DNA from: Williamsia sp. DF01-3
Lineage (GTDB): Bacteria > Actinomycetota > Actinomycetes > Mycobacteriales > Mycobacteriaceae
Direction of reading: 5' to 3'
Assembly: GCF_023051145.1 (NCBI RefSeq)
Contig: NZ_JALKFS010000005.1
Location: 1,178,001 to 1,242,000 of the forward strand
DNA length: 64,000 bases
The number at the start of each line of letters is the position of its first letter. Position 1 is the first letter of the stretch. The position numbers were made by a program, and so were the translations under genes. The notes under the pieces are model-generated. The model saw nothing but the letters and a program-made list of their open reading frames with translations. It searched no databases and was not told the DNA's origin. This document shows positions 1 to 64,000 of this stretch, in pieces.

Positions 1-146
1 GCCGCGAACCCCATGGCGGGGAACTGGTCGTCGTTGCACTTGGTCTCCTGCATGGCCAGCACATCGATGTCGGCCCGTTCGAGCCAATCGACGACCCGCT
101 CACTCCGGGCCCGGATGGAGTTGACGTTCCAGGTGGCGATACGCAT
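1..146 (-). CDS. xthA: Exodeoxyribonuclease III, N-terminal part (cut by window edge)
   Basis: The minus strand opens with MRIATWNVNSIRAR, followed by a segment containing LAMQETKCNDDQFP. This is the typical N-terminus of exonuclease III/AP endonuclease (EEP fold), with the metal-binding Glu in the QETK motif. Family members cut abasic sites and degrade 3' ends in base-excision repair. Only 48 codons are in the window; the rest lies to the left. The start is the ATG read from 146 leftwards. In M. tuberculosis xthA (Rv0427c) also neighbours the GNAT and def genes found further right here, which supports the call. Here ethanolamine genes sit between them. Confidence 0.9.
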   Translation of the reverse strand, partial: MRIATWNVNSIRARSERVVDWLERADIDVLAMQETKCNDDQFPAMGFA

Positions 147-379
147 GCCTCCGAGCTTTTCATACCGGAGGGGTAGGCCGGCGATACCAGGACCTATCAG
201 GTTCTCGGGTCAAGGGATCGCCACATGGCCAACAAATAGCCCCGTCAATGAATGTCAAAGAACTCCGTGCCACCCACCGGTCTGCCGAATTCCCGCATGG
301 GGTGGAAGGGGCCGAAAGACGAAACACGTACGAAAACTCACGCTAACGGTGCGGTTTCAGTCGCCGGATACCTTGCGGC
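147..379. promoter_or_regulatory. Divergent intergenic region between xthA and the ethanolamine permease
   Basis: No gene is seen in these 233 bases. The region must hold the promoters for leftward xthA and rightward eat-eutB-eutC. The stretch near 320-345 is A-rich (GAAACACGTACGAAAAC), which loosely resembles the AC-n6-GnAAC layout of actinobacterial GlnR boxes. I would not claim a site from this alone. No strong ribosome-binding site precedes the ATG at 380. Confidence 0.4.
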
Positions 380-1789
380 ATGACTGAAACCGTTGCACAG
401 TCGGAAAGCTCCGACTATCTCGAAAAGCGTCAACTACGCAAGGGCACGGCCGGCTGGGTGCTGCTGGCCGGGCTCGGCGTGAGTTATGTGATCTCCGGCG
501 ACTACGCCGGGTGGAATGCAGGGCTGCTCGAGGGTGGCTTCGGTGGTCTGCTCATCGCCTCGGTCATCATCGCGGCGATGTACCTGGCCATGGTTCTCGG
601 CATGGCCGAGATGTCCTCTGCGTTGCCCGCGGCCGGAGGTGGCTACACCTTCGCCCGTCGGGCGATGGGCCCGTGGGGTGGTTTCGCCACGGGCACGGCC
701 ATCCTCATCGAGTACGCCATCGCGCCTGCGGCGATCGCCACCTTCATCGGGGGTTATGTCGAATCGCTCGACCTGTTCGGCATCTCCGATGGCTGGTGGG
801 TCTACCTGGCCGTCTACGTGGTCTTCATCGGCATCCACCTGGTCGGGGCCGGCGAAGCACTCAAAGCGATGTTCGTGATCACCGCCGTCGCACTGGTCGG
901 CCTGGTGATCTTCGGGATCGCTGCGCTCGGCAAGTTCGACGCGGGTCTGCTCACCGACATCGCCCCGGACCCCGACGCCGCGGGATCGTCGGATTTCATG
1001 CCGTTCGGATACCTGGGCATCTGGTCTGCGCTTCCCTTCGCCATCTGGTTCTTCCTCGCGATCGAGGGTGTTCCGCTCGCCGCGGAGGAAGCCGAGAACC
1101 CGGAAAAGAACGTGCCGCGGGGCATCATCGCCGCAATGGGCGTGTTGCTCCTGACCTGCGCGCTGGTGTTGTTCCTCGCCACCGGGGCCCTCGGGGCCCA
1201 GGGTGTGGGGGAGTCCGCCAACCCGCTGGTCGACGCGCTCGACGGCACCACCGCGACCGTCGTCAACTACATCGGGCTGGCCGGCCTGGTCGCCAGCTTC
1301 TTCTCGATCATGTACGCATACTCGCGCCAACTCTTCGCGCTGTCGCGTGCGGGCTACCTGCCGACCGTGCTGTCGGTGACCAACAGCCGCAAGGCGCCCA
1401 CCTGGGCGCTGATCATCCCGGGTGTCATCGGGTTCGCCCTGACCTTCACCGGTGAGGGTGCGATCCTGCTCAACATGGCGGTCTTCGGGGCGGCGCTGAG
1501 CTACGTGTTGATGATGGTGAGCCACATCGTGCTACGCGTTCGCGAGCCCGAGATGGAACGGCCGTACAAGACGCCCGGAGGCATCGTCACGACCGGATTC
1601 GCGCTGGTCATCGCGGTGGCCTCGGTGATCGCCACCTTCCTGGTCGACACCACTGCGGCTTTATGGTGTCTGGCAGCGTTCGTCGCGTTCATGGCCTACT
1701 TTGGCCTGTACAGCCGCAAGCACCTGGTGGCGTCCTCGCCCGACGAGGAGTTCGCCCTGCTTGCCGAGGTCGACAAAGAAATGGAATGA
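380..1789 (+). CDS. eat: Ethanolamine permease (APC superfamily)
   Basis: This 469-residue polytopic membrane protein has about 12 hydrophobic segments. The first carries LGVSYVISGDYAGWNAGL, a hallmark of the ethanolamine permease (Eat) group of amino acid/polyamine/organocation transporters. It should import ethanolamine, driven by the cation gradient, for the ammonia-lyase encoded just downstream. Its stop lies 4 bases before the eutB start, so the two genes are almost certainly co-transcribed. The ATG at 380 gives the usual short charged N-terminus before the first membrane segment. No polyhedral-body (microcompartment) genes are nearby, as in other actinobacteria with the simple eat-eutBC arrangement. 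Confidence 0.92.
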   Translation: MTETVAQSESSDYLEKRQLRKGTAGWVLLAGLGVSYVISGDYAGWNAGLLEGGFGGLLIASVIIAAMYLAMVLGMAEMSSALPAAGGGYTFARRAMGPWGGFATGTAILIEYAIAPAAIATFIGGYVESLDLFGISDGWWVYLAVYVVFIGIHLVGAGEALKAMFVITAVALVGLVIFGIAALGKFDAGLLTDIAPDPDAAGSSDFMPFGYLGIWSALPFAIWFFLAIEGVPLAAEEAENPEKNVPRGIIAAMGVLLLTCALVLFLATGALGAQGVGESANPLVDALDGTTATVVNYIGLAGLVASFFSIMYAYSRQLFALSRAGYLPTVLSVTNSRKAPTWALIIPGVIGFALTFTGEGAILLNMAVFGAALSYVLMMVSHIVLRVREPEMERPYKTPGGIVTTGFALVIAVASVIATFLVDTTAALWCLAAFVAFMAYFGLYSRKHLVASSPDEEFALLAEVDKEME

Positions 1790-1793
1790 GGGT

Positions 1794-3215
1794 GTGACCG
1801 TCTATCGACACACGCTTACCGGCACCACCTACGCCTTCGACGGCTTGGTCGAGCTGCTGGCAAAGGCCACTCCACGCCGAAGCGGCGACGAGTTGGCCGG
1901 GTGTGCTGCCGAGTCGGACACCGAGCGGGCGGCAGCGCAGTGGGCACTGGCCGACGTCCCGCTGACCGTGTTCCTGTCCGAGGCGGTGGTGCCGTACGAA
2001 ACCGACGAGGTCACCCGACTGATCATGGATTCGCATGACAGCGAAGCCTTTTCGCCGGTCTCGTCGATGACCGTCGGTGGTCTTCGTGACTGGCTGCTCG
2101 AGGTCGCGGCCAGGCCCTCCGACGTCGCGGCGAGGACATTCCGGAACGTCGCGCCGGGTCTGACGCCGGAAATGGTTGCGGCGGTGAGCAAGTTGATGCG
2201 CAACCAGGACCTCATCGCGGTCGCCAAGGCGATTTCGGTGGTGACGGCGTTTCGTACCACCATCGGGCTTCCAGGCCGGCTGGCCACACGGTTGCAGCCC
2301 AATCATCCGACCGACGATCCAACCGGGATCGCCGCGGCCACCCTGGATGGTCTGCTGCTCGGATGCGGCGACGCGGTGATCGGGATCAATCCGGCCACCG
2401 ATTCACCACACGCCACATCTGAACTGCTGTTGTTGCTCGATGACATCCGTCAGCGGTTCGAGATCCCCGTGCAGTCGTGCGTGCTGTCGCATGTCACCAC
2501 CACCATCGGTTTGGTGGAAGCCGGTGCGCCGGTGGATCTGGTGTTCCAGTCGATCGCGGGAACCGAGGGGGCTAACAAGGGGTTCGGCGTGGATCTGGCG
2601 CTGTTGCGCGAGGGCAACGAAGCAGGCCGGTCGTTGTCACGCGGGACTGTCGGCGACAACGTGATGTACCTCGAAACCGGCCAGGGGTCGGCCCTCTCCG
2701 CAGGGGCACACCTCGGAACCGGTGGTAGGCCGGTGGATCAGCAGACTTTGGAGACGCGGGCGTACGCCGTTGCGCGAGAACTGGATCCGCTGTTGATCAA
2801 CACGGTCGTCGGCTTCATCGGCCCCGAGTACCTCTACGACGGCAAGCAGATCGTGCGGGCCGGACTCGAAGATCACTTCTGCGGGAAGTTGCTGGGGCTG
2901 CCGATGGGTGTGGACGTCTGCTACACCAACCACGCCGAGGCCGATCAGGACGACATGGACGATCTGCTCACCCTGCTCGGGGTTGCCGGCGTGCCGTTTG
3001 TCATCACCGTCCCCGGAGCCGACGACGTGATGCTCGGCTACCAGAGCCTGTCGTTCCACGACGCGCTGTACGCGCGGCGGACGCTCGGACTCAAGCCGGC
3101 TCCAGAGTTCGAGGCGTGGCTCGACAAGGTGGGAATGCTGGGAGCCGACGGCCGGGTGCTCGACCTGGCCCCCGAGTCGTCGCCGCTGCGCAGCCTGACG
3201 GGGCCGGTGGCCTGA
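1794..3215 (+). CDS. eutB: Ethanolamine ammonia-lyase large subunit
   Basis: This is the catalytic subunit of adenosylcobalamin-dependent ethanolamine ammonia-lyase, which converts ethanolamine to acetaldehyde and ammonia. The product is 473 residues, a normal family length. Recognisable segments are the N-terminal YRHTLTGTTYAFDGLVELL and the conserved CYTNHAEADQDDMDDLL near residue 380 in the TIM-barrel. The GTG at 1794 is chosen because homologues begin just before the TLTG segment; an in-frame reading open further left overlaps the permease and has no family similarity. The stop TGA (3213-3215) overlaps the eutC ATG, so the subunits are translationally coupled. Confidence 0.95.
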   Translation: MTVYRHTLTGTTYAFDGLVELLAKATPRRSGDELAGCAAESDTERAAAQWALADVPLTVFLSEAVVPYETDEVTRLIMDSHDSEAFSPVSSMTVGGLRDWLLEVAARPSDVAARTFRNVAPGLTPEMVAAVSKLMRNQDLIAVAKAISVVTAFRTTIGLPGRLATRLQPNHPTDDPTGIAAATLDGLLLGCGDAVIGINPATDSPHATSELLLLLDDIRQRFEIPVQSCVLSHVTTTIGLVEAGAPVDLVFQSIAGTEGANKGFGVDLALLREGNEAGRSLSRGTVGDNVMYLETGQGSALSAGAHLGTGGRPVDQQTLETRAYAVARELDPLLINTVVGFIGPEYLYDGKQIVRAGLEDHFCGKLLGLPMGVDVCYTNHAEADQDDMDDLLTLLGVAGVPFVITVPGADDVMLGYQSLSFHDALYARRTLGLKPAPEFEAWLDKVGMLGADGRVLDLAPESSPLRSLTGPVA

Positions 3216-3937
3216 TGAGCGACTTGTGGGACGGTCTGCGTTTACGGACCGCTGCTCGAATAGGGCTGGGGCGCACCGGCGATTCGCTGCCCACCAGCAG
3301 AGTGCTGGAGTTCGCCGCCGCCCATGCCGCCGCTCGCGACGCGGTGCATCAGCCACTGGATGTCGGGGGCCTCGCGGCCGCAGTGGCCGAGGTGGGTCTC
3401 GGCGAGCCCATCGTGGTCACCAGCAAGGCATCCGACCGCAGCGAATACCTGAGGCGTCCGGATCTGGGCCGCACACCTGACGACCTGACGTCAGTCTCGG
3501 ACGTCGGCGCGGACATCGGCTTCGTCCTGGCGGACGGGCTGTCGCCGATTGCCCTGTCCGAACACGGAGTCGGATTGCTCTCGGCACTCAAAGACGTTCT
3601 CGCACCGCGTTACTCGCTCGCCCCGCCGGTCATCGCAACCCAGGCGCGGGTGGCCCTCGGCGACCACATCGGTGCGGCTCAAAGGGTCGGGACACTGATC
3701 GTCATCATCGGCGAGCGGCCGGGGCTGTCGGTGGCCGACAGTGTGGGCATCTACCTCACCCACCTCCCGAAGCCCGGTCGGGCGGATTCGATGCGCAATT
3801 GCATTTCGAACATCCATCCGCCCGGGGGCCTGGGGTACACCGACGCCGCACGCGTCTGCGCGGCGCTGGTCGACGGTGCCCGCAAGCTGGGGCGCAGCGG
3901 TGTGGACCTCAAGGACAACAGCCGGGCCCTCACCTGA
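3215..3937 (+). CDS. eutC: Ethanolamine ammonia-lyase small subunit
   Basis: This is the 240-residue partner of EutB that helps bind adenosylcobalamin. Diagnostic stretches are RTAARIGLGRTGDSLPT near the N-terminus, ALSEHGVGLLSALKD in the middle, and a C-terminal segment with SMRNCISNIHPPGGLGY. The ATG at 3215 shares its first base with the eutB stop. It ends the three-gene ethanolamine operon; a long hairpin lies 39 bases downstream. An aldehyde dehydrogenase to dispose of the acetaldehyde is not encoded in the window, so it must come from elsewhere in the genome. Confidence 0.95.
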   Translation: MSDLWDGLRLRTAARIGLGRTGDSLPTSRVLEFAAAHAAARDAVHQPLDVGGLAAAVAEVGLGEPIVVTSKASDRSEYLRRPDLGRTPDDLTSVSDVGADIGFVLADGLSPIALSEHGVGLLSALKDVLAPRYSLAPPVIATQARVALGDHIGAAQRVGTLIVIIGERPGLSVADSVGIYLTHLPKPGRADSMRNCISNIHPPGGLGYTDAARVCAALVDGARKLGRSGVDLKDNSRALT

Positions 3938-3975
3938 CCTGCCCCTCGCCCTCACCCCTCACCCCTCACCTAAAA

Positions 3976-4037
3976 TCGCTCCACTTGCCTGCGTTCGATC
4001 CGGTTGCACCGGGCTCGAACGCAAGCAGGTGGAGCGA
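3976..4037. terminator. Large hairpin between convergent genes, probable bidirectional terminator
   Basis: A 23-base left arm (3976-3998, starting TCGCTCCACTTGC) pairs with a right arm (4015-4037, ending GCAGGTGGAGCGA) with only two non-complementary positions. An inner CCGG...CCGG stem (4000-4012) closes the loop. It lies between eutC (+) and the convergent gene at 4052-4624 (-). There is no run of T on either side, so termination would rest on the stem. It could also be one copy of a dispersed palindrome. Confidence 0.6.
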
Positions 4038-4051
4038 ATTCGGCGGGTGGG

Positions 4052-4624
4052 TCAGAGCCCGGGGCCCTCGGCGCGCAGGTTGTCGACCTCGTCCATCGCC
4101 GTTCGGAGTTTGCCCAACCACTCGTCGGTATGCGCGCCGACCAGTTTGACCGACCACGCCAGCGCGTCGGCGCGGGAGCGGGCTACTCCGGCATCAACGA
4201 GAGTGTCGAGCACCTGACGTTCGGGCTGGCGGAGCCGGGTCATCACCGGAACGGCGATGTGGGTGAAGAGGATTCGCTGGTCACCGACCTTGACGCCCCA
4301 AGACACCTTGCGCGCATAACGGGCCTGTGCCTCGTCTGCGATGGCCATCCGTTCACCGCGGGTGTCCTCTCGGAAACGCGACGCCCGACCCTCTGCTGCT
4401 GCAGCCGCGTTGCCCTCCTCGCCGGTGTCCGGCGGTGTGAGTGTGCCGATCACGGTGATCTCGTCTCGGTCGACGGTGACCTCGACAGGCCCTGAGAACC
4501 AGCTGTCGGGAAGTCGTCCGGCGAACCAGGCGGCAGCGTCGCCGGCGTCGGGTAGTTCGGCCTGTTGCCAGCCGCCGCGGCGTCCGGCTCCCGGTCCGCG
4601 CGAGCCTCGGTGTTCGTTTTTCAT
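4052..4624 (-). CDS. Conserved hypothetical protein, 190 aa
   Basis: I do not recognise a named family. The N-terminal 30 residues are Gly/Arg-rich and probably disordered. The middle has a short beta-rich segment (VEVTVDRDEITVIGTL), then a charged region, and the C-terminal half is helical with RQVLDTLVDAGVARSRADALAWSVKLV. The last segment looks like a short DNA- or protein-binding helical bundle, where 'SRADALAW' resembles ribbon-helix-helix-like proteins. The ATG has a good Shine-Dalgarno (GAGGAGAC) a few bases upstream. It is transcribed away from the phosphatase-like gene at 4714. Confidence 0.6.
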   Translation of the reverse strand: MKNEHRGSRGPGAGRRGGWQQAELPDAGDAAAWFAGRLPDSWFSGPVEVTVDRDEITVIGTLTPPDTGEEGNAAAAAEGRASRFREDTRGERMAIADEAQARYARKVSWGVKVGDQRILFTHIAVPVMTRLRQPERQVLDTLVDAGVARSRADALAWSVKLVGAHTDEWLGKLRTAMDEVDNLRAEGPGL

Positions 4625-4640
4625 GATGTCTCCTCGGTAG

Positions 4641-4665
4641 GTGATTACATGATTACATCGTTACA
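4641..4665. promoter_or_regulatory. Repeated GATTACAT motif in the divergent promoter region
   Basis: Between the divergent genes at 4624 (-) and 4714 (+) lie TGATTACA, TGATTACA and a related TTACA in close succession (about 8-11 base spacing). The block is AT-rich against the local GC background. It sits 17 bases before the minus-strand start, so it could be an operator for an autoregulated gene. This is inferred from position and repetition only. Confidence 0.4.
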
Positions 4666-4713
4666 GACCGCCGTCGAGGTCGTTCGCTGTCGGCAGAGCG
4701 CTAGGCTCGCGGT

Positions 4714-5145
4714 ATGCCCCTCACCTGGGAGAACTCTGAGTCAGGCCTCATGCGCCTGCCGTCGGGCCGAGTGATTCGCGGTCGCGGTCTGCGACACAAC
4801 ACGACCTCTGAATCAGTCCCTGACTTCGGGCTGTACCTGCTGGGGGCCAGGCCTCCCGCAATGACCTGGGAGAGTCGATGGGTGCGGTGGCGTGACTTCT
4901 GGCTGCCGGCTGACCCGGTGGACTTCCGGTCGGCGTTGCACGAGCTGTTGGATCGCGCCATGTCGGAGCGGGTCGAGATCGCCTGCGGCGGCGGATACGG
5001 ACGCACCGGTACTGCGATGGCGTGCCTGGCGATCATCGACGGGGTGCCCGCAGCCGACGCAGTGGCGTACGTGCGGGCCACATACTCGCCGCGAGCGGTC
5101 GAGGTCCCGTGGCAGCGCCGGTTTGTGACGCGCTTCAAGTCCTGA
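4714..5145 (+). CDS. Protein tyrosine / dual-specificity phosphatase-like protein
   Basis: The 143-residue product carries the cysteine phosphatase signature C-x5-R as ACGGGYGRTGTA (Cys near residue 92), preceded by a hydrophobic strand and followed by a helix, as in PTP and dual-specificity folds. The general-acid Asp is probably in the WLPADPVDF loop. It is shorter than classical PTPs, consistent with the compact phosphatases common in actinobacteria. It is likely cytoplasmic because no signal is seen. The substrate cannot be told from sequence. Confidence 0.75.
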   Translation: MPLTWENSESGLMRLPSGRVIRGRGLRHNTTSESVPDFGLYLLGARPPAMTWESRWVRWRDFWLPADPVDFRSALHELLDRAMSERVEIACGGGYGRTGTAMACLAIIDGVPAADAVAYVRATYSPRAVEVPWQRRFVTRFKS

Positions 5146-5185
5146 TCTCACGGTCGGCGGGGAAAGGACCCGCTCGGCGGGGGCG

Positions 5186-6148
5186 TCAGTAGTCGATGTA
5201 CCCGTAACTGTGGTGCAGGCCAAAACCCAAGCGGCGGTACCACTCCCGTGCAGTGTTGTTTCCGGTCTCGACCTGCAGATAGATCGACGTGGCGCCCTGC
5301 GACTCACCCCACTGCTCCAGTGCGGTGAGGATCGACCGCCCGAGCCCGCGGCCCCGACTCTCGGGCGCGGTCCACAGTGCCGAGAGGCCCAGCCACCGAT
5401 CGTCGCGGAGTCCGTCGGTCACCGCCCCTCGGCCGATCGCCACGAGTGCGCCGTCGGAGTCGTGAATGCCCGCGAACGCGAGGGTGCCGCCGTCGACCGC
5501 GGACACCACGGCAGCGGCCAGTGGGGCGTCCGAGTCACGATGCGCGGCGCAGTATTTCGCAGCCCATCGTTCGGTGGGGCTGTCAGTGATGTCGACCGGA
5601 TGATCGGGGGACGATGCCAATACGCCGATCGGAGCGGTGAGTGCTTCGACCGTGATGACGTAGTCGTCAACCGGTACATGTGAACCCGGGATCAGCCGGG
5701 TCACCACAGCCAGCTTCAGTGGCAGATCGCGCTCGGCGTACCACTGCCGTAGAAGCTCGACCGTTTCGCCATCGACCTTCGCGCCCATCTCCAGCGGCAC
5801 CGCCGAATTGGCACGGCGGCTGAACCCGCCGCCCGCCCGCGCGCGCCAGCCGCTGATCATCTCCCACTCGAGGCCGGGCCAGCCTCGGGCCGCGGCCACC
5901 TCGAGCGACCGGATCTCGGAGTTCCGGACCGGTTTGATCGACAGGACCTTGATGGCCTGCACCAACGAGGTGGGCACCCGGACCGACTCGTCACCGCGCC
6001 GGACCACCAGCACGGACGAATCGCTCGACTCCAGCACCCCGGTGACATCGCTCAACATGGCCGACTCGTCGGAGCGCCAGTCGGCCGGGGCGCCGGGACC
6101 CTTGTGGAAGCGGACCACCACCCGGTCCCCGGGTGACGGGGTGCTCAC
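5186..6148 (-). CDS. GNAT-family N-acetyltransferase with N-terminal extra domain (Rv0428c-like)
   Basis: The 320-residue product has two parts. Residues 1-75 form a small beta-rich domain (DRVVVRFHKGP, SVLVVRRGDESVRVP) resembling an SH3-like barrel. The C-terminal half is a GNAT fold with the acetyl-CoA loop ESRGRGLGRSIL followed by the EWYRRLGFG segment near the end. It is co-oriented with def, 38 bases downstream of the def stop, the same arrangement as Rv0428c/Rv0429c in M. tuberculosis. The substrate is unknown; the conserved pairing with deformylase suggests, but does not show, a role in protein N-terminal processing. Confidence 0.85.
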   Translation of the reverse strand: MSTPSPGDRVVVRFHKGPGAPADWRSDESAMLSDVTGVLESSDSSVLVVRRGDESVRVPTSLVQAIKVLSIKPVRNSEIRSLEVAAARGWPGLEWEMISGWRARAGGGFSRRANSAVPLEMGAKVDGETVELLRQWYAERDLPLKLAVVTRLIPGSHVPVDDYVITVEALTAPIGVLASSPDHPVDITDSPTERWAAKYCAAHRDSDAPLAAAVVSAVDGGTLAFAGIHDSDGALVAIGRGAVTDGLRDDRWLGLSALWTAPESRGRGLGRSILTALEQWGESQGATSIYLQVETGNNTAREWYRRLGFGLHHSYGYIDY

Positions 6149-6186
6149 GCGCGGCGGCCGGTCACACGCCGACCCGGCCGATGCGG

Positions 6187-6795
6187 TCAGTCCTCGTCAT
6201 CGTGTCCGAAGGGATCGGCGTCTTCGCCGGGTAGCCAGGAGAGCCCTGGCACCCCCCAGCCGTTGCGCTTGATCGTTTTCTTGGCCGCGCGTGCGTTGCG
6301 CCCCATCAGCACGTCGACGTACAGGAAGCCGTCGAGGTGGCCGGTCTCGTGCTGCAGCATCCGGGCGAAGAATCCTTTGCCCTCGATCTCCACCGGGTCG
6401 CCGTTGCGGTCCACCCCGGTGACCTTGGCCCAGTCGGCCCGGCCGGTCGGGAACTGTTCGCCTGGTACCGACAGGCACCCCTCGTCGTTGTCGTCGGGGT
6501 CGGGCATCGTCTCGGGAATCTCCGACGTCTCGAGGACGGGGTTGATCACCTCGCCGCGACGACGAGGACCCGTGCGGCCGTCGCCCTCGGGGCAGTCGTA
6601 CACGAACATGCGCTTGGCGACACCGACCTGATTGGCCGCGAGTCCGACACCGTTGGCGGCATCCATCGTCTCGTACATGTCGTCGAGCAGCGCGGCCACG
6701 TCGGCGGGGGCCTTGCCCTCGGCGTCCAATGCGACGATTTCAGTCGGGTTGTGCAGCACCGGATCACCGACGATGCAGATGGGAAGAATTGCCAT
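6187..6795 (-). CDS. def: Peptide deformylase
   Basis: It removes the formyl group from the initiator methionine of nascent proteins. All three family motifs are present: [10 protein letters not shown], then [13 protein letters not shown] carrying the metal-ligand Cys, and [10 protein letters not shown] carrying the HExxH metal site. The product is 202 residues, with an acidic C-terminal tail as in mycobacterial deformylases. The start is placed at the ATG at 6795 because homologues begin with M-A-x-x-P-I; a GTG seven codons upstream is also open. Neither start has a strong Shine-Dalgarno, so a leaderless transcript is possible. Confidence 0.95.
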
Positions 6796-6948
6796 GGGGG
6801 TCAGATTACTCGGCACGCCATCGCGCGAATTCCTTTGGCGGCGTGGTTAGATGTACTGCGAACCACACTGTTGTAATTCACACCGTTGATAGCGACGAAC
6901 TCCGGTGTGGCGACGGGGTGGAGCAGGACCGATTCTCAAGGGAGCGAG

Positions 6949-7296
6949 ATGGACGGCGCAACCGCGCGAGACCAGCAATCCGGGCAGGCGGACAACTCAC
7001 ACCAAGGCCACGCAGAGCTCGGTCCGGGCGAGGTCGGGGCCGACGGATTGACTCGGCGTGAGCATGACATCTTGGCCTTCGAACGGCAGTGGTGGAAGTA
7101 CGCCGGTGCCAAGGAAGAGGCCATCAAAGAACTATTCGGTCTGTCTGCGACCCGTTATTACCAGGTGCTCAATGCCCTGGTGGACCGGCCGGAGGCGCTG
7201 GCCGCAGATCCGATGCTCGTGAAGCGACTCCGTCGTCTGCGTGCGAGCCGGCAGAAGGCCCGGGCGGCTCGCCGGCTCGGGTTCGACGTCACCTGA
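6949..7296 (+). CDS. DUF3263 family protein (Rv0430-like)
   Basis: This 115-residue soluble protein has a disordered N-terminus followed by the DUF3263 core (LTRREHDILAFERQWW, then LFGLSATRYYQVLN and a basic RRLRASRQKARAARR tail). The core looks like a small helix-turn-helix. The start at 6949 is preceded by AAGGGAG at optimal distance; an upstream in-frame ATG at 6886 lacks such a site. It is divergent from def and is followed by the LytR_C protein, the order seen in mycobacteria. A DNA-binding or regulatory role is plausible but unproven. Confidence 0.85.
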   Translation: MDGATARDQQSGQADNSHQGHAELGPGEVGADGLTRREHDILAFERQWWKYAGAKEEAIKELFGLSATRYYQVLNALVDRPEALAADPMLVKRLRRLRASRQKARAARRLGFDVT

Positions 7297-7335
7297 TGGG
7301 TGTGCCGACCCGCCGCGCGGGGTCGGGCCGCAAAT

Positions 7336-7367
7336 TTTCGTAAGGTTGGCAAGTTTCGTAAGGTTGG
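7336..7367 (+). repeat. Tandem 14-bp repeat containing the ribosome-binding site of the LytR_C gene
   Basis: TTTCGTAAGGTTGG occurs twice with an 18-base period (7336-7349 and 7354-7367), directly upstream of the ATG at 7372. The second copy contains the likely Shine-Dalgarno (AAGG). The repeat could be an operator half-site pair or a local duplication of the translation start region. Confidence 0.6.
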
Positions 7368-7371
7368 TCCA

Positions 7372-7992
7372 ATGACCACGTCCGACCGTCCAGACCAGCC
7401 CGGGGATGACCCGAGCGGGACCGGCACGAACAGTCCGGACTCGGGCACATCGGGCTCGCGTCGAGCGCGGCCCCCAGCGCCGGCCCGCTCCGAGGCGGCC
7501 CACCTGCCGTTACGTGCCGGAGCGATGCTGTTGCTGGCGATCGCAGTGGTGTTCATCGGACTCGGATGGCACTCGGCAGCCACCGGTGACTCCGATCCCG
7601 AGGCGGGCCTCGAGGCAGCTCAGAGCCGCCAGCCCACATCGTCGTCACCGGCGACCACCACTTCAAGCGGCGCCGAGACGTCTGCGAGCAGCAGCACATC
7701 GACGTCGGTGGACCCCGACCGGCCGCGCGTGTGCATCTTCAACGCAGGCACCGTCGGCGGGCTCGGGCAGACGTATCGCAAGCTCGTCGACGATGCGGGC
7801 TGGACCACGGCGACGCCGTCCAATCTTCAGTCGGCCAGCATCACCGAGAACACCATCTTCTACACCGCGACGCAGCAGGAGTACGCCGATCAGCTGGCCG
7901 AAGAACTCGGCGGCGACATCTCGGTGGATCCCCGTCCGGCCGCCTTCAGTCAATGTCAGGGTGGCCTCGTCCTGATCGTCGTGACGCGTTAG
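7372..7992 (+). CDS. LytR_C-domain membrane protein (VirR/Rv0431-like)
   Basis: This 206-residue protein has a Pro/Ser/Thr-rich cytoplasmic N-terminus, one membrane span around residues 46-66 (AGAMLLLAIAVVFIGLGW), a Ser/Thr-rich linker, and a C-terminal LytR_C domain starting at VCIFNAGTVGGLGQTY. The domain should face the cell wall. The M. tuberculosis homologue in this position (VirR) affects vesicle release and envelope integrity, so an envelope role is likely here. The ATG is chosen because it follows the AAGG of the tandem repeat and precedes the conserved charged N-terminus. It precedes sodC. Confidence 0.8.
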   Translation: MTTSDRPDQPGDDPSGTGTNSPDSGTSGSRRARPPAPARSEAAHLPLRAGAMLLLAIAVVFIGLGWHSAATGDSDPEAGLEAAQSRQPTSSSPATTTSSGAETSASSSTSTSVDPDRPRVCIFNAGTVGGLGQTYRKLVDDAGWTTATPSNLQSASITENTIFYTATQQEYADQLAEELGGDISVDPRPAAFSQCQGGLVLIVVTR

Positions 7993-8096
7993 CCACTCAA
8001 CCGGCGGCGAACCGTGTGCGGGGAACCGATATGATTTCGCTGACTACTACCAACGGTAGAACTGCACTCGACCGCCAACTGCAAGGGAGCTCAACC

Positions 8097-8777
8097 ATGG
8101 CGCAGCGTTCGCTCAGGAACTTGACCGGCACCCGGCGAATCGCCGCGCTGGTGGCACCCGCCGCAGCCGTCGCGCTGCTGGTTGCGGGTTGCAGTCCGGA
8201 CGAAGAGCCGACCGACGCCAAGGGAACCACTCCCAGTGTGCTCACCGGGAACCCGGCACCCGAGGATGTGGGCGCGATCGGTGCGCCCAGCGAAGGTGGC
8301 GAGGCCACTGCCGAACTCCAGACCCCCAGTGGCGAACCGGCAGGCGAGGCGACGTTCACCACAGCGGAGGGTTCGGTGATCGTGAGTGTGAAGGCCGAGA
8401 ACCTCGCCCCGGGGTTCCACGGCATGCACCTGCACGCGGTCGGCAAGTGTGAAGCCAACTCGACGCCTCCCACCGGGGGCGCAGCCGGTGACTTCCTTTC
8501 CGCGGGTGGCCACCTGCAGGTCGAGGGCCACTCCGGTCATCCGGCCAGCGGCGACTTGGTCTCAATCTTCATCGACGAGGCCGGCAATGGCGAGACCACC
8601 ACTGCCAGTGACGCTTTCAGCATCGAGGACATCATCGACACCTCGATCATGATCCACGAGAAGCCGGACAACTTCGGCAACATCCCCACCAAGTACGCCC
8701 CCGCCCCTGATGAGGAAACCCTCGCCACCGGAGACGCGGGCAAGCGCATCGCCTGCGGTGTCATCGAAAAGAGCTGA
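8097..8777 (+). CDS. sodC: Superoxide dismutase [Cu-Zn], lipoprotein
   Basis: The 226-residue precursor has a basic N-terminus, a hydrophobic stretch and the lipobox LLVAGC, so the mature enzyme should be anchored outside the membrane by a lipidated Cys. The SodC core contains the copper ligands in GFHGMHLHAVGKCE, the GGHLQVEGHSGH loop, the conserved NFGNIPTKY segment, and GDAGKRIACGVI at the end with the second disulphide Cys. It dismutates extracellular superoxide. AAGGGAGC precedes the ATG. It lies in the conserved block with the LytR_C protein and the GCS2-family ligase (Rv0431-Rv0433 order). Confidence 0.93.
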   Translation: MAQRSLRNLTGTRRIAALVAPAAAVALLVAGCSPDEEPTDAKGTTPSVLTGNPAPEDVGAIGAPSEGGEATAELQTPSGEPAGEATFTTAEGSVIVSVKAENLAPGFHGMHLHAVGKCEANSTPPTGGAAGDFLSAGGHLQVEGHSGHPASGDLVSIFIDEAGNGETTTASDAFSIEDIIDTSIMIHEKPDNFGNIPTKYAPAPDEETLATGDAGKRIACGVIEKS

Positions 8778-8833
8778 GAATAAACAACGTTCGCTCCATC
8801 GATTTCAACGCTTCCCCACGGCCCACGCTGGGC

Positions 8834-9916
8834 GTGGAGTGGGAGTTCGCGCTTGTCGACAAACAGACGCGAGATCTGTCGAACTCAGCGGCGCAGCTGT
8901 TCGAGCGTGTGAGCGAACTGGACAATCCCAGTTCCGGGGATCGGATCCACAAGGAACTGCTACGCAACACCGTTGAATTGGTGACGGGTATCTGCCGTAC
9001 CACGGGTGAGGCAATCGCCGACCTCGAAGAGTCGCTGTCGGTGGTGCGCTTGATCGCCGACGATCTCGGTGTGGATCTGTTCGGCGCAGGTACCCACCCG
9101 TTTGCACTGTGGTCCACCCAGCAGTTGACCCCGTCGCCGCGGTACGCCGAGCTGATCGAGCGGACCCAGTGGTGGGGCCGGCAGATGCTGATCTGGGGTG
9201 TTCACGTTCACGTCGGGATCAACCACCGCGACAAGGTTTTGCCGATCGTGTCGTCGCTGCTGAACCAGTATCCCCATCTGCTGGCGCTGTCGGCGTCGTC
9301 GCCGATGTGGTCGGGGCAGGACACCGGGTACGCCAGCAACCGGGCGATGATGTTCCAGCAGTTGCCCACGGCCGGCCTGCCGTTCCAGTTCCAGCGGTGG
9401 AGTGAGTTCGAGAAGTTCGTCGGTGACCAGATGACCACGGGCATCATCGAGAACCTCAACGAGATCCGTTGGGACATCAGGCCTTCTCCGAACCTCGGTA
9501 CCGTCGAGATCCGGGTGTGTGACGGCGTCTCGACCATTGCCGAATTGGCCGGGCTCGTGGCACTGATCCACTGCCTGGTGGTGGATCTCGATCGGCGCCT
9601 CGATGCCGGGGAGACACTGCCCGACATGGCCCCTTGGCTGGTGCAGGAAAACAAATGGCGTGCAGCCCGTTACGGACTCGACGCGATCATCATCACCGAC
9701 TCGGACTGCAACGAGAGGTTGGTGACGGACGACCTCTACGACATGCTCGACCGTCTCACTCCGGTCGCCGTCGACCTCGGGTGCGCCGACGAGTTGGCGT
9801 CGGTCGCCGACATCCCCGGCCGCGGTGGCTCGTACCAGCGTCAGCGGCGCACATTCGCCGACACAGGAGACATGGTGGCCGTGGTCGATCAGGTTGTCTC
9901 CGAACTCAATCGCTGA
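8834..9916 (+). CDS. Glutamate-cysteine ligase family 2 protein (YbdK/Rv0433-like)
   Basis: This carboxylate-amine ligase of the GCS2 family shows EWEFALVDKQTRDLS, the HVHVGINHRDK metal/ATP segment, TVEIRVCDG, and the C-terminal ENKWRAARYGLDA. It probably makes a gamma-glutamyl amide bond; actinobacterial members are not proven to make glutathione. Start problem: homologues begin about 14 residues earlier with an SIDFNASPRPTLGV-like segment, and that segment is encoded here in frame from 8795. However, no ATG, GTG or TTG lies between it and the sodC stop. Either GTG 8834 is used, giving a clipped N-terminus, or a rare start (for example CTG 8774, overlapping the sodC stop) is used. Confidence 0.85.
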   Translation: MEWEFALVDKQTRDLSNSAAQLFERVSELDNPSSGDRIHKELLRNTVELVTGICRTTGEAIADLEESLSVVRLIADDLGVDLFGAGTHPFALWSTQQLTPSPRYAELIERTQWWGRQMLIWGVHVHVGINHRDKVLPIVSSLLNQYPHLLALSASSPMWSGQDTGYASNRAMMFQQLPTAGLPFQFQRWSEFEKFVGDQMTTGIIENLNEIRWDIRPSPNLGTVEIRVCDGVSTIAELAGLVALIHCLVVDLDRRLDAGETLPDMAPWLVQENKWRAARYGLDAIIITDSDCNERLVTDDLYDMLDRLTPVAVDLGCADELASVADIPGRGGSYQRQRRTFADTGDMVAVVDQVVSELNR

Positions 9917-11294
9917 ACGTCCGCCGTCGCCACCACAGATCGATCTGACCCAGTTCGGTTTCGGGTTCGGCCCCCGTCAGCCATTCGGCTTCGATCCGAC
10001 ACCAGTTCGCCGTTGCCCGGAGTTGCCCGAGCATCGCGCAGGTGTAGAACTCGACGCGGCGCGCGATCAGATTGTCTTCGGGGAAATGTTGTTCTCGCGC
10101 CGCGCTGCCGTACTCGGTGGCCGGGTGCACCGCGGAGATCATGACGCCGTTGGCGATATCCGGGGTGATGGTCAGTTCGGCGTCGTCCGTGTGCCACCAG
10201 GTGGCGTCTCGAACGTAGGACAGCACGTCGGCGTCATCGATGGACTCCTCGCTGATCAACACATGTCCCTGGCGGAGGACTTGAGCCACCTCGGCAGCGT
10301 CCCCGGCGCGAGCGGCGATGACCGCACGACGTTCCAGGTCCCGGGCATTGGCCGACATGGTCTTGCAGGATCCGAAGTCGAGGAACGCCACCCGGCCGTC
10401 GTCGGCGAGCATCACGTTTCCCGGGTGTGGATCGCCGCAGAAGGTGGCGTCGGTATGGATACTGCCGCAGTAGAAGCGGTAGATCACCTCGCCGACCTGG
10501 TCTCGTGTGTCGGCGTCGAGGGTGGTGATCTCGTCGAACGGTATCCCGGTGATCAGCTCGGAGGTGAGGACCTTCGATGTGCACAGACTTTCGACGACAT
10601 CGGGGATCTGGATGAACGGGTGCCCGGCGTAGCGGTCCGCGAGACGACGGTGATTGGCCGCCTCGGCCCGATAGTCCAGCTCTGACAACATGTCCCCGGA
10701 GATCTCCCGGACAAACGACTGGGGGTCCACCGTCGGCAGCAGGCCCTTGTAGAGGCGCAGGGCCATCGCGAGATTCTTCAGGTCTGCCCGGACCACCCGG
10801 TCGATACCCGGGTACTGCACCTTGATCGCCACGTCGCGCCCGTCCATCAATCTGGCCTGGTAGACCTGGCCGATGGAAGCGGCTGCAATCGGAGCCGGAT
10901 CGATGAACTCGATGCGGGACATGTTCGAGCCGAGCTCATTACGGACAACCTCGAGCATCGTCTCCGAGGAGACCTGAGGGGCGTTGTCGCGCAAGATCGC
11001 CAGCTTGCGGTGGAAGCCGTCACGCGCGTGGGCAGGTACCATACCCAGGTCCATCATCGACAGGAACTGCCCGACCTTCATCGCTGCGCCCTTCATCGAC
11101 CCGAGCACGGTGATGAGTTCGTCTGCGGCGGCGAGGGCATCGAGTTCGGCGCGCGAACGCCGTTCATCGGGTGTGGCACCCACCCCGGCGGCACGCGAGC
11201 GGACGCGGCGGGCAACCGAATGGGCGGCAACCTTTCCCAGTTCACTCCCGCGGCGTACACGAGAGGTGGGGGGAAGCTGATCGTCGCCCGTCAT
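9906..11294 (-). CDS. ABC1/AarF (UbiB-type) protein kinase-like protein
   Basis: The 462-residue product has the motifs of the atypical ABC1 kinase family: MKVGQFLSM (KxGQ motif), PIAAASIGQVYQA (Ala-rich nucleotide loop), VAIKVQYPG (ATP-binding Lys), GDPHPGNVML and VAFLDFGSC (catalytic and metal-binding). Characterised relatives support quinone or prenyl-lipid metabolism through ATPase activity. The start ATG overlaps the mnhG stop (ATGA), so it is the last gene of the antiporter operon. Its 3' end overlaps the convergent ligase gene by 11 bases. The link to the antiporter is from operon structure only. Confidence 0.85.
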   Translation of the reverse strand: MTGDDQLPPTSRVRRGSELGKVAAHSVARRVRSRAAGVGATPDERRSRAELDALAAADELITVLGSMKGAAMKVGQFLSMMDLGMVPAHARDGFHRKLAILRDNAPQVSSETMLEVVRNELGSNMSRIEFIDPAPIAAASIGQVYQARLMDGRDVAIKVQYPGIDRVVRADLKNLAMALRLYKGLLPTVDPQSFVREISGDMLSELDYRAEAANHRRLADRYAGHPFIQIPDVVESLCTSKVLTSELITGIPFDEITTLDADTRDQVGEVIYRFYCGSIHTDATFCGDPHPGNVMLADDGRVAFLDFGSCKTMSANARDLERRAVIAARAGDAAEVAQVLRQGHVLISEESIDDADVLSYVRDATWWHTDDAELTITPDIANGVMISAVHPATEYGSAAREQHFPEDNLIARRVEFYTCAMLGQLRATANWCRIEAEWLTGAEPETELGQIDLWWRRRTFSD

Positions 11295-11626
11295 CAGTCG
11301 CTGCGGGGGGATTCGAGCTCGCTGCTGTCGATCAGGTCGTCTCGCACCCGTTGCTCCTGATACGCCAGTTTACCGACGCGGTGCGCGATCACCGGTGCGG
11401 TGATCAGCGCGAAAATCCCGGTCAGCACCAGCATCCCGAAGTCGACGGTGTCCCACAGACGGATCATCGCCGCGATCAGTACCAGCAACAAGCCGAGGGT
11501 TTGCGGTTTGGTGGCCGCGTGCATGCGGGTGAGCGTGTCGGGGAATCGCAAGATGCCCACCGATGCCGTGAACGCGAGAGTCGAACCGGACAGCACCAGC
11601 ACGGCGACGAGGATGTCGGAGACCAT
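11294..11626 (-). CDS. mnhG: Mrp-type cation/proton antiporter subunit G
   Basis: This 110-residue small subunit has three membrane spans. The segment VGILRFPDTLTRMHAATKPQTLGLLL is the MnhG/MrpG hallmark. It is part of the hetero-oligomeric Mrp antiporter exchanging Na+ (or K+/Li+) for H+. The ATG at 11626 is two bases past the mnhF stop and its own stop overlaps the kinase start. An in-frame extension further upstream has no similarity and is disregarded. Confidence 0.92.
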   Translation of the reverse strand: MVSDILVAVLVLSGSTLAFTASVGILRFPDTLTRMHAATKPQTLGLLLVLIAAMIRLWDTVDFGMLVLTGIFALITAPVIAHRVGKLAYQEQRVRDDLIDSSELESPRSD

Positions 11627-11628
11627 CG

Positions 11629-11892
11629 TTAAACCTCGTTGTCCCGGACGCGGAATCGGGCGACTGCAACCGTGCCCACAAAACTCAGCAGCGACAAGGC
11701 GACGAGGCCGGACACCACTGTCGAATCCATCGAATATGCGGCCCACACGGCCAGCGAGCACATCGCCATCGCGACACCGGTGTCCAGGGCGACCAGGCGG
11801 TCGAGCGTGTTGGGGCCGATGAGGATCCGTGCGGTTGTGAGTACCGATGCTGCCAACAGCAGACCGGCGGCGATCATCCAGACCACGTTCAT
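11629..11892 (-). CDS. mnhF: Mrp-type cation/proton antiporter subunit F
   Basis: This 87-residue protein has three membrane spans and the conserved ARILIGPNTLDRLVALDT segment of MnhF/MrpF. Start and stop overlap or abut the neighbours (ATGA with mnhE), so the subunits are translated together in the order A-C-D-E-F-G. Confidence 0.92.
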   Translation of the reverse strand: MNVVWMIAAGLLLAASVLTTARILIGPNTLDRLVALDTGVAMAMCSLAVWAAYSMDSTVVSGLVALSLLSFVGTVAVARFRVRDNEV

Positions 11893-12650
11893 GACTGCGC
11901 TCCGCTCCGAAGATCTTGGCTGTCTTGGCCACCGACTTCATCGTCGATCCCATGGTAGGGACTGGCATGCCATTCGCTCTCACGCTCGAAGGCTTTGATG
12001 AACAGCCTTTCGATGGTGGCGACCTGCCCGTAGAACGCCTTCACCTTCTCCGGTGAGCTCGCGTCGATGAGGTGCACGTACAGCAGACGGCGACTGTGGT
12101 CGATCTCCACGACCATGGTGCCGGGCACCAGATTGAGGTAGTCGACCGCAAGGGTCAGCACCATGTCGGATTTGATGGCCAGGCGTGCCCGGACCACCGC
12201 GCTCAAGGGTGGCTTGCCCGGGCGCACCGACAGCCACGCCACCTGCAGGCTCGACCGGAACAGGTCGATCACCAGCCGGATCACCAGTTCGAGGATCGTC
12301 AGCGGATGGATCCGGCCCTCGACCGGTACGCGCGGCAAGGGCAATGCGATCAGCACGAGGAGTGCGATACCGAGACCACTGACCACCGTCGCGATGTCGT
12401 AGGTACCCCACAGCAGCACCCACACGAACGTCAACCACGCCATCGTCCACAGCCGGACGGCCACTTCGCGCGCATTTCCGCCGAACCAGCGCTTGATGTG
12501 GATGTGGGACTTGAGGAAGAGGAAAGTCTTCACCGAATACCACGCCAGGAAGATGACCGAATAACGCCAGGCGTTCACCAGGTGCGCCCGGATGGGGCCC
12601 CGGGGAGCCGGGGGTTGGGGCCGCTGTCCGGGGTCGGGTTTGTCGGTCAT
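11889..12650 (-). CDS. mnhE: Mrp-type cation/proton antiporter subunit E
   Basis: The 253-residue product has a Pro-rich N-terminal tail, then membrane segments around residues 70-115 (LWTMAWLTFVWVLLWGTYD and following) and a soluble C-terminal domain with the MnhE signature GTMVVEIDHSRRLLYVHLID. It is longer than many MnhE proteins (about 160-200 aa) because of the N-terminal tail and an acidic C-terminal tail. The ATG at 12650 overlaps the mnhD stop (ATGA). Confidence 0.9.
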   Translation of the reverse strand: MTDKPDPGQRPQPPAPRGPIRAHLVNAWRYSVIFLAWYSVKTFLFLKSHIHIKRWFGGNAREVAVRLWTMAWLTFVWVLLWGTYDIATVVSGLGIALLVLIALPLPRVPVEGRIHPLTILELVIRLVIDLFRSSLQVAWLSVRPGKPPLSAVVRARLAIKSDMVLTLAVDYLNLVPGTMVVEIDHSRRLLYVHLIDASSPEKVKAFYGQVATIERLFIKAFERESEWHASPYHGIDDEVGGQDSQDLRSGAQS

Positions 12651-14260
12651 CGGGGACCTCCTGCGCCCAGGACGGCGTCGAGGTAGATGCTGGAGTCGAT
12701 CAGGTCGGCAGCGGCCGATTCGGTGAACTCGAAGAACGGCCCGGCCCACAACGTCAACACGAGTCCGGCAGCCACCATGGCAATGGTCGGGACCACCATG
12801 CCGATCGGCATCCGGCCCACGTCGGCGCGGTCGTCGAACGACACGTCGGCCGAGCCCTCGAGAAGCGCTGCCGGTCCCGCATCGGCCATGTCACCGTCGG
12901 GAGCATCAGCGCGCGGCCGCCAGAACGCCTTGGTCCAGACGCGGGCGACGACGTAGAGGGTCAGCAGGCTGGTCACCACCGAGCCGGCCACCAGGATCCA
13001 GGCCAGCACGCTGCCCTCTTGTACACCCGCCTCGATCAGTGCGACCTTGCCGATGAAGCCCGAGAACGGCGGGATGCCGCCCAGATTGAGCGCTGGGATC
13101 AGGAACAAGGCAGCGAGCAGAGGACTGGCCGCCAGACCGCCAAGACGTCGTAGTGACGCCGAGCCTGCCTGTCGCTCGATCAGCCCCACCACGAGGAACA
13201 GAGTCGTCTGGACCAAAATGTGGTGCGCCACATAATAGATCGCGCCCGACAGCCCGAACTCGGTGGACAGAGCGATGCCGAAGATCATGTACCCGATGTG
13301 GCTGACCAGGGTGAACGACAACAGACGTTTGATGTCGGACTGCGCGATGGCGCCGAAGATCCCCACCAACATCGTGAGAAGTCCGGCCACCAACAGCACC
13401 CGGTCCATTGCGCCGCCGGGGAACAGCAGGGTGTGCGCGCGGATGATCGCGTACACACCGACTTTGGTGAGCAGGCCGGCGAAGACCGCAGTGACGGGGG
13501 CGGGGGCTGTGGGGTAGGAGTCTGGCAGCCACGTCGACAACGGGAAGACCGCGGCCTTGATGCCGAACGCCACCAGCAGCACCGCGTAGAGCGCACCTTT
13601 GGTCCCGTCGGGAACATCTTCGAGCCGGACCGCCATCTCCGCGAGATTCAGCGTGCCGGTGGCTGCATACGCAAACGCGATGCCTGCCAGGAAGATCAGT
13701 GACGACACCATCGAGACCATCACGTACGAGACGCCGGCGCGCACCCGGTCTGCGCTGGCACCAAGAGTGAGCAGCACAAAGCTCGCGGCGAGCAGCACCT
13801 CGAACGAGACGTACAGGTTGAACAGGTCGCCGGCGAGAAAGGCGTTGCAGACGCCGGTGCACAACAGCAGATAGGTCGGCAAGAAAATTGACACCGGCTG
13901 TTCGGTGGTGCCGTCGCGGATACCCTGCCCGACGGCGTAGAGCATGACGCAGAGCAGCACCGCGGTGGACACCACCAGCATCAACGCCGAGAGCTGGTCA
14001 GCCACAAGCGTGATACCCAGGGGGCCGAGGTCACCGCCCTTGGAATCCCAACCGCCGACGTGCAAGGCATACGTACCGTCGCGGTTCGTCAGATAGAGCA
14101 GGAGGCACGAGGCGACAAACGCGACCGCGATCGCCGCGACTGTGACCACACGCTGGAATCGGGGGTACCGCCCCATGATCAGGGTCAGCACCGCGCCCAT
14201 CATCGGGGCGAGGACGGGCGCGACGATGAGCGTCGAGAACCACTCGTGCGACAAGGTCAT
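12647..14260 (-). CDS. mnhD: Mrp-type cation/proton antiporter subunit D
   Basis: This 537-residue polytopic protein belongs to the proton-translocating NuoL/M/N-like family. The conserved antiporter core includes LLTKVGVYAIIRAHTLLFP and LLSFTLVSHIGYMIFGIAL, with the buried Lys and His typical of proton channels. Together with MnhA it forms the ion-translocating part of the complex. The stop overlaps the mnhE start and the start overlaps the mnhC stop. A hydrophilic insert near residues 440-480 (DAPDGDMADAG) is acidic. Confidence 0.93.
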   Translation of the reverse strand: MTLSHEWFSTLIVAPVLAPMMGAVLTLIMGRYPRFQRVVTVAAIAVAFVASCLLLYLTNRDGTYALHVGGWDSKGGDLGPLGITLVADQLSALMLVVSTAVLLCVMLYAVGQGIRDGTTEQPVSIFLPTYLLLCTGVCNAFLAGDLFNLYVSFEVLLAASFVLLTLGASADRVRAGVSYVMVSMVSSLIFLAGIAFAYAATGTLNLAEMAVRLEDVPDGTKGALYAVLLVAFGIKAAVFPLSTWLPDSYPTAPAPVTAVFAGLLTKVGVYAIIRAHTLLFPGGAMDRVLLVAGLLTMLVGIFGAIAQSDIKRLLSFTLVSHIGYMIFGIALSTEFGLSGAIYYVAHHILVQTTLFLVVGLIERQAGSASLRRLGGLAASPLLAALFLIPALNLGGIPPFSGFIGKVALIEAGVQEGSVLAWILVAGSVVTSLLTLYVVARVWTKAFWRPRADAPDGDMADAGPAALLEGSADVSFDDRADVGRMPIGMVVPTIAMVAAGLVLTLWAGPFFEFTESAAADLIDSSIYLDAVLGAGGPR

Positions 14261-14823
14261 CGGCCATCACCGTCACGGTCGGTCGGCTCGAAGTCATCAC
14301 TGTCGTCGGCGCTGGGCAGCAGGTCGGTCTGATGCAACTCGGCACGGGCGCGCAGTTGTTCGTCGGTGAGTGGGTTGCCGTCATCGTCGAACAGGTCGCC
14401 CCGGAACGTGTCGAGACCGGTGATCGGGTCGTCGCTGCGGTCGCGGTCGGGTGCGGTGGCGCTCGACTGCGACTTCACCTTGAGGTCTTCGGGATCGTCG
14501 TCCACCTCGTCATCGGTGTTGATCATGAAGGAGCGGTAGGCCAACGACAGGACGAAGGCAGCGATGCCCATCGTGATGACGATGGCCGTGAGCACCATGC
14601 CCTGCGCCAGCGGATCGGCGTCTCCGGTGCGGCCCTCCGACGTGCGACCGATGATCGGCGGATTGCCCATGGCTCCTGAGACGGTGACGATCATCAGGTT
14701 GATCGCGTTGCCCACCAACAGGAGTCCGAGCAGCATGCGGATGAGACTGCGTTCGAGCAACAGGTAGACGCCGCAGGCGGCCATCAGAGCGACCACGATC
14801 ATCAGGCCGAGGTTGATGGTCAT
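14257..14823 (-). CDS. mnhC: Mrp-type cation/proton antiporter subunit C
   Basis: The 188-residue product has a NuoK-like N-terminal domain with three spans (YLLLERSLIRMLLGLLLVGN, then LVLTAIVITMGIAAFVLSL) and an unusually long, acidic cytoplasmic tail of about 75 residues. Canonical MnhC proteins are about 110-120 aa, so the tail is an addition seen in some actinobacteria. The ATG at 14823 overlaps the mnhA stop; a longer in-frame reading upstream is a shadow of mnhA. Confidence 0.92.
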   Translation of the reverse strand: MTINLGLMIVVALMAACGVYLLLERSLIRMLLGLLLVGNAINLMIVTVSGAMGNPPIIGRTSEGRTGDADPLAQGMVLTAIVITMGIAAFVLSLAYRSFMINTDDEVDDDPEDLKVKSQSSATAPDRDRSDDPITGLDTFRGDLFDDDGNPLTDEQLRARAELHQTDLLPSADDSDDFEPTDRDGDGR

Positions 14824-17723
14824 CGTGCCGCCACCTCCTCGGGCTCGGACTGGTCGGCGTCGCGGCGCACCCGTGGATTGTCTTCGTCGAGCCGGGCGCC
14901 GAGACTGCGCAGTACGTCGAGCACCAGGCCCACCACGATGAGGTAGACACCCAGGTCGAAGAACAGGGCGGTCACCAGTTTGACGTCGCCGAAGATCGGC
15001 AGCGTGAACTCGAACGTCGCCGACGAGAGGGCAGGTGCGCCGAGCAGAATCGACGCGGCAGCGGTACCGGCAGACAGGCCGAGCCCGACGCCGAGAATGC
15101 GCCCCGCGTCGATCGGTAGCGCCTCGCCGAGTTCGTATCGGCCGCCGGCCAGGTAACGCAGAACCAGCGCCAGGCCCATCGTCAGACCACCTGCGAATCC
15201 GCCGCCCGGAGCGTTGTGACCCGCGTAGAAGAAGTAGAGCGACAACACGATCATCGTCGGGAAGAGCAGCCGTGTGGTGGCCTCGAGCACCATCGACCGA
15301 TGGCGTGGATCGCGGAAGTCGCTGCCACGCAACCACGTGGTGCGTTCACCGAACAGCTGCTCGCCGTCGGTTTCAGGTCGGGGAGTGCGTGCCCTGGTCG
15401 CATCGGCCACACGTGGTGCGGCACCGAACCGGCGGTGGCGGAACACCATCGACGCGACACCGGTTGCGGCAACCATCAGGACCGACACCTCACCGAGGGT
15501 GTCCCATGCGCGGATGTCCACGAGCAGTACGTTGACCGCGTTGGAGCCGTTGCCATATTTGTATGCGGCGTAGGGGATCTCGGTGGACATCGGAATGGTG
15601 TTGCGGGCGGCGGCGGCGAACAGACCGACGACCACGAGTAGCGCGCCAAACGCCAGGCCGAGCAAGGCCCGCAACGGCTTGAACCCGGTGGCATGGCGGT
15701 TCTCCGCCTCGGCGGGGAGTTTTCGCAGGACCAGTACGAAGATGACCAGCGTCAGTGTCTCCACCAGGAACTGGGTGAGCGCGAGATCGGGTGCGCCGTG
15801 CAAGGCGAACAGCACGCCGCAGCTGTAGCCGGTGACCCCGACGACGAGGACGGCGGCGAGCCGGTTGCGCAGGACGGTGGCGGCGATCGCTGCGGCCACC
15901 ATGATCCCGCCGATCACGAACTGGACGGGAGACTCGAAGCCGTTGATCTCCAGCCTGTTCCGTTGCCCGAGGAAGAGGACAATCGTGGGTAGGAGCACCA
16001 GCGTGATCACGATGACACCCTGGGTGAGTGGCAACGACCCCCGCTGGGTGTTGCGGGTGAGGTTGATCGAGATGGTGTCCGCGCCGCGCAGCACCGCGTC
16101 GTAGATCCTGTCGGCGTTACCGAGCGCGGGACGCACAAAACCCAGCCGGCCGAGTTCGCGCACCAGGAGGAACAGTGCAGTGCCTGCGACCACTGCGATG
16201 GCCGTGAAACCTAGGGCGAGGTTGAAGCCATGCCACAGCGAAAGGTGGGCTATGCCTTCGTCGTAGCTGGGAACCGTTTCTGCGTAGGGCTCCACGCGCT
16301 TGCCGATGAGTCCGGCGAGTGGACCGGAGACCACCCCGGCGACCGCGAGTATCGCCGCCGGCGCCTGGAACGCAGCGCTCGGACGGTGCATGCGCGCCAC
16401 TGCTGGGCTGGGCTCGGCCTTGCGTTTGCGGCCGAAGGCGCCCCACAGGAATCGCAGCGAGTAGGCGACGGTCAGAGTGGATCCGAGTACCAGCACCAGG
16501 ACCACCACCGGCCCCTGCCATTCGTTCAGGGCGCCCGTGTCCCAGATCTCGGCGAAGGCGGTCTCCTTGCCGACGAATCCCAGGGTGAGGGGGAGGCCCG
16601 CCATGCTGGCGGCCGCGAGTGCGGCGATGCCCGCCAACACAGGGGTGCTGTGACCGAGTCTGGCGAGTTTGCGCAGGTCGCGGGTGCCGGTGGAGTGGTC
16701 GATGATGCCGACCACCATGAACAGCGACGCTTTGAACAGCGCATGGGCCACCAGCATCGCCATCGCCGCCATCGCGACGTCCTCGTCACCGATGCCGACG
16801 AGCACCATCAGGAACCCCAACTGCGAGACCGTTCCGAAGGCGAGCACCAACTTGAGGTCGTATTCGCGCAGCGATCGGAATCCGCCGAGGACCATGGTGG
16901 CGCAGCCGAGCCCGACCACCAGGACGTCCCATGACACGAGGTCCGAGAAGCCCGGGGCGAGCCTGGCCACCAGGAAGATTCCGGCCTTGACCATGGCCGC
17001 GGCATGCAGATAGGCGCTGACCGGGGTGGGGGCCGCCATGGCACCGGGAAGCCAGAAGTGGAACGGGAAGATCGCCGACTTGCTGAGCGCACCGATCAGG
17101 ATCAGGACGATGGCCACGGTGACCGTCCACCCGACCGGGGGGTCGGCCACGATGTCCGACAACAGGTAGGAGCCGGCTTTCTCGCCCAGCATCACGATGC
17201 CGACCAGCATCGCGAGTCCACCGGCCGTGGTCACGAGCAGGGCCTGGGTGGCGGCTCGGCGGCTCGTCGCGCGGACGGCGTAGAAACCGACCAGCAGGAA
17301 TGACAGCACCGTGGTCAGTTCCCAGAAGATGTAGAGCACCAGCATGTTGTCGCTGATGACCAGCCCGAACATCGCGCCGGCGAACGCCACCATCTCGGCC
17401 GCGAAGCCGGCAACCCGACGACGCACCTCGCTGAAGTACTCGGCGCAGTAACAGAGCACCAGGGCTCCGACCCCGAGCACCAGAACAGACATGACGGCCG
17501 CGAGCGTGTCGAAGCGGAAGTCGATGTTCATCTGCAGGGCGGGGACCCAGCTGAAGGATTCCGTCCGGACGCCGTGTTCGTCGTCGGGCCAGTTGAGCAC
17601 CACCCACACCAGGCCGCCCAGCGGTGCGAGCGCGAGGAGGTAGAAGCCACGCCTGCCCAGGGCGGTGATGATCGCAGGGGCCAGCACAGCCGTGATGGCC
17701 AAGGCGGCCAAGACTGCGATCAA
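14820..17723 (-). CDS. mnhA: Mrp-type cation/proton antiporter subunit A (A-B fusion form)
   Basis: This 967-residue protein is the large Mrp subunit. It has the NuoL-like core (FWELTTVLSFLLVGFYAVR, LHAAAMVKAGIFLVARLAP), a long C-terminal MrpA extension, and an MnhB-like domain at the end (YFFYAGHNAPGGGFAGGLTMG). That explains why no separate mnhB exists. The start is TTG at 17723 with GGAG about 8 bases upstream; no ATG or GTG fits the family N-terminus better. It heads the operon mnhACDEFG-ABC1 kinase. The complex expels Na+ using the proton gradient and helps pH and salt tolerance. Confidence 0.93.
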   Translation of the reverse strand: MIAVLAALAITAVLAPAIITALGRRGFYLLALAPLGGLVWVVLNWPDDEHGVRTESFSWVPALQMNIDFRFDTLAAVMSVLVLGVGALVLCYCAEYFSEVRRRVAGFAAEMVAFAGAMFGLVISDNMLVLYIFWELTTVLSFLLVGFYAVRATSRRAATQALLVTTAGGLAMLVGIVMLGEKAGSYLLSDIVADPPVGWTVTVAIVLILIGALSKSAIFPFHFWLPGAMAAPTPVSAYLHAAAMVKAGIFLVARLAPGFSDLVSWDVLVVGLGCATMVLGGFRSLREYDLKLVLAFGTVSQLGFLMVLVGIGDEDVAMAAMAMLVAHALFKASLFMVVGIIDHSTGTRDLRKLARLGHSTPVLAGIAALAAASMAGLPLTLGFVGKETAFAEIWDTGALNEWQGPVVVLVLVLGSTLTVAYSLRFLWGAFGRKRKAEPSPAVARMHRPSAAFQAPAAILAVAGVVSGPLAGLIGKRVEPYAETVPSYDEGIAHLSLWHGFNLALGFTAIAVVAGTALFLLVRELGRLGFVRPALGNADRIYDAVLRGADTISINLTRNTQRGSLPLTQGVIVITLVLLPTIVLFLGQRNRLEINGFESPVQFVIGGIMVAAAIAATVLRNRLAAVLVVGVTGYSCGVLFALHGAPDLALTQFLVETLTLVIFVLVLRKLPAEAENRHATGFKPLRALLGLAFGALLVVVGLFAAAARNTIPMSTEIPYAAYKYGNGSNAVNVLLVDIRAWDTLGEVSVLMVAATGVASMVFRHRRFGAAPRVADATRARTPRPETDGEQLFGERTTWLRGSDFRDPRHRSMVLEATTRLLFPTMIVLSLYFFYAGHNAPGGGFAGGLTMGLALVLRYLAGGRYELGEALPIDAGRILGVGLGLSAGTAAASILLGAPALSSATFEFTLPIFGDVKLVTALFFDLGVYLIVVGLVLDVLRSLGARLDEDNPRVRRDADQSEPEEVAAR

Positions 17724-18000
17724 GAGGCACTCCGTCGATCGAATGGGCGGGGTGTCGGGTGGGTCGTGACAACGGGGACAGGCACACCGAACAATGCCTG
17801 CGACCGTTCACCGAAGACGGATTAGCTCCGGTTTGTTGTCACCCAGTCTACCGTTGCTGCTGCTAGGTGCCGTATTCGGGGATGAGGCGGCCACCGAGGT
17901 CGCCTCTCGCCGCTGGTCACCGCAAAGCGGACAAGTTGGTGTTCCCGACAAGATCGCAGCCGATCGGGCACAACGGGACCCCACCCCCTACTCTGTTCGC
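17724..18000. promoter_or_regulatory. Divergent promoter region, mnhA operon and lipoprotein gene
   Basis: There is no gene in these 277 bases. An 8-bp inverted repeat GTGACAAC (17766-17773) and GTTGTCAC (17833-17840) spans 60 bases upstream of the mnhA start and could hold a regulator. No clear sigma-70 box is seen on the plus side. Confidence 0.35.
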
Positions 18001-18423
18001 ATGAGTCGGGTGCGAGTGGTTCTGGTGCTGATGATCACGGGTCTTGCGCTGGTGTTGGGAGCGTGCGGCGGAGAGAGCGAGGACGCTGAATCGACCACGG
18101 TCGGGTCGGTGAATCTGCCGCAAGATTTCCCGGATCAGGTACCGCTGATCGAAGGTTCGATACTCGCCGCGGGCGGGACCGCGCAGGAGGGCTGGAACCT
18201 CACCGTCGCCGGCAAGCCCGACGCTGGGAATCCTTTCGACAACGCAGGCAAGGTCCTGACCGACGCGGGGTATTCCGAGGAGTTCCGGCGGCAGGAGGGT
18301 GGCCAGACCGTCGCCGGCTATGGCGCCGACAAAGACGGCAAGCGCTACACGGTGGTGATCGGGACCACGGCCGGCTCACCGAGCGGCCCGACATCGATCA
18401 CCTATCTCGTGTCGCAACGCTGA
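18001..18423 (+). CDS. Small predicted lipoprotein
   Basis: The 140-residue product has a clear signal: MSRVRVVLVL, a hydrophobic core, then the lipobox LVLGAC with the lipid-bearing Cys near residue 21. The mature part is acidic and Gly-rich (SVNLPQDFPDQVPLIEGSIL) with no named domain recognised. It is likely held on the outer face of the cytoplasmic membrane. The ATG at 18001 is chosen because it gives a standard signal peptide; an upstream in-frame start would destroy it. Confidence 0.75.
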   Translation: MSRVRVVLVLMITGLALVLGACGGESEDAESTTVGSVNLPQDFPDQVPLIEGSILAAGGTAQEGWNLTVAGKPDAGNPFDNAGKVLTDAGYSEEFRRQEGGQTVAGYGADKDGKRYTVVIGTTAGSPSGPTSITYLVSQR

Positions 18424-18572
18424 CACTGCTCATCGGTCGTCGCGCGCCCCGGTCCGGCGATCGCAGTAAATGGGCCGACGGCTGAAGGATCGGCGTGTGG
18501 CAATTCGCAACGCTCGGCCCGGTCTCGGCGAGTACGGTCGCATGGAATTGGGCTGGACGGGTCGGAGGAAGA

Positions 18573-19175
18573 ATGCGGGCAGTACGAATCGTTGCGTCGT
18601 TCCTGGTGATGTCGTTGGCCGCGGTCGGTGCGGTGTTGGCGGGCCCAACAGCTCATGCGACGCCGGTAGGCCATGATCGAGTCGTCCAGCTGGTCAACAC
18701 TATTGGTGACCGTCTGATCGTGGCCCATGAGGTCGCCCAGTCTAAGTGGCACTCCGGCAGCCCGATCAACGACCCTGTTCGTGCGGCTACGGTCATCCAG
18801 GCCGCGTCGGACTCGGCGGACGCTCACGGGCTGGATCGAGCGCGGGTGGCTGCGTTCTTCACCGATCAGGTTCAGGCGGCGACCGGTGTTCAATATGCGT
18901 ATCACTCCACATGGACCCTCTCGGACCAAGCGCAGTTGTCCATCCCGAACCCGCCGCTGTCGGATCTACGGACCAAGCTCGACAGCATCTCGTCACGCCT
19001 CCTGACCGACCTTGCCGGAGTGAGGTCGGCGAACACCTCACCGCAGTTCTGCCAACTGTCGGTAGTCGCGGCAAGCGGTCCGACCGCTGCACGGGTCATC
19101 GCCGATGCCGGCGATCCCGCAATGATTCCTAGCATCGTGACGGCAATGCGGGTTGCAGTGCAACATATTTGCTGA
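18573..19175 (+). CDS. Secreted chorismate mutase (AroQ gamma type)
   Basis: The 200-residue precursor has a cleavable signal (MRAVRIVASFLVMS... ending about THAHAT-like as AGPTAHATP). The mature protein is all-helical: VVQLVNTIGDRLIVAHEVAQSKW-type first helix, the SGSPINDPVRA turn, and the catalytic Gln/Glu helix with FTDQVQAATGVQ. These match periplasmic AroQ mutases such as M. tuberculosis Rv1885c, which convert chorismate to prephenate outside the cytoplasm. Two Cys in the C-terminal half may form a disulphide. A GGAGGAAGA Shine-Dalgarno just before the ATG fixes the start. Confidence 0.88.
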   Translation: MRAVRIVASFLVMSLAAVGAVLAGPTAHATPVGHDRVVQLVNTIGDRLIVAHEVAQSKWHSGSPINDPVRAATVIQAASDSADAHGLDRARVAAFFTDQVQAATGVQYAYHSTWTLSDQAQLSIPNPPLSDLRTKLDSISSRLLTDLAGVRSANTSPQFCQLSVVAASGPTAARVIADAGDPAMIPSIVTAMRVAVQHIC

Positions 19176-19211
19176 GATAGGTGTGCGGTCGGATCGACCG
19201 TGTCGAGGTTG

Positions 19212-20762
19212 CTATTCGAGATGCGTTGCTTCGTCGTCTGATTCGGAACCCACATTTGGTGGAGCATTTCGTTGCTGTTGCATGCGTTCTTCGCGTTCGT
19301 TGAGTGCCGCTTGGCGTTCGGTGATGATTTCTTGCCATGCCGCCTCGATGGTGTGGTCGGTGTGGTGGGCCCGGTTGATCCGTGGTTGTTGATCAGGGTC
19401 GATGTATGTGGGTGGGATCCACGCCACTCGGCCGGCGTCGGGGCCGTCGCGGAGCATGATGGTTTGCCACTGGTCCTCGCCGGGTCCGATCATCGCGTGA
19501 TGCGGGATGCACGCCGGGGCCAGCTCGTCGATGTCGGTGTGTCCGCCATCGGCCCAGGCGGTGGTGTGATGGATTTCGGTCCAGGAGATGGGGTTGCGGC
19601 AACCTGGGCTGGTGCAGCCTCGGTCTTTGGCGAACAACGCCATCCGCTGGCCTTGCTGGGCGGTGCGTTTGGCCCGGGCGAAGTAGAGAACGTCCGCGGA
19701 GTGGTTGGCGAACACCGCCAACGACCACTCCGAGCGGGCGGCCAACTCCAACGCATCTTTCACGGGTACATCAACTCCGGAGGCGGTATGGGCGATGCCC
19801 GCAGCCTCATCAAGCTGTTGTTTGCTCATCGTGATGATGACCTGCACCGGCAGGCCACGATGGGAAGTACCCAACAGCTTGTACTCGAGAATCGTCTTCA
19901 GGATCGCCTTGAATGCATCGTGTTGACGTTGGGCACGCGAACGGGTATCGCGCCCGGCCGCGGCCTCGATGACCGCTGGATCCATGGTCGGGTCGTGCAC
20001 CGCCCCCACAGGTGAGTTGGGGTCGTCGGGGTTGTTCATTCCCGGTGCTGCCCACACGTCCATCACCGTGCGAAACAGCGCCAACGTAGCTGGGTCGAGG
20101 TTGCCACTGATTTTGGCCATCATGTCCAACCCCTGCGCACCGTCGGACAGACCCCGGTTGCGTTTGCGGTCGGCGTCATCGGTGAGTGTCCCGTCCGGAT
20201 CGACCCGCGCAAGGACTTCCCGGCCGCAGACTTCGAGTTCAGTGGGCCCCAGGGTGCGGGCGTTGTCGGTCATCCAGGCATCGACCACGTCATACACTTC
20301 CGACGCTGATTTGTGCGGGATTTTGTCGCGCACTTTGAGCATCACATCCATGTGCGCCAACCCAATCGCCCCCTCGGCCAATGCTTCGGCCGCGGCCGGA
20401 CATTTCGGGGGCAGCGCCTCACCTTGCATCGACAACAACTCACCGGCCGCATCGAGTGCTTTCAACCGCGAGGAGGCATCACCACGAGAGACCCGCAGTT
20501 CACTCATCACGAACCGGTGCAACGTGGAATGACCAGCCTTACGAAACAAGCCGCGGTCGTTCACCTCCTGCAACCGCCGAAGGCCTTGAAAGGTCAGTGC
20601 CCGAACCACTCTCTCGTTCACCCGCACCAACTCAGCAACCTGCACATCATCAACATCAGCCGACGACGCCCCAGCAATCCGCTGCAGCAGCGCATCAAGA
20701 TCGCGATACAACCCCACCAACACCGGCATTGACGGTGGATCCACCGTCACCGAATCAGTCAT
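19212..20762 (-). CDS. DUF222 / HNH endonuclease-domain protein (13E12 repeat type)
   Basis: The 516-residue product has an N-terminal helical DUF222 domain (about 1-330) and a C-terminal HNH nuclease motif, CTSPGCRNPISWTEIHH...DIDELAPACIPHH, with the zinc-type Cys pairs and catalytic His. Such genes are multicopy in actinobacteria and resemble the 13E12 repeat family of mycobacteria. The function is not established; a mobile or genome-defence role is often suggested. The ATG at 20762 starts the conserved region; the longer in-frame reading upstream crosses the hairpin at 20871-20908. Other copies elsewhere in the genome are expected. Confidence 0.85.
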   Translation of the reverse strand: MTDSVTVDPPSMPVLVGLYRDLDALLQRIAGASSADVDDVQVAELVRVNERVVRALTFQGLRRLQEVNDRGLFRKAGHSTLHRFVMSELRVSRGDASSRLKALDAAGELLSMQGEALPPKCPAAAEALAEGAIGLAHMDVMLKVRDKIPHKSASEVYDVVDAWMTDNARTLGPTELEVCGREVLARVDPDGTLTDDADRKRNRGLSDGAQGLDMMAKISGNLDPATLALFRTVMDVWAAPGMNNPDDPNSPVGAVHDPTMDPAVIEAAAGRDTRSRAQRQHDAFKAILKTILEYKLLGTSHRGLPVQVIITMSKQQLDEAAGIAHTASGVDVPVKDALELAARSEWSLAVFANHSADVLYFARAKRTAQQGQRMALFAKDRGCTSPGCRNPISWTEIHHTTAWADGGHTDIDELAPACIPHHAMIGPGEDQWQTIMLRDGPDAGRVAWIPPTYIDPDQQPRINRAHHTDHTIEAAWQEIITERQAALNEREERMQQQRNAPPNVGSESDDEATHLE

Positions 20763-20870
20763 CGACAAGCCCCCCAGCCCTCGAACCCCTTTCACCAAGT
20801 CTACCAACAGAATCGGGCATTGTCGAACATGTGTTCGGGTCTGACGGGTTCTAAATCCATGCAGGCTTTG

Positions 20871-20908
20871 TGTTCGTCTGCAGGTGCTGCAACACCTGCG
20901 GGCGAACA
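20871..20908. terminator. Hairpin downstream of the RibD-like gene
   Basis: TTCGTCTGCAGGTG (20873-20886) and CACCTGCGGGCGAA (20893-20906) form a 14-bp stem with two G-T-type mismatches and a 6-base loop, extended outward by TG/CA. It lies 85 bases beyond the stop of the minus-strand gene at 20993-21556 and before the HNH gene, so it may end the first transcript. Confidence 0.5.
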
Positions 20909-20992
20909 AAAGTCCTGCGTTTGATTGCGCTACACCGCGGCGGACCTTCACAGCTGCGAAAGGTGTTGCTCTACAACGGTTGTCGTCTCGAA

Positions 20993-21556
20993 CTACCGCA
21001 CGACATCGAAGATCTGCTTCTGGATGCCGTTGCCGTACACCTCGTGCTCGACCAGGTTGAGCTTGGTGGTGTCTTTGTCGGCCTCGCTGAACAACCGCTT
21101 CCCGGCTCCGAGTAGGAGGGGGAACACCAAGAGGTGGTAGCGATCGACAAGACCCGCGTCGGCGAGGCCGCGCCCGAGGGTTGCACTGCCGTGCACGGCG
21201 ATCGGGCCACCTTCGGTGTCCTTAAGTGCTGCCACATCATCCACCGACCGCAGGATCGTGGCCGGCCAACGTGGGTCGTCCTTCTCGAGTGTTGTCGAGA
21301 CGACGTATCGGGGCATCGCGTTGTACTCGGCGAACTCGTCCATGGTCGGCCAGATCGGAGCGAACGCCTCGTACGACGTGCGGCCCAGCAGTAGTGCTGT
21401 GGTCGCCTCCTGCTCGCGCCCCTTGATCTCGTAGGCAGCTTCGTCGAACTCGACATCTTTGAAGGTCCACCCCGAATTGCGATACCCGGGCTCGCCGCCC
21501 GGTCCTTCCATGACACCGTCCAGCGAGACGAATGCGGTGACGATCAATGTGCGCAT
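20993..21556 (-). CDS. Dihydrofolate reductase-like / RibD C-terminal domain protein
   Basis: The 187-residue protein has the small RibD_C/DHFR-like fold. The N-terminal strand LIVTAFVSLDGVMEGPGG and the segment LLLGRTSYEAFAPIWP are characteristic, as is the HGSATLGRGLADAGLVDRYHLLVFPLLLGAGKRLF block. It probably binds NADPH and reduces an unknown substrate. It stands alone, with weak evidence for co-transcription with the HNH gene. Confidence 0.85.
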   Translation of the reverse strand: MRTLIVTAFVSLDGVMEGPGGEPGYRNSGWTFKDVEFDEAAYEIKGREQEATTALLLGRTSYEAFAPIWPTMDEFAEYNAMPRYVVSTTLEKDDPRWPATILRSVDDVAALKDTEGGPIAVHGSATLGRGLADAGLVDRYHLLVFPLLLGAGKRLFSEADKDTTKLNLVEHEVYGNGIQKQIFDVVR

Positions 21557-21742
21557 GACAAACCTCCGTGATGGGTGCCTCGGCCCGTGCCGAAGCTGTT
21601 CTCATCCCTACGTCGAACGAGAGAACCGGAAATCGACACGAATTGCAGAGGAATCACGCGAGAAGAGACACGCGGCGCCGGTGCACCCCTTGTTCCGCCG
21701 CCGTGTTCGCCAGCGAATTAAGAATGCCTCGACAATACTGAG

Positions 21743-22267
21743 GTGGTGAAAGCGTCAAATCAGCCTGAGGTCGAGGTGTATCGGTTGTGGGACTGGGCCG
21801 GCTTGATCGGCTTGTGCGCCGGTGTGGTGGCGGCCGGCGCATGGTTTGTCACCGACAACGGGCACCAGCGTGCTCCGGTGCAGGCCCCAGGCCAGTACCA
21901 GTCGGTGGACACACCCGACGTGATCTGGTGGCTGCCCTACATCTTCGGGGCCACCTTCGGGCTGGCGGGATTGGCGGTACAGAGTCTTCTCGAGCGGGCG
22001 AACACGCTGGTGACCCCGCGAGTACGCGATGGTCTGCTCATCGCGGGGTGCACGGCCGGAGGCGCTGGGGCCGCGGGTGCGGTCTGGCTCATTCCCCAGC
22101 AGTTGGTGTTCCAGGACACCGCGGGCCATGGCACCACCCTCTCGCGGGGCGTGGTCTTCGTCGCGCTGCCGGTGCTCGGACTGCTCGTCGGTACCGCCCT
22201 GGCCGCGCGCCGGCATCGCACCGCATCTACGACGTCGCTGTCCAAGACGCCGTCGATGGCGCATTGA
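21743..22267 (+). CDS. Small membrane protein, unknown function
   Basis: The 174-residue product has four likely membrane segments (around residues 16-36, 60-82, 94-116, 132-153), consistent with a DUF2537-like or similar actinobacterial four-span protein; the family is not certain. The start is GTG 21743 or the adjacent GTG 21746. It converges on the AAA ATPase gene. Confidence 0.6.
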   Translation: MVKASNQPEVEVYRLWDWAGLIGLCAGVVAAGAWFVTDNGHQRAPVQAPGQYQSVDTPDVIWWLPYIFGATFGLAGLAVQSLLERANTLVTPRVRDGLLIAGCTAGGAGAAGAVWLIPQQLVFQDTAGHGTTLSRGVVFVALPVLGLLVGTALAARRHRTASTTSLSKTPSMAH

Positions 22268-22283
22268 GAGGCGCAAAAGAGCT

Positions 22284-24515
22284 TCAGGCTCCACGCTTTT
22301 CGGCGTACTGACGCAGGTTCTCCACCTGGGCCGGATCGAGGGACGGCCGAACCTTGTCCTGCGCCACCCCGACGTCCTCGGCGGTGACGATGGCCGCGTC
22401 GATGTTCCGTCGCATCGCGGCCAGAGCAGCCTCTCGGAGCAGTGCGGCGCAGTCGGCGGCCGAGTATCCGTCCAGGCCTGCGGCCAGCTGGTCCAGGTCG
22501 ATGTCTTCTGCCAGTGGTACCGACTTGCTCGACGTCCGCAGGATCGCAGCGCGGGCATCGGCATCAGGTGGCGGCACGAACACGAGCCGCTCCAGACGGC
22601 CGGGACGCAGCAGCGCTGGATCGATGAGATCGGGACGGTTGGTCGCGCCGAGTACCACCACATCCCGTAGCGGTTCGACCCCGTCGAGTTCGGTGAGCAG
22701 TGCCGCGACCACCCGATCGCCGACACCTGAGTTCGACGACTGACCGCGGCGTGGGGCCAGGGCGTCGATCTCGTCCAGGAAGATGAGCGATGGTGCCGAC
22801 TCGCGTGCCCGGTCGAACAGGTCGCGGACCGCCTTCTCTGATGACCCGACCCATTTGTCCATCAGCTCAGCACCTTTGACGCTGTGCACGCTGAGTTGTC
22901 CGGACGCGGCGAGCGCGCGCACCACAAAGGTCTTGCCGCATCCGGGAGGACCGTAGAGCAGCACGCCGCGGGGTGGGTCGACGCCGAGCCGGGTGAAGGT
23001 GTCCGGGTGCTGTAGCGGCCAGAGCACGGCCTCGGTGAGTGCCTGTTTGGTCTCCACCATGTCGCCGACCTCGTCGAGCGTCAGGCTGCCGACCGCGACC
23101 TCGGGCGATGCCGACCGGGATACCGGCCGAATCACTTCCAGCGCGCCGAGCAGATCGGCCTCGATGAGCGTAGGTGGCTCGCCGTCGCGGGCGCTGCGGG
23201 CAGCTGCCCGCAGCGCGGCCTCGCGGGTGAGGGCGGCGAGGTCGGCGGCGACGAAACCGGGTGTGCGAGCGCTGATCGCGCCGAGGTCGATGGTTCCGGT
23301 GGGCACGGACTCCAGGAGCGCGCCGAGGAGACCTCGCCGGATCTTGTTGTCGGGCAATCCGATCGACAACTCGCGGTCGCAGAGATCGGGATCGCGGAGA
23401 CGTTGGTCGAGGTTTTCGGGCGCCGAACTGGTGCAGATCAGAGCCACCCGGTCAGCCGTGATCGCCGTACGAAGTGCGTCGAGGATGAGCGCCGAGACCG
23501 GGTCTGCCTCGGCGGGCAGCAGTGCCTCGACATCGCTGATGAGCAACACCGCGCCCGTCTCGGACGCTGCCGACACCAGTTGACTGACTGCATCTTTGAC
23601 AGCAGCGAGCCGCCCGGATGCCTCGAGCGCGCCGGTGACCGGGCCGTCGAGGTAGACCAGAGCTCGCCCGGCGCACACGGCCCGGGCGACAGTTGCCTTA
23701 CCGACCCCGGGTGGGCCGGTGAGCACCACACCGAGTCGCGCTTGCGCGCCGAGGGCGGTGAGCAACTCCGGGTTGTCGAGGGCGAGGCCGAGCCATTCGG
23801 TCAGCTTGTCCACCTGTGCGTCGACGCCGACGAGTTCGTCGACGGTCCGAGCCGGGGGAGCAATACTGACGGTCGCCTTGGCCGGTGTGTGCCGGGTGGA
23901 TGCACTGGTGGCCGCCTCGGCGGTCGTCGGCAGTCCGGCGCTCTTGTCAGCCCACAGCACCGCGGTGTTCGGTTGCACGCTCACCGGGCCGGATGGGTCG
24001 GCGTCCACCACGGTGAGCAGTTCGTTGGTCCAGGTGATGCCCACCGACGTCGCCAGCGAACGAGTGGCGTCGGACGTCGCGAAATCGGGACCGAGGTCGC
24101 GCGGCAAGAGCGACACCACATCTCCGGCCGACACCACCTTTCCGAGGAGTGCGCGCCGCAGGGTGGTCTCGTCCACCGAATCGGCGGTCAGCCGCGAACC
24201 GCGCACCATCACGCGGGTAGCGCCGTGCACCACGACGGGGTACAACACCACCGGGGCGTCGGACTTCAGGCCCGCGTTGGACAGCGTCAGCTCGTCGAGC
24301 AGCGCGATGCCGGTGGGCGCGGACGCATCGGTGGCGGCGATCACCGCGCCGGTGGTACGCGAGCCGATCACGGCCACCCCGTCCCACTCGCGCAGCGCCA
24401 ACGCGGCGAGGACCTCCGGGTGCACCCTGACGATGCCGCGGCGCGCCTCGGCCGCCGAGAGGTTGAGCCGGGCGGTCAGCGTCAATTGCGGAGACGCGGC
24501 AGATGCGGGAGTCAC
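22284..24515 (-). CDS. CDC48-like AAA ATPase with two AAA modules (Rv0435c-like)
   Basis: The 743-residue product has an N-terminal double-psi beta-barrel region (about 1-190), then two AAA modules. D1 has Walker A GPPGVGKATVARAV near residue 267, with a weakened Walker B (VLLISDVEALLP). D2 has a canonical Walker A GPPGCGKTFVVRAL near residue 523, Walker B LIFLDEIDALAPRRG and the arginine-finger segment LDPALLRPGRLERLV. It resembles Cdc48/p97 unfoldases. It is next to pssA, as in M. tuberculosis. D2 looks like the main motor; D1 may bind ATP without strong hydrolysis. Confidence 0.88.
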   Translation of the reverse strand: MTPASAASPQLTLTARLNLSAAEARRGIVRVHPEVLAALALREWDGVAVIGSRTTGAVIAATDASAPTGIALLDELTLSNAGLKSDAPVVLYPVVVHGATRVMVRGSRLTADSVDETTLRRALLGKVVSAGDVVSLLPRDLGPDFATSDATRSLATSVGITWTNELLTVVDADPSGPVSVQPNTAVLWADKSAGLPTTAEAATSASTRHTPAKATVSIAPPARTVDELVGVDAQVDKLTEWLGLALDNPELLTALGAQARLGVVLTGPPGVGKATVARAVCAGRALVYLDGPVTGALEASGRLAAVKDAVSQLVSAASETGAVLLISDVEALLPAEADPVSALILDALRTAITADRVALICTSSAPENLDQRLRDPDLCDRELSIGLPDNKIRRGLLGALLESVPTGTIDLGAISARTPGFVAADLAALTREAALRAAARSARDGEPPTLIEADLLGALEVIRPVSRSASPEVAVGSLTLDEVGDMVETKQALTEAVLWPLQHPDTFTRLGVDPPRGVLLYGPPGCGKTFVVRALAASGQLSVHSVKGAELMDKWVGSSEKAVRDLFDRARESAPSLIFLDEIDALAPRRGQSSNSGVGDRVVAALLTELDGVEPLRDVVVLGATNRPDLIDPALLRPGRLERLVFVPPPDADARAAILRTSSKSVPLAEDIDLDQLAAGLDGYSAADCAALLREAALAAMRRNIDAAIVTAEDVGVAQDKVRPSLDPAQVENLRQYAEKRGA

Positions 24516-24567
24516 AGGGCAAAACTACCGTCTGCGGCGATCGGCGCGGGCTGGTGCTCGCTACCCG

Positions 24568-25539
24568 TTACTGGTCGCCGGGGCGGCGCAGGCCGAGACG
24601 GGCCGACGATTTGGTCGGCCTGCCGCGCCGCACTTGCCGGATGGCGCGTCGTTCGGCCCGGCGTTCCCGGGGGTGGAAGTCCCAGGTCTCCGGTCGGCTG
24701 GCCACCCATCGCTTGGTTCTCCAGGCGAACGGGATGTGCAGCAGGTAGAGACCGATCGCCACCACCATGAGCAGATACGGGTAGGTCAGCAGCGCGGCGG
24801 CGAACAGGGCCACACCGATGAGCACCAGCACCAACGCGTTCGGCGGCACCGCGTACGACTTGAGGGACGCGGTCGGCAGACGACTGACGGCCAGCAGCGC
24901 AGTGATGGTCATCCATGTGCCGACGGTTGCATCCGAGGTCCACCAACCCATTCCGAATTGCTCTTCGAGGGCGATGGGCAACATCGCGATGAGAGCGGCG
25001 GCGGGAGCGGGCACACCCACGAAGAAGTCCTTGGTGTACTGCGGCGTGTCGTCTTCGTCGATCAGTGTGTTGAACCGCGCCAACCTCAAAACGATTGCGC
25101 AGCAATAGATCAGCGACAGCAGCCATCCCACGTCGTTGCCCTCGAGCAGGAGGACGTAGAGGGTCAGCGCGGGGGCCACCCCGAAGTTGATGGCGTCGGC
25201 GAGAGAATCCAGTTCGGCCCCGATACGCGTGGTCGCCCCCAGCAGGCGGGCCACCCGGCCGTCGAGGCCGTCGAGCAGTGCCGCAGCTGCGATCATCGCA
25301 ACGCACAGGTGGATTCGGCCATCGAGAGCGAACTTGGTGGCCGACAGGCCGGCGCAGATGGCAAGGACGGTGAGCGCCGACGGAACGAGGAGCTTGCCGG
25401 TGTTCAGCGTTCCGGCGCGGCTCGGACGGCGCCGGCGCCGGGAACTCCCTGCCGGCACCACCCGGCTGCCGGACCGGCGGACCGGGTCCTTCCGGACGGG
25501 TTCCTTTCGGCCAGGATCCTTGCGAACGGACTCTTTCAT
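24568..25539 (-). CDS. pssA: CDP-diacylglycerol-serine O-phosphatidyltransferase
   Basis: This membrane enzyme makes phosphatidylserine from CDP-diacylglycerol and serine. The CDP-alcohol phosphotransferase signature DG-x2-AR-x8-G-x3-D-x3-D is seen as [12 protein letters not shown]...GAELDSLAD near residues 88-115. The 323-residue length is greater than usual because of a 45-residue Arg/Lys/Pro-rich N-terminal tail (many RKDP repeats) and a basic C-terminal tail. Its start overlaps the psd stop by four bases, so both steps of phosphatidylethanolamine synthesis are in one operon. Phosphatidylethanolamine turnover could supply the ethanolamine used by the eut genes, but this is only a metabolic link. 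Confidence 0.92.
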
Positions 25540-26248
25540 CCCAGCTGCGCCAACACGGTCTCCGCGCCGACGGCGCGTTGGCCCACGGCGACGAGCGGGC
25601 GGGTGCCCTCGGGCAGGTAGACGTCCACGCGTGAACCGAACCGGATCAAGCCATAGGTGTCGCCGAGCGTCACCAGATCTCCGGGTCGGGCCTCACACAC
25701 GATGCGCCTGGCGATGAGCCCGGCGATCTGCACCACCACCAACTCGGTGCCGTCGGCGGTGCGGATCAGCATGGAGTTGCGCTCGTTCTCGGCGCTTGCA
25801 TCGGGGAGGTCGGCGCTGACGAACTTGCCCGGCCGGTACTCGACCGACTCGACCGTGCCGGCGATCGGGATCCGTTGCACGTGTACGTCGAAGATCGAGA
25901 GGAAGATCGACACGCGTGGTCGGGGGTGTCGCCCAGCCCGAGCTCGTGCGGTGGCGCGGCATGGTCCACCAACGCGACCTGTCCGTCGGCCGGCGCGACC
26001 ACAACTCCGGCAGCGTTCGGAGGCACCCGGCTCGGGTGACGGAAGAACGCGGCGGTGGCAAGCGTGGCTGCGGTTGCCGGTGTCCGGATCCAGCCGTGAC
26101 GTCGGCCGGCGAGGGCCACGGCGGCGCCCGCCGCCACGAACGGCACACCGGCTCGGTGGATCGGTGGCACGGTTTCCCGCACGAGGTCGGCAAAATGTGC
26201 CAGGCGGGTCACACTCTCGGGTTCAGTGGGTCTGGGTCGTCTGGCCAT
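25536..26248 (-). pseudogene. psd: Phosphatidylserine decarboxylase, split by a one-base frameshift
   Basis: The N-terminal half ([20 protein letters not shown] to GLGDTPDHA) and the C-terminal half ([17 protein letters not shown] to AETVLAQLG) lie in two overlapping frames that join near 25922-25926. There the coding strand has five C's; a sixth would restore one 238-residue reading with the expected [15 protein letters not shown] junction. The Gly-Ser processing site that yields the pyruvoyl cofactor is present ([13 protein letters not shown]). The enzyme makes phosphatidylethanolamine and would normally be needed, so a sequencing or assembly error is at least as likely as a true mutation. 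It sits between moeA and pssA. Confidence 0.88.
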
Positions 26249-26276
26249 GGCCGCAATTGTCGCAGGTGCTCATCGG

Positions 26277-27512
26277 TCAGCTGTCCTCCAGGATCAGCAC
26301 TTCGACGTCGGCGCCGGTCTCGACCCTGTCGGTGTCCGCAGCAATGTCGAGCAACGCGTTTGCCGATGCCATGAACGCCAGGTGATGTGAACCCGGTGGC
26401 CCGATGGGTCGCACCGAGGCGACACCGTCGGCGATCGTGAGTTCACCCCTGCGGAACTGGCGTTTGCCTCTGGGGGAGGTGATCGGTTCGGTGACCGACG
26501 CGGTGGTGGTGCGCCGCGAGGCGGGCAGGCCCATGGCTGCGCGCAGGGCCGGCCGGACGAACACCTCGAAGGACACCTGAGCGCTCACCGGATTGCCCGG
26601 CAGGGTGATGATCGGGACAGCCGTGCCCCCCGAACTCGTATAGGTGCCGCAACCCTGCGGCATGCCTGGCTGCATGGCCACCTTGGCGAACTCCACCCCG
26701 TGACCTACCAGCGCATCCTTGACGACCTCGTACGCGCCGGCACTGACGCCGCCCGAGGTGATGATGAGATCGACGGCGGTACCGTCCGCGCCGTCGACGT
26801 ACTCGTCGAGTCGTGCCCGGAACTGGCCGACGTCATCGGGCACGAAGTGCACCTGTTCGGAGATCGCCCCCGCCTCGATGGCCGCGGCCGTCAGCATCGC
26901 GCCGTTGGACTCGTAGATCTGTCCGTACTGTAGCGGCGTCCCAGCGGGCACCAGCTCACTTCCGGTCGACAGGACCAGCACCCGCAGCGGCGCGAACACA
27001 GCGACCTCGGCGATACCGAGGGCGGCCAGCAAACCCAACTGCGGTGCGTGCAGAACGCGCCCGGACGAGAGGGCACGGGTCCCTGCGCCGATATCGGAAC
27101 CGGCGGCGCGGATGGCGGCTCCGGCCGGGACCGGTGCGTTGATCCTCACCTCGGAGACGCCGCCGTCGGTGAGCTCCACCTGGATCACCGCGTCCGCTCC
27201 GGCAGGCACGGGGGCTCCGGTCATGATGCGGTGGGCCGTGCCGGGTGTCAGGGTGAGCTGATCGGTTCGCCCTGCCGGGATGTCTTCTGCGACAGGCAGG
27301 ATGACGGGATCGGTCTCCGTCGCGTGCGCGATGTCCGAGGCGATGACGGCGTAGCCGTCCATCGCCGAGTTGTCGAAGCCGGGCAGCGTGACCCCGGCGA
27401 CGACATCGTCGGCGAGCACCCTGCCGAGGGCGGCTGCGGCAGGCACGGTGACAGGCCGGGGCTCGGCGAACAAGGCTGCGACGATGGCCTGGTGTTCCTC
27501 GACCGTGCGCAT
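26277..27512 (-). CDS. moeA: Molybdopterin molybdotransferase
   Basis: The 411-residue product has the MoeA N-terminal domains (LPGFDNSAMDGYAV, HRIMTGAPVPAGADAV) and the MoCF-fold domain with VLSTGSELV and ITSGGVSAGAYE. The C-terminal beta-barrel domain ends with DVEVLILEDS. It inserts molybdenum into adenylylated molybdopterin. The ATG at 27512 overlaps the stop of the M20 peptidase (ATGA). It corresponds to Rv0438c (moeA2) by position in the conserved block. Confidence 0.93.
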   Translation of the reverse strand: MRTVEEHQAIVAALFAEPRPVTVPAAAALGRVLADDVVAGVTLPGFDNSAMDGYAVIASDIAHATETDPVILPVAEDIPAGRTDQLTLTPGTAHRIMTGAPVPAGADAVIQVELTDGGVSEVRINAPVPAGAAIRAAGSDIGAGTRALSSGRVLHAPQLGLLAALGIAEVAVFAPLRVLVLSTGSELVPAGTPLQYGQIYESNGAMLTAAAIEAGAISEQVHFVPDDVGQFRARLDEYVDGADGTAVDLIITSGGVSAGAYEVVKDALVGHGVEFAKVAMQPGMPQGCGTYTSSGGTAVPIITLPGNPVSAQVSFEVFVRPALRAAMGLPASRRTTTASVTEPITSPRGKRQFRRGELTIADGVASVRPIGPPGSHHLAFMASANALLDIAADTDRVETGADVEVLILEDS

Positions 27513-28873
27513 CAGGCGTCCACCGTGTACGTGGCGAGGAACAGGGCAAGGGACAGTGCAGTTTTCGAGATCTCGTCCGGATCCACGCTCTCGTTCGGTG
27601 CATGGATCCGGCAATTCGGTTCCTCGACGCCGAGTAGTGCGATCTCGGCTCTGGGGCAGATTTCCGAGAGCACCGTGCACAGGGGTATCGATCCACCCTG
27701 ACCGGAATGGACCACCTCGGCCCGGTATGCCTTGCCCATCGCCTCGGTGAGCGCCTTGTACCCAGGGCCCGAGGTGTCGGCAGCGAACGGCGCCCCGGTC
27801 ATCACGGTGTCGACCTGCACCTTGGCGTGCCACGGAATGTGTTTGTGCAGATGACCTTCCAGTGCCAACGCTGCCACTCCGGGATTCACGCCGGGTGGCA
27901 CACGCAGGTTGAGCATCGCCGAGGCGCGTGGATTGATGGCGGCCACGCAGTCGTCGGTGTTCGGTGCGTCCAAACCGATCACCGTCACCGCCGGCCGCGC
28001 CCACACCATCTCTGCCGGGGTGCCCGAGCCGAGGATGTCCACGCCGTCGAGCGTTGTGGAGTCGGAGCGGAACTGCAGGGGATCGTAGGTTGCGCCAGGC
28101 CAGGATTGACTGGCGGGCAGCCCGTCGATCGTGGTGTTGCCGTCGGCATCTCGCAGGGTCGCCAACCCGGCGATGAGTGCGGCAAGCGCGTCGGGGGCCG
28201 CGCCGCCGAACTGTCCCGCATGCACTTCCGATGCGAGGGTCTCGACCGAGACCTTCACGCCCGCGACCCCACGCAGGCTGGTGGTGAGCGTGGGTACACC
28301 CGGGGCCACGTTTCCGGTGTCGCAGATCAGGATCATGTCCGCATCGAAGAGGTCTGACTGACTGCGGGCGAGTTGATCCAGACCCTCGCCGCCGGCTTCT
28401 TCCGAGCCCTCGATCACCACTCGAATTCCCAACGCCGGCAGCGCCGCAAATGAGCGGAGCGCGGTGAGGATGGCGACGACGTTGCCCTTGCAGTCCGCCG
28501 CACCTCGCCCGAACCAGCGACCGTCGTGAGTGGTGAGTGCAAACGGCGGCGAGTTCCAGAGGTCTTCGGGGCCGGCCGGCTGCACGTCGTGGTGTGAGTA
28601 CAGCAAGACGGTCGGGGATCCCGGCGGGCCGGGGCGATGACCGATCACGGCCTGACTGCCGTCGACGGTGTCGTACACCTGCGTCTCGATCCCGGCGTCG
28701 GCGAACGCGCCACGAACCCAGGCAGCGCTGGCCCGGCAGTCATCCCGTTTGTCGGGGTCGATGTGTACAGACGGCAGCGACACGAGGTCGGCGAGGTCGG
28801 CGTGAGCGCGCGACATCAGGCCGGTCACACGTTTGGACAGGGTCGAGTACTGCGTCGAGAGCTGGTCGGCCAT
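27512..28873 (-). CDS. M20-family metallopeptidase / dipeptidase
   Basis: The product is 453 residues, a typical M20 length. Metal-site segments are VLLYSHHDVQPAG (first His), WFGRGAADCKGNV (bridging Asp), VIEGSEEAGGEGL (catalytic Glu pair) and PLCTVLSEICPRAE near the C-terminus. The lid domain lies between. Related enzymes hydrolyse dipeptides or acylated amino acids in the cytoplasm. ATG 28873 (MADQLSTQ) is preferred over an ATG four codons upstream. The stop overlaps the moeA start, so it leads that operon. Confidence 0.88.
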   Translation of the reverse strand: MADQLSTQYSTLSKRVTGLMSRAHADLADLVSLPSVHIDPDKRDDCRASAAWVRGAFADAGIETQVYDTVDGSQAVIGHRPGPPGSPTVLLYSHHDVQPAGPEDLWNSPPFALTTHDGRWFGRGAADCKGNVVAILTALRSFAALPALGIRVVIEGSEEAGGEGLDQLARSQSDLFDADMILICDTGNVAPGVPTLTTSLRGVAGVKVSVETLASEVHAGQFGGAAPDALAALIAGLATLRDADGNTTIDGLPASQSWPGATYDPLQFRSDSTTLDGVDILGSGTPAEMVWARPAVTVIGLDAPNTDDCVAAINPRASAMLNLRVPPGVNPGVAALALEGHLHKHIPWHAKVQVDTVMTGAPFAADTSGPGYKALTEAMGKAYRAEVVHSGQGGSIPLCTVLSEICPRAEIALLGVEEPNCRIHAPNESVDPDEISKTALSLALFLATYTVDA

Positions 28874-29010
28874 GGTGCCAAGCATGCCGGAAGGACCACC
28901 ACGACCGCCAGAAAAGTCGAGTTCGGCATGATCGGGCGGCGCTGTGAGAATTGTCGGACCTGCCGGCTCCCGCGTGCGATCGACCGTTGGCAGGACTAGG
29001 TTTCTCAGGT

Positions 29011-29799
29011 ATGGCCGAAGGGTTGCTGCTCGACATCGACGGGGTGCTCGTCACCTCGTGGAAAGCCCTGCCCGGTGCCGTCGAAGCCCTCGAGGAGATC
29101 GCCGATACCGGTCTGCCGCGAATGTTCTTGACCAACACCACATCCAAGTCGCGAGCGCAGATCGCCGAGGCGCTCACCGACGTGGGATTCAAGGTGCGCG
29201 ACGACGAGATCGTGACTGCCGCCGTGTTGACGGCCGAGTACCTGCGCACCAAACACCCCGGCAAGCGGGTTGTGGTGTTCAACGAGGGCGCGGTCAACGA
29301 GGACATGGCAGGGGTGAATCTCGTCGACGACGACCCCGAAGTGGTGGTTTTCGGGGGCGCGGGCCCGTCGTTCACCCACGAGCTGATGTCGAGAGCCCTG
29401 GGCTGGATGATCGAAGGCGTACCGACCGTCGCCATGCACCGGTCGCTCACGTGGTCGACCAGCAGCGGACCGAAGATCGACACCGGGGTGTACCTCGAAG
29501 GCCTCCAGAAGGCCACCGGAAAGAAGATCCGCGCGATCGGCAAGCCATCGCCGCTGGGCTTTCGTTCGGCCGTGGAGATGCTCGGCGTGGGTGATCCGGG
29601 CGGGGTGGTGATGGTGGGTGACGACATGTACAGCGATGTGCTGGGCGCCCAGAAGACCGCGATCACCGGCGTGTTGGTGCGGACCGGCAAGTTCCTGCCC
29701 GAACAACTCGACGCCCTCGTCAAGGACGAGTTCGGGCAGGTCCCCGATCACGTCATCGACTCGATCGCGGACCTGCCCGCACTGCTGAAGAAGCTGTGA
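29011..29799 (+). CDS. HAD superfamily IIA hydrolase
   Basis: The 262-residue product shows HAD motif I LLLDIDGVLV (nucleophile Asp, acid Asp two residues later), motif II MFLTNTTSKS, GKPSPLGFRSA with the motif III Lys, and motif IV MVGDDMYSDVLGAQ. The cap position is that of class IIA, like LHPP/NagD phosphatases. The substrate is unknown. ATG 29011 is chosen because it starts exactly before the motif I strand. Confidence 0.87.
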   Translation: MAEGLLLDIDGVLVTSWKALPGAVEALEEIADTGLPRMFLTNTTSKSRAQIAEALTDVGFKVRDDEIVTAAVLTAEYLRTKHPGKRVVVFNEGAVNEDMAGVNLVDDDPEVVVFGGAGPSFTHELMSRALGWMIEGVPTVAMHRSLTWSTSSGPKIDTGVYLEGLQKATGKKIRAIGKPSPLGFRSAVEMLGVGDPGGVVMVGDDMYSDVLGAQKTAITGVLVRTGKFLPEQLDALVKDEFGQVPDHVIDSIADLPALLKKL

Positions 29800-29803
29800 T
29801 GCG

Positions 29804-30259
29804 CTAGCGCACCGACGCCTTGATCTTGCCCAGCGTCTGCTGCATCCCGTCGGTGAGCTCGGCGTCGAACGACTTCTCGCCGCCGAATGCCAGGTTGATC
29901 AGCGTAGACGACACCTTGGTGGTGCCGTTGGGTGCCTCACGACGTTCGGTGAGCTCCACGCCGTCCTCGGTGGGGGTGATGGTGAAGCTCCACACGCTGT
30001 TGTTCTCGTTGATCTTGTACGCGATCTCTTTGTTCGGTTCGAACCGGACCACCTTTGCGGTGGTCGGCCAGACCAGCAGACCGCGTTTGTTCACGTTGAC
30101 AGTCTTGGTGCCGAGGGTGACGGGACCGCCCCCGCGGACCACGACCTTGCGGCATTGTGGGCTCCACTCGCCCATCCGCTTCAGGTCGGACACCACTTTC
30201 CACACCTGCTCAGGTGTGGCCTTGATGTGAGTGGACGCTTCGAGCAGTGGGGCAGCCAT
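29804..30259 (-). CDS. SRPBCC (START-like) family protein
   Basis: The 151-residue product has the helix-grip fold of polyketide cyclase/dehydrase-type proteins: EASTHIKATPEQVWKVVSDL at the start, GEWSPQCRKVVVRGG, and a final amphipathic helix. It probably binds a hydrophobic ligand. AGGAGTT precedes the ATG at 30259. It is co-oriented with the acyl-CoA dehydrogenase genes upstream and may belong to that unit. Confidence 0.8.
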   Translation of the reverse strand: MAAPLLEASTHIKATPEQVWKVVSDLKRMGEWSPQCRKVVVRGGGPVTLGTKTVNVNKRGLLVWPTTAKVVRFEPNKEIAYKINENNSVWSFTITPTEDGVELTERREAPNGTTKVSSTLINLAFGGEKSFDAELTDGMQQTLGKIKASVR

Positions 30260-30285
30260 GGAACTCCTGTCAATGAACGTTGTCA

Positions 30286-31428
30286 CTATCCGATCAGGAT
30301 CTTGTCATAGTCCGCGATCTGATTCGACAGTGTTCGGAGATGTTCGGACGCACCGCCGAGGGTGTGTTCGATGGCGAGCAGCCGGCTCACGTAGTGCCCG
30401 ACCGGGTACTCGGCGGTGATGCCGATACCGCCGTGCATCTGGATGGCCTCCTGCCCGATCTTGCGGGCGGAGCGGCAGATCTGCAGTTTGGCCCGCGACG
30501 CGACGATCGGGTTCACGTCGCCGTCGGCGAGGGTGACCGTTGCGTAGAGACTCATGCTGCGGGCCTGCTCGAGAAGAACGTACATGTCGGCGGCACGCTG
30601 GGTCAGGGTCTGGAACTTCGCCAGTGGTACGCCGAACTGCTTGCGCTGCTTGAGGTATTCGGTGGTGAACCGCAGCGATTCTTCCATGGCGCCGACTGCC
30701 TCGGCGCACAGCGCGACCTGCGTGACCACTTCCGAGCGCACCAGCGCCGCGGCCACATCGCCCTCGGGCAGTCGGGTGGCGGGAGCGTCCTGCAGTTCCA
30801 CCTGGGCACCACGCCGCATGTCGTGCGTACGGAACGCGGTGCGGGATACGCCGGTCGCGGTGGCGTCCACCAGGAACAGGCCGATCTCACCTTGCCCTTG
30901 GCCCTGGGCGTCGATGCGGGCGGTCACAACCAGGACGTCGGCGCAATCGCCGTGCAACACAGGGTTTTTACGGCCGGTGAGGACGTAGCCGTCTCCCGAC
31001 GCCGTGGCGGTGGTACTGACAGCCGCGCTCGGCCACCGGTCGCCCGGTTCTGTGTGCGCGAATGCCGCGAGGAGTTCACCGGAGGCGAGTTGTGGCAGGT
31101 ACTGGGCACGTTGTTCCGCGCTGCCGGTCTCGGCGATGAGTCCGCCGGGCACGTACACCGCGTCGAGCACGGGCTCTGGAGCAAGACTGCGGCCGATCTC
31201 GCCGAGTACGGCCGCGACCTCTTCGGGTCCGGCGCCCATGCCACCGTCGTCCTCGCTGAACGGCAGACCGAGAATGCCGATCTCCGCCAACGACTTCCAC
31301 ACGTCTCGGCTCCAGCCGAGGTCGGTGGCTGTGACTTCGCGAAGCTTCTCGATGTCGTAGAACTTGGTCAGGACGTCATGCGCGGTGTCGCGCAGCATCG
31401 TCTGTTCCTCGTTGAGTTCAAAATCCAT
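30286..31428 (-). CDS. Acyl-CoA dehydrogenase (second of a pair)
   Basis: The 380-residue FAD-binding flavoenzyme starts MDFELNEEQTMLRDTAHD. The C-terminal domain has LKQRKQFGVPLAKFQ and QMHGGIGITAEYPVGHY, where acyl-CoA dehydrogenases place CoA/FAD contacts. The usual catalytic Glu is not obvious in the expected loop, as in the steroid-degrading alpha2beta2-type (FadE) pairs of actinobacteria. In these, one subunit lacks catalysis. It is probably a heteromeric partner of the product of 31513-32685. Confidence 0.85.
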   Translation of the reverse strand: MDFELNEEQTMLRDTAHDVLTKFYDIEKLREVTATDLGWSRDVWKSLAEIGILGLPFSEDDGGMGAGPEEVAAVLGEIGRSLAPEPVLDAVYVPGGLIAETGSAEQRAQYLPQLASGELLAAFAHTEPGDRWPSAAVSTTATASGDGYVLTGRKNPVLHGDCADVLVVTARIDAQGQGQGEIGLFLVDATATGVSRTAFRTHDMRRGAQVELQDAPATRLPEGDVAAALVRSEVVTQVALCAEAVGAMEESLRFTTEYLKQRKQFGVPLAKFQTLTQRAADMYVLLEQARSMSLYATVTLADGDVNPIVASRAKLQICRSARKIGQEAIQMHGGIGITAEYPVGHYVSRLLAIEHTLGGASEHLRTLSNQIADYDKILIG

Positions 31429-31512
31429 GGTGAAGGCAGTCCTTCGTTAGTTGGTGCCGCGAGCGCTCGACGTCGGCATCAGGGATGAAGTCCGTAGATG
31501 GGGAGGTCGTGG

Positions 31513-32685
31513 TCAGAGGCCGAGGATGGAGGACGCGATGATGGTTCGCTGGACCTCGGACGAGCCGCTGTAGATCGAGACCTTGCGGTGATTGAGGTAC
31601 GTAGGAACGGTCTCTTGCGCCCAGTGCGGGGACCCGATGTCTGCCGCGTCCACAGCCAGTGAGTCGACTCCCGCGAGGTCGGCCAGGATCTCGGTGGACG
31701 CCTGCTGTAGCTCGCTACCGCGGAGCTTCAAGACCGAGGAGACCGGATCGGGCTTGCCGTCTGCCGACGATGCCACCACCCGCAACTGTGTCAATTCCAG
31801 TGCGAGCAACTCGTTTTCGAGTTCGGCCAGGCGCGCGGCGAACAGGGGATCTTCCAGCAGGGTGCCGTCGCCGACGGGTGTCTTCGCAGCCAGCTCCTTG
31901 GCCAGGGCGAGGCGGTTCTTGGTGATGCCCACCCGGGTGACACCCGTTCGCTCGTTGCCGAGCAGGAACTTCGCGTATCCCCAGCCCGCGTTCTCTTCGC
32001 CGACCAGGTTCTCCACCGGCACCCGGACGTTCTCGAAGAAGACCTCGTTCACCTCGAAGCCGCCGTCGACCAGCTGAATCGGCCTGACGGTGATGCCCTC
32101 GGTCTTCATGTCGATGAGCAGGAAGCTGATCCCCGCCTGGCGTTTCGGTGCATCGGGGTTGGTGCGCACCAGTGCGAAGATCCAGTCGGCGTACTGGGCC
32201 ATGGTGGTCCAGGTCTTCTGACCGTTGACCACGTAGTGGTCGCCGTCGCGAACCGCACGGGTCTTGAGCGATGCCAGGTCGGATCCCGCCTCGGGCTCGG
32301 AGAACCCTTGGCACCACCAGATGTCGAGGTTGGCCGTGGCGGGGAGGAAGCGCTCTTTGATCTCCTGCGAGCCGAAATTGGCGATCACCGGGCCCACCAT
32401 GTCGGTGTTGAACGCGAGGGGCTCGGGCACCGAGGCGAGGTTCATCTCGTTCTGCCAGATGTGTTTCTGCACGGGAGTCCAGTCGCGGCCGCCCCACTCG
32501 GAAGGCCACTTCGGCACCGCCAGACCGTGCTCGTTCAGGATCCGCTGAACCGTGATCATGTCGTCAGGGAAGTTCAACGTGCCCGCGGCGGTCCGCTCGC
32601 GGATCTCCTTGGGGATCTCGGTGGTGAAGAAGGTCCGCATTTCCTCGCGGAAGGCAACTTCGTCGTCGCTCAGTTTGAGGTGCAT
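31513..32685 (-). CDS. Acyl-CoA dehydrogenase (first of a pair)
   Basis: The 390-residue product starts MHLKLSDDEVAFREEMRTFF. The middle domain has WWCQGFSEPEAGSDLASLKTRA (FAD/substrate), followed by WTTMAQYADWIFALVRT. The C-terminal end has GSSEVQRTIIASSILGL. It probably oxidises an acyl-CoA in lipid or steroid side-chain degradation. AAGGAA precedes the ATG at 32685; a longer in-frame start at 32745 lacks homology. It is divergently placed from a TetR regulator that likely controls it. Confidence 0.88.
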   Translation of the reverse strand: MHLKLSDDEVAFREEMRTFFTTEIPKEIRERTAAGTLNFPDDMITVQRILNEHGLAVPKWPSEWGGRDWTPVQKHIWQNEMNLASVPEPLAFNTDMVGPVIANFGSQEIKERFLPATANLDIWWCQGFSEPEAGSDLASLKTRAVRDGDHYVVNGQKTWTTMAQYADWIFALVRTNPDAPKRQAGISFLLIDMKTEGITVRPIQLVDGGFEVNEVFFENVRVPVENLVGEENAGWGYAKFLLGNERTGVTRVGITKNRLALAKELAAKTPVGDGTLLEDPLFAARLAELENELLALELTQLRVVASSADGKPDPVSSVLKLRGSELQQASTEILADLAGVDSLAVDAADIGSPHWAQETVPTYLNHRKVSIYSGSSEVQRTIIASSILGL

Positions 32686-32873
32686 TGTTCCTTGATACTC
32701 CCGATCGTGTGCGTGCGTAAGGAACTCCGGCATGGTCCAACGCAATTTTTTCTCGCGGCGCCACAGAGTTTTACTCGTCGGTCAAACAAAGCCGATTCTA
32801 GCTGATGAACGGTGTCGTGCCAAGGGCGAAGCGCGAGGATGGGCGGGCGGGGCGGTGACGTAAAATCGCGACC
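32686..32873. promoter_or_regulatory. Divergent promoter region between acyl-CoA dehydrogenase and TetR genes
   Basis: These 188 bases hold no gene. They include an AT-rich section around 32745-32805 (TTTTTTCTC, GTTTTACTCG) that could carry the promoters and the TetR operator. I could not pick a convincing palindrome by eye. Confidence 0.4.
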
Positions 32874-33554
32874 ATGGCCAAAGTTCGGCAACGATCGGGT
32901 GCTGCGCCGTCCCGTCGCAGCAACGGAAACCGGCCGAGCGATGACCTACTCCTCGACGCAGCGCGAGATGTGTTCCACGCCAACGGCTATCACGCAACCT
33001 CCATGGAGGCCATCGCGCAGCAGGCCGATGCCACCAAGCCGACGCTCTACTCCCACTTCGGCAGCAAGGATCAGCTCTACCGGGCGTGCCTGGTCCGGGA
33101 GGCAGACAAACTTCGCGAGTGGTTGTTCGCGGCGTACGAGTCCGCCTCTGGATTGTCGATGGAGGAGCAGGTCAAGGCTGACATGGTGGCCTTCTTCCGC
33201 TACGCGTCAGAGCATCCAGCCGGTTTCGGGCTGCTCTTCGGTGATGTCACCTCCGGGCCCAATGCCGAGATCCGCGACGAACTGGTGCTGAGCATCTCGG
33301 GGCAGATCGCCATGCGCATCCGTGCCTACTACACATTGCGGGCTCTGCCCGCGCCCGAGCAGAGCGCCGAACTCCTCGCCTCGATGCTGGCCGGCATCGC
33401 CATCCACGGCGGCCGGCAGGCCCTCGCCCTCGAGCTCCCGCCCCACGAAGTCGGACTCTTTGCCACTGCGCTTGCACACGCGGGCCTCAAACACCTCGCG
33501 CCTGTTCACATGGAGAACATCGACCGCACCGCGAGTGGTCTCCACGCGCAGTGA
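32874..33554 (+). CDS. TetR-family transcriptional regulator
   Basis: The 226-residue product has an N-terminal helix-turn-helix (DAARDVFHANGYHATSMEAIAQQADATKPTLYSHFGSKDQLY, residues about 28-70) and a helical ligand-binding domain. It is divergent from the acyl-CoA dehydrogenase pair, so it is likely a repressor responding to an acyl-CoA or fatty acid. The basic, Arg-rich N-terminus (MAKVRQRSGAAPSRR) precedes the DNA-binding domain. Confidence 0.88.
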   Translation: MAKVRQRSGAAPSRRSNGNRPSDDLLLDAARDVFHANGYHATSMEAIAQQADATKPTLYSHFGSKDQLYRACLVREADKLREWLFAAYESASGLSMEEQVKADMVAFFRYASEHPAGFGLLFGDVTSGPNAEIRDELVLSISGQIAMRIRAYYTLRALPAPEQSAELLASMLAGIAIHGGRQALALELPPHEVGLFATALAHAGLKHLAPVHMENIDRTASGLHAQ

Positions 33555-33785
33555 CATCGCACGCACCGATGTGAACGGGTTGGCGGCATCACGGACGTGG
33601 GGATGCGTGCGGCAGCGGTGATTACCGGCTCGTTACAGCGGTGAGACTCCTGCAGCACAGTGTTATTCCCTGGATAACCACCGGGAAACAGGCGACTTCT
33701 GTACTGGAACACGTAGCCCACTTCGGCTCTCGCTCATCGGCAATGCGGCCGAGGCGGCATCTATCTTCGCCCTCCAGGAGGACCC
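33555..33785 (+). promoter_or_regulatory. Promoter region of the nitrogen-starvation cluster with a GlnR-like half-site pair
   Basis: There is no gene here. At 33632-33647 GTTAC-n6-GAGAC resembles the actinobacterial GlnR box (AC-n6-GnAAC type), fitting a nitrogen-starvation cluster. The match is imperfect. Further on, TGTTATTCCCTGGATAACC (33660-33678) contains an interrupted inverted repeat. AGGAGG precedes the GTG at 33786. Confidence 0.4.
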
Positions 33786-34310
33786 GTGTCCGATATCGAT
33801 CAGTTGATTGCCGAGAATATCAAGAAGTCTGTGGCTGAGATCCCGCATCCGTCGTTGCCGAAGGGCAGCAACATTTATGGGGGGACGAAGTTGTTCCCGG
33901 ATTATCAGGCTGAGGGTGGGGAGTCGTATTTCACGTTGGTTCATGGGATTGCTCATGAGTCGTCGGTGAGTTTTGTGGCGGTGTTGCAGGCGACGCGGGC
34001 GTTGCGTAAGGGGTTTGAGTCGGCGTTGTATTTTTATGGTCCGGGTGCGATCAATTGCCTGGCCACGCGTGGTTTTCCGACGACGGGTGATTCGGGTTTT
34101 CCGGGGGAGCAGAACATCAATGATTCGTTGGGGACGTTCATCGGTGAGGGTGGGACGGTGTATTGCTGTCGGTTCGGGTTGGCGTTGCATGGTGGTCGTG
34201 AGGAGGATTTGATCGAGGGTGTGATTCCGGCTCATCCGTTGGATGTGCAGGATGCGTTGATTCATTACGCCCGTAAGGGTGCCATCATCAACTCCACCTA
34301 CATGGTCTGA
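33786..34310 (+). CDS. MSMEG_0572/Sll0783-family nitrogen-starvation protein
   Basis: The 174-residue soluble protein is the first gene of Nit1C-type clusters (motifs GSNIYGGTKLFPDY, GPGAINCLATRGFPTTGDSGFPGEQN, AHPLDVQDALIHYARKGAIINSTYMV). Its biochemical role is not known. In published clusters it is needed for growth on cyanide/nitriles or is induced by nitrogen limitation. A strong AGGAGG precedes GTG 33786. Codon use is odd: between about 33831 and 34266 third positions are mostly G or T, unlike the C-ending codons of all neighbours, and it reverts at both ends. Confidence 0.88.
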   Translation: MSDIDQLIAENIKKSVAEIPHPSLPKGSNIYGGTKLFPDYQAEGGESYFTLVHGIAHESSVSFVAVLQATRALRKGFESALYFYGPGAINCLATRGFPTTGDSGFPGEQNINDSLGTFIGEGGTVYCCRFGLALHGGREEDLIEGVIPAHPLDVQDALIHYARKGAIINSTYMV

Positions 34311-34321
34311 GGGCACTCCAT

Positions 34322-35491
34322 ATGCCGGATTCGGAGACGGAGCGCAGCGGAGCTCGACCGGAATCTCAGACGGAGCGCAGCGGAGCTCGACCGGAATCTC
34401 AGACGGAGCGCAGCGGAGCTCGACCGGGATCAGCGTTGTCGGCACGCGTGGATCTTGCGTTGCTCGGAGTCCGGGGTTCATTGCCGGTCAGGCGTTCGGC
34501 TGGTGCGGGTCCCAGCGACGACGGTCATCTCGTCATCAACGGGATCAACGCAGCGATTCCGCGGAACCCGTTGAGCCCGTACGTCCTCGAGGGTGACCAA
34601 ATCCTTCTGGATGGTTCGTCCGAAAACCTGGGACTGGATGTGTCGGCCATCGATCGTCCGGCGTTCTACGACCTCCGCACCGACTCGGGCACGGAGTACG
34701 AGAAGATCGCCAAACTGCATGGCCGGGACGTCCTCGCGAGCACGGTCATGCAGACATGCATCCGCTACGACCCGGCGCAGCGGTGTCGCTTCTGCACCAT
34801 CGAGGAATCACTGCGTGCGGGAGCAACCGTGGCCGTGAAGAAGCCGGCTGAACTCGCCGAGGTCGCCGAAGCGGCGGTGCGCCTGGACGGGGTGAAGCAG
34901 ATGGTGATGACCACCGGTACGTCTGCGGCCGGAGACCGTGGTGCCAAGCACCTGGCACGGTGTGTGCGAGCGGTCAAAGCGGTTGTCCCACAACTACCCA
35001 TCCAGGTGCAGTGCGAACCTCCGGGCGACCTGGCGACGCTCACGGAACTGCGTGAGGCAGGCGCGGAGTCGATCGGCATCCACATCGAGTCCCTCGACGA
35101 CGACGTCCGCGCCCGATGGATGCCGGGCAAGGCCACGGTGTCCATCGGCGAGTACCGGGCCGCATGGGCCGAGGCGGTGCGGGTGTTCGGCCGAAATCAG
35201 GTGTCCACGTACCTCCTCATCGGACTGGGTGAAGATCCCGACGAGCTGGTCGACGGTGCACGCGAATTGGTCGAGATGGGCGTGTATCCCTTTGTGGTGC
35301 CGTTCCGTCCACACCCGGGTTCACTTGCGGTCGATGTGGACTTCGCGCGCGCTCCGCGGGCGGATGTGGTCGAGGCCGTCACCCGGCGGGTTGCGAAGGA
35401 ACTGGCGGCTGCCGGCATGGCAGGTTCGGACCAGAAGGCGGGCTGTGCGGCCTGTGGCGCCTGCAGTGTTCTACAGAATGTGGGTGGTTGA
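34322..35491 (+). CDS. MSMEG_0568-family radical SAM protein
   Basis: The 389-residue product is biotin-synthase-like in its barrel but its cysteine signature is spaced C-x8-C-x2-C (TCIRYDPAQRCRFCTIEE, about residue 143), and a C-terminal Cys cluster (AGCAACGACS) may bind a second Fe-S cluster. It is the radical SAM member of Nit1C clusters. The first 35 codons are a triplicated 33-bp repeat that homologues lack; family similarity begins near VDLALLGVRGSLPV, so GTG 34448 is an alternative start. ATG 34322 has a modest GAGGG upstream. The stop overlaps the next gene. Confidence 0.85.
   Translation: MPDSETERSGARPESQTERSGARPESQTERSGARPGSALSARVDLALLGVRGSLPVRRSAGAGPSDDGHLVINGINAAIPRNPLSPYVLEGDQILLDGSSENLGLDVSAIDRPAFYDLRTDSGTEYEKIAKLHGRDVLASTVMQTCIRYDPAQRCRFCTIEESLRAGATVAVKKPAELAEVAEAAVRLDGVKQMVMTTGTSAAGDRGAKHLARCVRAVKAVVPQLPIQVQCEPPGDLATLTELREAGAESIGIHIESLDDDVRARWMPGKATVSIGEYRAAWAEAVRVFGRNQVSTYLLIGLGEDPDELVDGARELVEMGVYPFVVPFRPHPGSLAVDVDFARAPRADVVEAVTRRVAKELAAAGMAGSDQKAGCAACGACSVLQNVGG
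34336..34428 (+). repeat. 33-bp tandem repeat, 2.8 copies
   Basis: Units at 34336-34368, 34369-34401 and 34402-34428 (last one incomplete) begin GACGGAGCGCAGCGGAGCTC and are identical to within a base. If translated they give an 11-residue repeat, TERSGARPESQ. The CGGAGCGCAGCGGAG motif is palindrome-like and resembles intergenic repeats of Gordonia/Rhodococcus, so this may be an intergenic repeat recruited into the gene. Confidence 0.8.
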
Positions 35492-36904
35492 CGATGCGTA
35501 CCGAAGCGAGGGATCTGTCTATTCTGACCGGTCCGCGGCGCGTCACCGCCCCCGGTGGGTTCATCATCCAACATGCCGACACGGCAGCACAATTGGCGTC
35601 GTACCGGGCTTTGCGTCACGACGCGTTCGTGCGTACGCAAGAACTCTTCACCCATACCGATCGCGATGACCTCGACGACGATCCGCGCACGGTGGTGTTG
35701 TGTGCGGTGGCCGACGACGGCACAGTGCTCGGCGGCGTGCGTTTGGCCCCGGCCACCGGCGAGGACATCGGCTGGTGGACGGGAAGCAGGCTGGTGGTAC
35801 TTCCCACCGATCAGGCACGCGGGGTCGGGCCTGCGCTGGTACGCGCGGCGTGCGCCTACGCGGAGAATGCAGGCGTACTGCGGTTCGATGCGTCGGTGCA
35901 GGTGCGCTACCGCTCGATGTTCGTCTCTCTCGGGTGGGAGCACACCGGGGAGGTGGACGTCGCGGGTACCGCGCATGCGGCAATGCGCTGGCCGATCAAC
36001 AAGATCGAGCGCCTGGTGGCCGGGACGAAGGCGATGCTCGCCGACGTGCTGGCGCCGTTGTCGGGTCATGCTTCCGGGCTGGGCCCCGCAGGCTTCCGAG
36101 GAGATGACGGCAGCCCTGTGCCCGGCACCGACATGATTGCCGCATGCGACGCCATCATCCCGTCGATGGTGGAGCGAGACCCCGAATGGGCCGGCTGGTG
36201 CGCAGTTCTCGTCAATCTCAATGATCTGTCGGCGATGGGTGCCACGCCCGTCGGATTGCTCGATGCGGTGGGGGCGCCGACCCGCTCGCAGCTGACGCGC
36301 ATCATCCGGGGAATGGCGAAAGCCGCCGAGGCGTGGAATGTCCCGGTACTCGGTGGTCACACGCAGTCAGGGGTGCCGGCGTCATTGTCGGTGACCGCTC
36401 TGGGTCGGACCGGCTCGCCGGTGCCGGCCCGGCGGCGGGAGGGTGGGACACGCCCTACGTCTCACCACCGATGTGGGTGGCGGATGGCGCCGTGGTTACG
36501 CAGGGCAGCAATGGGATTCGACGTCAGTCCGTCGGCCGGACGAACTCGAGCGGATGGGCACCTTCGTCCGGCGAGCCGCGCCGGCCGCGGCCAAGGACGT
36601 CAGTATGGCGGGTCTGGTCGGCACCACGGGAATGCTCGCCGAGGCCAGCGGCACGGGAGCGATACTCGACGTCGCCGCCATACCGCGGCCGGCAGGTGTC
36701 ACGGTGGGGGAATGGGTCACCGCGTTCCCCGGCTTCGCGATGATCACCGCCGATGATCCGGGTCGGTCGATACCCGATGCCGGACCGGCGATCTCGGCGA
36801 CGTGTGGTCGATTGACCGACACCCCAGGTGTCGGGTTGCGCTGGCCGGACGGTGCCGTGACGAGCGCCGTACACAGCACTGTGACCGGGTTGGGAGCAGC
36901 ATGA
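35488..36904 (+). pseudogene. MSMEG_0567-type GNAT plus AIR-synthase-like fusion, frameshifted
   Basis: The N-terminal domain (about residues 25-180) is a GNAT acetyltransferase (RLVVLPTDQARGVGPALVRAA). The C-terminal domain is related to AIR synthase/selenide-dikinase-like ATP-binding proteins (EWAGWCAVLVNLNDLSAMGATPVGLLDA). Homology moves to another frame near 36428: GSPVPA in the first frame continues as GGGRVGHALRLTTDVGG. One extra C in the CCC at 36428-36430 explains it. With it removed the product would be about 471 residues. The function in nitrogen-starvation clusters is unknown. Both halves look otherwise intact. Confidence 0.82.
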
Positions 36905-36948
36905 GTCAGAGTACGAACCACCGACACATCGAGCCGAGGTCCTGACCC

Positions 36949-37260
36949 ATGCCTGAGATGACCTTCACCGTGCGCTGGCCGAACGGAACCGAACAGCAGT
37001 GCTATTCGCCGTCCTTGGTGATGCACGACCACCTCGAGGTGGGTGGGCGTTACCCCATACCGGAGTTCGTCAGCCTCACCACACGTGCCCTCACCGAGGC
37101 GAGTGACCGGGTACGTGCGAAGTTCGGGTTCGCATGCACGTCGGCTGCCGCGCAGATGTCGGAGATCCGAGCGGTGTCGCGCCGGATGCCCGAAGGTGCC
37201 GTCGAGGTGCTCGCGATGACCGGTGCTGATCTCATCGAGCCCAAGAGCGCCGGCCGATGA
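36949..37260 (+). CDS. MSMEG_0570-family nitrogen-starvation protein
   Basis: This 103-residue soluble protein of the Nit1C clusters has the conserved segments RWPNGTEQQCYSPSLVM and YPIPEFVSLTTRALTEASDRVRAKFGFACTSA. The biochemical role is unknown. It lies in the same orientation 44 bases past the fusion gene. Confidence 0.85.
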   Translation: MPEMTFTVRWPNGTEQQCYSPSLVMHDHLEVGGRYPIPEFVSLTTRALTEASDRVRAKFGFACTSAAAQMSEIRAVSRRMPEGAVEVLAMTGADLIEPKSAGR

Positions 37261-37310
37261 CTTCGCCGAGCATTGCGCCCACATCTGCCGCGGTTCACTA
37301 GTCTTCTCCC

Positions 37311-38147
37311 ATGCCACCCATTCGTGTTGCCGCACTGGCAGCCCACTTCGGTCGGGACGTCGAACGTGCGGTGAGCAAGATCGTCGGCATCATCGAAGCG
37401 GCCTCTCGAGACAACGTCGATCTGCTTGTGCTGCCCGACGCGTCACTCGGCGGCTACATCGGTGACCTCCGGGCGCCGGATGTGGATCACCTCCCTCCTG
37501 CGGTGGCCATCGATGGACCGGAGATGGCTCGAATCGCTGAGGCCGCAGGACCGATGACGGTGTGCGTCGGATACACCGAAGACGTTGACGGCCAACGCTA
37601 CAACGCGGCCGCGTGCTTGTCCGGCGCCGGCGTACTCGGTGTGCACCGCAAAGTTCATCAGCCTGCGGGTGAATCGCTGGCCTACTCCGCAGGCGATCAC
37701 TTCGGCGCGTTCGACACCCCCGTCGGCCGAATCGGGATGCTGATCGACTACGACAAGACGTTTCCCGAGGCCGCGCGCACCTTGGTGCTCGACGGCGCCC
37801 GGATCATCGCCGCGCTGTCGGCCTGGCCCGCCAGCGTGACCGACCGTGCCTCACGGCTTCCCAACGACCGGCAATCTCGTCTGTTCGATCTGTACGACGC
37901 AGCGCGCGCCGCCGAGAACCAGGTGGTGCTGGTCTCGTCGAATCAAACGGGAGTGATGGGTAAGTTGAGGTTCCTCGGCCAGGCCAAGGTTGTCGGCCCC
38001 GGCGGGGAAGTGCTCGCCAAGACGTGGGCGAAAGGCGGAATGGCGGTGTGCGACATCGACATCGATGCGGAGGTCGACCGGGCGCGCCGCGTGCTTCATC
38101 ATCTCCGGGAACGTCGGGTCGACACCTACTGGCGGGACGAGTCGTGA
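37311..38147 (+). CDS. Nitrilase-superfamily protein lacking catalytic Cys
   Basis: The 278-residue product has the nitrilase (C-N hydrolase) fold, but the Glu-Lys-Cys triad is altered. The usual Glu of LPE is Asp43 (LLVLPDASLGGY), the Lys is kept (Lys114, HRKVHQPAGE), and the nucleophile position in the G-x3-C-Y-D segment is Asp146 (GMLIDYDKTFPE). The codon is GAC, two changes away from TGC, so this is not a single read error. It is therefore unlikely to hydrolyse nitriles or amides by the normal mechanism; it may bind ligand or act as a partner. It sits in the Nit1C cluster and its stop overlaps the glycosyltransferase start. Confidence 0.85.
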   Translation: MPPIRVAALAAHFGRDVERAVSKIVGIIEAASRDNVDLLVLPDASLGGYIGDLRAPDVDHLPPAVAIDGPEMARIAEAAGPMTVCVGYTEDVDGQRYNAAACLSGAGVLGVHRKVHQPAGESLAYSAGDHFGAFDTPVGRIGMLIDYDKTFPEAARTLVLDGARIIAALSAWPASVTDRASRLPNDRQSRLFDLYDAARAAENQVVLVSSNQTGVMGKLRFLGQAKVVGPGGEVLAKTWAKGGMAVCDIDIDAEVDRARRVLHHLRERRVDTYWRDES

Positions 38148-39265
38148 CGGCGGCACGGGCCGACGAGCGACCGCCGAGAATCTCCCTCGTGACCTACTCG
38201 ACCAAGCCTCGCGGTGGTGTTGTGCACACCCTCAATCTCGCGGAGGCACTGGCGCATGCGGGCGCGGAGGTCACGGTCTGGTCATTGGCCAGGGGAGGCG
38301 ATCCAGGGTTCTTCCGACCGGTGGATCCGGCTGTCACGGTTCGCCTGGCCCGCTTCACCGATCGCGACGGCGATACCGTGACCGACCGGATCGTGCGGTC
38401 GATCGAGGTGCTGCGGGCCGAATTCGACCGTGACGCAGCCGATATCGTGCACGCGCAGGACTGCATCAGCGCGAACGCGGTCGGTCGCTGTATCCGCACC
38501 ATTCACCATCTCGACCAGTTCACCACCCCGGTTCTCGCGGCATGCCACGAAAAGGCGATCGTCGAACCCTATGCGCGGATCTGTGTGTCGGCAGCGGTTG
38601 CACAGGAGGTTCACGAAGGTTGGGGATACCAGCCGGTTGTCATCCCGAACGGGGTTCAGTCCGCCCGGTTCGCGGCGGCCGCGAGTGACTCGTCCGAAGC
38701 CGTGGCCGGGCGCGCCCGCTGGCGATCGCGGCTGGGCCGGTACGTGCTCGCGGTCGGGGGCATCGAGCCGCGCAAGGGCAGCATCGATCTCCTTGACGCC
38801 CATGCGCTGATGGTTCGCGAGCACCCCGATCTGAAACTCGTGTTCGCCGGCGGAGAGACCCTGTTCGACTACCGGGGTTACCGGGCGGAGTTCGACCAGC
38901 GGATGGCGGACCTGGGCACCTCGCCGATCGTGCTCGGCCCTGTCGACGACAACGAGTTGCCCGCACTGGTGGCCGAGGCGTCGGTCTTCGCCTTCCCATC
39001 CACCAAGGAAGGGTTCGGGCTGGCGGCGATGGAAGCGCTCGCGGCCGGGACCCCGGTGGTCACACGCGACCTACCCGTGCTTCACGAAGTGTTCGGCGAC
39101 ACGGTTCGCTACGCCGCTACCCCTGCCGACCTGGCATCGGAGCTGGGCGCCGCGCTCACACCCGACCGGAGCCGCGTGGCCCGTGGCCGCACCCTTGCGG
39201 ACGGCTTGACCTGGGCGCATGCGGCCAGACAACACCTCGAGTTCTATCGGCAACACGTCGGCTGA
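38144..39265 (+). CDS. MSMEG_0565-family glycosyltransferase (GT4-like)
   Basis: The 373-residue product has a GT-B fold: N-terminal RISLVTYSTKPRGGVVHTLNLAEAL, and the C-terminal donor-binding domain with LAVGGIEPRKGSIDLLDA and FPSTKEGFGLAAMEALAAGTPVV (E-x7-E signature). It is a known companion of the cluster in mycobacteria. GTG 38144 overlaps the nitrilase-like gene stop (GTGA), supporting translational coupling. The acceptor is unknown. Confidence 0.88.
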   Translation: MTAARADERPPRISLVTYSTKPRGGVVHTLNLAEALAHAGAEVTVWSLARGGDPGFFRPVDPAVTVRLARFTDRDGDTVTDRIVRSIEVLRAEFDRDAADIVHAQDCISANAVGRCIRTIHHLDQFTTPVLAACHEKAIVEPYARICVSAAVAQEVHEGWGYQPVVIPNGVQSARFAAAASDSSEAVAGRARWRSRLGRYVLAVGGIEPRKGSIDLLDAHALMVREHPDLKLVFAGGETLFDYRGYRAEFDQRMADLGTSPIVLGPVDDNELPALVAEASVFAFPSTKEGFGLAAMEALAAGTPVVTRDLPVLHEVFGDTVRYAATPADLASELGAALTPDRSRVARGRTLADGLTWAHAARQHLEFYRQHVG

Positions 39266-39312
39266 CCGTCGACCACGCGGGGCCGTTCTGCGGGGATCGG
39301 TGCCGGCCCGGG

Positions 39313-39639
39313 TCAGCGCCCGCCGAAGGAGAACCGACGTCGTCGGCGACTCCTCGGTGAGTCGGGAACGGTCATGGATTGGAAGTAGTCGACCATCGCG
39401 ACCAGTGCCCGGCGTTCCTCGGCGTCGTTGTGGGTAGGCCCTTCGCCGACAGTGATCGCGACCGGCGTGCCGCGATGGATGTCGAGCTCGTCCCAGCACA
39501 GGGCCAGACAATTCGCATTCACCCGGCGGCGATCGACCACCAGCATGATCTTGGTGTCGAACTCCGAGGTCTTCCAGGAGATCTTCTCAGCAGCGTCGAA
39601 TGTCAGCGTCCCGGCTGATTCGAAGTCCTGTAGATACAT
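39313..39639 (-). CDS. Small hypothetical protein
   Basis: The 108-residue product (MYLQDFESAGTLTFDAAEKI start) has a beta-strand-rich N-terminal half and a helical segment, and ends with an Arg-rich tail (SPRSRRRRRFSFGGR) that could contact nucleic acid or membrane lipids. No family is recognised. A perfect 20-base palindrome lies just upstream of the start. Confidence 0.5.
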   Translation of the reverse strand: MYLQDFESAGTLTFDAAEKISWKTSEFDTKIMLVVDRRRVNANCLALCWDELDIHRGTPVAITVGEGPTHNDAEERRALVAMVDYFQSMTVPDSPRSRRRRRFSFGGR

Positions 39640-39661
39640 CGGGCACTTTCCGTGGCTGGCA

Positions 39662-39681
39662 GTTACCCCATCGAGGGTAAC
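39662..39681. promoter_or_regulatory. Perfect palindrome upstream of the hypothetical gene
   Basis: GTTACCC-CATCGA-GGGTAAC lies 23 bases before the ATG of the minus-strand gene and downstream of the GNAT gene stop (39691). It could be an operator or a terminator stem of the GNAT transcript. Confidence 0.55.
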
Positions 39682-39690
39682 CACCGGCGG

Positions 39691-40137
39691 TCACAGTGTC
39701 CGGGAAAAGTAGACCCTCTCGAACCCGTCCACGGTGGCGCGGTGGGTCTCCCGGAAACCCCGCCGCGGGTAGTACTGCAGGTTCTCGGTCATTGCCACGT
39801 TCGTGTGGAGCCGCAATTCACCGAGTCCACACGAGTGCGCGTGGTCGGCGGCGAACTCCAGCAGCTGTGAACCGACACCCAGTCCGCGGGCCGACGGCGA
39901 GACGGCCAGGTTGTCGAGCAGCAGATGGTCGCCCTCATCTGTCAACGCGATGGTGCCGACGGCATCACCATCACGGTCGGCCACCCACACCGACCCAGAT
40001 GCGATCAACGACGTGCAGTCGGTCGACATGGGCCCGGGTCGTGCGCCGATCCGCTCGATGTAGGGCTCGAAGGACACCGCGATCAATTGCGTCAACACGT
40101 CGGTATCGTCGGGCCGGGCCGGACGGATCATCGTCAT
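39691..40137 (-). CDS. GNAT-family N-acetyltransferase
   Basis: The 148-residue product is a compact GNAT enzyme: IRPARPDDTDVLTQLI at the start, LLLDNLAVSPSARGLGVGSQLLEFA for the acetyl-CoA loop, and YPRRGFRETHR near the end. The substrate is unknown. The start at 40137 (MTMIRPA) is preferred; an upstream in-frame ATG adds an unrelated Cys-rich tail. ATG 40131 is also possible. Confidence 0.85.
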   Translation of the reverse strand: MTMIRPARPDDTDVLTQLIAVSFEPYIERIGARPGPMSTDCTSLIASGSVWVADRDGDAVGTIALTDEGDHLLLDNLAVSPSARGLGVGSQLLEFAADHAHSCGLGELRLHTNVAMTENLQYYPRRGFRETHRATVDGFERVYFSRTL

Positions 40138-40347
40138 GAGAACAGTGTGCCAACACCGGAAGGGCCGGAAAAGCAGTTGCGTCGCTCGCCTACATCCCGC
40201 ACACTCGATCACGTTCTGTTCCCGGCAGTGAGGAATGCAGTGAAGACAGTCGACGGCCCCGCGTCCTAGCGCGCCGACCTGTCTCGACCGCTGCTATCAA
40301 GCGGTCATCGAGTTGGTGCGTCTCCACCACTCACCCTTGGGAGCCAC

Positions 40348-41946
40348 ATGCGCCCGAACACCGAATCAGCCATTGTCCTACGTGAGATCTCTTTCGACTG
40401 GCCCGACGGCACGCCCGCCCTCTCCGACGTCACGGCGACCTTCGGGCATGGCCGCACCGGACTCATCGGTGCCAACGGCAGCGGCAAGTCGACGTTGCTC
40501 GGGCTCATCGCCGGGCAGATGACACCCACGTCGGGATCAATCGACGTGGTCGGCGAAACCTCCTATCTGCCACAGACTCTGACACTGCAGGTGCGCAGTA
40601 CGGTCGCCGATCTGCTGGGCATCGGTGCCCGGGTCGATGCACTCAGGGCGATCGAGGCCGGAGACACCTCCCCTGAACTCTTCGACGTCGTGGGCGATGC
40701 CTGGGACATCGACACCCGTGCCGAACATGCGCTGCGCCAAGCGGGCCTGCAAGGCATCGAACTGGGCCGCGAGGTGGGCACGTTGTCGGGCGGTGAGTCG
40801 ATGCTCGTTGCCATCGCCGGTTTGTGGTTGGCGGCTGCACCCATCACTTTGTTGGACGAGCCGACCAACAACCTCGACCGTGATGCCCGCCGGCGTTTAT
40901 ACGACATGGCGCGCGCCTGGCCCGGCACGTTGTTGGTGGTCTCGCACGACCCGGCGTTGCTCGAGCTGATGGACACCACCGCTGAGCTGCGGGAGAACCG
41001 GATCACCCTTTTCGGCGGCCCGCTCAGTGAGTACCGCGAATACGTCCGACATCGACAGGAGGCGGCCCACCGGGATCTGCGGGTGGCCGAACAGAAGCTG
41101 AGAACCGAACAGCGACAACGGGTCGAAGCCGAAATCAAACTCGCCCGCCGGGCGCGGTCCGGCCGGAAAGACGCCACAGATGGGAACCTGCCGAAGATAT
41201 TGTTGGGCAAACGCAAACGCGCTGCCGAGAACACCGCCGGCCGGGTTCGGACACAGGCCGCCGACAAGGTGCGCGAAGCCCGCGAAGCCATTGACGCGGC
41301 GAATGAGTCCATCCGCGATGATCGCCATATCCGCATCGAACTGCCTGATCCGGATGTGCCCGCCGGCCGGCGCCTGGCCGAGATCCGTTCGGCTACAGAG
41401 ACTACTGTCATCCAAGGTCCTGAACGTGTAGCCATCACCGGGCCCAACGGCGCGGGCAAGACAACGCTGCTGCGGACGTTGTGGGGAGTCGAACCGGCCG
41501 TCGGCGATGCGCACATGGTGGCTCACACGGATCGGATCGGCTACCTGGCACAGCGTCTGGACGACCTCGACCCGTCCGAGAGCGTCCTCGACACGGTCAG
41601 CGCCGCCGTCCCGGGCGCCGATCCGGAAACGATCCGCGGGCGCCTCGCCCAATTCCTCCTCCGCGGGGACGCGGTGGAACGGCTGATCGGCGACCTGTCC
41701 GGGGGCGAGCGCTTCCGGGTTGCCCTGGCGCGGTTGTTCCTTGCGTCACCACCCATTCAATTGCTGGTGATGGACGAGCCGACCAACAATCTCGACATGG
41801 ACAGCGTCGACCAGCTCGTCGAGGCGCTGTCGGGCTTTCGCGGGGGATTGCTCGTGGTCAGTCACGATGAGGATTTCCTGTCCCGGCTCGGGGTCACCCG
41901 GTCGTTGTCGTTGCGTTCGGGCGACGTCATCGAGGTCGGGGTGTGA
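40348..41946 (+). CDS. ABC-F family ATP-binding protein
   Basis: The 532-residue protein has two ABC domains and no membrane spans. Domain 1: Walker A GANGSGKSTLL, signature LSGGESMLVA, Walker B ITLLDEPTNNLDRDA. The linker (about 230-330) is highly charged and helical. Domain 2: GPNGAGKTTLLRTL, LSGGERFRVALARL, LLVMDEPTNNLDMDS. ABC-F proteins act on the ribosome, either as translation factors or antibiotic-protection proteins. Which type this is cannot be told by eye. A leader of about 120 bases lies upstream, but no clear attenuator was found. Confidence 0.88.
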   Translation: MRPNTESAIVLREISFDWPDGTPALSDVTATFGHGRTGLIGANGSGKSTLLGLIAGQMTPTSGSIDVVGETSYLPQTLTLQVRSTVADLLGIGARVDALRAIEAGDTSPELFDVVGDAWDIDTRAEHALRQAGLQGIELGREVGTLSGGESMLVAIAGLWLAAAPITLLDEPTNNLDRDARRRLYDMARAWPGTLLVVSHDPALLELMDTTAELRENRITLFGGPLSEYREYVRHRQEAAHRDLRVAEQKLRTEQRQRVEAEIKLARRARSGRKDATDGNLPKILLGKRKRAAENTAGRVRTQAADKVREAREAIDAANESIRDDRHIRIELPDPDVPAGRRLAEIRSATETTVIQGPERVAITGPNGAGKTTLLRTLWGVEPAVGDAHMVAHTDRIGYLAQRLDDLDPSESVLDTVSAAVPGADPETIRGRLAQFLLRGDAVERLIGDLSGGERFRVALARLFLASPPIQLLVMDEPTNNLDMDSVDQLVEALSGFRGGLLVVSHDEDFLSRLGVTRSLSLRSGDVIEVGV

Positions 41947-41952
41947 CCGGTC

Positions 41953-41984
41953 CTGGGCACGACGCCAAAGGGGTGTGGATCAGG
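41953..41984 (+). repeat. 32-bp direct repeat, left copy
   Basis: CTGGGCACGACGCCA-a-AGGGGTGTGGATCAGG occurs here and again at 51191-51222 with one mismatch. This copy is six bases past the stop of the ABC-F gene, exactly where core gene content gives way to small accessory genes. Confidence 0.8.
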
Positions 41985-42009
41985 CGAGCTACTGCCGGTA
42001 CGCCCGAGG

Positions 42010-42405
42010 TCAGGTCCGCGGCGCCGGTTTGAGACTCACAGCGAGACGTTCAGGATCGGCCAAGTCGGGAACCCACTCGGTTCCTTCGTAGTCAAAGACG
42101 ATGTCGATCGTGGCGGTTTCGCGATCGATTGTCACCAGACACTTCTTCCAGGGCAATGCGTCCGGCAGGCGCATGGCCTGTTGCAGCTTGTGTGCGGTCT
42201 CCAACGGTTCTATGCCGTCGGGGCTCGCGGCCTCCCAGTCCCCGGCCGAGTACACGTAGCCGAACATCTGCTTGCGGCGATCGAGGTTGATTACAAGCGC
42301 AAGCTGATCCCACGGTTCGGATCGGTAGAACTGATCACCCACGATGTCGTTCCCCAGTTGATGGACGAGGGCGTCGGCGGCGTCGGAACCAAAAGATCGG
42401 GCCAT
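42010..42405 (-). CDS. Small hypothetical protein, possibly immunity-like
   Basis: The 131-residue product has alternating helix/strand pattern with acidic and aromatic residues (DLADPERLAVSLKP end, ATIDIVFDYEGTEWVPD near the C-terminus). The style resembles YezG/DUF600-type immunity proteins, but I cannot confirm it. MARSFGS at 42405 is the chosen start; five extra codons upstream are open. No partner toxin is visible. Confidence 0.5.
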   Translation of the reverse strand: MARSFGSDAADALVHQLGNDIVGDQFYRSEPWDQLALVINLDRRKQMFGYVYSAGDWEAASPDGIEPLETAHKLQQAMRLPDALPWKKCLVTIDRETATIDIVFDYEGTEWVPDLADPERLAVSLKPAPRT

Positions 42406-42683
42406 GCCGGCAGACTGCACCCTGGCACAGGCATTTTCAACACGTAGGTGAGGGAGTCACCGAGATTCCCCTGCCGTGCCCGAATCGCGGAACCCGCCGG
42501 ATCATCGGGAGTTGCCTCTGCCGGTGCGACAGGCTGGGGGCTAAGGGAGCGATGTGGTGCTGAGGTGGGTGGCCGAGGGGCAATGGCCGGGCCGCCACCG
42601 CGGCCGTTAGTGGGTGAGTAGGCCCCGCAAGACGCGAGAACCGCTGTGATCGCGTCCTTTTCGGCTTGGGTCACCCACAGCCT

Positions 42684-43018
42684 TTAGAAGGCTTTGACCT
42701 CGACCTGGCGGGACGCATACGGGCCGAACAAAAATGCCAGCAAGAACGCCAACCCGACACTTTGGGGGCGGTGACCACCACGACCGGCGCTTGCGCCATG
42801 TTGAAGTTCATCGCCGGTCCTGCGGCGGGGTGGCCCATCTGCGGTGGCACCCACTGGTGTCCGTCCCACCACTGCGTCGCTCCGACCGCGTGGTTGGGGT
42901 ACTAACCCGGTCCTGGCGGAGCTGGGGCCCATGGCTGCACCTGGCCGCGGTGAACAAACGGGTCCGTCAACGGCTGAGGATGCCATGAGGTGTTCGTCTC
43001 CTCGTGAGGATTAGTCAT
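42684..43018 (-). pseudogene. Degraded DUF2510-type membrane protein gene
   Basis: From ATG 43018 (after an AAAGG ribosome site) the minus strand encodes MTNPHEETNTSWHPQPL and a Pro-rich stretch. The DUF2510-like box PPGWYPNHAVGATQWWDGHQW is interrupted by TAG where the first Trp should be (TGG to TAG). After APKVS the reading shifts to another frame, where VGLAFLLAFLFGPY gives the start of the membrane part. A later fragment (about 42600-42660) may be its C-terminal remnant. The gene is therefore broken at two points at least. Confidence 0.7.
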
Positions 43019-43249
43019 CGACGACCTTTCTCAGGTGTGCCCAAGTGCTGAGAAGGACACTACGTCCCGCGACCATCACCCGGGCGGGACCTACCGGCTG
43101 GTGGGAAGTGCCGCCTGGCTCTGGTGCAGAGATGGTCCTTATACGTTGTAGCGCTACCCATGCCGCCACTCGCCCGCCGGGATCGAGAGCAGGGTAGGCG
43201 GTTCGACCGACCTCATTCGTCGACGTCAAGCCCTGCAACACTTGTGGCC
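43019..43249. other. Intergenic, no gene seen
   Basis: These 231 bases separate the degraded DUF2510 gene and the membrane gene. A GTAGCGCTAC palindrome lies near 43146-43155. No supported coding region was found; the promoter for the gene at 43250 should be here. Confidence 0.4.
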
Positions 43250-43759
43250 ATGACCCGGCACCGCGTGTTCTCACTCGCCCGAACCACCGGCCACGCCGCG
43301 TGGTGGATCTTCATGGTGGCGACACTGTTTGCCGGCGGCATCACCTGGACGGGGATCGACCGAAGTTTCTTCGATACCGAGTTCAGCGCACGATCAGGGA
43401 CGACCAATACCGGGGATCTCACCCTCTACTCCGCCTACTCGGATGAGGACGTATTCAGTGACTACTACGGTGACCTCGCATCAACGTCGCTTGACCGCTG
43501 GACCGAACTAGAACTCTGGTCAATGGCGGCGTTCGTAGTGGTGCTCCTAGCCGCCGTCGTCGAGGCGATTTCGGCTCGCCAAGTGCTACCGGGCGTCGTG
43601 ACTGTCGCAGTTCCGTGCGCAGCGTTCGGCCTCCTGCTGCTCGCCACTCCCGGCGTCCTCGACACCGTCGAGTTCAACACCACGCTCACCGTGAGCGTGG
43701 TGTTGATCGCTGTCGCGGCGCGAGAGGTATGGGCTCGTCGATTCGCCCCGAAACTATGA
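43250..43759 (+). CDS. Small membrane protein, unknown
   Basis: The 169-residue product has four predicted membrane spans (residues about 12-32, 88-108, 114-136, 142-160) and a large polar loop between the first two (TEFSARSGTTNTGDLTLYSAYSDEDVF), likely outside the membrane. No family is recognised. ATG 43250 is preferred over an upstream in-frame start because the N-terminal region before it is basic and dissimilar to a membrane protein. Confidence 0.55.
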   Translation: MTRHRVFSLARTTGHAAWWIFMVATLFAGGITWTGIDRSFFDTEFSARSGTTNTGDLTLYSAYSDEDVFSDYYGDLASTSLDRWTELELWSMAAFVVVLLAAVVEAISARQVLPGVVTVAVPCAAFGLLLLATPGVLDTVEFNTTLTVSVVLIAVAAREVWARRFAPKL

Positions 43760-43844
43760 CATCGGCGGGCTGTTAGTCCGGGAGAAGGTCAGGGTCCTTC
43801 ACGCCCAGATGGTCGGCCAGGCCGGTCATCCGTATTTTGACGCA

Positions 43845-43916
43845 GTCAGTCGTCCGAATCTTTCTGTAGCACAGTCGATCGCGCCGGCCGTGGAGATTCT
43901 GTCAAGTAAACTTGAC
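43845..43916 (+). repeat. Dif-like composite element Z (diverged copy)
   Basis: The left part is decayed (CAGTCAGTCGTCCGAATC). The middle CTGTAGCACAGTC corresponds to the ATTGTGGCACAATC palindrome of copy B. The right end is the intact GTCAAGTAAACTTGAC palindrome (43901-43916). The stop codon of the minus-strand gene 43902-44123 lies inside it. The core arm is poorly conserved. Confidence 0.65.
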
Positions 43917-44123
43917 GCGGCGCAGGTAGAGCCACCACGCGCCGGCCCCACCCAACGGAATCATCCACACGAGCAATAGCCAAAGCCACGAACGTGTGAC
44001 GACCGGCGGTCCATTGAGGATGCTGGCAGTGGACACCATTGCCGCCGCGACCCACGCTGAAACGGGCACGAAGACAACGCAAACGACGAGTAGCGCCACT
44101 GTAACCATGTCCACCCTGGGCAC
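43902..44123 (-). CDS. Small two-span membrane protein (PLDc_N-like)
   Basis: The 73-residue product from GTG 44123 has two membrane segments (VTVALLVVCVVFVPVSAWVA and WLWLLLVWMIPLGGAGAWWL) and ends in a basic RRVKFT. The second segment resembles the PLD nuclease N-terminal (PLDc_N) domain. Its stop codon lies within the GTCAAGTAAACTTGAC palindrome of element Z. Function unknown. Confidence 0.55.
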   Translation of the reverse strand: MPRVDMVTVALLVVCVVFVPVSAWVAAAMVSTASILNGPPVVTRSWLWLLLVWMIPLGGAGAWWLYLRRVKFT

Positions 44124-44194
44124 CGTACCGAACGATCCACCGCTGGGCGTGGTTGTTGTGACTATGAAGTCGGGCTGCAGTCACTTAAACAACG

Positions 44195-44343
44195 ATATCG
44201 GTGACGGAACATGGGACCGGCGCTATGGACACCTGAACGTTCACACTGACTACGACGGCGGCTACCGACTGATCATCGGCGAACCCAAATCGACTGCCGC
44301 AATGAAGCAAACGCTAACAATGACTATGTCAGGTAAACTTGAC
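44195..44343 (+). pseudogene. Methyltransferase C-terminal remnant plus element, duplicate of 48997-49148
   Basis: About 145 bases match 48997-49148 closely. They encode the end of a class I methyltransferase (GTWDRRYGHLNVHTDYDGGY...) followed by a dif-like site. The rest of the gene is missing here. The two copies differ by a few substitutions and a 3-base gap. Confidence 0.7.
44307..44343 (+). repeat. Dif-like element I' (core and palindrome only)
   Basis: The core is 44307-44334: an 11-bp left arm ending CGCTAA, a 6-bp spacer CAATGA, and the right arm CTATGTCAGGT. It runs on into GTCAGGTAAACTTGAC (44328-44343). The upstream palindromes of the full element are absent because the methyltransferase remnant abuts. 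Gene 44388 (+) follows. Confidence 0.65.
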
Positions 44344-44387
44344 AATCTGCTGGTGGGGTTGGCTTTCGCCACCGCCGAGGAAGCCCC

Positions 44388-44870
44388 GTGCCATTCTTGC
44401 ATCGCCTGTCACATTTCGCGGCTCTCGCCGGTCTGGCATGCATGACCATTCTCATTCGCCTGTGTTTGCTGATCCTCTTCGTTGTCGAACTGACGGTCGG
44501 AGTATGGAATCAGCTGTTCCCCGAGTCGTTCTACAACGACTTCCCGACCGTCGATCTCACGCCGGCCTTCAGCGAGCACTACGCCCGGGATTTCGGTGGC
44601 GCGACGCTTGGCATCGCCTTGCTGTTGGGCCTCGCCGTCATCCGCCCCAGGGCGGCTTTTGTCATCCCTGCGGCGGCCGCCTACAGCCTCTTTTCATTGC
44701 CACACTTTGTCTTTCATCTCGGTCACATGCACAACGCATCGACGCTGGAAGCGGTCACCCTCACCACTGCCAATGCCGTGGTCGCCGCACTTGGCCTCGC
44801 GGCCATCGCATTGACCCTGCTGCGCGACCGTGCGGCATCACCGCTCGCGGTCGACTCGAACCCCATGTAG
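44388..44870 (+). CDS. Small membrane protein, unknown (four spans)
   Basis: The 160-residue product has four membrane spans (about 15-38, 64-85, 89-110, 124-146). A His-rich loop (HFVFHLGHMHNAS) lies between spans three and four, possibly near a membrane surface or metal. The GTG at 44388 has GAGGAAG upstream; an internal ATG (44442) would remove part of the first span. No family is recognised with confidence. Confidence 0.55.
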   Translation: MPFLHRLSHFAALAGLACMTILIRLCLLILFVVELTVGVWNQLFPESFYNDFPTVDLTPAFSEHYARDFGGATLGIALLLGLAVIRPRAAFVIPAAAAYSLFSLPHFVFHLGHMHNASTLEAVTLTTANAVVAALGLAAIALTLLRDRAASPLAVDSNPM

Positions 44871-44947
44871 TGACGCGTCTAATTGATGCGGACTGGGTTC
44901 TGGTGTGCGGAGAGTGCGAGCGCCACTTCGTTCGGTATTGTCCGCTT

Positions 44948-45298
44948 ATGCGGAGATTGGGGGTCGGGCTCGTGGTCGGCGGGGCTCTGTTCCTGTGTGT
45001 CGGATGTTCCAACGACCCCGGCGATCCGACGCTCGTACTGGAGATCGGCGGCGACTACGAGTTCGCCACCTACAGCGATTCCTCCGGAATCCACGATTTC
45101 GAGCAAGGGCAGACCAAGGTCATCTTGACCGGAGACGAGATCCCGGAGAGCATCTTCCTCCAGGTGTTGCCATTCCTCGATGGACGAGCAGCCGAGACGT
45201 GGTGTAAGGCAACCCTGGACGGAGTGGTCCAGTATGAAGACGGTAGCAACCACGGAGCACTGTGCTCGGAGCTCCAATCGCTGGCGGGAACCAGTTAG
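44948..45298 (+). CDS. Small predicted lipoprotein
   Basis: The 116-residue product starts MRRLGVGLVVGGALFLCVGC, a short signal with a lipobox-like LCVGC. The mature part is acidic (DPTLVLEIGGDYEFATYSDSS) with two later Cys that could pair. No domain is recognised. The stretch just upstream (44876-44895) carries a 3' remnant of another lipoprotein gene. Confidence 0.6.
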   Translation: MRRLGVGLVVGGALFLCVGCSNDPGDPTLVLEIGGDYEFATYSDSSGIHDFEQGQTKVILTGDEIPESIFLQVLPFLDGRAAETWCKATLDGVVQYEDGSNHGALCSELQSLAGTS

Positions 45299-45334
45299 AT
45301 CCCACCGAGTGAGCATATCGGCAGCGCGGTTGGT

Positions 45335-45404
45335 GGTGAATACAACTGTCTTACAACGAATTACCTGTCTCAGGTATACGCCGATAATCAACGTTACGTC
45401 CGAA
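45335..45404 (+). repeat. Dif-like element H
   Basis: The core is at 45377-45404: TACGCCGATAA, spacer TCAACG, TTACGTCCGAA. The upstream part (45335-45376) is diverged and only the general layout of a GTGA-rich segment and an ACAACGAATT segment is left. No right-hand palindrome. It lies between the lipoprotein gene (44948-45298) and the gene at 45451. Confidence 0.7.
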
Positions 45405-45450
45405 TCTGTGGTCTAGGCGTTGTAGTGGGTCGCCGCGTTAAACTTCGGGC

Positions 45451-46077
45451 ATGACCCAGCCGGATTGGCGCGCATACGAGTGGACGAAGAATGACTGGCT
45501 GGTCGGTGCGAGCTGCATTTCGGTTGTGGTGCCGGCTGAGGTCGATTCGCTCGTGTTCGAAATGGCGGACGTGGTCGACACCGAGCGATGTGATTTTGAC
45601 CGGCTCGAGAAACTAAGCCATGGTGCGACGTCTGTTCGCGGTGAGCGAGGGTCGGCGGTGGGCCTGGTTCAGGTAGAGGGTGCTGTGCTCATGCTTGAGC
45701 CGTACGGGTACCTGGGTGAGACCTATGAGTTCATGCTCCCTCTGTCGAGGGGCCGAAACATCGTGAGCTACTACGTGGGCGGGCACGGGCGTGGCACTTT
45801 CCTTTGGTACCACGAAGGCCAGGTCAAGTGCGCTTTTGACCACCATATTCCGAGCGGCCGTCGAGGGACGGACCCGGACGCCGTACTGCCCTGGCTAGAA
45901 GAGATCGGCGGATTTGGGCCCCTCTCAGAGAAAGCAGAATTTCCGGCGACCGTACACACCGAAGCTGCCGTCATGGCGCTGATGGAGCGCGTTTCGGGTG
46001 TACAGGTGACGCACTCGTTGCTCCACGACTCGACGTTCCTGACTGCACTGGTGAGACCGACTCCGGGGTCTTCCTGA
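45451..46077 (+). CDS. DUF6461-like hypothetical protein
   Basis: The 208-residue soluble protein has an alternating strand pattern. The N-terminal WTKNDWLVGASCISVVVPAEVD and middle EPYGYLGETYEFMLPLSRGRNIVSYY are similar in style to DUF6461 family proteins, which often act as immunity or effector-associated proteins. This is a tentative link. It lies between elements H and A as a one-gene unit. Confidence 0.55.
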   Translation: MTQPDWRAYEWTKNDWLVGASCISVVVPAEVDSLVFEMADVVDTERCDFDRLEKLSHGATSVRGERGSAVGLVQVEGAVLMLEPYGYLGETYEFMLPLSRGRNIVSYYVGGHGRGTFLWYHEGQVKCAFDHHIPSGRRGTDPDAVLPWLEEIGGFGPLSEKAEFPATVHTEAAVMALMERVSGVQVTHSLLHDSTFLTALVRPTPGSS

Positions 46078-46118
46078 CGGCCTTGTGGCCAGCGAACCGA
46101 GCGTGATTCCGGTTGCCT

Positions 46119-46185
46119 TTAGTCACTGGTGACGAAACACGTTGCAGCGCAATTGATTACGCCGATAATAGGTACTACCTCAGGG
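46119..46185 (+). repeat. Dif-like element A
   Basis: GTCACTGGTGAC is at 46122-46133 and TTGCAGCGCAA at 46142-46152. The core 46158-46185 has left arm TACGCCGATAA, spacer TAGGTA and right arm CTACCTCAGGG. The right arm is diverged and no GTCAAGT palindrome follows. It lies after the stop of gene 45451 and before the 3' end of a minus-strand gene. Confidence 0.8.
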
Positions 46186-46206
46186 TGGTGTTTGTGACGT
46201 CGTGGT

Positions 46207-46557
46207 TTATCCCAGCCCGTAATCGGTCCACGCCCCGAGTAGTGCGATCAAGCCGGCCGTCGCTCCCACCGCGAGCGAGTACGCCGTGCCAGCCCAGCGG
46301 GTGGGTACCGGGACCATGAACGCGATCCCGGGAACGAGTAGCACCGCCCACGCCAGCAACCAAGGAACCCAGTACGTGGCGATGAACGGCCTGTCGACCC
46401 GTCCATCCAGAGGTACTGCGGTGGGTTCCGGCAACCCCAGCCAACCCCGTGTCAGATGGGCGAGCGGGATGACGACGAGTATCCCGACTACGAAGCCGAC
46501 GATAGCGGCGGTGACGACCTGGACCTTGTCCGCACGCGTGGTGGTGACCATAGGCAT
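46207..46557 (-). CDS. Small membrane protein, unknown
   Basis: The 116-residue product has three membrane spans (VVTAAIVGFVVGILVVIPLA, WLLAWAVLLVPGIAFMV, AGTAYSLAVGATAGLIALLGA). The N-terminus is basic, suggesting a cytoplasmic start. ATG 46557 or ATG 46551 could start it. The unit lies between elements A and B. No family is recognised. Confidence 0.5.
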   Translation of the reverse strand: MPMVTTTRADKVQVVTAAIVGFVVGILVVIPLAHLTRGWLGLPEPTAVPLDGRVDRPFIATYWVPWLLAWAVLLVPGIAFMVPVPTRWAGTAYSLAVGATAGLIALLGAWTDYGLG

Positions 46558-46760
46558 ACACACTGCACGATGACCTGATGAAGGCCACGCCAAGCCCACG
46601 AGGCAGCATTTGCGCGCGAGCAGTCGAACATCGCCTCGAACACGCGGTCCTCGAGCCGTAGTCGACCGGCGACACCGTTCGACAGAAGCCCCGAAGTCAC
46701 TGTCAGCCTGGACGGTGTGACGTGCCGGGACCGCCGCGTTTAGACGAAGAGCACGGTAAG

Positions 46761-46840
46761 TTTCGTCACTGGTGACGAAATGTATTGTGGCACAATCTGT
46801 TGCGCCGATAAGATACCTCATGTCAAGTAAACTTGACATG
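46761..46840 (+). repeat. Dif-like element B (most complete copy)
   Basis: Three perfect palindromes are present: TTTCGTCAC-TG-GTGACGAAA (46761-46780), ATTGTG-G-CACAAT (46784-46796), and CATGTCAAGT-AA-ACTTGACATG (46819-46840). The dif-like core is 46801-46828: left arm TGCGCCGATAA, spacer GATACC, right arm TCATGTCAAGT. The right arm is the left half of the third palindrome. Confidence 0.85.
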
Positions 46841-47006
46841 CCGCAGGTAGGGACAGATCGCGGACTGCGGCGGCGTCTGGCAGGCTTGACCCATTGCCAA
46901 TTCTGGGTTGGCTTGACGGCCACTGGAGTCGCTTCGATTAGTGAATCCGCTGCCAGGTCGGCATCGGTGAGGTCGACGCTCGCACGACACGAACTCGAGA
47001 GCGAGG

Positions 47007-48434
47007 ATGGTTTCAATGGATCAGCATTCCGCCCCGGTTGGAACCGACGACGTGTACGCGGCTCTGCCAAGGGCGTTGGAACTGGCGACCGAATACCTGC
47101 AGGGACTGCCACACCGGCCGGTCGATGCGAGTACGAGCTATGACGAGGTCGTCGACGCACTGAGCGGGCCGTTGCCCGACCAAGGTACGAATGCGGTCGC
47201 GGTAGTCGAGCGATTGGCCGCCACTCTCGGTCCGGCAACCATTGCGTGCGCCGGCCCTCGCTACTTCGGCCTCGTCGTCGGAGGAACGCTACCCGCGGCC
47301 CTGGCTGCCGACTGGCTGGTATCGACCTGGGACCAGACCGCGTACAGCCGGATGTCGTCGCCGGCCGGCGCTGCGATCGATGCCGTCACCGAGCGCTGGG
47401 TTCTCGACGCTCTTGGGTTGCCCACGCGCGCGGCGGTCGGGTTCGTCACCGGAGCCACGGCGGGAAACGTCGTTGGGTTGCTTTCCGCACGGCACGTTCT
47501 CTTGGCGCGGCAAGGTTGGGACGTTGAGGCCGATGGGCTCGCCCAGGCGCCCCGTGTTCGCGTACTCGTGGGCGACGAGGTCCATCCCTCCGTACTGCAG
47601 GCGTTGCAGATGATCGGTCTTGGATCGCGCCGCGTCGAGCGCGTGGCGGTCGACGCACAAGGAGCGATGAGAGCCGACGCGCTCGCCGACGCGCTCGCCG
47701 CCGACTCCGACCCCGCCATCGTGTGCGCGCAGGTCGGCAACGTGAACTCCGGAGCGTGCGACCCAATGTCAGAGATCGTCGCGGCGACCCACAAGCACGG
47801 CGGCTGGGTTCACGTCGACGGCGCATTCGGACTTTGGGCTAGCGCATCGCCGCGACTGTCGGCACTCGTTCGAGGTGTCGAGTTGGCCGATTCGTGGTCG
47901 ACCGACGCACACAAGTGGCTCAACGTCCCCTACGACTGCGGCCTGGCCATTGTCGCCGACCCCCAAGCTGCTCGCTCCGCACTAGGTGCCAACACCAGCT
48001 ATCTGCCCACGAGTAGCGAGCGCGAGCCCGGCGTCCTGGTGCCCGAGATGTCCCGGCGTGCACGCGCGGTACCTGTCTACGCAGCGCTCGCCTCGCTAGG
48101 CAGGCTGGGGTTGCGACAACTGATCGAACGCTGCTGCGAGCATGCCCGCCGCCTGGCCGAGACGATGCAAGCCACCGACGGCTTCTCCGTATGCAACGAC
48201 GTGGTGCTCAACCAGGTCCTGATCCGCGCTGACGACAGCGACGAGCGCACTTGGCGTGTGGCAGAACTCGTGCGCCGCAGCGGAGAGGCGTGGGTCGCGG
48301 GAACCGAATGGCACGGTCGAGCGGCGATACGCGTGTCCTTCTCCAATTGGACGACAGCGGATAACGACCTCGACCGTCTCGCTGAAGCGCTGCGGCAATC
48401 GCTGGCGGCGGCGCGCAAAACTCAACAGGCGTAA
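47007..48434 (+). CDS. Pyridoxal-dependent decarboxylase (group II type)
   Basis: The 475-residue product has the group II decarboxylase fold, with the internal aldimine Lys in STDAHKWLNVPYDCG (about residue 303), GFVTGATAGNVVGLLSAR for the substrate/cofactor loop, and HVDGAFGLWAS. It probably decarboxylates an amino acid, such as an aromatic or acidic one. ATG 47007 has a weak upstream site; ATG 47016 is an alternative. It is the largest intact enzyme gene in the array region, between elements B and I. Confidence 0.83.
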   Translation: MVSMDQHSAPVGTDDVYAALPRALELATEYLQGLPHRPVDASTSYDEVVDALSGPLPDQGTNAVAVVERLAATLGPATIACAGPRYFGLVVGGTLPAALAADWLVSTWDQTAYSRMSSPAGAAIDAVTERWVLDALGLPTRAAVGFVTGATAGNVVGLLSARHVLLARQGWDVEADGLAQAPRVRVLVGDEVHPSVLQALQMIGLGSRRVERVAVDAQGAMRADALADALAADSDPAIVCAQVGNVNSGACDPMSEIVAATHKHGGWVHVDGAFGLWASASPRLSALVRGVELADSWSTDAHKWLNVPYDCGLAIVADPQAARSALGANTSYLPTSSEREPGVLVPEMSRRARAVPVYAALASLGRLGLRQLIERCCEHARRLAETMQATDGFSVCNDVVLNQVLIRADDSDERTWRVAELVRRSGEAWVAGTEWHGRAAIRVSFSNWTTADNDLDRLAEALRQSLAAARKTQQA

Positions 48435-48833
48435 GGCCAAGGCTGCGGCTCAGCGGCGCCGCCAGCAGGGGACGGCATTCCTGGACGTTTGCGCAGAGAA
48501 GCGCCAAGTCTGAACTTGATCGTGCTTTCTCCGGCGGTCTCGGGTTCGTCGTCGTCGATGTTCTCCGGGTGCGGATTTCGCGTGGCTCCCGCTGTCGAGT
48601 CCCGGTCTCGTGTCGATCCCCCTGGCCTTTGTCCTGGGCGTCGTCGGCACGTTCGTCGGCCGAGGCAACCCAGAGGACCCGTGTACGCAGGCCGAGATAG
48701 AGGTCCGGTCACTCACCGTTGTCGGCGTCGAGACGGCCGTGACGCAAAGAACGCGCCGACGCGCAACAGAATCGCGAAACAATCTTCGCCGCGGCGGATC
48801 GCCATTTTGCATCCGCTCGTCGAGTCCGAAGAC
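48435..48833. other. Gene-free stretch between decarboxylase and methyltransferase remnant
   Basis: About 400 bases with no supported gene. The sequence includes short open stretches on both strands but none with a ribosome-binding site or a recognisable product. It may be decayed coding DNA from the missing N-terminal part of the methyltransferase. Confidence 0.4.
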
Positions 48834-49109
48834 ATCCGCACGCTGCGGGTCCCCGCCGACATGCGCGACGGTGTCCTGATCGCGAACTGGCGGCGGCCAC
48901 AGGCCTACCTCGACCCCGCTGTCCGCGCCTGCTGCTCAGGCCTGGCCCAAATCGACCAGCACGCGGTCGACGCCGGGATCCGACGACTGAGAACTGACAT
49001 CGCTGACGGAACATGGGACCGGCGCTATGGACACCTGAACACCCGCACTGACTACGACGGCGGCTACCGACTGATCATCGGCGAACCCAAATCGACTGCG
49101 CCGCAATGA
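48834..49109 (+). pseudogene. Class I SAM-dependent methyltransferase, C-terminal fragment
   Basis: The last ~90 codons of a methyltransferase are readable (ANWRRPQAYLDPAVRACCSG, then TDIADGTWDRRYGHLNTRTD). The pattern DxxxGxWxxRxxxL...DxGYRL is the typical end of actinobacterial class I methyltransferases. No N-terminal SAM-binding domain is found upstream. It ends at element I. The final 145 bases are duplicated at 44195-44343. Confidence 0.7.
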
Positions 49110-49110
49110 A

Positions 49111-49148
49111 GCAACCGCTAATATAGATTATGTCAAGTAAACTTGACA
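49111..49148 (+). repeat. Dif-like element I (core and palindrome)
   Basis: The core is 49111-49138: left arm GCAACCGCTAA, spacer TATAGA, right arm TTATGTCAAGT. The last arm extends into the TGTCAAGT-AA-ACTTGACA palindrome (49131-49148). The right arm is the best match to the family consensus. The upstream palindromes are replaced by methyltransferase remnant. Confidence 0.75.
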
Positions 49149-49194
49149 ACCCTGTCGGACGCCTGTCTTCAACTGCTTGCGGTCCGACGCCATC

Positions 49195-50613
49195 TCAATC
49201 GTTGGTGCCGAGCCAGGCTGTAACGTCTCGCAGCGTCAGTTCGCCCGTGCGTTCGCGTAGCTCATCACGAATCTGTTGCGCGGTGATGCTGCCGCGCTTC
49301 ATTGCCCGATGGGCCACGAACAACGCGGCGGTATCGATCGCCAACCCGAGCGCGGCAACCAGTGCCTCGCGGTCGTCCTGCCGAAAAATTGTCTCGCCGC
49401 GGTCGGTCGGTTCCCGCGCGATCATCCGGTTGATGAACAGCCATTGACGCGGCCGAAAACCTGGTTGTTCCTCGCGCTCATAGGCGCCGGTGTAGGTACC
49501 CAGCGTCGTGATTTTTGCACCCTTGGCGCCTTTGGCTACGCCAGTCGCGTCACCGATGACGAGCCACTGATCCGTGCCGGGTTCAGTGATCCGGAAATCC
49601 TCTCGCGGTTCGCGCTCGTTGAACTTGCCGGAGGCGTCCATATCCTCGACGGTGTAACCGATCTCGCGCAGGACGTCGCGCACTGCGTCCTGCAACGGAA
49701 GTCCTGTACCGCTGAGCAACTGCTTAACCGGCGTATCGACGGCAGCCGCAGCACGGTCTCGTAGTTCCCGGATCCGCTCATGGTGAGCAAGCGTCTCGCC
49801 GGCGAAGCGCCGACGTTCAGTCTCGATGTCGTCCGCCACCTGTTGTTCGTCGTAGCTGAGCCATTTGTAGTTCTCGATCCACCCGGGTAGATCCGGGAAT
49901 TTTACGGGATCGATGCTGTGCCAGTCTCGCAACACCGCTTGCCACCAGCCCGCGATATCACTCACGTCGTCGGGCAGGAACCACACGCCGACGTTGTCGC
50001 GGACGTAGCGCCCCGCCAACGCCAAGTGTTCGGGTCCCTCGGCGAGCGTCTGATACGTCGGCACTTCAGCGCCGTCGCTGTCACGGAACCGAACACCGAA
50101 CGGGTACTGGCGTGTCTGGGCGGTGTCGACGAGTTGGTCGCGAAGTTCTTCGAGGCGGTCATCTAGCGGCATGGTGCCCGCACGAATTATTCGGCCCGGT
50201 TCGTACGCACTCGCCAGCACGCGCTGGTTTCCGGCAGTGTCGATAAGCACATCGACAGGCATCTCCCGCACCCCATCTGCTTCGCTGAAGATATGCAGCA
50301 CGAACAGATGTGGGGGCAGGACCTGTCCTCGTGGTGCTTTGAGACGGCGTATCGAAGGCGCGGCCGAAGTTTGCGGGGGCGGCGGCCCCGCGATGGGCTC
50401 GGTTGTGATGATCGCATCCCACTCCGTGGAGTCGACTTGGGCCAGCGACGTGATGAACTGGTAGCTGCCAGGCAGGTGGGCCACTATCGGGTACCAGCGA
50501 TGCATCAGTGGGGCGTCTTCTGCACGGGAGCCGACGTTGGGGTCGCCGTCAAGCAGGAGAAGGAGGCGGGGCCGAGGCTGCGGATTGAGAACGTGCGGGA
50601 CCGGAGTGTTCAT
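49195..50613 (-). CDS. Large hypothetical protein with a possible PD-(D/E)XK nuclease-like C-terminus
   Basis: The 472-residue protein is soluble. The N-terminal half is Pro/Ala-rich. Around residues 360-420 a segment with WLVIGDATGVAKGAKGAK and LGTYTGAYEREE, followed by PRQWLFINRMI and a helix-rich tail (LAIDTAALFVAHRAMKRGSI), resembles restriction-endonuclease-like domains where a conserved Asp precedes a Lys-rich strand. That would fit a defence protein, but I cannot confirm the active-site residues. ATG 50613 is chosen over an upstream in-frame start because the preceding 34 residues look spurious. Confidence 0.55.
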   Translation of the reverse strand: MNTPVPHVLNPQPRPRLLLLLDGDPNVGSRAEDAPLMHRWYPIVAHLPGSYQFITSLAQVDSTEWDAIITTEPIAGPPPPQTSAAPSIRRLKAPRGQVLPPHLFVLHIFSEADGVREMPVDVLIDTAGNQRVLASAYEPGRIIRAGTMPLDDRLEELRDQLVDTAQTRQYPFGVRFRDSDGAEVPTYQTLAEGPEHLALAGRYVRDNVGVWFLPDDVSDIAGWWQAVLRDWHSIDPVKFPDLPGWIENYKWLSYDEQQVADDIETERRRFAGETLAHHERIRELRDRAAAAVDTPVKQLLSGTGLPLQDAVRDVLREIGYTVEDMDASGKFNEREPREDFRITEPGTDQWLVIGDATGVAKGAKGAKITTLGTYTGAYEREEQPGFRPRQWLFINRMIAREPTDRGETIFRQDDREALVAALGLAIDTAALFVAHRAMKRGSITAQQIRDELRERTGELTLRDVTAWLGTND

Positions 50614-50680
50614 GTCCTCAGCATCGCAGGAGACACCGCTTAGGCCGCCATACACTCGCTCGTGACGACAATCATCGACG

Positions 50681-51163
50681 CTATCGAAGTTCCGCACGTT
50701 CCGGCGTTCGCACACTCAGACAGCCGGTCGCGGAACTCTCCCACGCGGTGTGCGTGGGAATCCGCAGCCGTCGCTGCAACCGGCTGAACGAGGGACGCCC
50801 GGCCACATCGAGTACGACGATCTCGCCATCGAGAATTGCCTGCCGGCCGCCCAATGCCGCTGGCACACCAGCAACGATCTCGGGGAAGTGGGAGGAAAAG
50901 TTGTTGCGGTGCCTACTCCACACATACGTTCTCGCAGAATCGGTTTCGACGAGCGCCCGAGCCCCGTCCCACTTGAATTCAAACGCCCATCCCTCCCCAG
51001 ATGGGGCTTCGCCCAGGGTGGCGAGCATTGGATCCGGAACAGGCGGCACCCGTTCAGGATGCCCCGCAGGCAGGGACGGCACACGTACAGCGGCCCGGCC
51101 ACGATCCCGCCGGCGGGGAAGGGCAACGACACGTACAGGTGCTGGCGCGACACCCGCAAACAC
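50681..51163 (-). pseudogene. ATP-dependent DNA ligase fragment
   Basis: The reading contains the nucleotidyltransferase motif FEFKWDGARALVET (active-site Lys in K-x-D-G) and AILDGEIVVLD, typical of ATP-dependent DNA ligases such as LigC/LigD. The domain stops after about 110 residues (LRIPTHTAWESSA...) and the rest of the ligase (OB-fold) is missing. No Ku gene is nearby. It is best read as a leftover from an insertion or deletion. Confidence 0.72.
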
Positions 51164-51190
51164 GCCGGGTGCCTTGCCCTCGAATCAGTG

Positions 51191-51222
51191 CTGGGCACGA
51201 CGCCATAGGGGTGTGGATCAGG
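51191..51222 (+). repeat. 32-bp direct repeat, right copy
   Basis: This is the partner of 41953-41984 with a single mismatch (T for A at the centre). Just before it the truncated ligase gene ends on its 5' side; just after it the small HhH-like gene begins. The two copies bracket 9.2 kb. Confidence 0.8.
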
Positions 51223-51315
51223 GGTTGATGATGCCGATCCGGTCGTCGAACGCTCCTACGATGGTGACGGTGTCCCGAACCCGGTGCACCGAGCCGAACA
51301 CAGGAGGTCATTTTC

Positions 51316-51521
51316 ATGGGCGGAATAGCCGACAAGTTCGACAAGGCATACGAAGAAAAGCCGTCAGTGAGCTCGCTGACGCCCCCGTCGAGGCACTTCA
51401 GGGCGTGAGCCCGGGCGACGCCCAGCACCTCAAGGACGCCTTCAACATCAAGACCGTGCGCGATCTGGGCACCAACAAGTACTTCCTCTGGGCCCAGGCA
51501 GTCGCCAAACTCGCCGACTAG
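51316..51521 (+). pseudogene. Small helix-hairpin-helix-like protein, frameshifted
   Basis: The start MGGIADKFDKAYEEK (ATG 51316 after AGGAGG) and the continuation AVSELADAPVEALQGVSPGD...KTVRDLGTNKYFLWAQAVAKLAD are in two frames that join at the AAAA run 51356-51359. One added A gives a 68-residue protein of a family common in actinobacteria (AxxLxGVxxxxAxxLxxAFxIKTVxDLAxNKYFxWAQAI). The fault may be a homopolymer reading error. Confidence 0.75.
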
Positions 51522-51851
51522 CTAGTCCACGACGTCGAAAGCCGCGGCCCTGCAACAGGGTCGCGGTTTTCCGCGTGTCAGAGACCGGAATGGTAAGGCC
51601 GAATCGAGTCGGGGTCAGGTTCCGCAGGCAACGCCGTCACTGTCGCGGTCGAGTTTGCTGCTGTACCCGGGTCTGCTTGTTTTGGACGGCGGTCAGGCAA
51701 CTGGGCACCAGCTGCGCGTTTAGTCGAGGCAGCCCGTCAGTCGGTAGTCCACAGGTTGACCAACACGCGCCCGCGGCGAACCCGCGTGGGCGTGCTGCGG
51801 AACCGATAGGTTCATCCCAAACGAGTACTCGGCGGGAAGGGGAGGAGTCCT

Positions 51852-52577
51852 GTGTCGACCGAGCACAACGGGCAGGACTCGCGCTCAACGCTGGAGCGCG
51901 TGCATGCACGGTGGTTGGGGCCGATCTTTGTACTTGTAGGCGTGATCGCGGCGATCTTCGCCATAACGGCGGGTGTCCGGTCTTGCTCCTCTGCGGAAAC
52001 GAGCCAGTATCCGGCTGATGCCAAACGATCTCGTCAGGGCGTATTTACGAGGATTCGCAAGTTGGTCGTGGCTCGGGACCTGAGCGACCTTTGTATGACC
52101 GCACCCAAGGTGCCCCAGTTGAGTCGTTAAACAGCATTCGCAACAACCCCAAGTGGGGCGATGAGCGCAACTTCACTCTATGTCGGTTGGCAGAAGATCC
52201 AGGCAGCAAGTACGTCAACGCGGTGTCGGCTTCAGATGGCGACGCCGTTGAGGAAATCATGTACTTAGACAATGCATCTGCGCGTCCGACGGCTGGTGTC
52301 GTCAACACTCGCTTGGAGTTCGTTGTCGACGCGACCGCTACCGATGACCCTGGTGTGCAGGTGGCGTTTACCGGTACGCGCCAGAGTCGCGGTACAGAGC
52401 AAACGCGTGTGGGATGGCTGCGGAGTGAACTCGAAAACTCCCTTGCGCTTAGTGCTCGTTCCGGGGTCGGGGACGATGACGACAGGGCAGGAGAACACAA
52501 CATCTGGGGTGAGTGATTTCGTGCTCACCGGAGCGGCGCTCATCCCGCCAGTCCCCGGGGGTGTCAGCGGCGGGTGA
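51852..52577 (+). pseudogene. Broken paralogue of the membrane-anchored gene at 52723-53490
   Basis: The N-terminal part (MSTEHNGQDSRSTLERVHAR, one membrane span) breaks near 52040; the middle is read in another frame (RIYEDSQVGRGSGPERPL, IRNNPKWGDERNFTL), and the end in a third (LRLVLVPGSGTM...). The segments NNPKWGDERNF and LVLVPGS match DNPNYGDERNF and VELVPGS in 52723-53490. Several frameshifts mean it is a decayed copy. Confidence 0.7.
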
Positions 52578-52722
52578 GGTTCCGGGGAGTTCTGACGGAT
52601 GGGGCTATTTTAGATTCCATCTGCTCGCCGTAGGTGGCGAAGTCTGATACCGAGACCGTAGACGTCGTGGTGCCCCCGTTGGGCCGGATCGCCGAGCCTG
52701 TTTCAGCGGCAAGCACTCGCGG

Positions 52723-53490
52723 TTACTCGCTGACTGTCCGCACCCGAGCGCTGACGATTACAGAATTGCGATAGTCTCCCCTGACGTCCCCGTCAGCCGT
52801 CGCGCTCCCCACAGTCGCGCCACTTGTCGCGACCCGATCGGGTAGGGAGACTCCGTCCGGGAAGCGATTGTTGAACTGCTGAGCAGATCCGGGGACAAGT
52901 TCCACTCTGAGTGTTTCGCGTGCTGTGAGTATCGCTGTGTCCCAGATCATCTGCGGGTACGCGGCCGGGGAAGTGATCACACCCTGCAGAGCGATGGCCG
53001 TACCTGCGCACGTGGGGAGCTCGAACCGAACATTGGTGTCGCGGGCGACATTCTCTTCTGTGTCGGCCGCTCCGTTATGGATGTAGGCGCGTAGCAGATA
53101 CTCATTGTCAGGTACTACGTCGAGGGCATCGGTCCACCCGCCCGCGCCGGCGAAACTCGCTTCTTTCACGATCAGGAAGTTGCGTTCGTCACCGTAATTA
53201 GGGTTGTCGCGCTCCACATTGAAGCTGGGCTGAGGAGAGAACTGGGACGGCCCAACTGTCGGTCTATCTGGGCCCCAGCCTGATTTCAGGCTATCTACTT
53301 GCTCAGCGCATGCAGGTCGGTCAGATGAGGTCGAGACCGCCGATCCATTTTCAGAGTCTTGGTTCACCAACCACAGCATGTAGGCGCCCACAAGCGCAAC
53401 CACTAGCGGGATTACAACCGGGATTACGACCCGACTCAGCCACCAGTGCCAGCCCTTCTCCGAAAACTCGTCTTCGACCATCATCACCAC
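52723..53490 (-). CDS. Membrane-anchored extracellular protein, unknown family
   Basis: The 255-residue product has an acidic N-terminus, one membrane anchor (about residues 18-42: VVIPVVIPLVVALVGAYMLWLV), and a large outer domain with the DNPNYGDERNFLIVKEASF motif. It ends with strand-rich SVIVSARVRTVSE. A convergent broken paralogue lies at 51852-52577, which suggests an inverted duplication. The start among the clustered MVMMVED codons is uncertain. Confidence 0.6.
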   Translation of the reverse strand: MVMMVEDEFSEKGWHWWLSRVVIPVVIPLVVALVGAYMLWLVNQDSENGSAVSTSSDRPACAEQVDSLKSGWGPDRPTVGPSQFSPQPSFNVERDNPNYGDERNFLIVKEASFAGAGGWTDALDVVPDNEYLLRAYIHNGAADTEENVARDTNVRFELPTCAGTAIALQGVITSPAAYPQMIWDTAILTARETLRVELVPGSAQQFNNRFPDGVSLPDRVATSGATVGSATADGDVRGDYRNSVIVSARVRTVSE

Positions 53491-53689
53491 TACATCGAAC
53501 CTGACTCGCCTACGAAACGCAGGAAATTCAGACGCGGCGCGGATCTTACTGACTCAATGCTGGACGCCACAGTCGTCATCATCGCCACCATCCCGCAACG
53601 GTCCCAAGACAAATTCGGCTGTGGACCCTTCTTATCTGTGGACGAGAGCGGCGAGATGGTGGCCAGCAGTAGGGGTCGTCATGGCGGCA

Positions 53690-55078
53690 GGGAGTGTTTC
53701 TTAATCGGTGTTTCGGCCCGACACGCTGGGTGAAAGCTCGGCGAGAAGGGTGCCGTGATGACGACACTGGATGATGTGACGAAGAAGAAATCGACACCAC
53801 CGTCGGCCGAGGAGGCGGCGGCAGCGGAGCTCGTGCGCTTGGCGAAAGAGCAGGGCCTGTCGCTGACAGGCCCGGACGGGCTGCTCAAGCAGTTCACCAA
53901 AACAGTCCTGGAAACGGCGTTGAACGAAGAGATGACTGAGCATCTCGGGCACGACAAAAACCAAGCCAACCCGGATCGGGCATCAACGAATATCCGCAAC
54001 GGCACTCGACCGAAAACAGTGCTGACCGAGTCCACCGGGCAGGTCCCGATCGAAGTCCCCCGAGACCGCGAAGGGACGTTCGAACCGCAGATCGTCAAGA
54101 AGCGGCAGCGTCGGCTCAACGGCGTTGATGAGATCGTTTTATCGTTGTACGCCAAAGGGTTAACGACTGGGGAGATCAGCGCGCACTTCGCTGAAATCTA
54201 CGGTGCATCGGTCTCGAAGGAGACGATTTCTCGGATCACCGACAAGGTGATCGAGGAGATGCAGGATTGGTCTGCACGTCCGCTCGATGAGGTGTACGCC
54301 GCGATCTTCATCGATGCCATCGTGGTCAAGATCCGCGACGGCCAGGTCGCGAACAGGCCGATCTACGCGGCCATCGGGGTGAGCCTGGACGGGCGCCGCG
54401 ACGTGCTTGGTTTGTGGGCCGGCACGGGCGGCGAGGGCGCCAAGTTCTGGATGAGCGTGCTCACTGGCATCCGTAACCGTGGCACCAAAGACGTTTTCTT
54501 TCTCGTCTGCGACGGTCTCAAGGGCCTGCCGGAGGTTGTCGAGCATGTGTGGCCGGCCACCACGGTCCAGACCTGTGTGGTGCACCTGATCCGCAACACC
54601 TTTCGGCTCTCGGCACGTCAGCACTGGGACGCACTCAAGCGGGAACTGAAGCCGATCTACACCGCGCCGAGTGAGGCAGCGGCGCGGGCTGCTTTCGACG
54701 ACCTTGCCGAGAACTGGGGCAAGCGGTATCCGGCGATCATCCGGCTATGGGACAACGCGTGGGAGGAGTTCATCCCGTTCCTTGACTATGACACGGAGAT
54801 ACGTCGAGTCATATGCTCTACCAATGCTATTGAGTCGCTGAATGCGCGCTACCGGAGGGCGGTCAAAGCTCGCGGCCATTTCCCGAGCGAGCAAGCCGCG
54901 CTCAAGTGTTTGTACCTGGTGACCCGTTCGCTGGACCCGACCGGCAAAGGTCAGGCACGATGGATCACACGGTGGAAGCCCGCACTCAACGCCTTCGCGA
55001 TCACCTTCGCGGACCGTTGGCCTGGATCAGAAACCTACTGATGAAAAACGGCCGAAACACCGTTAACGAGATAGTCCC
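53690..55078 (+). mobile_element. IS256-family insertion sequence with 8-bp target duplication
   Basis: The terminal inverted repeats are GGGAGTGTTTCTTAATCGG-type on the left (53690-53718) and the matching right end 55050-55078, with GGTGTTTCGGCC conserved in both. The same 8 bases, TGGCGGCA, flank the element on both sides (53682-53689 and 55079-55086), a perfect target duplication of the IS256 length. It carries one transposase gene. The element appears complete, and the perfect duplication suggests recent insertion. Confidence 0.93.
53758..55041 (+). CDS. IS256-family transposase
   Basis: The 427-residue DDE transposase (Mutator-type) starts at ATG 53758, with GTG 53755 just before it. 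The N-terminal region has the conserved LLKQFTKTVLETALNEEMTEHLG segment. The catalytic core includes VYAAIFIDAIVVKIRDG (first Asp), DVFFLVCDGLKGLPEV (second Asp) and AIESLNARYRRAVKARGHFPSE (Glu segment). The C-terminal end has ITRWKPALNAFAITF. It is uninterrupted, so the element may be active. Confidence 0.93.
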   Translation: MTTLDDVTKKKSTPPSAEEAAAAELVRLAKEQGLSLTGPDGLLKQFTKTVLETALNEEMTEHLGHDKNQANPDRASTNIRNGTRPKTVLTESTGQVPIEVPRDREGTFEPQIVKKRQRRLNGVDEIVLSLYAKGLTTGEISAHFAEIYGASVSKETISRITDKVIEEMQDWSARPLDEVYAAIFIDAIVVKIRDGQVANRPIYAAIGVSLDGRRDVLGLWAGTGGEGAKFWMSVLTGIRNRGTKDVFFLVCDGLKGLPEVVEHVWPATTVQTCVVHLIRNTFRLSARQHWDALKRELKPIYTAPSEAAARAAFDDLAENWGKRYPAIIRLWDNAWEEFIPFLDYDTEIRRVICSTNAIESLNARYRRAVKARGHFPSEQAALKCLYLVTRSLDPTGKGQARWITRWKPALNAFAITFADRWPGSETY

Positions 55079-55189
55079 TGGCGGCAGAATCGCACACCTA
55101 TTTTTGTGGAAGCTGTGTCTGAGACGCCCGGTACTTTCGACAGTGTCGTGGTGACGCATCCGAGTGTCGGCCCAACGAGGGGAGCTGTT

Positions 55190-56038
55190 GTGGTCTCGTT
55201 TGAAGCGTTCCGTGTTTTGTGGTGGCTGGCCGTTGGGCCAGATTCGCCCCGACCACCGGAAGAGCTGTGCCCAGAACCAAATCAGCGGGCTGTTTATGAC
55301 GAGCTGGCTCACGCCGGCCTCGTGCAAGACACCCTCACCGAGGGTGGCATCAACTTCAACTTCGTCCTGTCTGAGCGCGGGCAGGTTGAAGCTCGGAACG
55401 TTGCCGCGTTCTACAGGGTCGAACTCGCGCAACGTCGAGTTCTTGAGTGGTTGCGGACCAGCTCGGATCTCGATGGCCTGCTGGGCTCGGATTTGGCCGC
55501 TGACTACTCGGGCAGGCTGACTGAAGAGGAAATCAACGAGGCCGCGGAAGAACTCGAAGATCTACGCCTAGTGAAAGGCCGGAAACTGGCGGACGGGACC
55601 TTCTTTTTCGTCGAGACAACACCGGCCGGGAAGAGAGCGCTGCGAGGGCCTTCTCCCATCTCGGGGCGCCCACCTGGACCGATGAGTGTGACGACGACCA
55701 GCGTCGCTGCCAACAATTACGGGAACCAAACCATCGGGAACCAGAACATCGGGGGAGCGGGCGCCGTGATGTCGGCGGAGGTCACTCAGAACCAGGGCAT
55801 TTCGCTGACCGAAGCCGTGGCTGTACTTGAGCAGCTGCGCTCGGCAATCCTTGCTGCCCCCGGTGTAGACCCCGCAGGCAGAGATGAAGTAGTCGCCGAG
55901 GTCGACGGAATGATCCGGAAGGCCAGCAAGTACGGGTTGAGCTGGCTGAAGAAGGCGGCAGTCGCTTTCTCTGATGAGGTAGCAGCAGTGTGCGGGCCGG
56001 CTATGGCCGATCAGTTCTTGCCCCAGATCACGGGTTGA
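55190..56038 (+). CDS. Hypothetical protein with winged-helix-like part
   Basis: The 282-residue soluble protein has an N-terminal half with short helical units (VYDELAHAGLVQDTL; LEDLRLVKGRKLADGTFFF) resembling two winged-helix modules. A Gly/Asn-rich linker (NNYGNQTIGNQNIGG) precedes a helical C-terminus. GAGGGGAG at 55177-55184 points to GTG 55190; GTG 55106 is also in frame. The IS256 target site lies about 100 bases upstream and may have removed its promoter. No named family is recognised. Confidence 0.55.
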   Translation: MVSFEAFRVLWWLAVGPDSPRPPEELCPEPNQRAVYDELAHAGLVQDTLTEGGINFNFVLSERGQVEARNVAAFYRVELAQRRVLEWLRTSSDLDGLLGSDLAADYSGRLTEEEINEAAEELEDLRLVKGRKLADGTFFFVETTPAGKRALRGPSPISGRPPGPMSVTTTSVAANNYGNQTIGNQNIGGAGAVMSAEVTQNQGISLTEAVAVLEQLRSAILAAPGVDPAGRDEVVAEVDGMIRKASKYGLSWLKKAAVAFSDEVAAVCGPAMADQFLPQITG

Positions 56039-56171
56039 GGGCAACCCACAGCGCTATGGGCGAGGACCAGCCGATGAGGTGGTTCAACCGTCACCTTGCC
56101 CGAAGAAGTAGCGCGCCGAAGGCGGGCGCGGCGCGGGACCACTGTCCTTCCGAATAGACGACAGCTTCACA

Positions 56172-57170
56172 TCACGGAGTGGTCAGCCTTTTTGCTTTGG
56201 GATTGTTCTTAGTCGGTTTGCGGCGCAACTTCTTTCGGCTTCCCGATTCGACTATTGGCTCTGGTCCTGCGGTTCGCGCCCGTGGGGTGAGTTCGTAGAC
56301 CTTGCGGCGGCGGCGGGTGTCGAAGGTGTTCGAGTAGCCGCTTTTCGCGAGGCTTTGCGACTCGACTCGGAGTAGACCGAGATCGATCAACTCCTGGGTG
56401 CCTGCGGCCCTCGTTTTGTGTGAGATGTTGTATCGCTTGGGAAACTCGGCGGTGCTGAACCAGACCTTTTCGCCCTCGCCTGCCTGTTCGGCCAACAGGA
56501 TCAGCAGCATGACGAGTCCCGGTCCTTTGAGGTTCTGAATGTAACCGCGTGTCCACAGGCGTTTGGGTACTTTGAAGTACATGTCTTCAGCAAGAACGCT
56601 TTTCGGTTCTCCATTCTGCTTCGCCAACGTGTAAGCAGTTGAGGGCAGGCGATAGTCACGGCCGGTGCCGGCTTCGTCCAGGAGCCAGACAATGTTGGGG
56701 TACCCGGGATTTTCTTCGATCGCGATGAGGTTCGCCGCCTCGAGAGTCTTCATCGCACTTTTGATCCGTCGAGTGCCCTTGCCCTCGGGGTCGTCGAGGT
56801 TCAGCAGGGTCGCCCACGCTCGGGCTGGCTTGTCTGTCGAGAACGGGGGAGCTGAACACCGCCAGATGAGAGCCAAGTAGAGCTTGAGCGCTACTACTCC
56901 GCTCCGACCCCCGCTGTACACGCCCGCCATCGGCGCAACCGGATCGGCGTCTGCGGCCATAGGGCGAACAAATGACTTCCTGACCGGAGGGTCGACTCGT
57001 CGGCCGGCTGATCCAGCCATTTCGCGGACTGCAGAGCGAGCCGGTCGGGGGAGGGCAGGAGCGCGGCGGACAGGAAAGACAATCTTGAGGAATCGCTCGT
57101 CGCTCCCTTCCCCCGAGCCGGGTAGGAGCAGGGCGGACGATTTTCCCTCTACGCTCTCAGCGGTACTCAT
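56172..57170 (-). CDS. Winged-helix-like hypothetical protein, possible replication/regulation factor
   Basis: The 332-residue product has a basic N-terminal tail and two helical modules (VVALKLYLALIWRCSAPPF; FSTAEFPKRYNISHKTRAAGTQELIDLGLL) followed by a basic C-terminal tail (RKKLRRKPTKNNPKAK). The layout resembles phage/plasmid replication or transcription factors with winged-helix domains, but no direct match is known to me. A strong consensus promoter with inverted repeats lies about 105 bases upstream, suggesting strong, probably autoregulated expression. AGAGGGCGAT precedes the ATG at 57170. Confidence 0.5.
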   Translation of the reverse strand: MSTAESVEGKSSALLLPGSGEGSDERFLKIVFPVRRAPALPRPARSAVREMAGSAGRRVDPPVRKSFVRPMAADADPVAPMAGVYSGGRSGVVALKLYLALIWRCSAPPFSTDKPARAWATLLNLDDPEGKGTRRIKSAMKTLEAANLIAIEENPGYPNIVWLLDEAGTGRDYRLPSTAYTLAKQNGEPKSVLAEDMYFKVPKRLWTRGYIQNLKGPGLVMLLILLAEQAGEGEKVWFSTAEFPKRYNISHKTRAAGTQELIDLGLLRVESQSLAKSGYSNTFDTRRRRKVYELTPRARTAGPEPIVESGSRKKLRRKPTKNNPKAKRLTTP

Positions 57171-57246
57171 ATCGCCCTCTCTTACTTCGCTCCAACAGCG
57201 ACCCCGTGCCTGCACCACGAGCGTACCGCTTCCTCACCCAACAGCA

Positions 57247-57309
57247 TATCTGTTTAATTACCACAAACGTATGGCGCGACATTATAGAAACAGATAGTAT
57301 CGATGTCAA
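57247..57309 (-). promoter_or_regulatory. Perfect sigma-70 consensus promoter with flanking inverted repeat
   Basis: On the minus strand TTGACA (57304-57309) is followed after exactly 17 bases by TATAAT (57281-57286), a perfect consensus rarely seen in high-GC actinobacteria. TATCTGTTT (57247-57255) and AAACAGATA (57288-57296) form a perfect 9-bp inverted repeat that brackets the -10 box, so a regulator is likely to block transcription. It drives the gene at 56172-57170. Confidence 0.8.
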
Positions 57310-57654
57310 GAGAGAAGGGTTGCATGTGTTGGAACGCACTGCTACGATTCTTGTAGTCGCCAGGGAAGAACGGTCGATCGGGAAGGTCACTCCGAAGCCA
57401 TCGGAGCGGACAGTGGCCCGGTTTACTTGACTTCGTCTCGCCTGTGCGGCGTGGGAGCGGTAGCTGAGGACAGAGCAAGCGGAATCCGAAGCGCAGGTTG
57501 CCGGTCGTGTCTGTGTCGACATCGCCGGGGCCTGAATCCGTGAACAGCAAGAGGGCGTCCACTTATGGGAGTGGGCGCCCTTCTTGCTGCTGCCCGCTGA
57601 AACCCGAGTCCCTGAACCGATTGCACGTAACCATAGACGGGAAACAACAGCACA

Positions 57655-58077
57655 ATGACAACCCCCGAGCAACGGTGGAGTCTCCGCAATCGCGATCGAG
57701 TTGCCGAGCCACGCGACACGACGCTTTGGCTTGAATACGAAGTGGCCGGAACTTACAACATGGGAGCGGACTGGTCCGACGAGACCGCTGACGAATTGCT
57801 GCGCGAGTACCTCCGGACCTACTCACCCAGCGACCGTGAGATCCAGCTGCCGGCCGGTTACGTCCACATAACGTGGTCTGTACAGGGTGACCAGGCAGGG
57901 CCCGAGTTGGCGCCGTTCCAACGCAGCCACTACCCGGATAGGCCCGACCGGGAAAACTTCCTAACCTTCTTTGAATGGCCAAGGAACGTGCACACAGACG
58001 AGCGCCTCGACTTCAACACTCTCCCGGTCCGTCGCCTGCAGTGGAACGAAACCCACCATGACCCAGGGGGTTCGTAA
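57655..58077 (+). CDS. Small hypothetical protein
   Basis: The 140-residue acidic soluble protein (MTTPEQRWSLRNRD start) has a beta-rich C-terminal half rich in aromatic residues (ENFLTFFEWPRNVHTDERLDF). No family is recognised. The upstream 57560-57640 contains a stem-forming GC-rich segment. It precedes a diverged dif-like element (58351). Confidence 0.5.
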   Translation: MTTPEQRWSLRNRDRVAEPRDTTLWLEYEVAGTYNMGADWSDETADELLREYLRTYSPSDREIQLPAGYVHITWSVQGDQAGPELAPFQRSHYPDRPDRENFLTFFEWPRNVHTDERLDFNTLPVRRLQWNETHHDPGGS

Positions 58078-58350
58078 GCGAAGCAACTGGGTGGCACCCC
58101 GCGCCGATGCAACCATGCCTCCATCTGGCCGGCCTGATCGCGGCCTACGACCATGAGGACCGCTTTACCCCGCTCGGCGAATAGAGGACCCCGCTGCAAC
58201 TATCCGCCAGCAACCGCGACCCGGTCCACATCTACTCCATAGTCGATCCGCGCGGGATCTCCCACCGGCGGCAACGACCTCGAACGAGACGACCACCCGT
58301 CGAACTGCTCTGCGGAACGGTTGGTCAAACCCCGGACATGTTTGGGTATT
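58078..58350. other. Gene-free stretch
   Basis: About 270 bases without a supported gene. A short open stretch (HLAGLIAAYDHEDRFTPL, about 58111-58185) could be the tail of a lost gene. Confidence 0.35.
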
Positions 58351-58410
58351 CGTTACTGGAAGCGAAAGGCATTGCAGTGCAATGAGAACTTGCAACGAGA
58401 CGTGTTCAGT
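58351..58410 (+). repeat. Dif-like element L (diverged copy)
   Basis: CGTTACTGGAAGCGAAA corresponds to the CGTCACTGGTGACGAAA of good copies, ATTGCAGTGCAAT (58371-58383) is a perfect palindrome at the expected place, and AACTTGCAA-CGAGAC-GTGTTCAG lies where the core should be. It is degraded in the core but has the right layout and spacing. It lies between the genes at 57655 and 58520. Confidence 0.55.
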
Positions 58411-58519
58411 GGGACGAATTGCCGGGCGCATGTTCGGGTGCCACTGATTGAGCGGTCGGGCCCGTTCGTTTTGGTGTGGCTCGTGGTGAGGTCCGCAGTG
58501 TTGCCGGTACCGTCGCTGT

Positions 58520-59197
58520 ATGGCCTACACCGCCGAGCAGTTGCGTGGCCTCGTCGACGCCTGCGAACAGTTCCGCGGCTCCCGGGCGCCGTCGGGCTAC
58601 CGCGAAGGCTTGGCCCTCTGTGTGATCGACTCGATCCAATCGACAGGGGTTAGGTATTCCAGTGTCGAGAAGGTCGTCACCCGCTATCGTGCGTACCGCC
58701 GCGAGCAGGGTGGTGACCCGAACCTCGACGGTGTCCTTGAGTTGCTGGCCACCTTCGATGAGCTAGATGGCCCGGAGGGGTGGGCATGCAAGATCGGCAA
58801 CAACAATCGCACCTCAAGCCGCAGTGGGGTTCTCAAGTCCCAGGTGATCGGTGATGCAGCCAGCGTGCTCGACGAAGCGGGGATCCGTACCACCGCCGAC
58901 CTTCGGGCGGCGGCCGAGGACGAGGCGCAGCTCGCAATTATCGAGGCGGCTTGGCGCGCGATGGCCGGTCAAAAAAGCGGGATCACCTGGCACTACATGC
59001 AGATGCTGGCCGGGATCCCGGGCGTGAAGCCAGATCGGATGATCTGCCGATTCATCGCCGACTCATTGGGACTCACTCGCCGCGGCGTCACGCCGCCGTT
59101 CGCGCTGAAGATCCTGACGGCCGCAGCGAAGGAGATGGGCATGTCGCCTACCGATCTGGACCACGCTGTGTGGCAATTTCAGCGAAGCCGTAAGTAG
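58520..59197 (+). CDS. HhH-like hypothetical protein
   Basis: The 225-residue all-helical protein has the segment AGIPGVKPDRMICRFIADSLG near residue 165-185, similar to the helix-hairpin-helix of HhH-GPD DNA glycosylases, but no catalytic Lys/Asp pair is clear. The N-terminal part (AYTAEQLRGLVDACEQF) is helical. A DNA-binding role is plausible. The ATG at 58520 is the first in the frame. It precedes element C. Confidence 0.6.
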   Translation: MAYTAEQLRGLVDACEQFRGSRAPSGYREGLALCVIDSIQSTGVRYSSVEKVVTRYRAYRREQGGDPNLDGVLELLATFDELDGPEGWACKIGNNNRTSSRSGVLKSQVIGDAASVLDEAGIRTTADLRAAAEDEAQLAIIEAAWRAMAGQKSGITWHYMQMLAGIPGVKPDRMICRFIADSLGLTRRGVTPPFALKILTAAAKEMGMSPTDLDHAVWQFQRSRK

Positions 59198-59248
59198 TGA
59201 CCGCGCCCGGGATCCTGTCGCCTGTCACGCCCGGTATCAGGGTACCGT

Positions 59249-59315
59249 TACGTCACTGGTGACGAAACATATTGCTGCGCAATCGGTTACGCCGATAATA
59301 TAGATTACGTCGGCA
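59249..59315 (+). repeat. Dif-like element C
   Basis: CGTCACTGGTGACG is at 59251-59264, a diverged ATTGCTGCGCAAT palindrome follows (59271-59283), and the core 59288-59315 has left arm TACGCCGATAA, spacer TATAGA and right arm TTACGTCGGCA. No right-hand palindrome. Two minus-strand genes follow. Confidence 0.8.
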
Positions 59316-59331
59316 GGGACTAAAGAGTCGG

Positions 59332-59781
59332 TTAGTCACCAACGCTGGGTCCTGCTCCGGGGCGCGTGGTGCCGCGGGCGGCATCGATGAGATCGACCGC
59401 GTCTGTGAGTGTTAGGCCGGAATGGGACTCGCGCAATTCCTTGACGGCGCGGACCCTGTCGGGGACGCTCTGAACGATCCGCTGCACGTCCTGGGTGGGA
59501 ACGTCGGTGGGCGACAGGTGGACTTTGGGTGGTGTGTGCCGAGTTCTCCATGTTGTCACTGCGGAATAGGCGTACCAGATGACCGCGACCACCCACAGGG
59601 CAGCAGTGAACCAGTTCCATGCCGACGCATCCGAGGTCACCGATTCGAGAACTGACGGACCGAACCCGACGAGAACAATCGAGCCAAGTAGATAGCGCCA
59701 TCGTTCGAGTTGGGCGATTCTGTCACTGTCGTACCACCGACGTCGCATCCCTCGATCGTCCCACGCGAATCCAGCCCCCAT
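59332..59781 (-). CDS. Small membrane protein with L7/L12-like C-terminal segment
   Basis: The 149-residue product has a short basic N-terminus, two membrane spans (YLLGSIVLVGFGPSVLE and WNWFTAALWVVAVIWYAYSAV) and a soluble C-terminal tail. The tail segment VRAVKELRESHSGLTLTDAVDLIDAAR resembles the ribosomal protein L7/L12 C-terminal helix-turn-helix motif seen in some regulatory domains. ATG 59781 is chosen because the longer in-frame start overlaps the next gene and lacks similarity. Confidence 0.55.
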   Translation of the reverse strand: MGAGFAWDDRGMRRRWYDSDRIAQLERWRYLLGSIVLVGFGPSVLESVTSDASAWNWFTAALWVVAVIWYAYSAVTTWRTRHTPPKVHLSPTDVPTQDVQRIVQSVPDRVRAVKELRESHSGLTLTDAVDLIDAARGTTRPGAGPSVGD

Positions 59782-59785
59782 GGTC

Positions 59786-60370
59786 TCAACGGTTGCGACG
59801 GCGGGCGACAAGTAGGTATGCGGCAACGGCAACAGCGAGGACTGAAGTCGCCACGGACGCAACCACCCACGGCAATCGTTCTGAGGATGTGTCGGCCTCA
59901 TCAGATGACGCCTGCGAGAGTCTCAATCCCGGGCCCGCGGACGTTGATGGATCCCATGACGCCGGCCCAGGCCGTCGTGAGAGAAAGGAGAAGCTGCCGG
60001 AAATGGGGTCCCCACCGGTCAGAACGGCTTTGTAGCGCACTTCGTAGCGGTCTGCCGGTGCTTGCGGTGACGACACGGGTGATGTCACGAACGGGCGGCT
60101 CATTGTCCGGCCGGATCGGGTGACCGAGCCACTGGGGTGCTGCAGGATGCCGGGCCCATCGACCGTCAGAAAGAAGACATCTGGGCCAATGTCCTTGGAA
60201 AAAGTAACCGCCACCTCTGAGGGGGCGACGTCGATCGTGGCGCCGTTGGCAGGCGTCGTCGACACCACCACGGGGTACGGGCCCGCGGCTGCCGCTCCGG
60301 TACAGCCGAGCGTCAACACAAGTAGCGCGACAGTTGCCCATGTCATGACACGCCTGGTCACGCGATCCAT
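59786..60370 (-). CDS. CopC-domain-like secreted membrane-anchored protein
   Basis: The 194-residue product has a signal-like N-terminus (VMTWATVALLVLTLGCTGAAAA), a CopC-like beta domain (VVVSTTPANGATIDVAPSEVAVTFSKDIG), and a C-terminal membrane span with basic tail (SVLAVAVAAYLLVARRRNR). CopC/YcnJ-type domains bind copper outside the cell, but the N-terminal His of canonical CopC is missing. Copper binding is therefore doubtful. It lies directly upstream of the membrane gene at 59332-59781 on the same strand, 4 bases apart. Confidence 0.65.
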   Translation of the reverse strand: MDRVTRRVMTWATVALLVLTLGCTGAAAAGPYPVVVSTTPANGATIDVAPSEVAVTFSKDIGPDVFFLTVDGPGILQHPSGSVTRSGRTMSRPFVTSPVSSPQAPADRYEVRYKAVLTGGDPISGSFSFLSRRPGPASWDPSTSAGPGLRLSQASSDEADTSSERLPWVVASVATSVLAVAVAAYLLVARRRNR

Positions 60371-60660
60371 CGGATATGTGCTGAACACGAAGGCATTTTG
60401 GCACACAGTGGGACGTCCGAGCAGGAGATCGACCCACGGTTTGTCGCGTTGACGGCCAAGACCAGACGCGTCATCAGCCTGGCCGCGCCCAGGACGTCGC
60501 AACTGCGATGGCGATCAGCGTGACAATCACACACGACATCTGAGGGCAAGGTCCATCGGACGTGCGACCTCATCCAACTCACTCATCACGCGTGTAGTGG
60601 ATGCGGGGCTGCTGTACGCGCTGATTAGTGGTCGAAGGAAACACATTCGTTCGCGTTGTG

Positions 60661-60710
60661 TTTCGTCGCTGGTGACGAAAATGATCAGCATTGGCCTCGG
60701 CGCGTATGTT
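60661..60710 (+). repeat. Dif-like element D (partial)
   Basis: TTTCGTCGCTGGTGACGAAA (60661-60680) is the first palindrome with one mismatch. The second palindrome and core are not recognisable beyond GGCGCGTATGTTGTCGCGG. It is about 185 bases before element E, with no gene between. Confidence 0.55.
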
Positions 60711-60845
60711 GTCGCGGTAGCTCTCGGCCGCCATCGGTACCGTCGCCACTGCGGCAGGGAGCGCGCGTTGTCACGGTTCCCACCTTCCCCGGGACTTAGC
60801 GTTCCGTTTGTCTGACCATGGCAAATCGGATGCGATCAATGATGC

Positions 60846-60911
60846 ATTTCGTCACTGGTGACGAATGGCGTTGCAGCACAATCAGTTACGCGATAATGTA
60901 CCTTATGTCGC
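60846..60911 (+). repeat. Dif-like element E
   Basis: TTCGTCACTGGTGACGAA (60846-60863), GTTGCAGCACAAT (near 60868-60880), and core 60884-60911 with left arm TTACGCGATAA, spacer TGTACC and right arm TTATGTCGCCC. One C is missing in the left arm relative to other copies. The right arm's TTATGT is the canonical XerD-type start. Confidence 0.8.
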
Positions 60912-60932
60912 CCCAGCCCAGAGTGCCTGGCG

Positions 60933-61337
60933 CTAACTGGGAGTGTCGTCGGCGACGTTTGTGGGCAAGCCCGTTCCGTATGGGTCGAGAACCGATGTCG
61001 TGCGGGCGCCCCAGCGTTCATGTGCCGACTGGCGGGACATCCCTGCTGCGCGGCCGATCACCGCCCATGTTGCACCCTGAACACGCAGAACAGTCACCGT
61101 CTCGAGACCGTCGAGTCCCGCTGCCAGCTGCACTCGTAATGAGACCAGCTGCCAGGCGATCGCCCGTTCGCCCAGCCTCTCCGTTGTCTGCTCGGCCTCC
61201 CATTCGGGGGTTCCCGGAAGTGGCCCCGTGCCGATTACGGCATCGGCGAACCGGCCCGATTCGATCGCTGCGCCGTCGATCACCGCACGAACGCCTCTGT
61301 CGATGTCGCATCGGCAAGCCTCCTCGATCAGAGACAC
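60933..61337 (-). CDS. Small helix-turn-helix protein
   Basis: The 134-residue product has a C-terminal helix-turn-helix-like segment (GATWAVIGRAAGMSRQSAHERWG, residues about 85-107), similar to proteins common in Gordonia and Rhodococcus. It is likely a transcriptional regulator. The start is GTG 61337 with AAAGGGG about 6 bases upstream. Two palindromes with GTCARG half-sites lie at 61351-61400 just upstream, so autoregulation is likely. Its stop is 22 bases from element E. Confidence 0.65.
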   Translation of the reverse strand: MSLIEEACRCDIDRGVRAVIDGAAIESGRFADAVIGTGPLPGTPEWEAEQTTERLGERAIAWQLVSLRVQLAAGLDGLETVTVLRVQGATWAVIGRAAGMSRQSAHERWGARTTSVLDPYGTGLPTNVADDTPS

Positions 61338-61350
61338 ATCAACCCCTTTC

Positions 61351-61400
61351 GTCAGGTATAGCCTGACGCTGGTTGTGAGTCTTGTCAAGCCTGGCCTGAC
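61351..61400 (-). promoter_or_regulatory. Two GTCARG palindromes and a -35 box upstream of the HTH gene
   Basis: GTCAGG-TATAG-CCTGAC (61351-61367) and GTCAAG-CCTGG-CCTGAC (61384-61400) lie upstream of the GTG at 61337. TTGACA on the minus strand (61383-61388) overlaps the second palindrome. The half-sites GTCAAG/GTCAGG are the same as in the right-hand palindrome of the dif-like elements. They are probable operators of the HTH protein. Confidence 0.6.
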
Positions 61401-61491
61401 GCAATGTGATGCGGCGTGATCTTGTTCAGCCGTTGCTGTTTCGTGTGCCTTCGGGGCGCTGTGCGATTGATTGGCCGAAGAGTAGGCCACG

Positions 61492-62043
61492 ATGGAGACC
61501 ATGATGCGTCGGACACTTGACTTCGGCACTCCACTGCCAGACGGCTGGAGGGAACTTACCAGTAGCGAAGACACCGCATACTGGGCGACCTTCACTGACA
61601 AGTTCGGCGAGTTGAGGCCAGGAGTAAACCCGGAAAGCTGGCCGGCGGTAGTCGAGTCGGTCCCATCGGTGACTTTCGATCTCGATGTTAGTGAGCCAGC
61701 GACTTGGGCAACGCAAATGGACGCGGTGAACGCCGAAGCTCTCCGGTGCTTCGTCACCAAGTTCACGGACGACACGGACTGGATCGTTCTGAACTGGCGA
61801 CACCCAGGATATGCACTCGATGTCGGCGTCCACGCGCTCACGCCTGACACTGAGTGGAGGGTGCCTGTTCATCCGGACGGGGACTACTACATTTTCACAC
61901 GGCCGGATCTCAGTGAAGGTACGTTCGGACATCCCTGGGAGCAGACGCTGTGTGTATTCGGACCAAGGCTGGTTGGAAGCTTGGGCCAAACGCTGGCAAC
62001 GTGGCTTCCGATTAAGCGCCGCGACGGCAAACCGCCCGCTTAG
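61492..62043 (+). CDS. DUF2716-like hypothetical protein
   Basis: The 183-residue soluble protein has a Trp/Asp-rich core (WATFTDKFGELRPGVN, SWPAVVESVPSVTFDLD) and ends with an acidic/aromatic segment, resembling DUF2716 family proteins. The link is by pattern and needs a profile check. It is divergent from the HTH gene. The ATG at 61492 has an in-frame Met two codons later (61501). Confidence 0.5.
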   Translation: METMMRRTLDFGTPLPDGWRELTSSEDTAYWATFTDKFGELRPGVNPESWPAVVESVPSVTFDLDVSEPATWATQMDAVNAEALRCFVTKFTDDTDWIVLNWRHPGYALDVGVHALTPDTEWRVPVHPDGDYYIFTRPDLSEGTFGHPWEQTLCVFGPRLVGSLGQTLATWLPIKRRDGKPPA

Positions 62044-62065
62044 AGGCGCAGGTGACGCCAGGCTA

Positions 62066-62132
62066 GGCGTCACTGGCAACGAAATATATTGCAGCGCAAT
62101 CGATAGCGCCGGTAAGATATCTTAAGTCAGTT
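62066..62132 (+). repeat. Dif-like element F
   Basis: CGTCACTGGCAACG (62068-62081; palindrome with two changes), ATTGCAGCGCAAT (62088-62100; perfect) and core 62105-62132 with left arm AGCGCCGGTAA, spacer GATATC and right arm TTAAGTCAGTT. The stop codon (62122-62124) of the minus-strand gene is inside the right arm. Confidence 0.75.
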
Positions 62133-62580
62133 GTCCGAGTGTTGCCACGACCTCGCGAGTGCGGGGGCGGGTCCAAACCAGGGTTCCTTCGGCGTTTTCA
62201 AGGCGTAGTAAGCCGCCGTCGTCATCATGTGGCCACGCTACGTTGGTGTGGCCCGCTGCATCCTGTGTCAGCTGGGTGAGCCACTGGGTGACCTCAGTGG
62301 GTGATTGTTCGATTCGCCATGTCGTGCCGCCGCCTAGGCCGCCGGTCGTCTTGTCGAGGTAGATCCAGACGTAGACCGTGGTGTATCCGTCCGAGTCGGG
62401 CTCCCGGGCGATCTCCCAGGCCACGCGTCGTGCTTTATTGCTGAATTGACGGAGGTCGAGATCATGGCAGATTGCGCGCAAGGCCTCGGCCCACACTCCG
62501 GTGACGACGTCTCCGTCAGCCGTTGGTGCGCGATCGTCGGGCGTCCATTCGACTAGAAGCGGTTCCATGTGGCCTGTCAT
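62122..62580 (-). CDS. Small hypothetical protein
   Basis: The 152-residue acidic soluble protein (N-terminal MEPLLVEWTPDDRAPT at 62568 or MTGHMEPLL at 62580) has a helical middle and a C-terminal strand-rich half (GLLRLENAEGTLVWTRPRTREVVATLGQLT). No family is recognised. The stop codon lies in the core of element F. An immunity-like role is possible but unproven. Confidence 0.5.
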   Translation of the reverse strand: MTGHMEPLLVEWTPDDRAPTADGDVVTGVWAEALRAICHDLDLRQFSNKARRVAWEIAREPDSDGYTTVYVWIYLDKTTGGLGGGTTWRIEQSPTEVTQWLTQLTQDAAGHTNVAWPHDDDGGLLRLENAEGTLVWTRPRTREVVATLGQLT

Positions 62581-62599
62581 CTATTGAATGTAGCGTGCT

Positions 62600-62669
62600 T
62601 AGATGGGTGTAATACGCGTATGTTTTTGTGGCACAGCATGTTAAGACGACAACGACAGCCACGTCGGAC
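62600..62669 (+). repeat. Dif-like element J (diverged)
   Basis: TTGTGGCACAGCATGTTAAGACG (62626 on) matches the middle of element B. The expected core position has AAGACGACAA-CGACAG-CCACGTCGGA (62642-62669), with CACGTC where others have TACGTC. It separates the two minus-strand genes at 62122 and 62705. Low similarity, so only the layout supports it. Confidence 0.45.
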
Positions 62670-62704
62670 TCGTTCCGGCGCTTCGGTGCGTGGCTTGCTG
62701 CTGT

Positions 62705-63163
62705 CTAATTGATGCGGACTAGTTCGGCTGTTGGGCAGTATCGCCATTGGCCGTTCTCGAGGACGAAATCAAACAGCGCGCGGGCTGGTTCTGACATCCC
62801 GGTGCGCACAACTGCGGTCAGGGTGCCTGAGCTTGCGCCTGTGACCTCAGGGTCGCCTCGACTGACGACCGAGATTGGAGAGAACGTCGCTCTGCTCGGT
62901 TGCGGCTCGTCGATGTGGTTTGCGCTCGAACAGAGGATGTCGGCGTAGGCGTTAGCGTCTCGAGTCTGTGAGATGGCAATGAGCCGGTCGAAGGCCGAGT
63001 TGACGCCGTTGACGATCTCCGCTGACGCAGTCGTCGACGGAGTCCTCGCCGGGGTGTGGCCATCATCGGTACAGCCACCAAGCGCGGCACAGGCTGCTAG
63101 GCCTACCGTTAGAACGGCGGCCAGCTGAGCTGGGTGGAATCCAGCCTGTATCTGAGCGCTCAT
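62705..63163 (-). CDS. Small predicted lipoprotein
   Basis: The 152-residue product has a signal with a lipobox (VGLAACAALGGC) and a soluble domain with a Cys pair (Cys near 77 and near the end), suggestive of a disulphide and of the DUF4878 type of mycobacterial lipoproteins. The last residues VRIN-stop lie on a segment that recurs at 44876-44895. It lies between elements J and G. Confidence 0.6.
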   Translation of the reverse strand: MSAQIQAGFHPAQLAAVLTVGLAACAALGGCTDDGHTPARTPSTTASAEIVNGVNSAFDRLIAISQTRDANAYADILCSSANHIDEPQPSRATFSPISVVSRGDPEVTGASSGTLTAVVRTGMSEPARALFDFVLENGQWRYCPTAELVRIN

Positions 63164-63244
63164 CTTCGAAGATTAACCCCGAGTAAATTGAGACGGCCCA
63201 CCGCGGCCGTGGGTGTTGCGCAACTCGGTGTGAATCCCGACTGT

Positions 63245-63313
63245 GTTTTGTCACTGGTGACGAAACACATTGCGCTCCAACAGGTCGCCGCCGAAAATCT
63301 ATACTACGTCAGC
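63245..63313 (+). repeat. Dif-like element G
   Basis: TTTTGTCACTGGTGACGAAA (63245-63264; one mismatch between arms). The second palindrome is decayed (ATTGCGCTCCAAC). Core 63286-63313: left arm GCCGCCGAAAA, spacer TCTATA, right arm CTACGTCAGCT. It lies after the lipoprotein gene's 5' end and before the gene at 63429. Confidence 0.7.
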
Positions 63314-63428
63314 TCGGTCACAGACAGTCGCCTCAGTAGAGAACCTTCGGACTCGACTTTGACCCTAGATCGGCACGATTATGTGGCTTCAGTCAGTCCG
63401 CACCGATCGCCGCCATCAGTGCAGCACA

Positions 63429-64000
63429 ATGGCACTCATGATGTCGTGGCGTCCTCCAGTCAACGAAGTACCCGTGCGCGTGACCTCGATTAGCGGGTTC
63501 ATCAACCGATCAGCCGACGTTGCGATCTGGCTCAATGAAACCCTGGTATATACCTCAGGCGTCGTATTCGCACTCGAAATCCGCAAACGCGTCGCCACCG
63601 GATTGCTCAATGTCACAGGCTTCGACCGCCCTTCCACAGATGAGCACGGCGGCCCATTGTTCGTTGGCTTCCACTGGTCTGACAACACCACATCGACAAA
63701 CCTGCCCGAAGCGCACAACAACGCCGGCGGACTGAACCAACTTCGAGCAGGTGGGACCCCCGCAAGTGTCCGGGCGACCTACGCGCTCGATCACCACCCG
63801 CCGGGCGGGCCGTTCACGATCGTGACCGCCTGGCCCCACCTCGACCTTCCCGAACACACGGTGACATTCGATGCAGCCGACATTGCGACTGCCGCCTTGT
63901 CCGTCGAGACACTTTGGGAACCAGTAAGTCTGCCGACAACGTCAACCCAACGCAGGCCACCGACCCGCGTGCGCGTAGTCCCACCCGCCGGCGGCTGGTT
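63429..64000 (+). CDS. Hypothetical protein, partial at window end
   Basis: From ATG 63429 the plus strand is open to the window edge (about 190 codons, no stop seen). The product (MALMMSWRPPVNEVPVRVTS start) is strand-rich and polar with Thr-Pro-rich end (PTTSTQRRPPTRVRVVPP), perhaps a secreted or phage-like structural protein. Codon use is C-ending like the local genes. No family is recognised; an alternative start is ATG 63438. Antisense readings are shadows. Confidence 0.55.
   Translation, partial: MALMMSWRPPVNEVPVRVTSISGFINRSADVAIWLNETLVYTSGVVFALEIRKRVATGLLNVTGFDRPSTDEHGGPLFVGFHWSDNTTSTNLPEAHNNAGGLNQLRAGGTPASVRATYALDHHPPGGPFTIVTAWPHLDLPEHTVTFDAADIATAALSVETLWEPVSLPTTSTQRRPPTRVRVVPPAGGW

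Follow-up and report, generated by a model that had tools for sequence, protein, structure and literature searches.

Does the right-hand part of this stretch of Williamsia sp. DF01-3 DNA (the window, 64,000 nucleotides in full) carry an array of mobile gene cassettes and, if so, which recombinase moves them? The original prediction placed up to 13 co-oriented dif-like elements there, separating small gene units, and read them as a cassette system using the host Xer recombinases. The analysis presented below finds the cassette reading of the array well supported by the likeness of the sites to dif, by differences of exactly one unit between relatives and by the location in an island, while the use of XerC and XerD themselves is what we infer from these features. 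None of the three findings named beforehand as fatal to the prediction turned up.

Dif-like sites in a strain-specific island

A scan of the window for GATAA-N6-TTAYGTC with up to 2 mismatches returned 10 matches against 2.23 ± 1.48 expected, a count reached in 0 of 100 shuffles. Nine of them fall within 44313-63310, every one on the plus strand; the tenth (34906) lies outside the array and looks like a chance match. A composite profile was built from 24 seeds, including five from the window (46118, 46761, 59248, 60847 and 63246) that match by construction, and gave E values of 3e-19 to 6e-13 at these five copies and at 62068. Its further matches were weak at 49089 (E 0.0024) and 45332 (E 0.019), partial at 60661 (E 0.021, hairpin only) and 58349 (E 0.061), and very weak at 43855 (E 0.26) and 44312 (E 4.1).

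Nine of the 13 predicted elements thus have a dif-like core (up to 2 mismatches), all nine share the predicted orientation, and six of the nine carry the full hairpin composite; the core of the element originally put at 45335 exists, its true position being 45383. The other four did not hold up as dif-like elements, that at 43845 being a decayed right half, those at 58351 and 60661 hairpin halves without a dif core, and that at 62600 giving no profile match up to E 10. The hairpin half at 58351 is followed by AACTTGCAACGAGACGTGTT..., which aligns to a different end sequence, site II, with a score of 42 (next best in the window, 26), and this element (58349..58420) is absent from the listings of the gap-free regex scans. 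The window elements are mosaics in which several left halves are fused at the core to several right halves, and a 154-bp repeat is common to the elements at 44313 and 49117 (Table 1).

Table 1. Sites, cassette genes and other features of the array, in window coordinates
Feature	Position	Strand	Basis
Strain-specific island holding the array	42494..64000 in window, right end past window near 66693	.	homology breaks
Decayed element, right half TTCTGTCAAGTAAACTTGACG, XerC arm lost	43855..43914	+	2 mismatches; profile E 0.26
Dif-like core, spacer CAATGA, left half type D, palindromic right half	44313..44341	+	2 mismatches
Dif-like core, spacer TCAACG, left half without type A hairpin	45383..45400	+	0 mismatches
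Cassette gene, DUF6461, 208 aa	45451..46077	+	Pfam 1.3e-33
Full composite, hairpins and core 46164-46181, spacer TAGGTA	46118..46192	+	core scan, profile
Predicted cassette gene, 114 aa, no family found	46207..46551	-	gene call, family search
Full composite, hairpins, core 46807-46824, spacer GATACC, palindromic right half	46761..46839	+	core scan, profile
Stretch with PLP-dependent decarboxylase gene 47016-48434	46803..48829	+	99.5% copy of DNA right of chromosomal dif
Dif-like core, spacer TATAGA, left half type D, palindromic right half	49117..49149	+	core scan
IS256/Mutator-type transposase in long gap 49134-59294	53758..55041	+	Pfam 4.4e-131
Hairpin half then site II end, no dif core	58349..58420	+	read by eye; E 0.061; alignment
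Full composite, core 59294-59311, spacer TATAGA	59248..59320	+	core scan, profile
Hairpin palindrome alone	60661..60685	+	profile E 0.021
Full composite, core 60892-60909, spacer TGTACC	60847..60911	+	core scan, profile
Cassette gene, DUF2716, 183 aa	61492..62043	+	Pfam 7.9e-37
Composite, core 62111-62128, spacer GATATC	62065..62132	+	core scan, profile
Predicted cassette gene, 152 aa, no family found	62122..62580	-	gene call, family search
Composite, core 63293-63310, spacer TCTATA	63246..63320	+	core scan, profile

The array is not at core genes but sits in an island of about 24 kb (about 42494-66693). Homology to the same-genus genomes G005, G006 and G008 ends near 42479-42494 and resumes near 66693-66697, with an extra match at 42492-42724 in G006. 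All eight same-genus genomes have short or different DNA there (47-270 bp in six, 6-7 kb of other DNA in two), as judged at this locus from plus-strand matches longer than 150 bp. The island has DNA in common with contigs C1 and C2 of the same genome, and its DUF6461 unit (45378-46168) was found again, core to core and at 84.8% identity, among other neighbours in G008 C15. Over 18 intervals, 24 genes run along the site direction and 17 against it, according to calls by a simple codon-based script whose starts are approximate. A PADLOC search of 10 proteins detected no defence content beyond SspA/DndA-type matches to the PLP enzyme, and a search at near sensitivity did not find the window cassettes on named plasmids, returning IS256 and weak PLP matches only.

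No PF00589 match (E up to 0.001) was detected in the window or the island, the nearest lying on C5 at 1.07 and 1.47 Mb; this was counted in favor of the host-Xer reading. All nine genomes of the genus encode an intact XerC-like protein, and eight of them have XerD in one frame. In the present genome xerD is split over two frames, by either a sequencing error or a real loss, an observation counted against that reading.

The chromosomal dif, its palindrome and the distribution of the elements

The chromosomal dif of the genus, CGCCGATAAGAAACATTATGTCAAGTA (C5:3208047 onward), is identical over 27 bp in 9/9 genomes, where it is located downstream of one conserved upstream stretch. It is the same kind of site as the array cores, in agreement with the Xer layout originally read in them. 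The short palindrome TTTCGTCACnnGTGACGAAA, about 43 bp from the core, adjoins 46 of 80 sites with up to 2 substitutions, a share that is inflated because many loci were found through the hairpin and that refers to a set which may include background (C5:1481790 has no other feature). The same palindrome precedes the native dif by 281-368 bp in all nine genomes, and the 21 places where it occurs in the present genome (G000) comprise one at dif and 20 that are on C1, on C2 or in the element clusters of C5.

An intrinsic terminator was considered and rejected, as read from the sequence, the 5' side being T-rich and the 3' side A-rich, the reverse of a terminator. A role as a general dif accessory was not supported outside the genus, where 10 genera supplied 30 dif-pattern loci (L164 with just 38 bp of upstream sequence covered): the 20-bp palindrome with up to 4 mismatches came no closer than 1477 bp to dif, and its inner 14 bp with 2 mismatches appeared at -226 (L156), -561 (L159), -617 and +100 (L174) and +1480 (L177).

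Every one of the nine genomes of the genus has elements, in numbers to be taken as at least those counted, up to 12 candidates per genome having been scored and many weak matches covering the dif core only. When 84,980 species were scanned for the hairpin pattern, 26 stretches emerged, namely 15 from Williamsia, five from Gordonia, two from a record titled Kitasatospora and four others, which look like chance. The consensus is matched by eight Gordonia plasmids and one Rhodococcus plasmid, in one or two places each. Carriage by phages was rejected, the 79-base consensus having no match in phage records; the hairpin pattern did match one viral contig, where the 100 bases after the match contain no dif core.

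Units gained, lost and reassorted at the core

The expectation that units would be gained or lost exactly between elements was confirmed in two places, core to core. Over a common 18 kb, plasmid C2 and G008 C10 are set apart by just 4 substitutions, by 5 small gaps and by a single 546-bp difference, which is one unit of C2. The one-site form consists of the left of site 1 and the right of site 2, with the changeover between the spacer and the fourth base of TTAYGTC. Since these near-identical stretches differ by exactly one unit, we consider the units to be gene cassettes without an integrase of their own, probably borrowing Xer. The unit is bounded by the unlike spacers CAATGA and TAGATA, which was counted against the host-Xer reading. 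At the dif of G006, an 810-bp LysE unit lies exactly between dif and the next core, bounded by the spacers GAAACA and GATACC. It is absent from G000, and the PLP stretch comes next in both genomes. The dif of G005 and of G008 has neither the LysE unit nor the PLP stretch, and homology to G000 downstream of dif resumes 2.3 kb away in these two and 4.5 kb away in G000. No core with up to 3 mismatches was detected that would bound this PLP stretch to the right; that this end is unexplained was likewise counted against host Xer.

Flank matches among the 80 sites (24 pairs on the left, 39 on the right, three on both) show reassortment at the core, close pairs having high identity on the shared side that drops towards background across the core. 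Left-only pairs had equal spacers in 5 of 7 cases and right-only pairs in 4 of 15, these being what was left of 21 and 36 after removal of pairs below 90% identity, short matches and B-B pairs. In the events on C2 and at the G006 dif the spacer travels with the left half, but inheritance is mixed in the flank-sharing pairs, so a uniform rule that the spacer follows the left half fails. On each of the 12 contigs other than C5 that have at least two listed sites, these all point the same way, as do the eight listed window sites. The profile search placed one composite on C1 (24571, plus) that is opposed to the remaining C1 copies. This opposed composite and the mixed spacer inheritance were also entered against the host-Xer reading.

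A candidate mechanism, its rivals and known systems

From the sequences, we regard it as likely that the elements are Xer sites and the intervals between them mobile cassettes moved by host XerC/XerD. A site would comprise the XerC arm CGCCGATAA, a 6-bp spacer and the XerD arm TTAYGTC, in many cases accompanied on its XerC side by an accessory module, and each interval between two co-oriented sites would be a cassette. Recombination of such direct repeats by host XerC/XerD would release the cassette as a circle with one site, and this circle could then integrate at any further site of the kind, whether plasmid-borne, within a chromosomal island or dif itself. Arrays would grow, and left and right half sites be reassorted, as cassettes are gained and lost again and again, and a putative protein on the palindrome may favor synapsis of co-oriented sites. 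The use of XerCD, the circular intermediate and the palindrome-bound protein are in this scheme predicted components.

It is unlikely that the cassettes are moved by a tyrosine recombinase dedicated to them, whether of the kind found in the B units or plasmid-borne, and that the likeness to dif reflects shared site ancestry only. The B unit (3.37 kb, with genes for a recombinase, for a Cro/C1-type HTH protein and for a product weakly resembling recombinases) sits inside three elements of this genome, and tyrosine recombinase matches occur on element-bearing contigs such as C2, G007 C16, G003 C5, G008 C12 and G006 C8 (at 56-59 kb, within its array span); these other recombinases were counted against host Xer. 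On the other hand, B ends were found in the sequences scanned only in the three G000 copies, whereas elements occur in all nine genomes, B is inserted between hairpin and XerC arm rather than at the core, the G006 unit extends exactly from the true dif to the next core, and the window island is without such a gene. According to the available text on IS1202-family "dif hunters", these insert beside the XerC arm with a single orientation, a behaviour shared by the B unit, but the latter has tyrosine recombinase genes in its 3.37 kb and not a DDE transposase (PMC10132070).

An origin of the sites as cer-like plasmid dimer-resolution sites, gathered by plasmid fusion and homologous recombination with single cassettes immobile, could account for the Gordonia and Rhodococcus plasmid matches and for the DNA common to the island, C1 and C2. 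We consider it distinctly improbable, since single-unit presence or absence with core-exact ends and the strong reassortment at the core require site-specific events. An integron-like system, with sites folding as single strands under an integron integrase, is suggested by the small, mostly unknown genes, by composite sites with inverted repeats and by standard pairs in 95.7% of cells of hairpin 1. Against it stand the lack of an integrase gene in the island, the mixed gene strands and a core that equals dif. Covariation beyond shuffles was not detected on 26 aligned sites, which disfavors attC-like folding rather than excluding it because hairpin 1 hardly varies and gives the test little power; overall, this explanation is very hard to sustain.

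The closest known relatives of the proposed Xer cassettes are the Acinetobacter dif (pdif) modules, in which, according to the available texts, genes flanked by XerC-6bp-XerD sites are shuffled as units on both plasmids and chromosomes and IS elements target the XerC side (PMC13141974, PMC10132070, PMC12907356). Neighbouring sites are reported there to be inverted, C and D modules alternating, and recombining sites to have the same spacer or one base off; pairs of modules can be lost, and a single module cannot excise because its sites are inverted (PMC13141974). Another study, as far as its available text goes, saw no deletion and no accessory sequences beside two sites (PMC11705084). The Williamsia units are likewise bounded by XerC-6bp-XerD sites resembling chromosomal dif. 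Unlike in Acinetobacter, the sites are direct (the 12 contigs and the window, with the one opposed C1 copy), many have an accessory module, a single unit came or went, and the shared-spacer rule does not hold for the C2 unit or the G006 LysE unit.

Integrative mobile elements exploiting Xer (IMEX), e.g. CTX phage, enter chromosomal dif without an integrase of their own. Entry of this kind may apply to the LysE unit at the dif of G006. The Williamsia units differ in being plain gene cassettes that form arrays and are present on plasmids and at a distance from dif as well. Integron cassette arrays have co-oriented sites, small genes of unknown function and modular gain and loss, all of which the Williamsia array resembles while differing in its dif-like core, mixed gene strands and island without integrase gene. 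The plasmid resolution sites cer and psi combine a Xer core with accessory sequence on the XerC side, and sites of the cer kind are bound by ArgR/PepA or a similar protein and act with resolution selectivity; the Williamsia sites also have conserved accessory sequence beside the core, but it is a short palindrome and the sites are used in arrays.

Exchange by XerCD, as known so far, requires equal or nearly equal spacers. We advance only tentatively the possibility of a third kind of gene cassette, forming integrase-free arrays with one directly repeated Xer site per cassette. Single cassettes would be moved by host XerCD despite unlike spacers, by exchange at the XerD border with replication settling the other strand, under a putative TTTCGTCACnnGTGACGAAA-binding protein also acting at the native Williamsia dif. 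Direct sites, accessory sequence and a single-unit difference caught between relatives make Xer cassette movement directly testable in soil bacteria of a phylum other than that of Acinetobacter. The findings also suggest that Williamsia has a dif-associated palindrome so far undescribed, and that plasmids, chromosomal islands and the terminus draw on one common gene pool.

Composite elements in the window and across the genome

With up to 2 mismatches, the core GATAA-N6-TTAYGTC occurs at 10 places in the window (2.23 expected), nine of which, every one on the plus strand, lie within 44313–63310, in agreement with the original prediction of a Xer-like core layout in a single orientation. Its figure of up to 13 co-oriented dif-like elements held for the nine that carry a core; among the others, a decayed right half stands at 43845 and hairpin halves devoid of a dif core at 58351 and 60661, while 62600 found no support. 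In the full composite form (type A) an element reads, from left to right, as palindrome TTTCGTCACTGGTGACGAAA, short inverted repeat ATTGYNGCRCAAT, XerC arm TTACGCCGATAA, a 6-bp spacer and TTAYGTC, followed in some copies by the palindromic right half AAGTAAACTTGACA.

The DF01-3 genome consists of 6 contigs, the window being positions 1178001–1242000 of the 5.25-Mb contig C5. Genome-wide, the core with up to 1 mismatch is found at 24 places, as compared with 3 for the reversed pattern. Most of them cluster on C5 (near 0.64, 1.22–1.24, 1.57–1.61 and 5.18 Mb) and on contigs C1 and C2 (176 and 152 kb), which are probably plasmids, and one is the chromosomal dif at C5:3208051, almost opposite dnaA (C5:401 kb). 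The 8 listed window sites face one way, and direction is uniform on all 12 contigs other than C5 with at least two listed sites (e.g. 6/6 on C2 and 6/6 on G006:C8 from W. muralis), the exception being a weaker composite at C1 24571, which is not among the listed sites. C5 overall carries both orientations, in separate clusters. The genes in 18 short intervals run with the site direction in 24 cases and against it in 17. One C2 unit (L024:11761–12705) carries HTH_17 and PIN_3 genes, a possible toxin-antitoxin pair transported as a cassette.

Gain, loss and reassortment of units at the core

The predicted gain and loss of units exactly between elements was observed in two comparisons. Alignment of C2 with an 18-kb stretch of G008:C10 (NZ_JNYV01000010.1) revealed 4 substitutions, 5 small gaps and a single 546-bp difference: C2 has two sites (125594 and 126140), whereas the single site of G008:C10 joins the left part of 125594 to the right part of 126140, with identity switching in the interval bounded by the spacer and base 4 of TTAYGTC. 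(The G008 record, including NZ_JNYV01000015.1, is titled Kitasatospora arboriphila NRRL B-24581 yet is placed in the same genus as DF01-3; a mix-up of title or sample is likely.) In W. muralis an 810-bp LysE-type unit separates the chromosomal dif from the next core, beyond which comes a stretch with a PLP-dependent decarboxylase gene, while in DF01-3 this PLP stretch directly follows dif.

Neither is present beside dif in G008 or in another same-genus genome, G005, a comparison that is not clean, as the next homology to DF01-3 begins 2.3 kb to the right of dif in these two genomes and 4.5 kb to the right of it in DF01-3 itself. The PLP stretch at dif lacks a closing core on its right, even with 3 mismatches allowed. 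To the right of this stretch, a segment of about 2.5 kb (C5:3210073–3212546, L027:10073–12546) is without a match in G005 or G008 and without a recognisable core. The window holds a copy of the PLP stretch (46803–48829, 99.5% identical to that at dif), in which identity likewise stops short of the core that follows at 49117. The DUF6461 unit of the window (45378–46168) has a second copy in G008:C15 (84.8%), matching from core to core between different neighbours.

Among 80 distinct sites from DF01-3, its relatives and other family members, flanks matched on the left (beyond the hairpin zone) in 24 pairs, on the right in 39 and on both sides in 3. In 15 right-only and 7 left-only pairs (≥90% identity) similarity was high on the shared side and dropped towards background across the core. 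Spacers stay with the left half often, but not always, since they were equal in 5 of the 7 left-only and 4 of the 15 right-only pairs (160 of all 3160 pairs).

Nested elements and recombinases

A 3.37-kb B unit is present in three copies (99.4–99.6% identical), each inserted into a type A element at an identical point that separates the hairpin from the XerC arm, in differing flanks. Its genes specify a tyrosine recombinase and an HTH protein, plus a third product that matches recombinases weakly (E 0.002). The unit looks like a dif-site hunter built on a tyrosine recombinase. A second unit family, with ends like CTGGTAACGAGACGTGTTGAAGTGAGACGAGT and ACTCGTCCTACT, occupies the same position in other genomes; these units stand in tandem inside dif-like elements. 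Its L084 member contains two genes that, by eye, resemble those of a HAD phosphatase and of a methyltransferase. The family may form a further cassette system based on a site of its own, and 58351 in the window is apparently a leftover of this family. A parallel to such nesting beside the XerC arm is found in the IS1202-family dif hunters, whose insertions lie 5 bp from this arm (PMC10132070).

Coordinates of nested units and of the split xerD
Feature	Place	Remark
B unit, copy 1	C5:1605594–1608965 (L034:5594–8965)	
B unit, copy 2	C5:635785–639157	
B unit, copy 3	C5:5179091–5182462	
Second unit family	L084:6086–7770	
Second unit family	L064:6441 and 6735	
Second unit family	window 58349–58420	
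Split xerD of DF01-3	L046:1447–2423, C5 near 3403000	8/8 relatives with one open frame

The best account of the exchanges would be site-specific recombination between direct repeats by the host XerC/XerD. That the spacers differ in the C2 event would be compatible with an exchange limited to a single pair of strands at the XerD border, which replication would then complete. An intact XerC-like protein is encoded in 9/9 genomes of the genus (that of DF01-3 matches the XerC model best, at 301.9 bits, under the cut-off of 335), and XerD is intact in 8/9, the exception being DF01-3, where xerD is split over two frames by either a sequencing error or a loss. That a dedicated tyrosine recombinase, of the B-unit type or plasmid-carried, moves the cassettes appears unlikely, if slightly less so because of the right end at dif and the other tyrosine recombinases located on element-bearing contigs. 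For Acinetobacter, PMC11705084 states that deletion between sites was not seen, and PMC13141974 reports the loss of module pairs.

Chromosomal dif and its putative accessory palindrome

The palindrome TTTCGTCACnnGTGACGAAA was located 21 times in DF01-3 (≤2 mismatches), once beside dif and 20 times on C1, on C2 or within the element clusters of C5. It lies 281–368 bp upstream of dif in 9/9 genomes of the genus (0 to 3 mismatches), with another at −538 to −556 in G001, G002 and G003 (W. sp. 1138, Williamsia sp. 1135 and W. soli), and directly beside the native dif core in 0/9, as judged by a regular expression for similar hairpins. It adjoins 46 of the 80 listed sites, a share inflated by the many loci found through the hairpin. 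For 30 dif-pattern loci from 10 other genera, the vicinity of dif yielded nothing but poor partial matches to the palindrome. When 401 family genomes were searched with a profile, scoring at most 12 candidates per genome, at least 63 matched at E ≤0.001 (including 9/9 of the genus), many weak matches covering the dif core only; strong full-length matches outside the genus came mainly from the genus of G. bronchialis and Gordonia sp. KTR9, and a few from three others. Some protein may bind the palindrome and assist Xer recombination. In several other genera (L155–L184) a CTGCATATTGCATCAGATGCA-like sequence follows dif on the XerD side, with a similar flank at Gordonia sites L078 and L079; it is a possible second accessory motif.

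In the open PMC literature, dif modules have already been described in Acinetobacter; among its top-ranking papers, none reported them in Williamsia or Gordonia.

Comparison of the elements with the chromosomal dif, as the original prediction proposed, identified the same kind of site. The 27 bp CGCCGATAAGAAACATTATGTCAAGTA at dif are identical in 9/9 genomes of the genus, preceded in each, at a varying distance, by a common upstream stretch. The dif pattern (up to 1 mismatch) matched 78 of 121 family genomes, 69 of them once, in a sample without W. soli, and the F. alni dif, as quoted in PMC3025954, has the same form as that of Williamsia. Thus, the sites used in the arrays are of the host's dif type.
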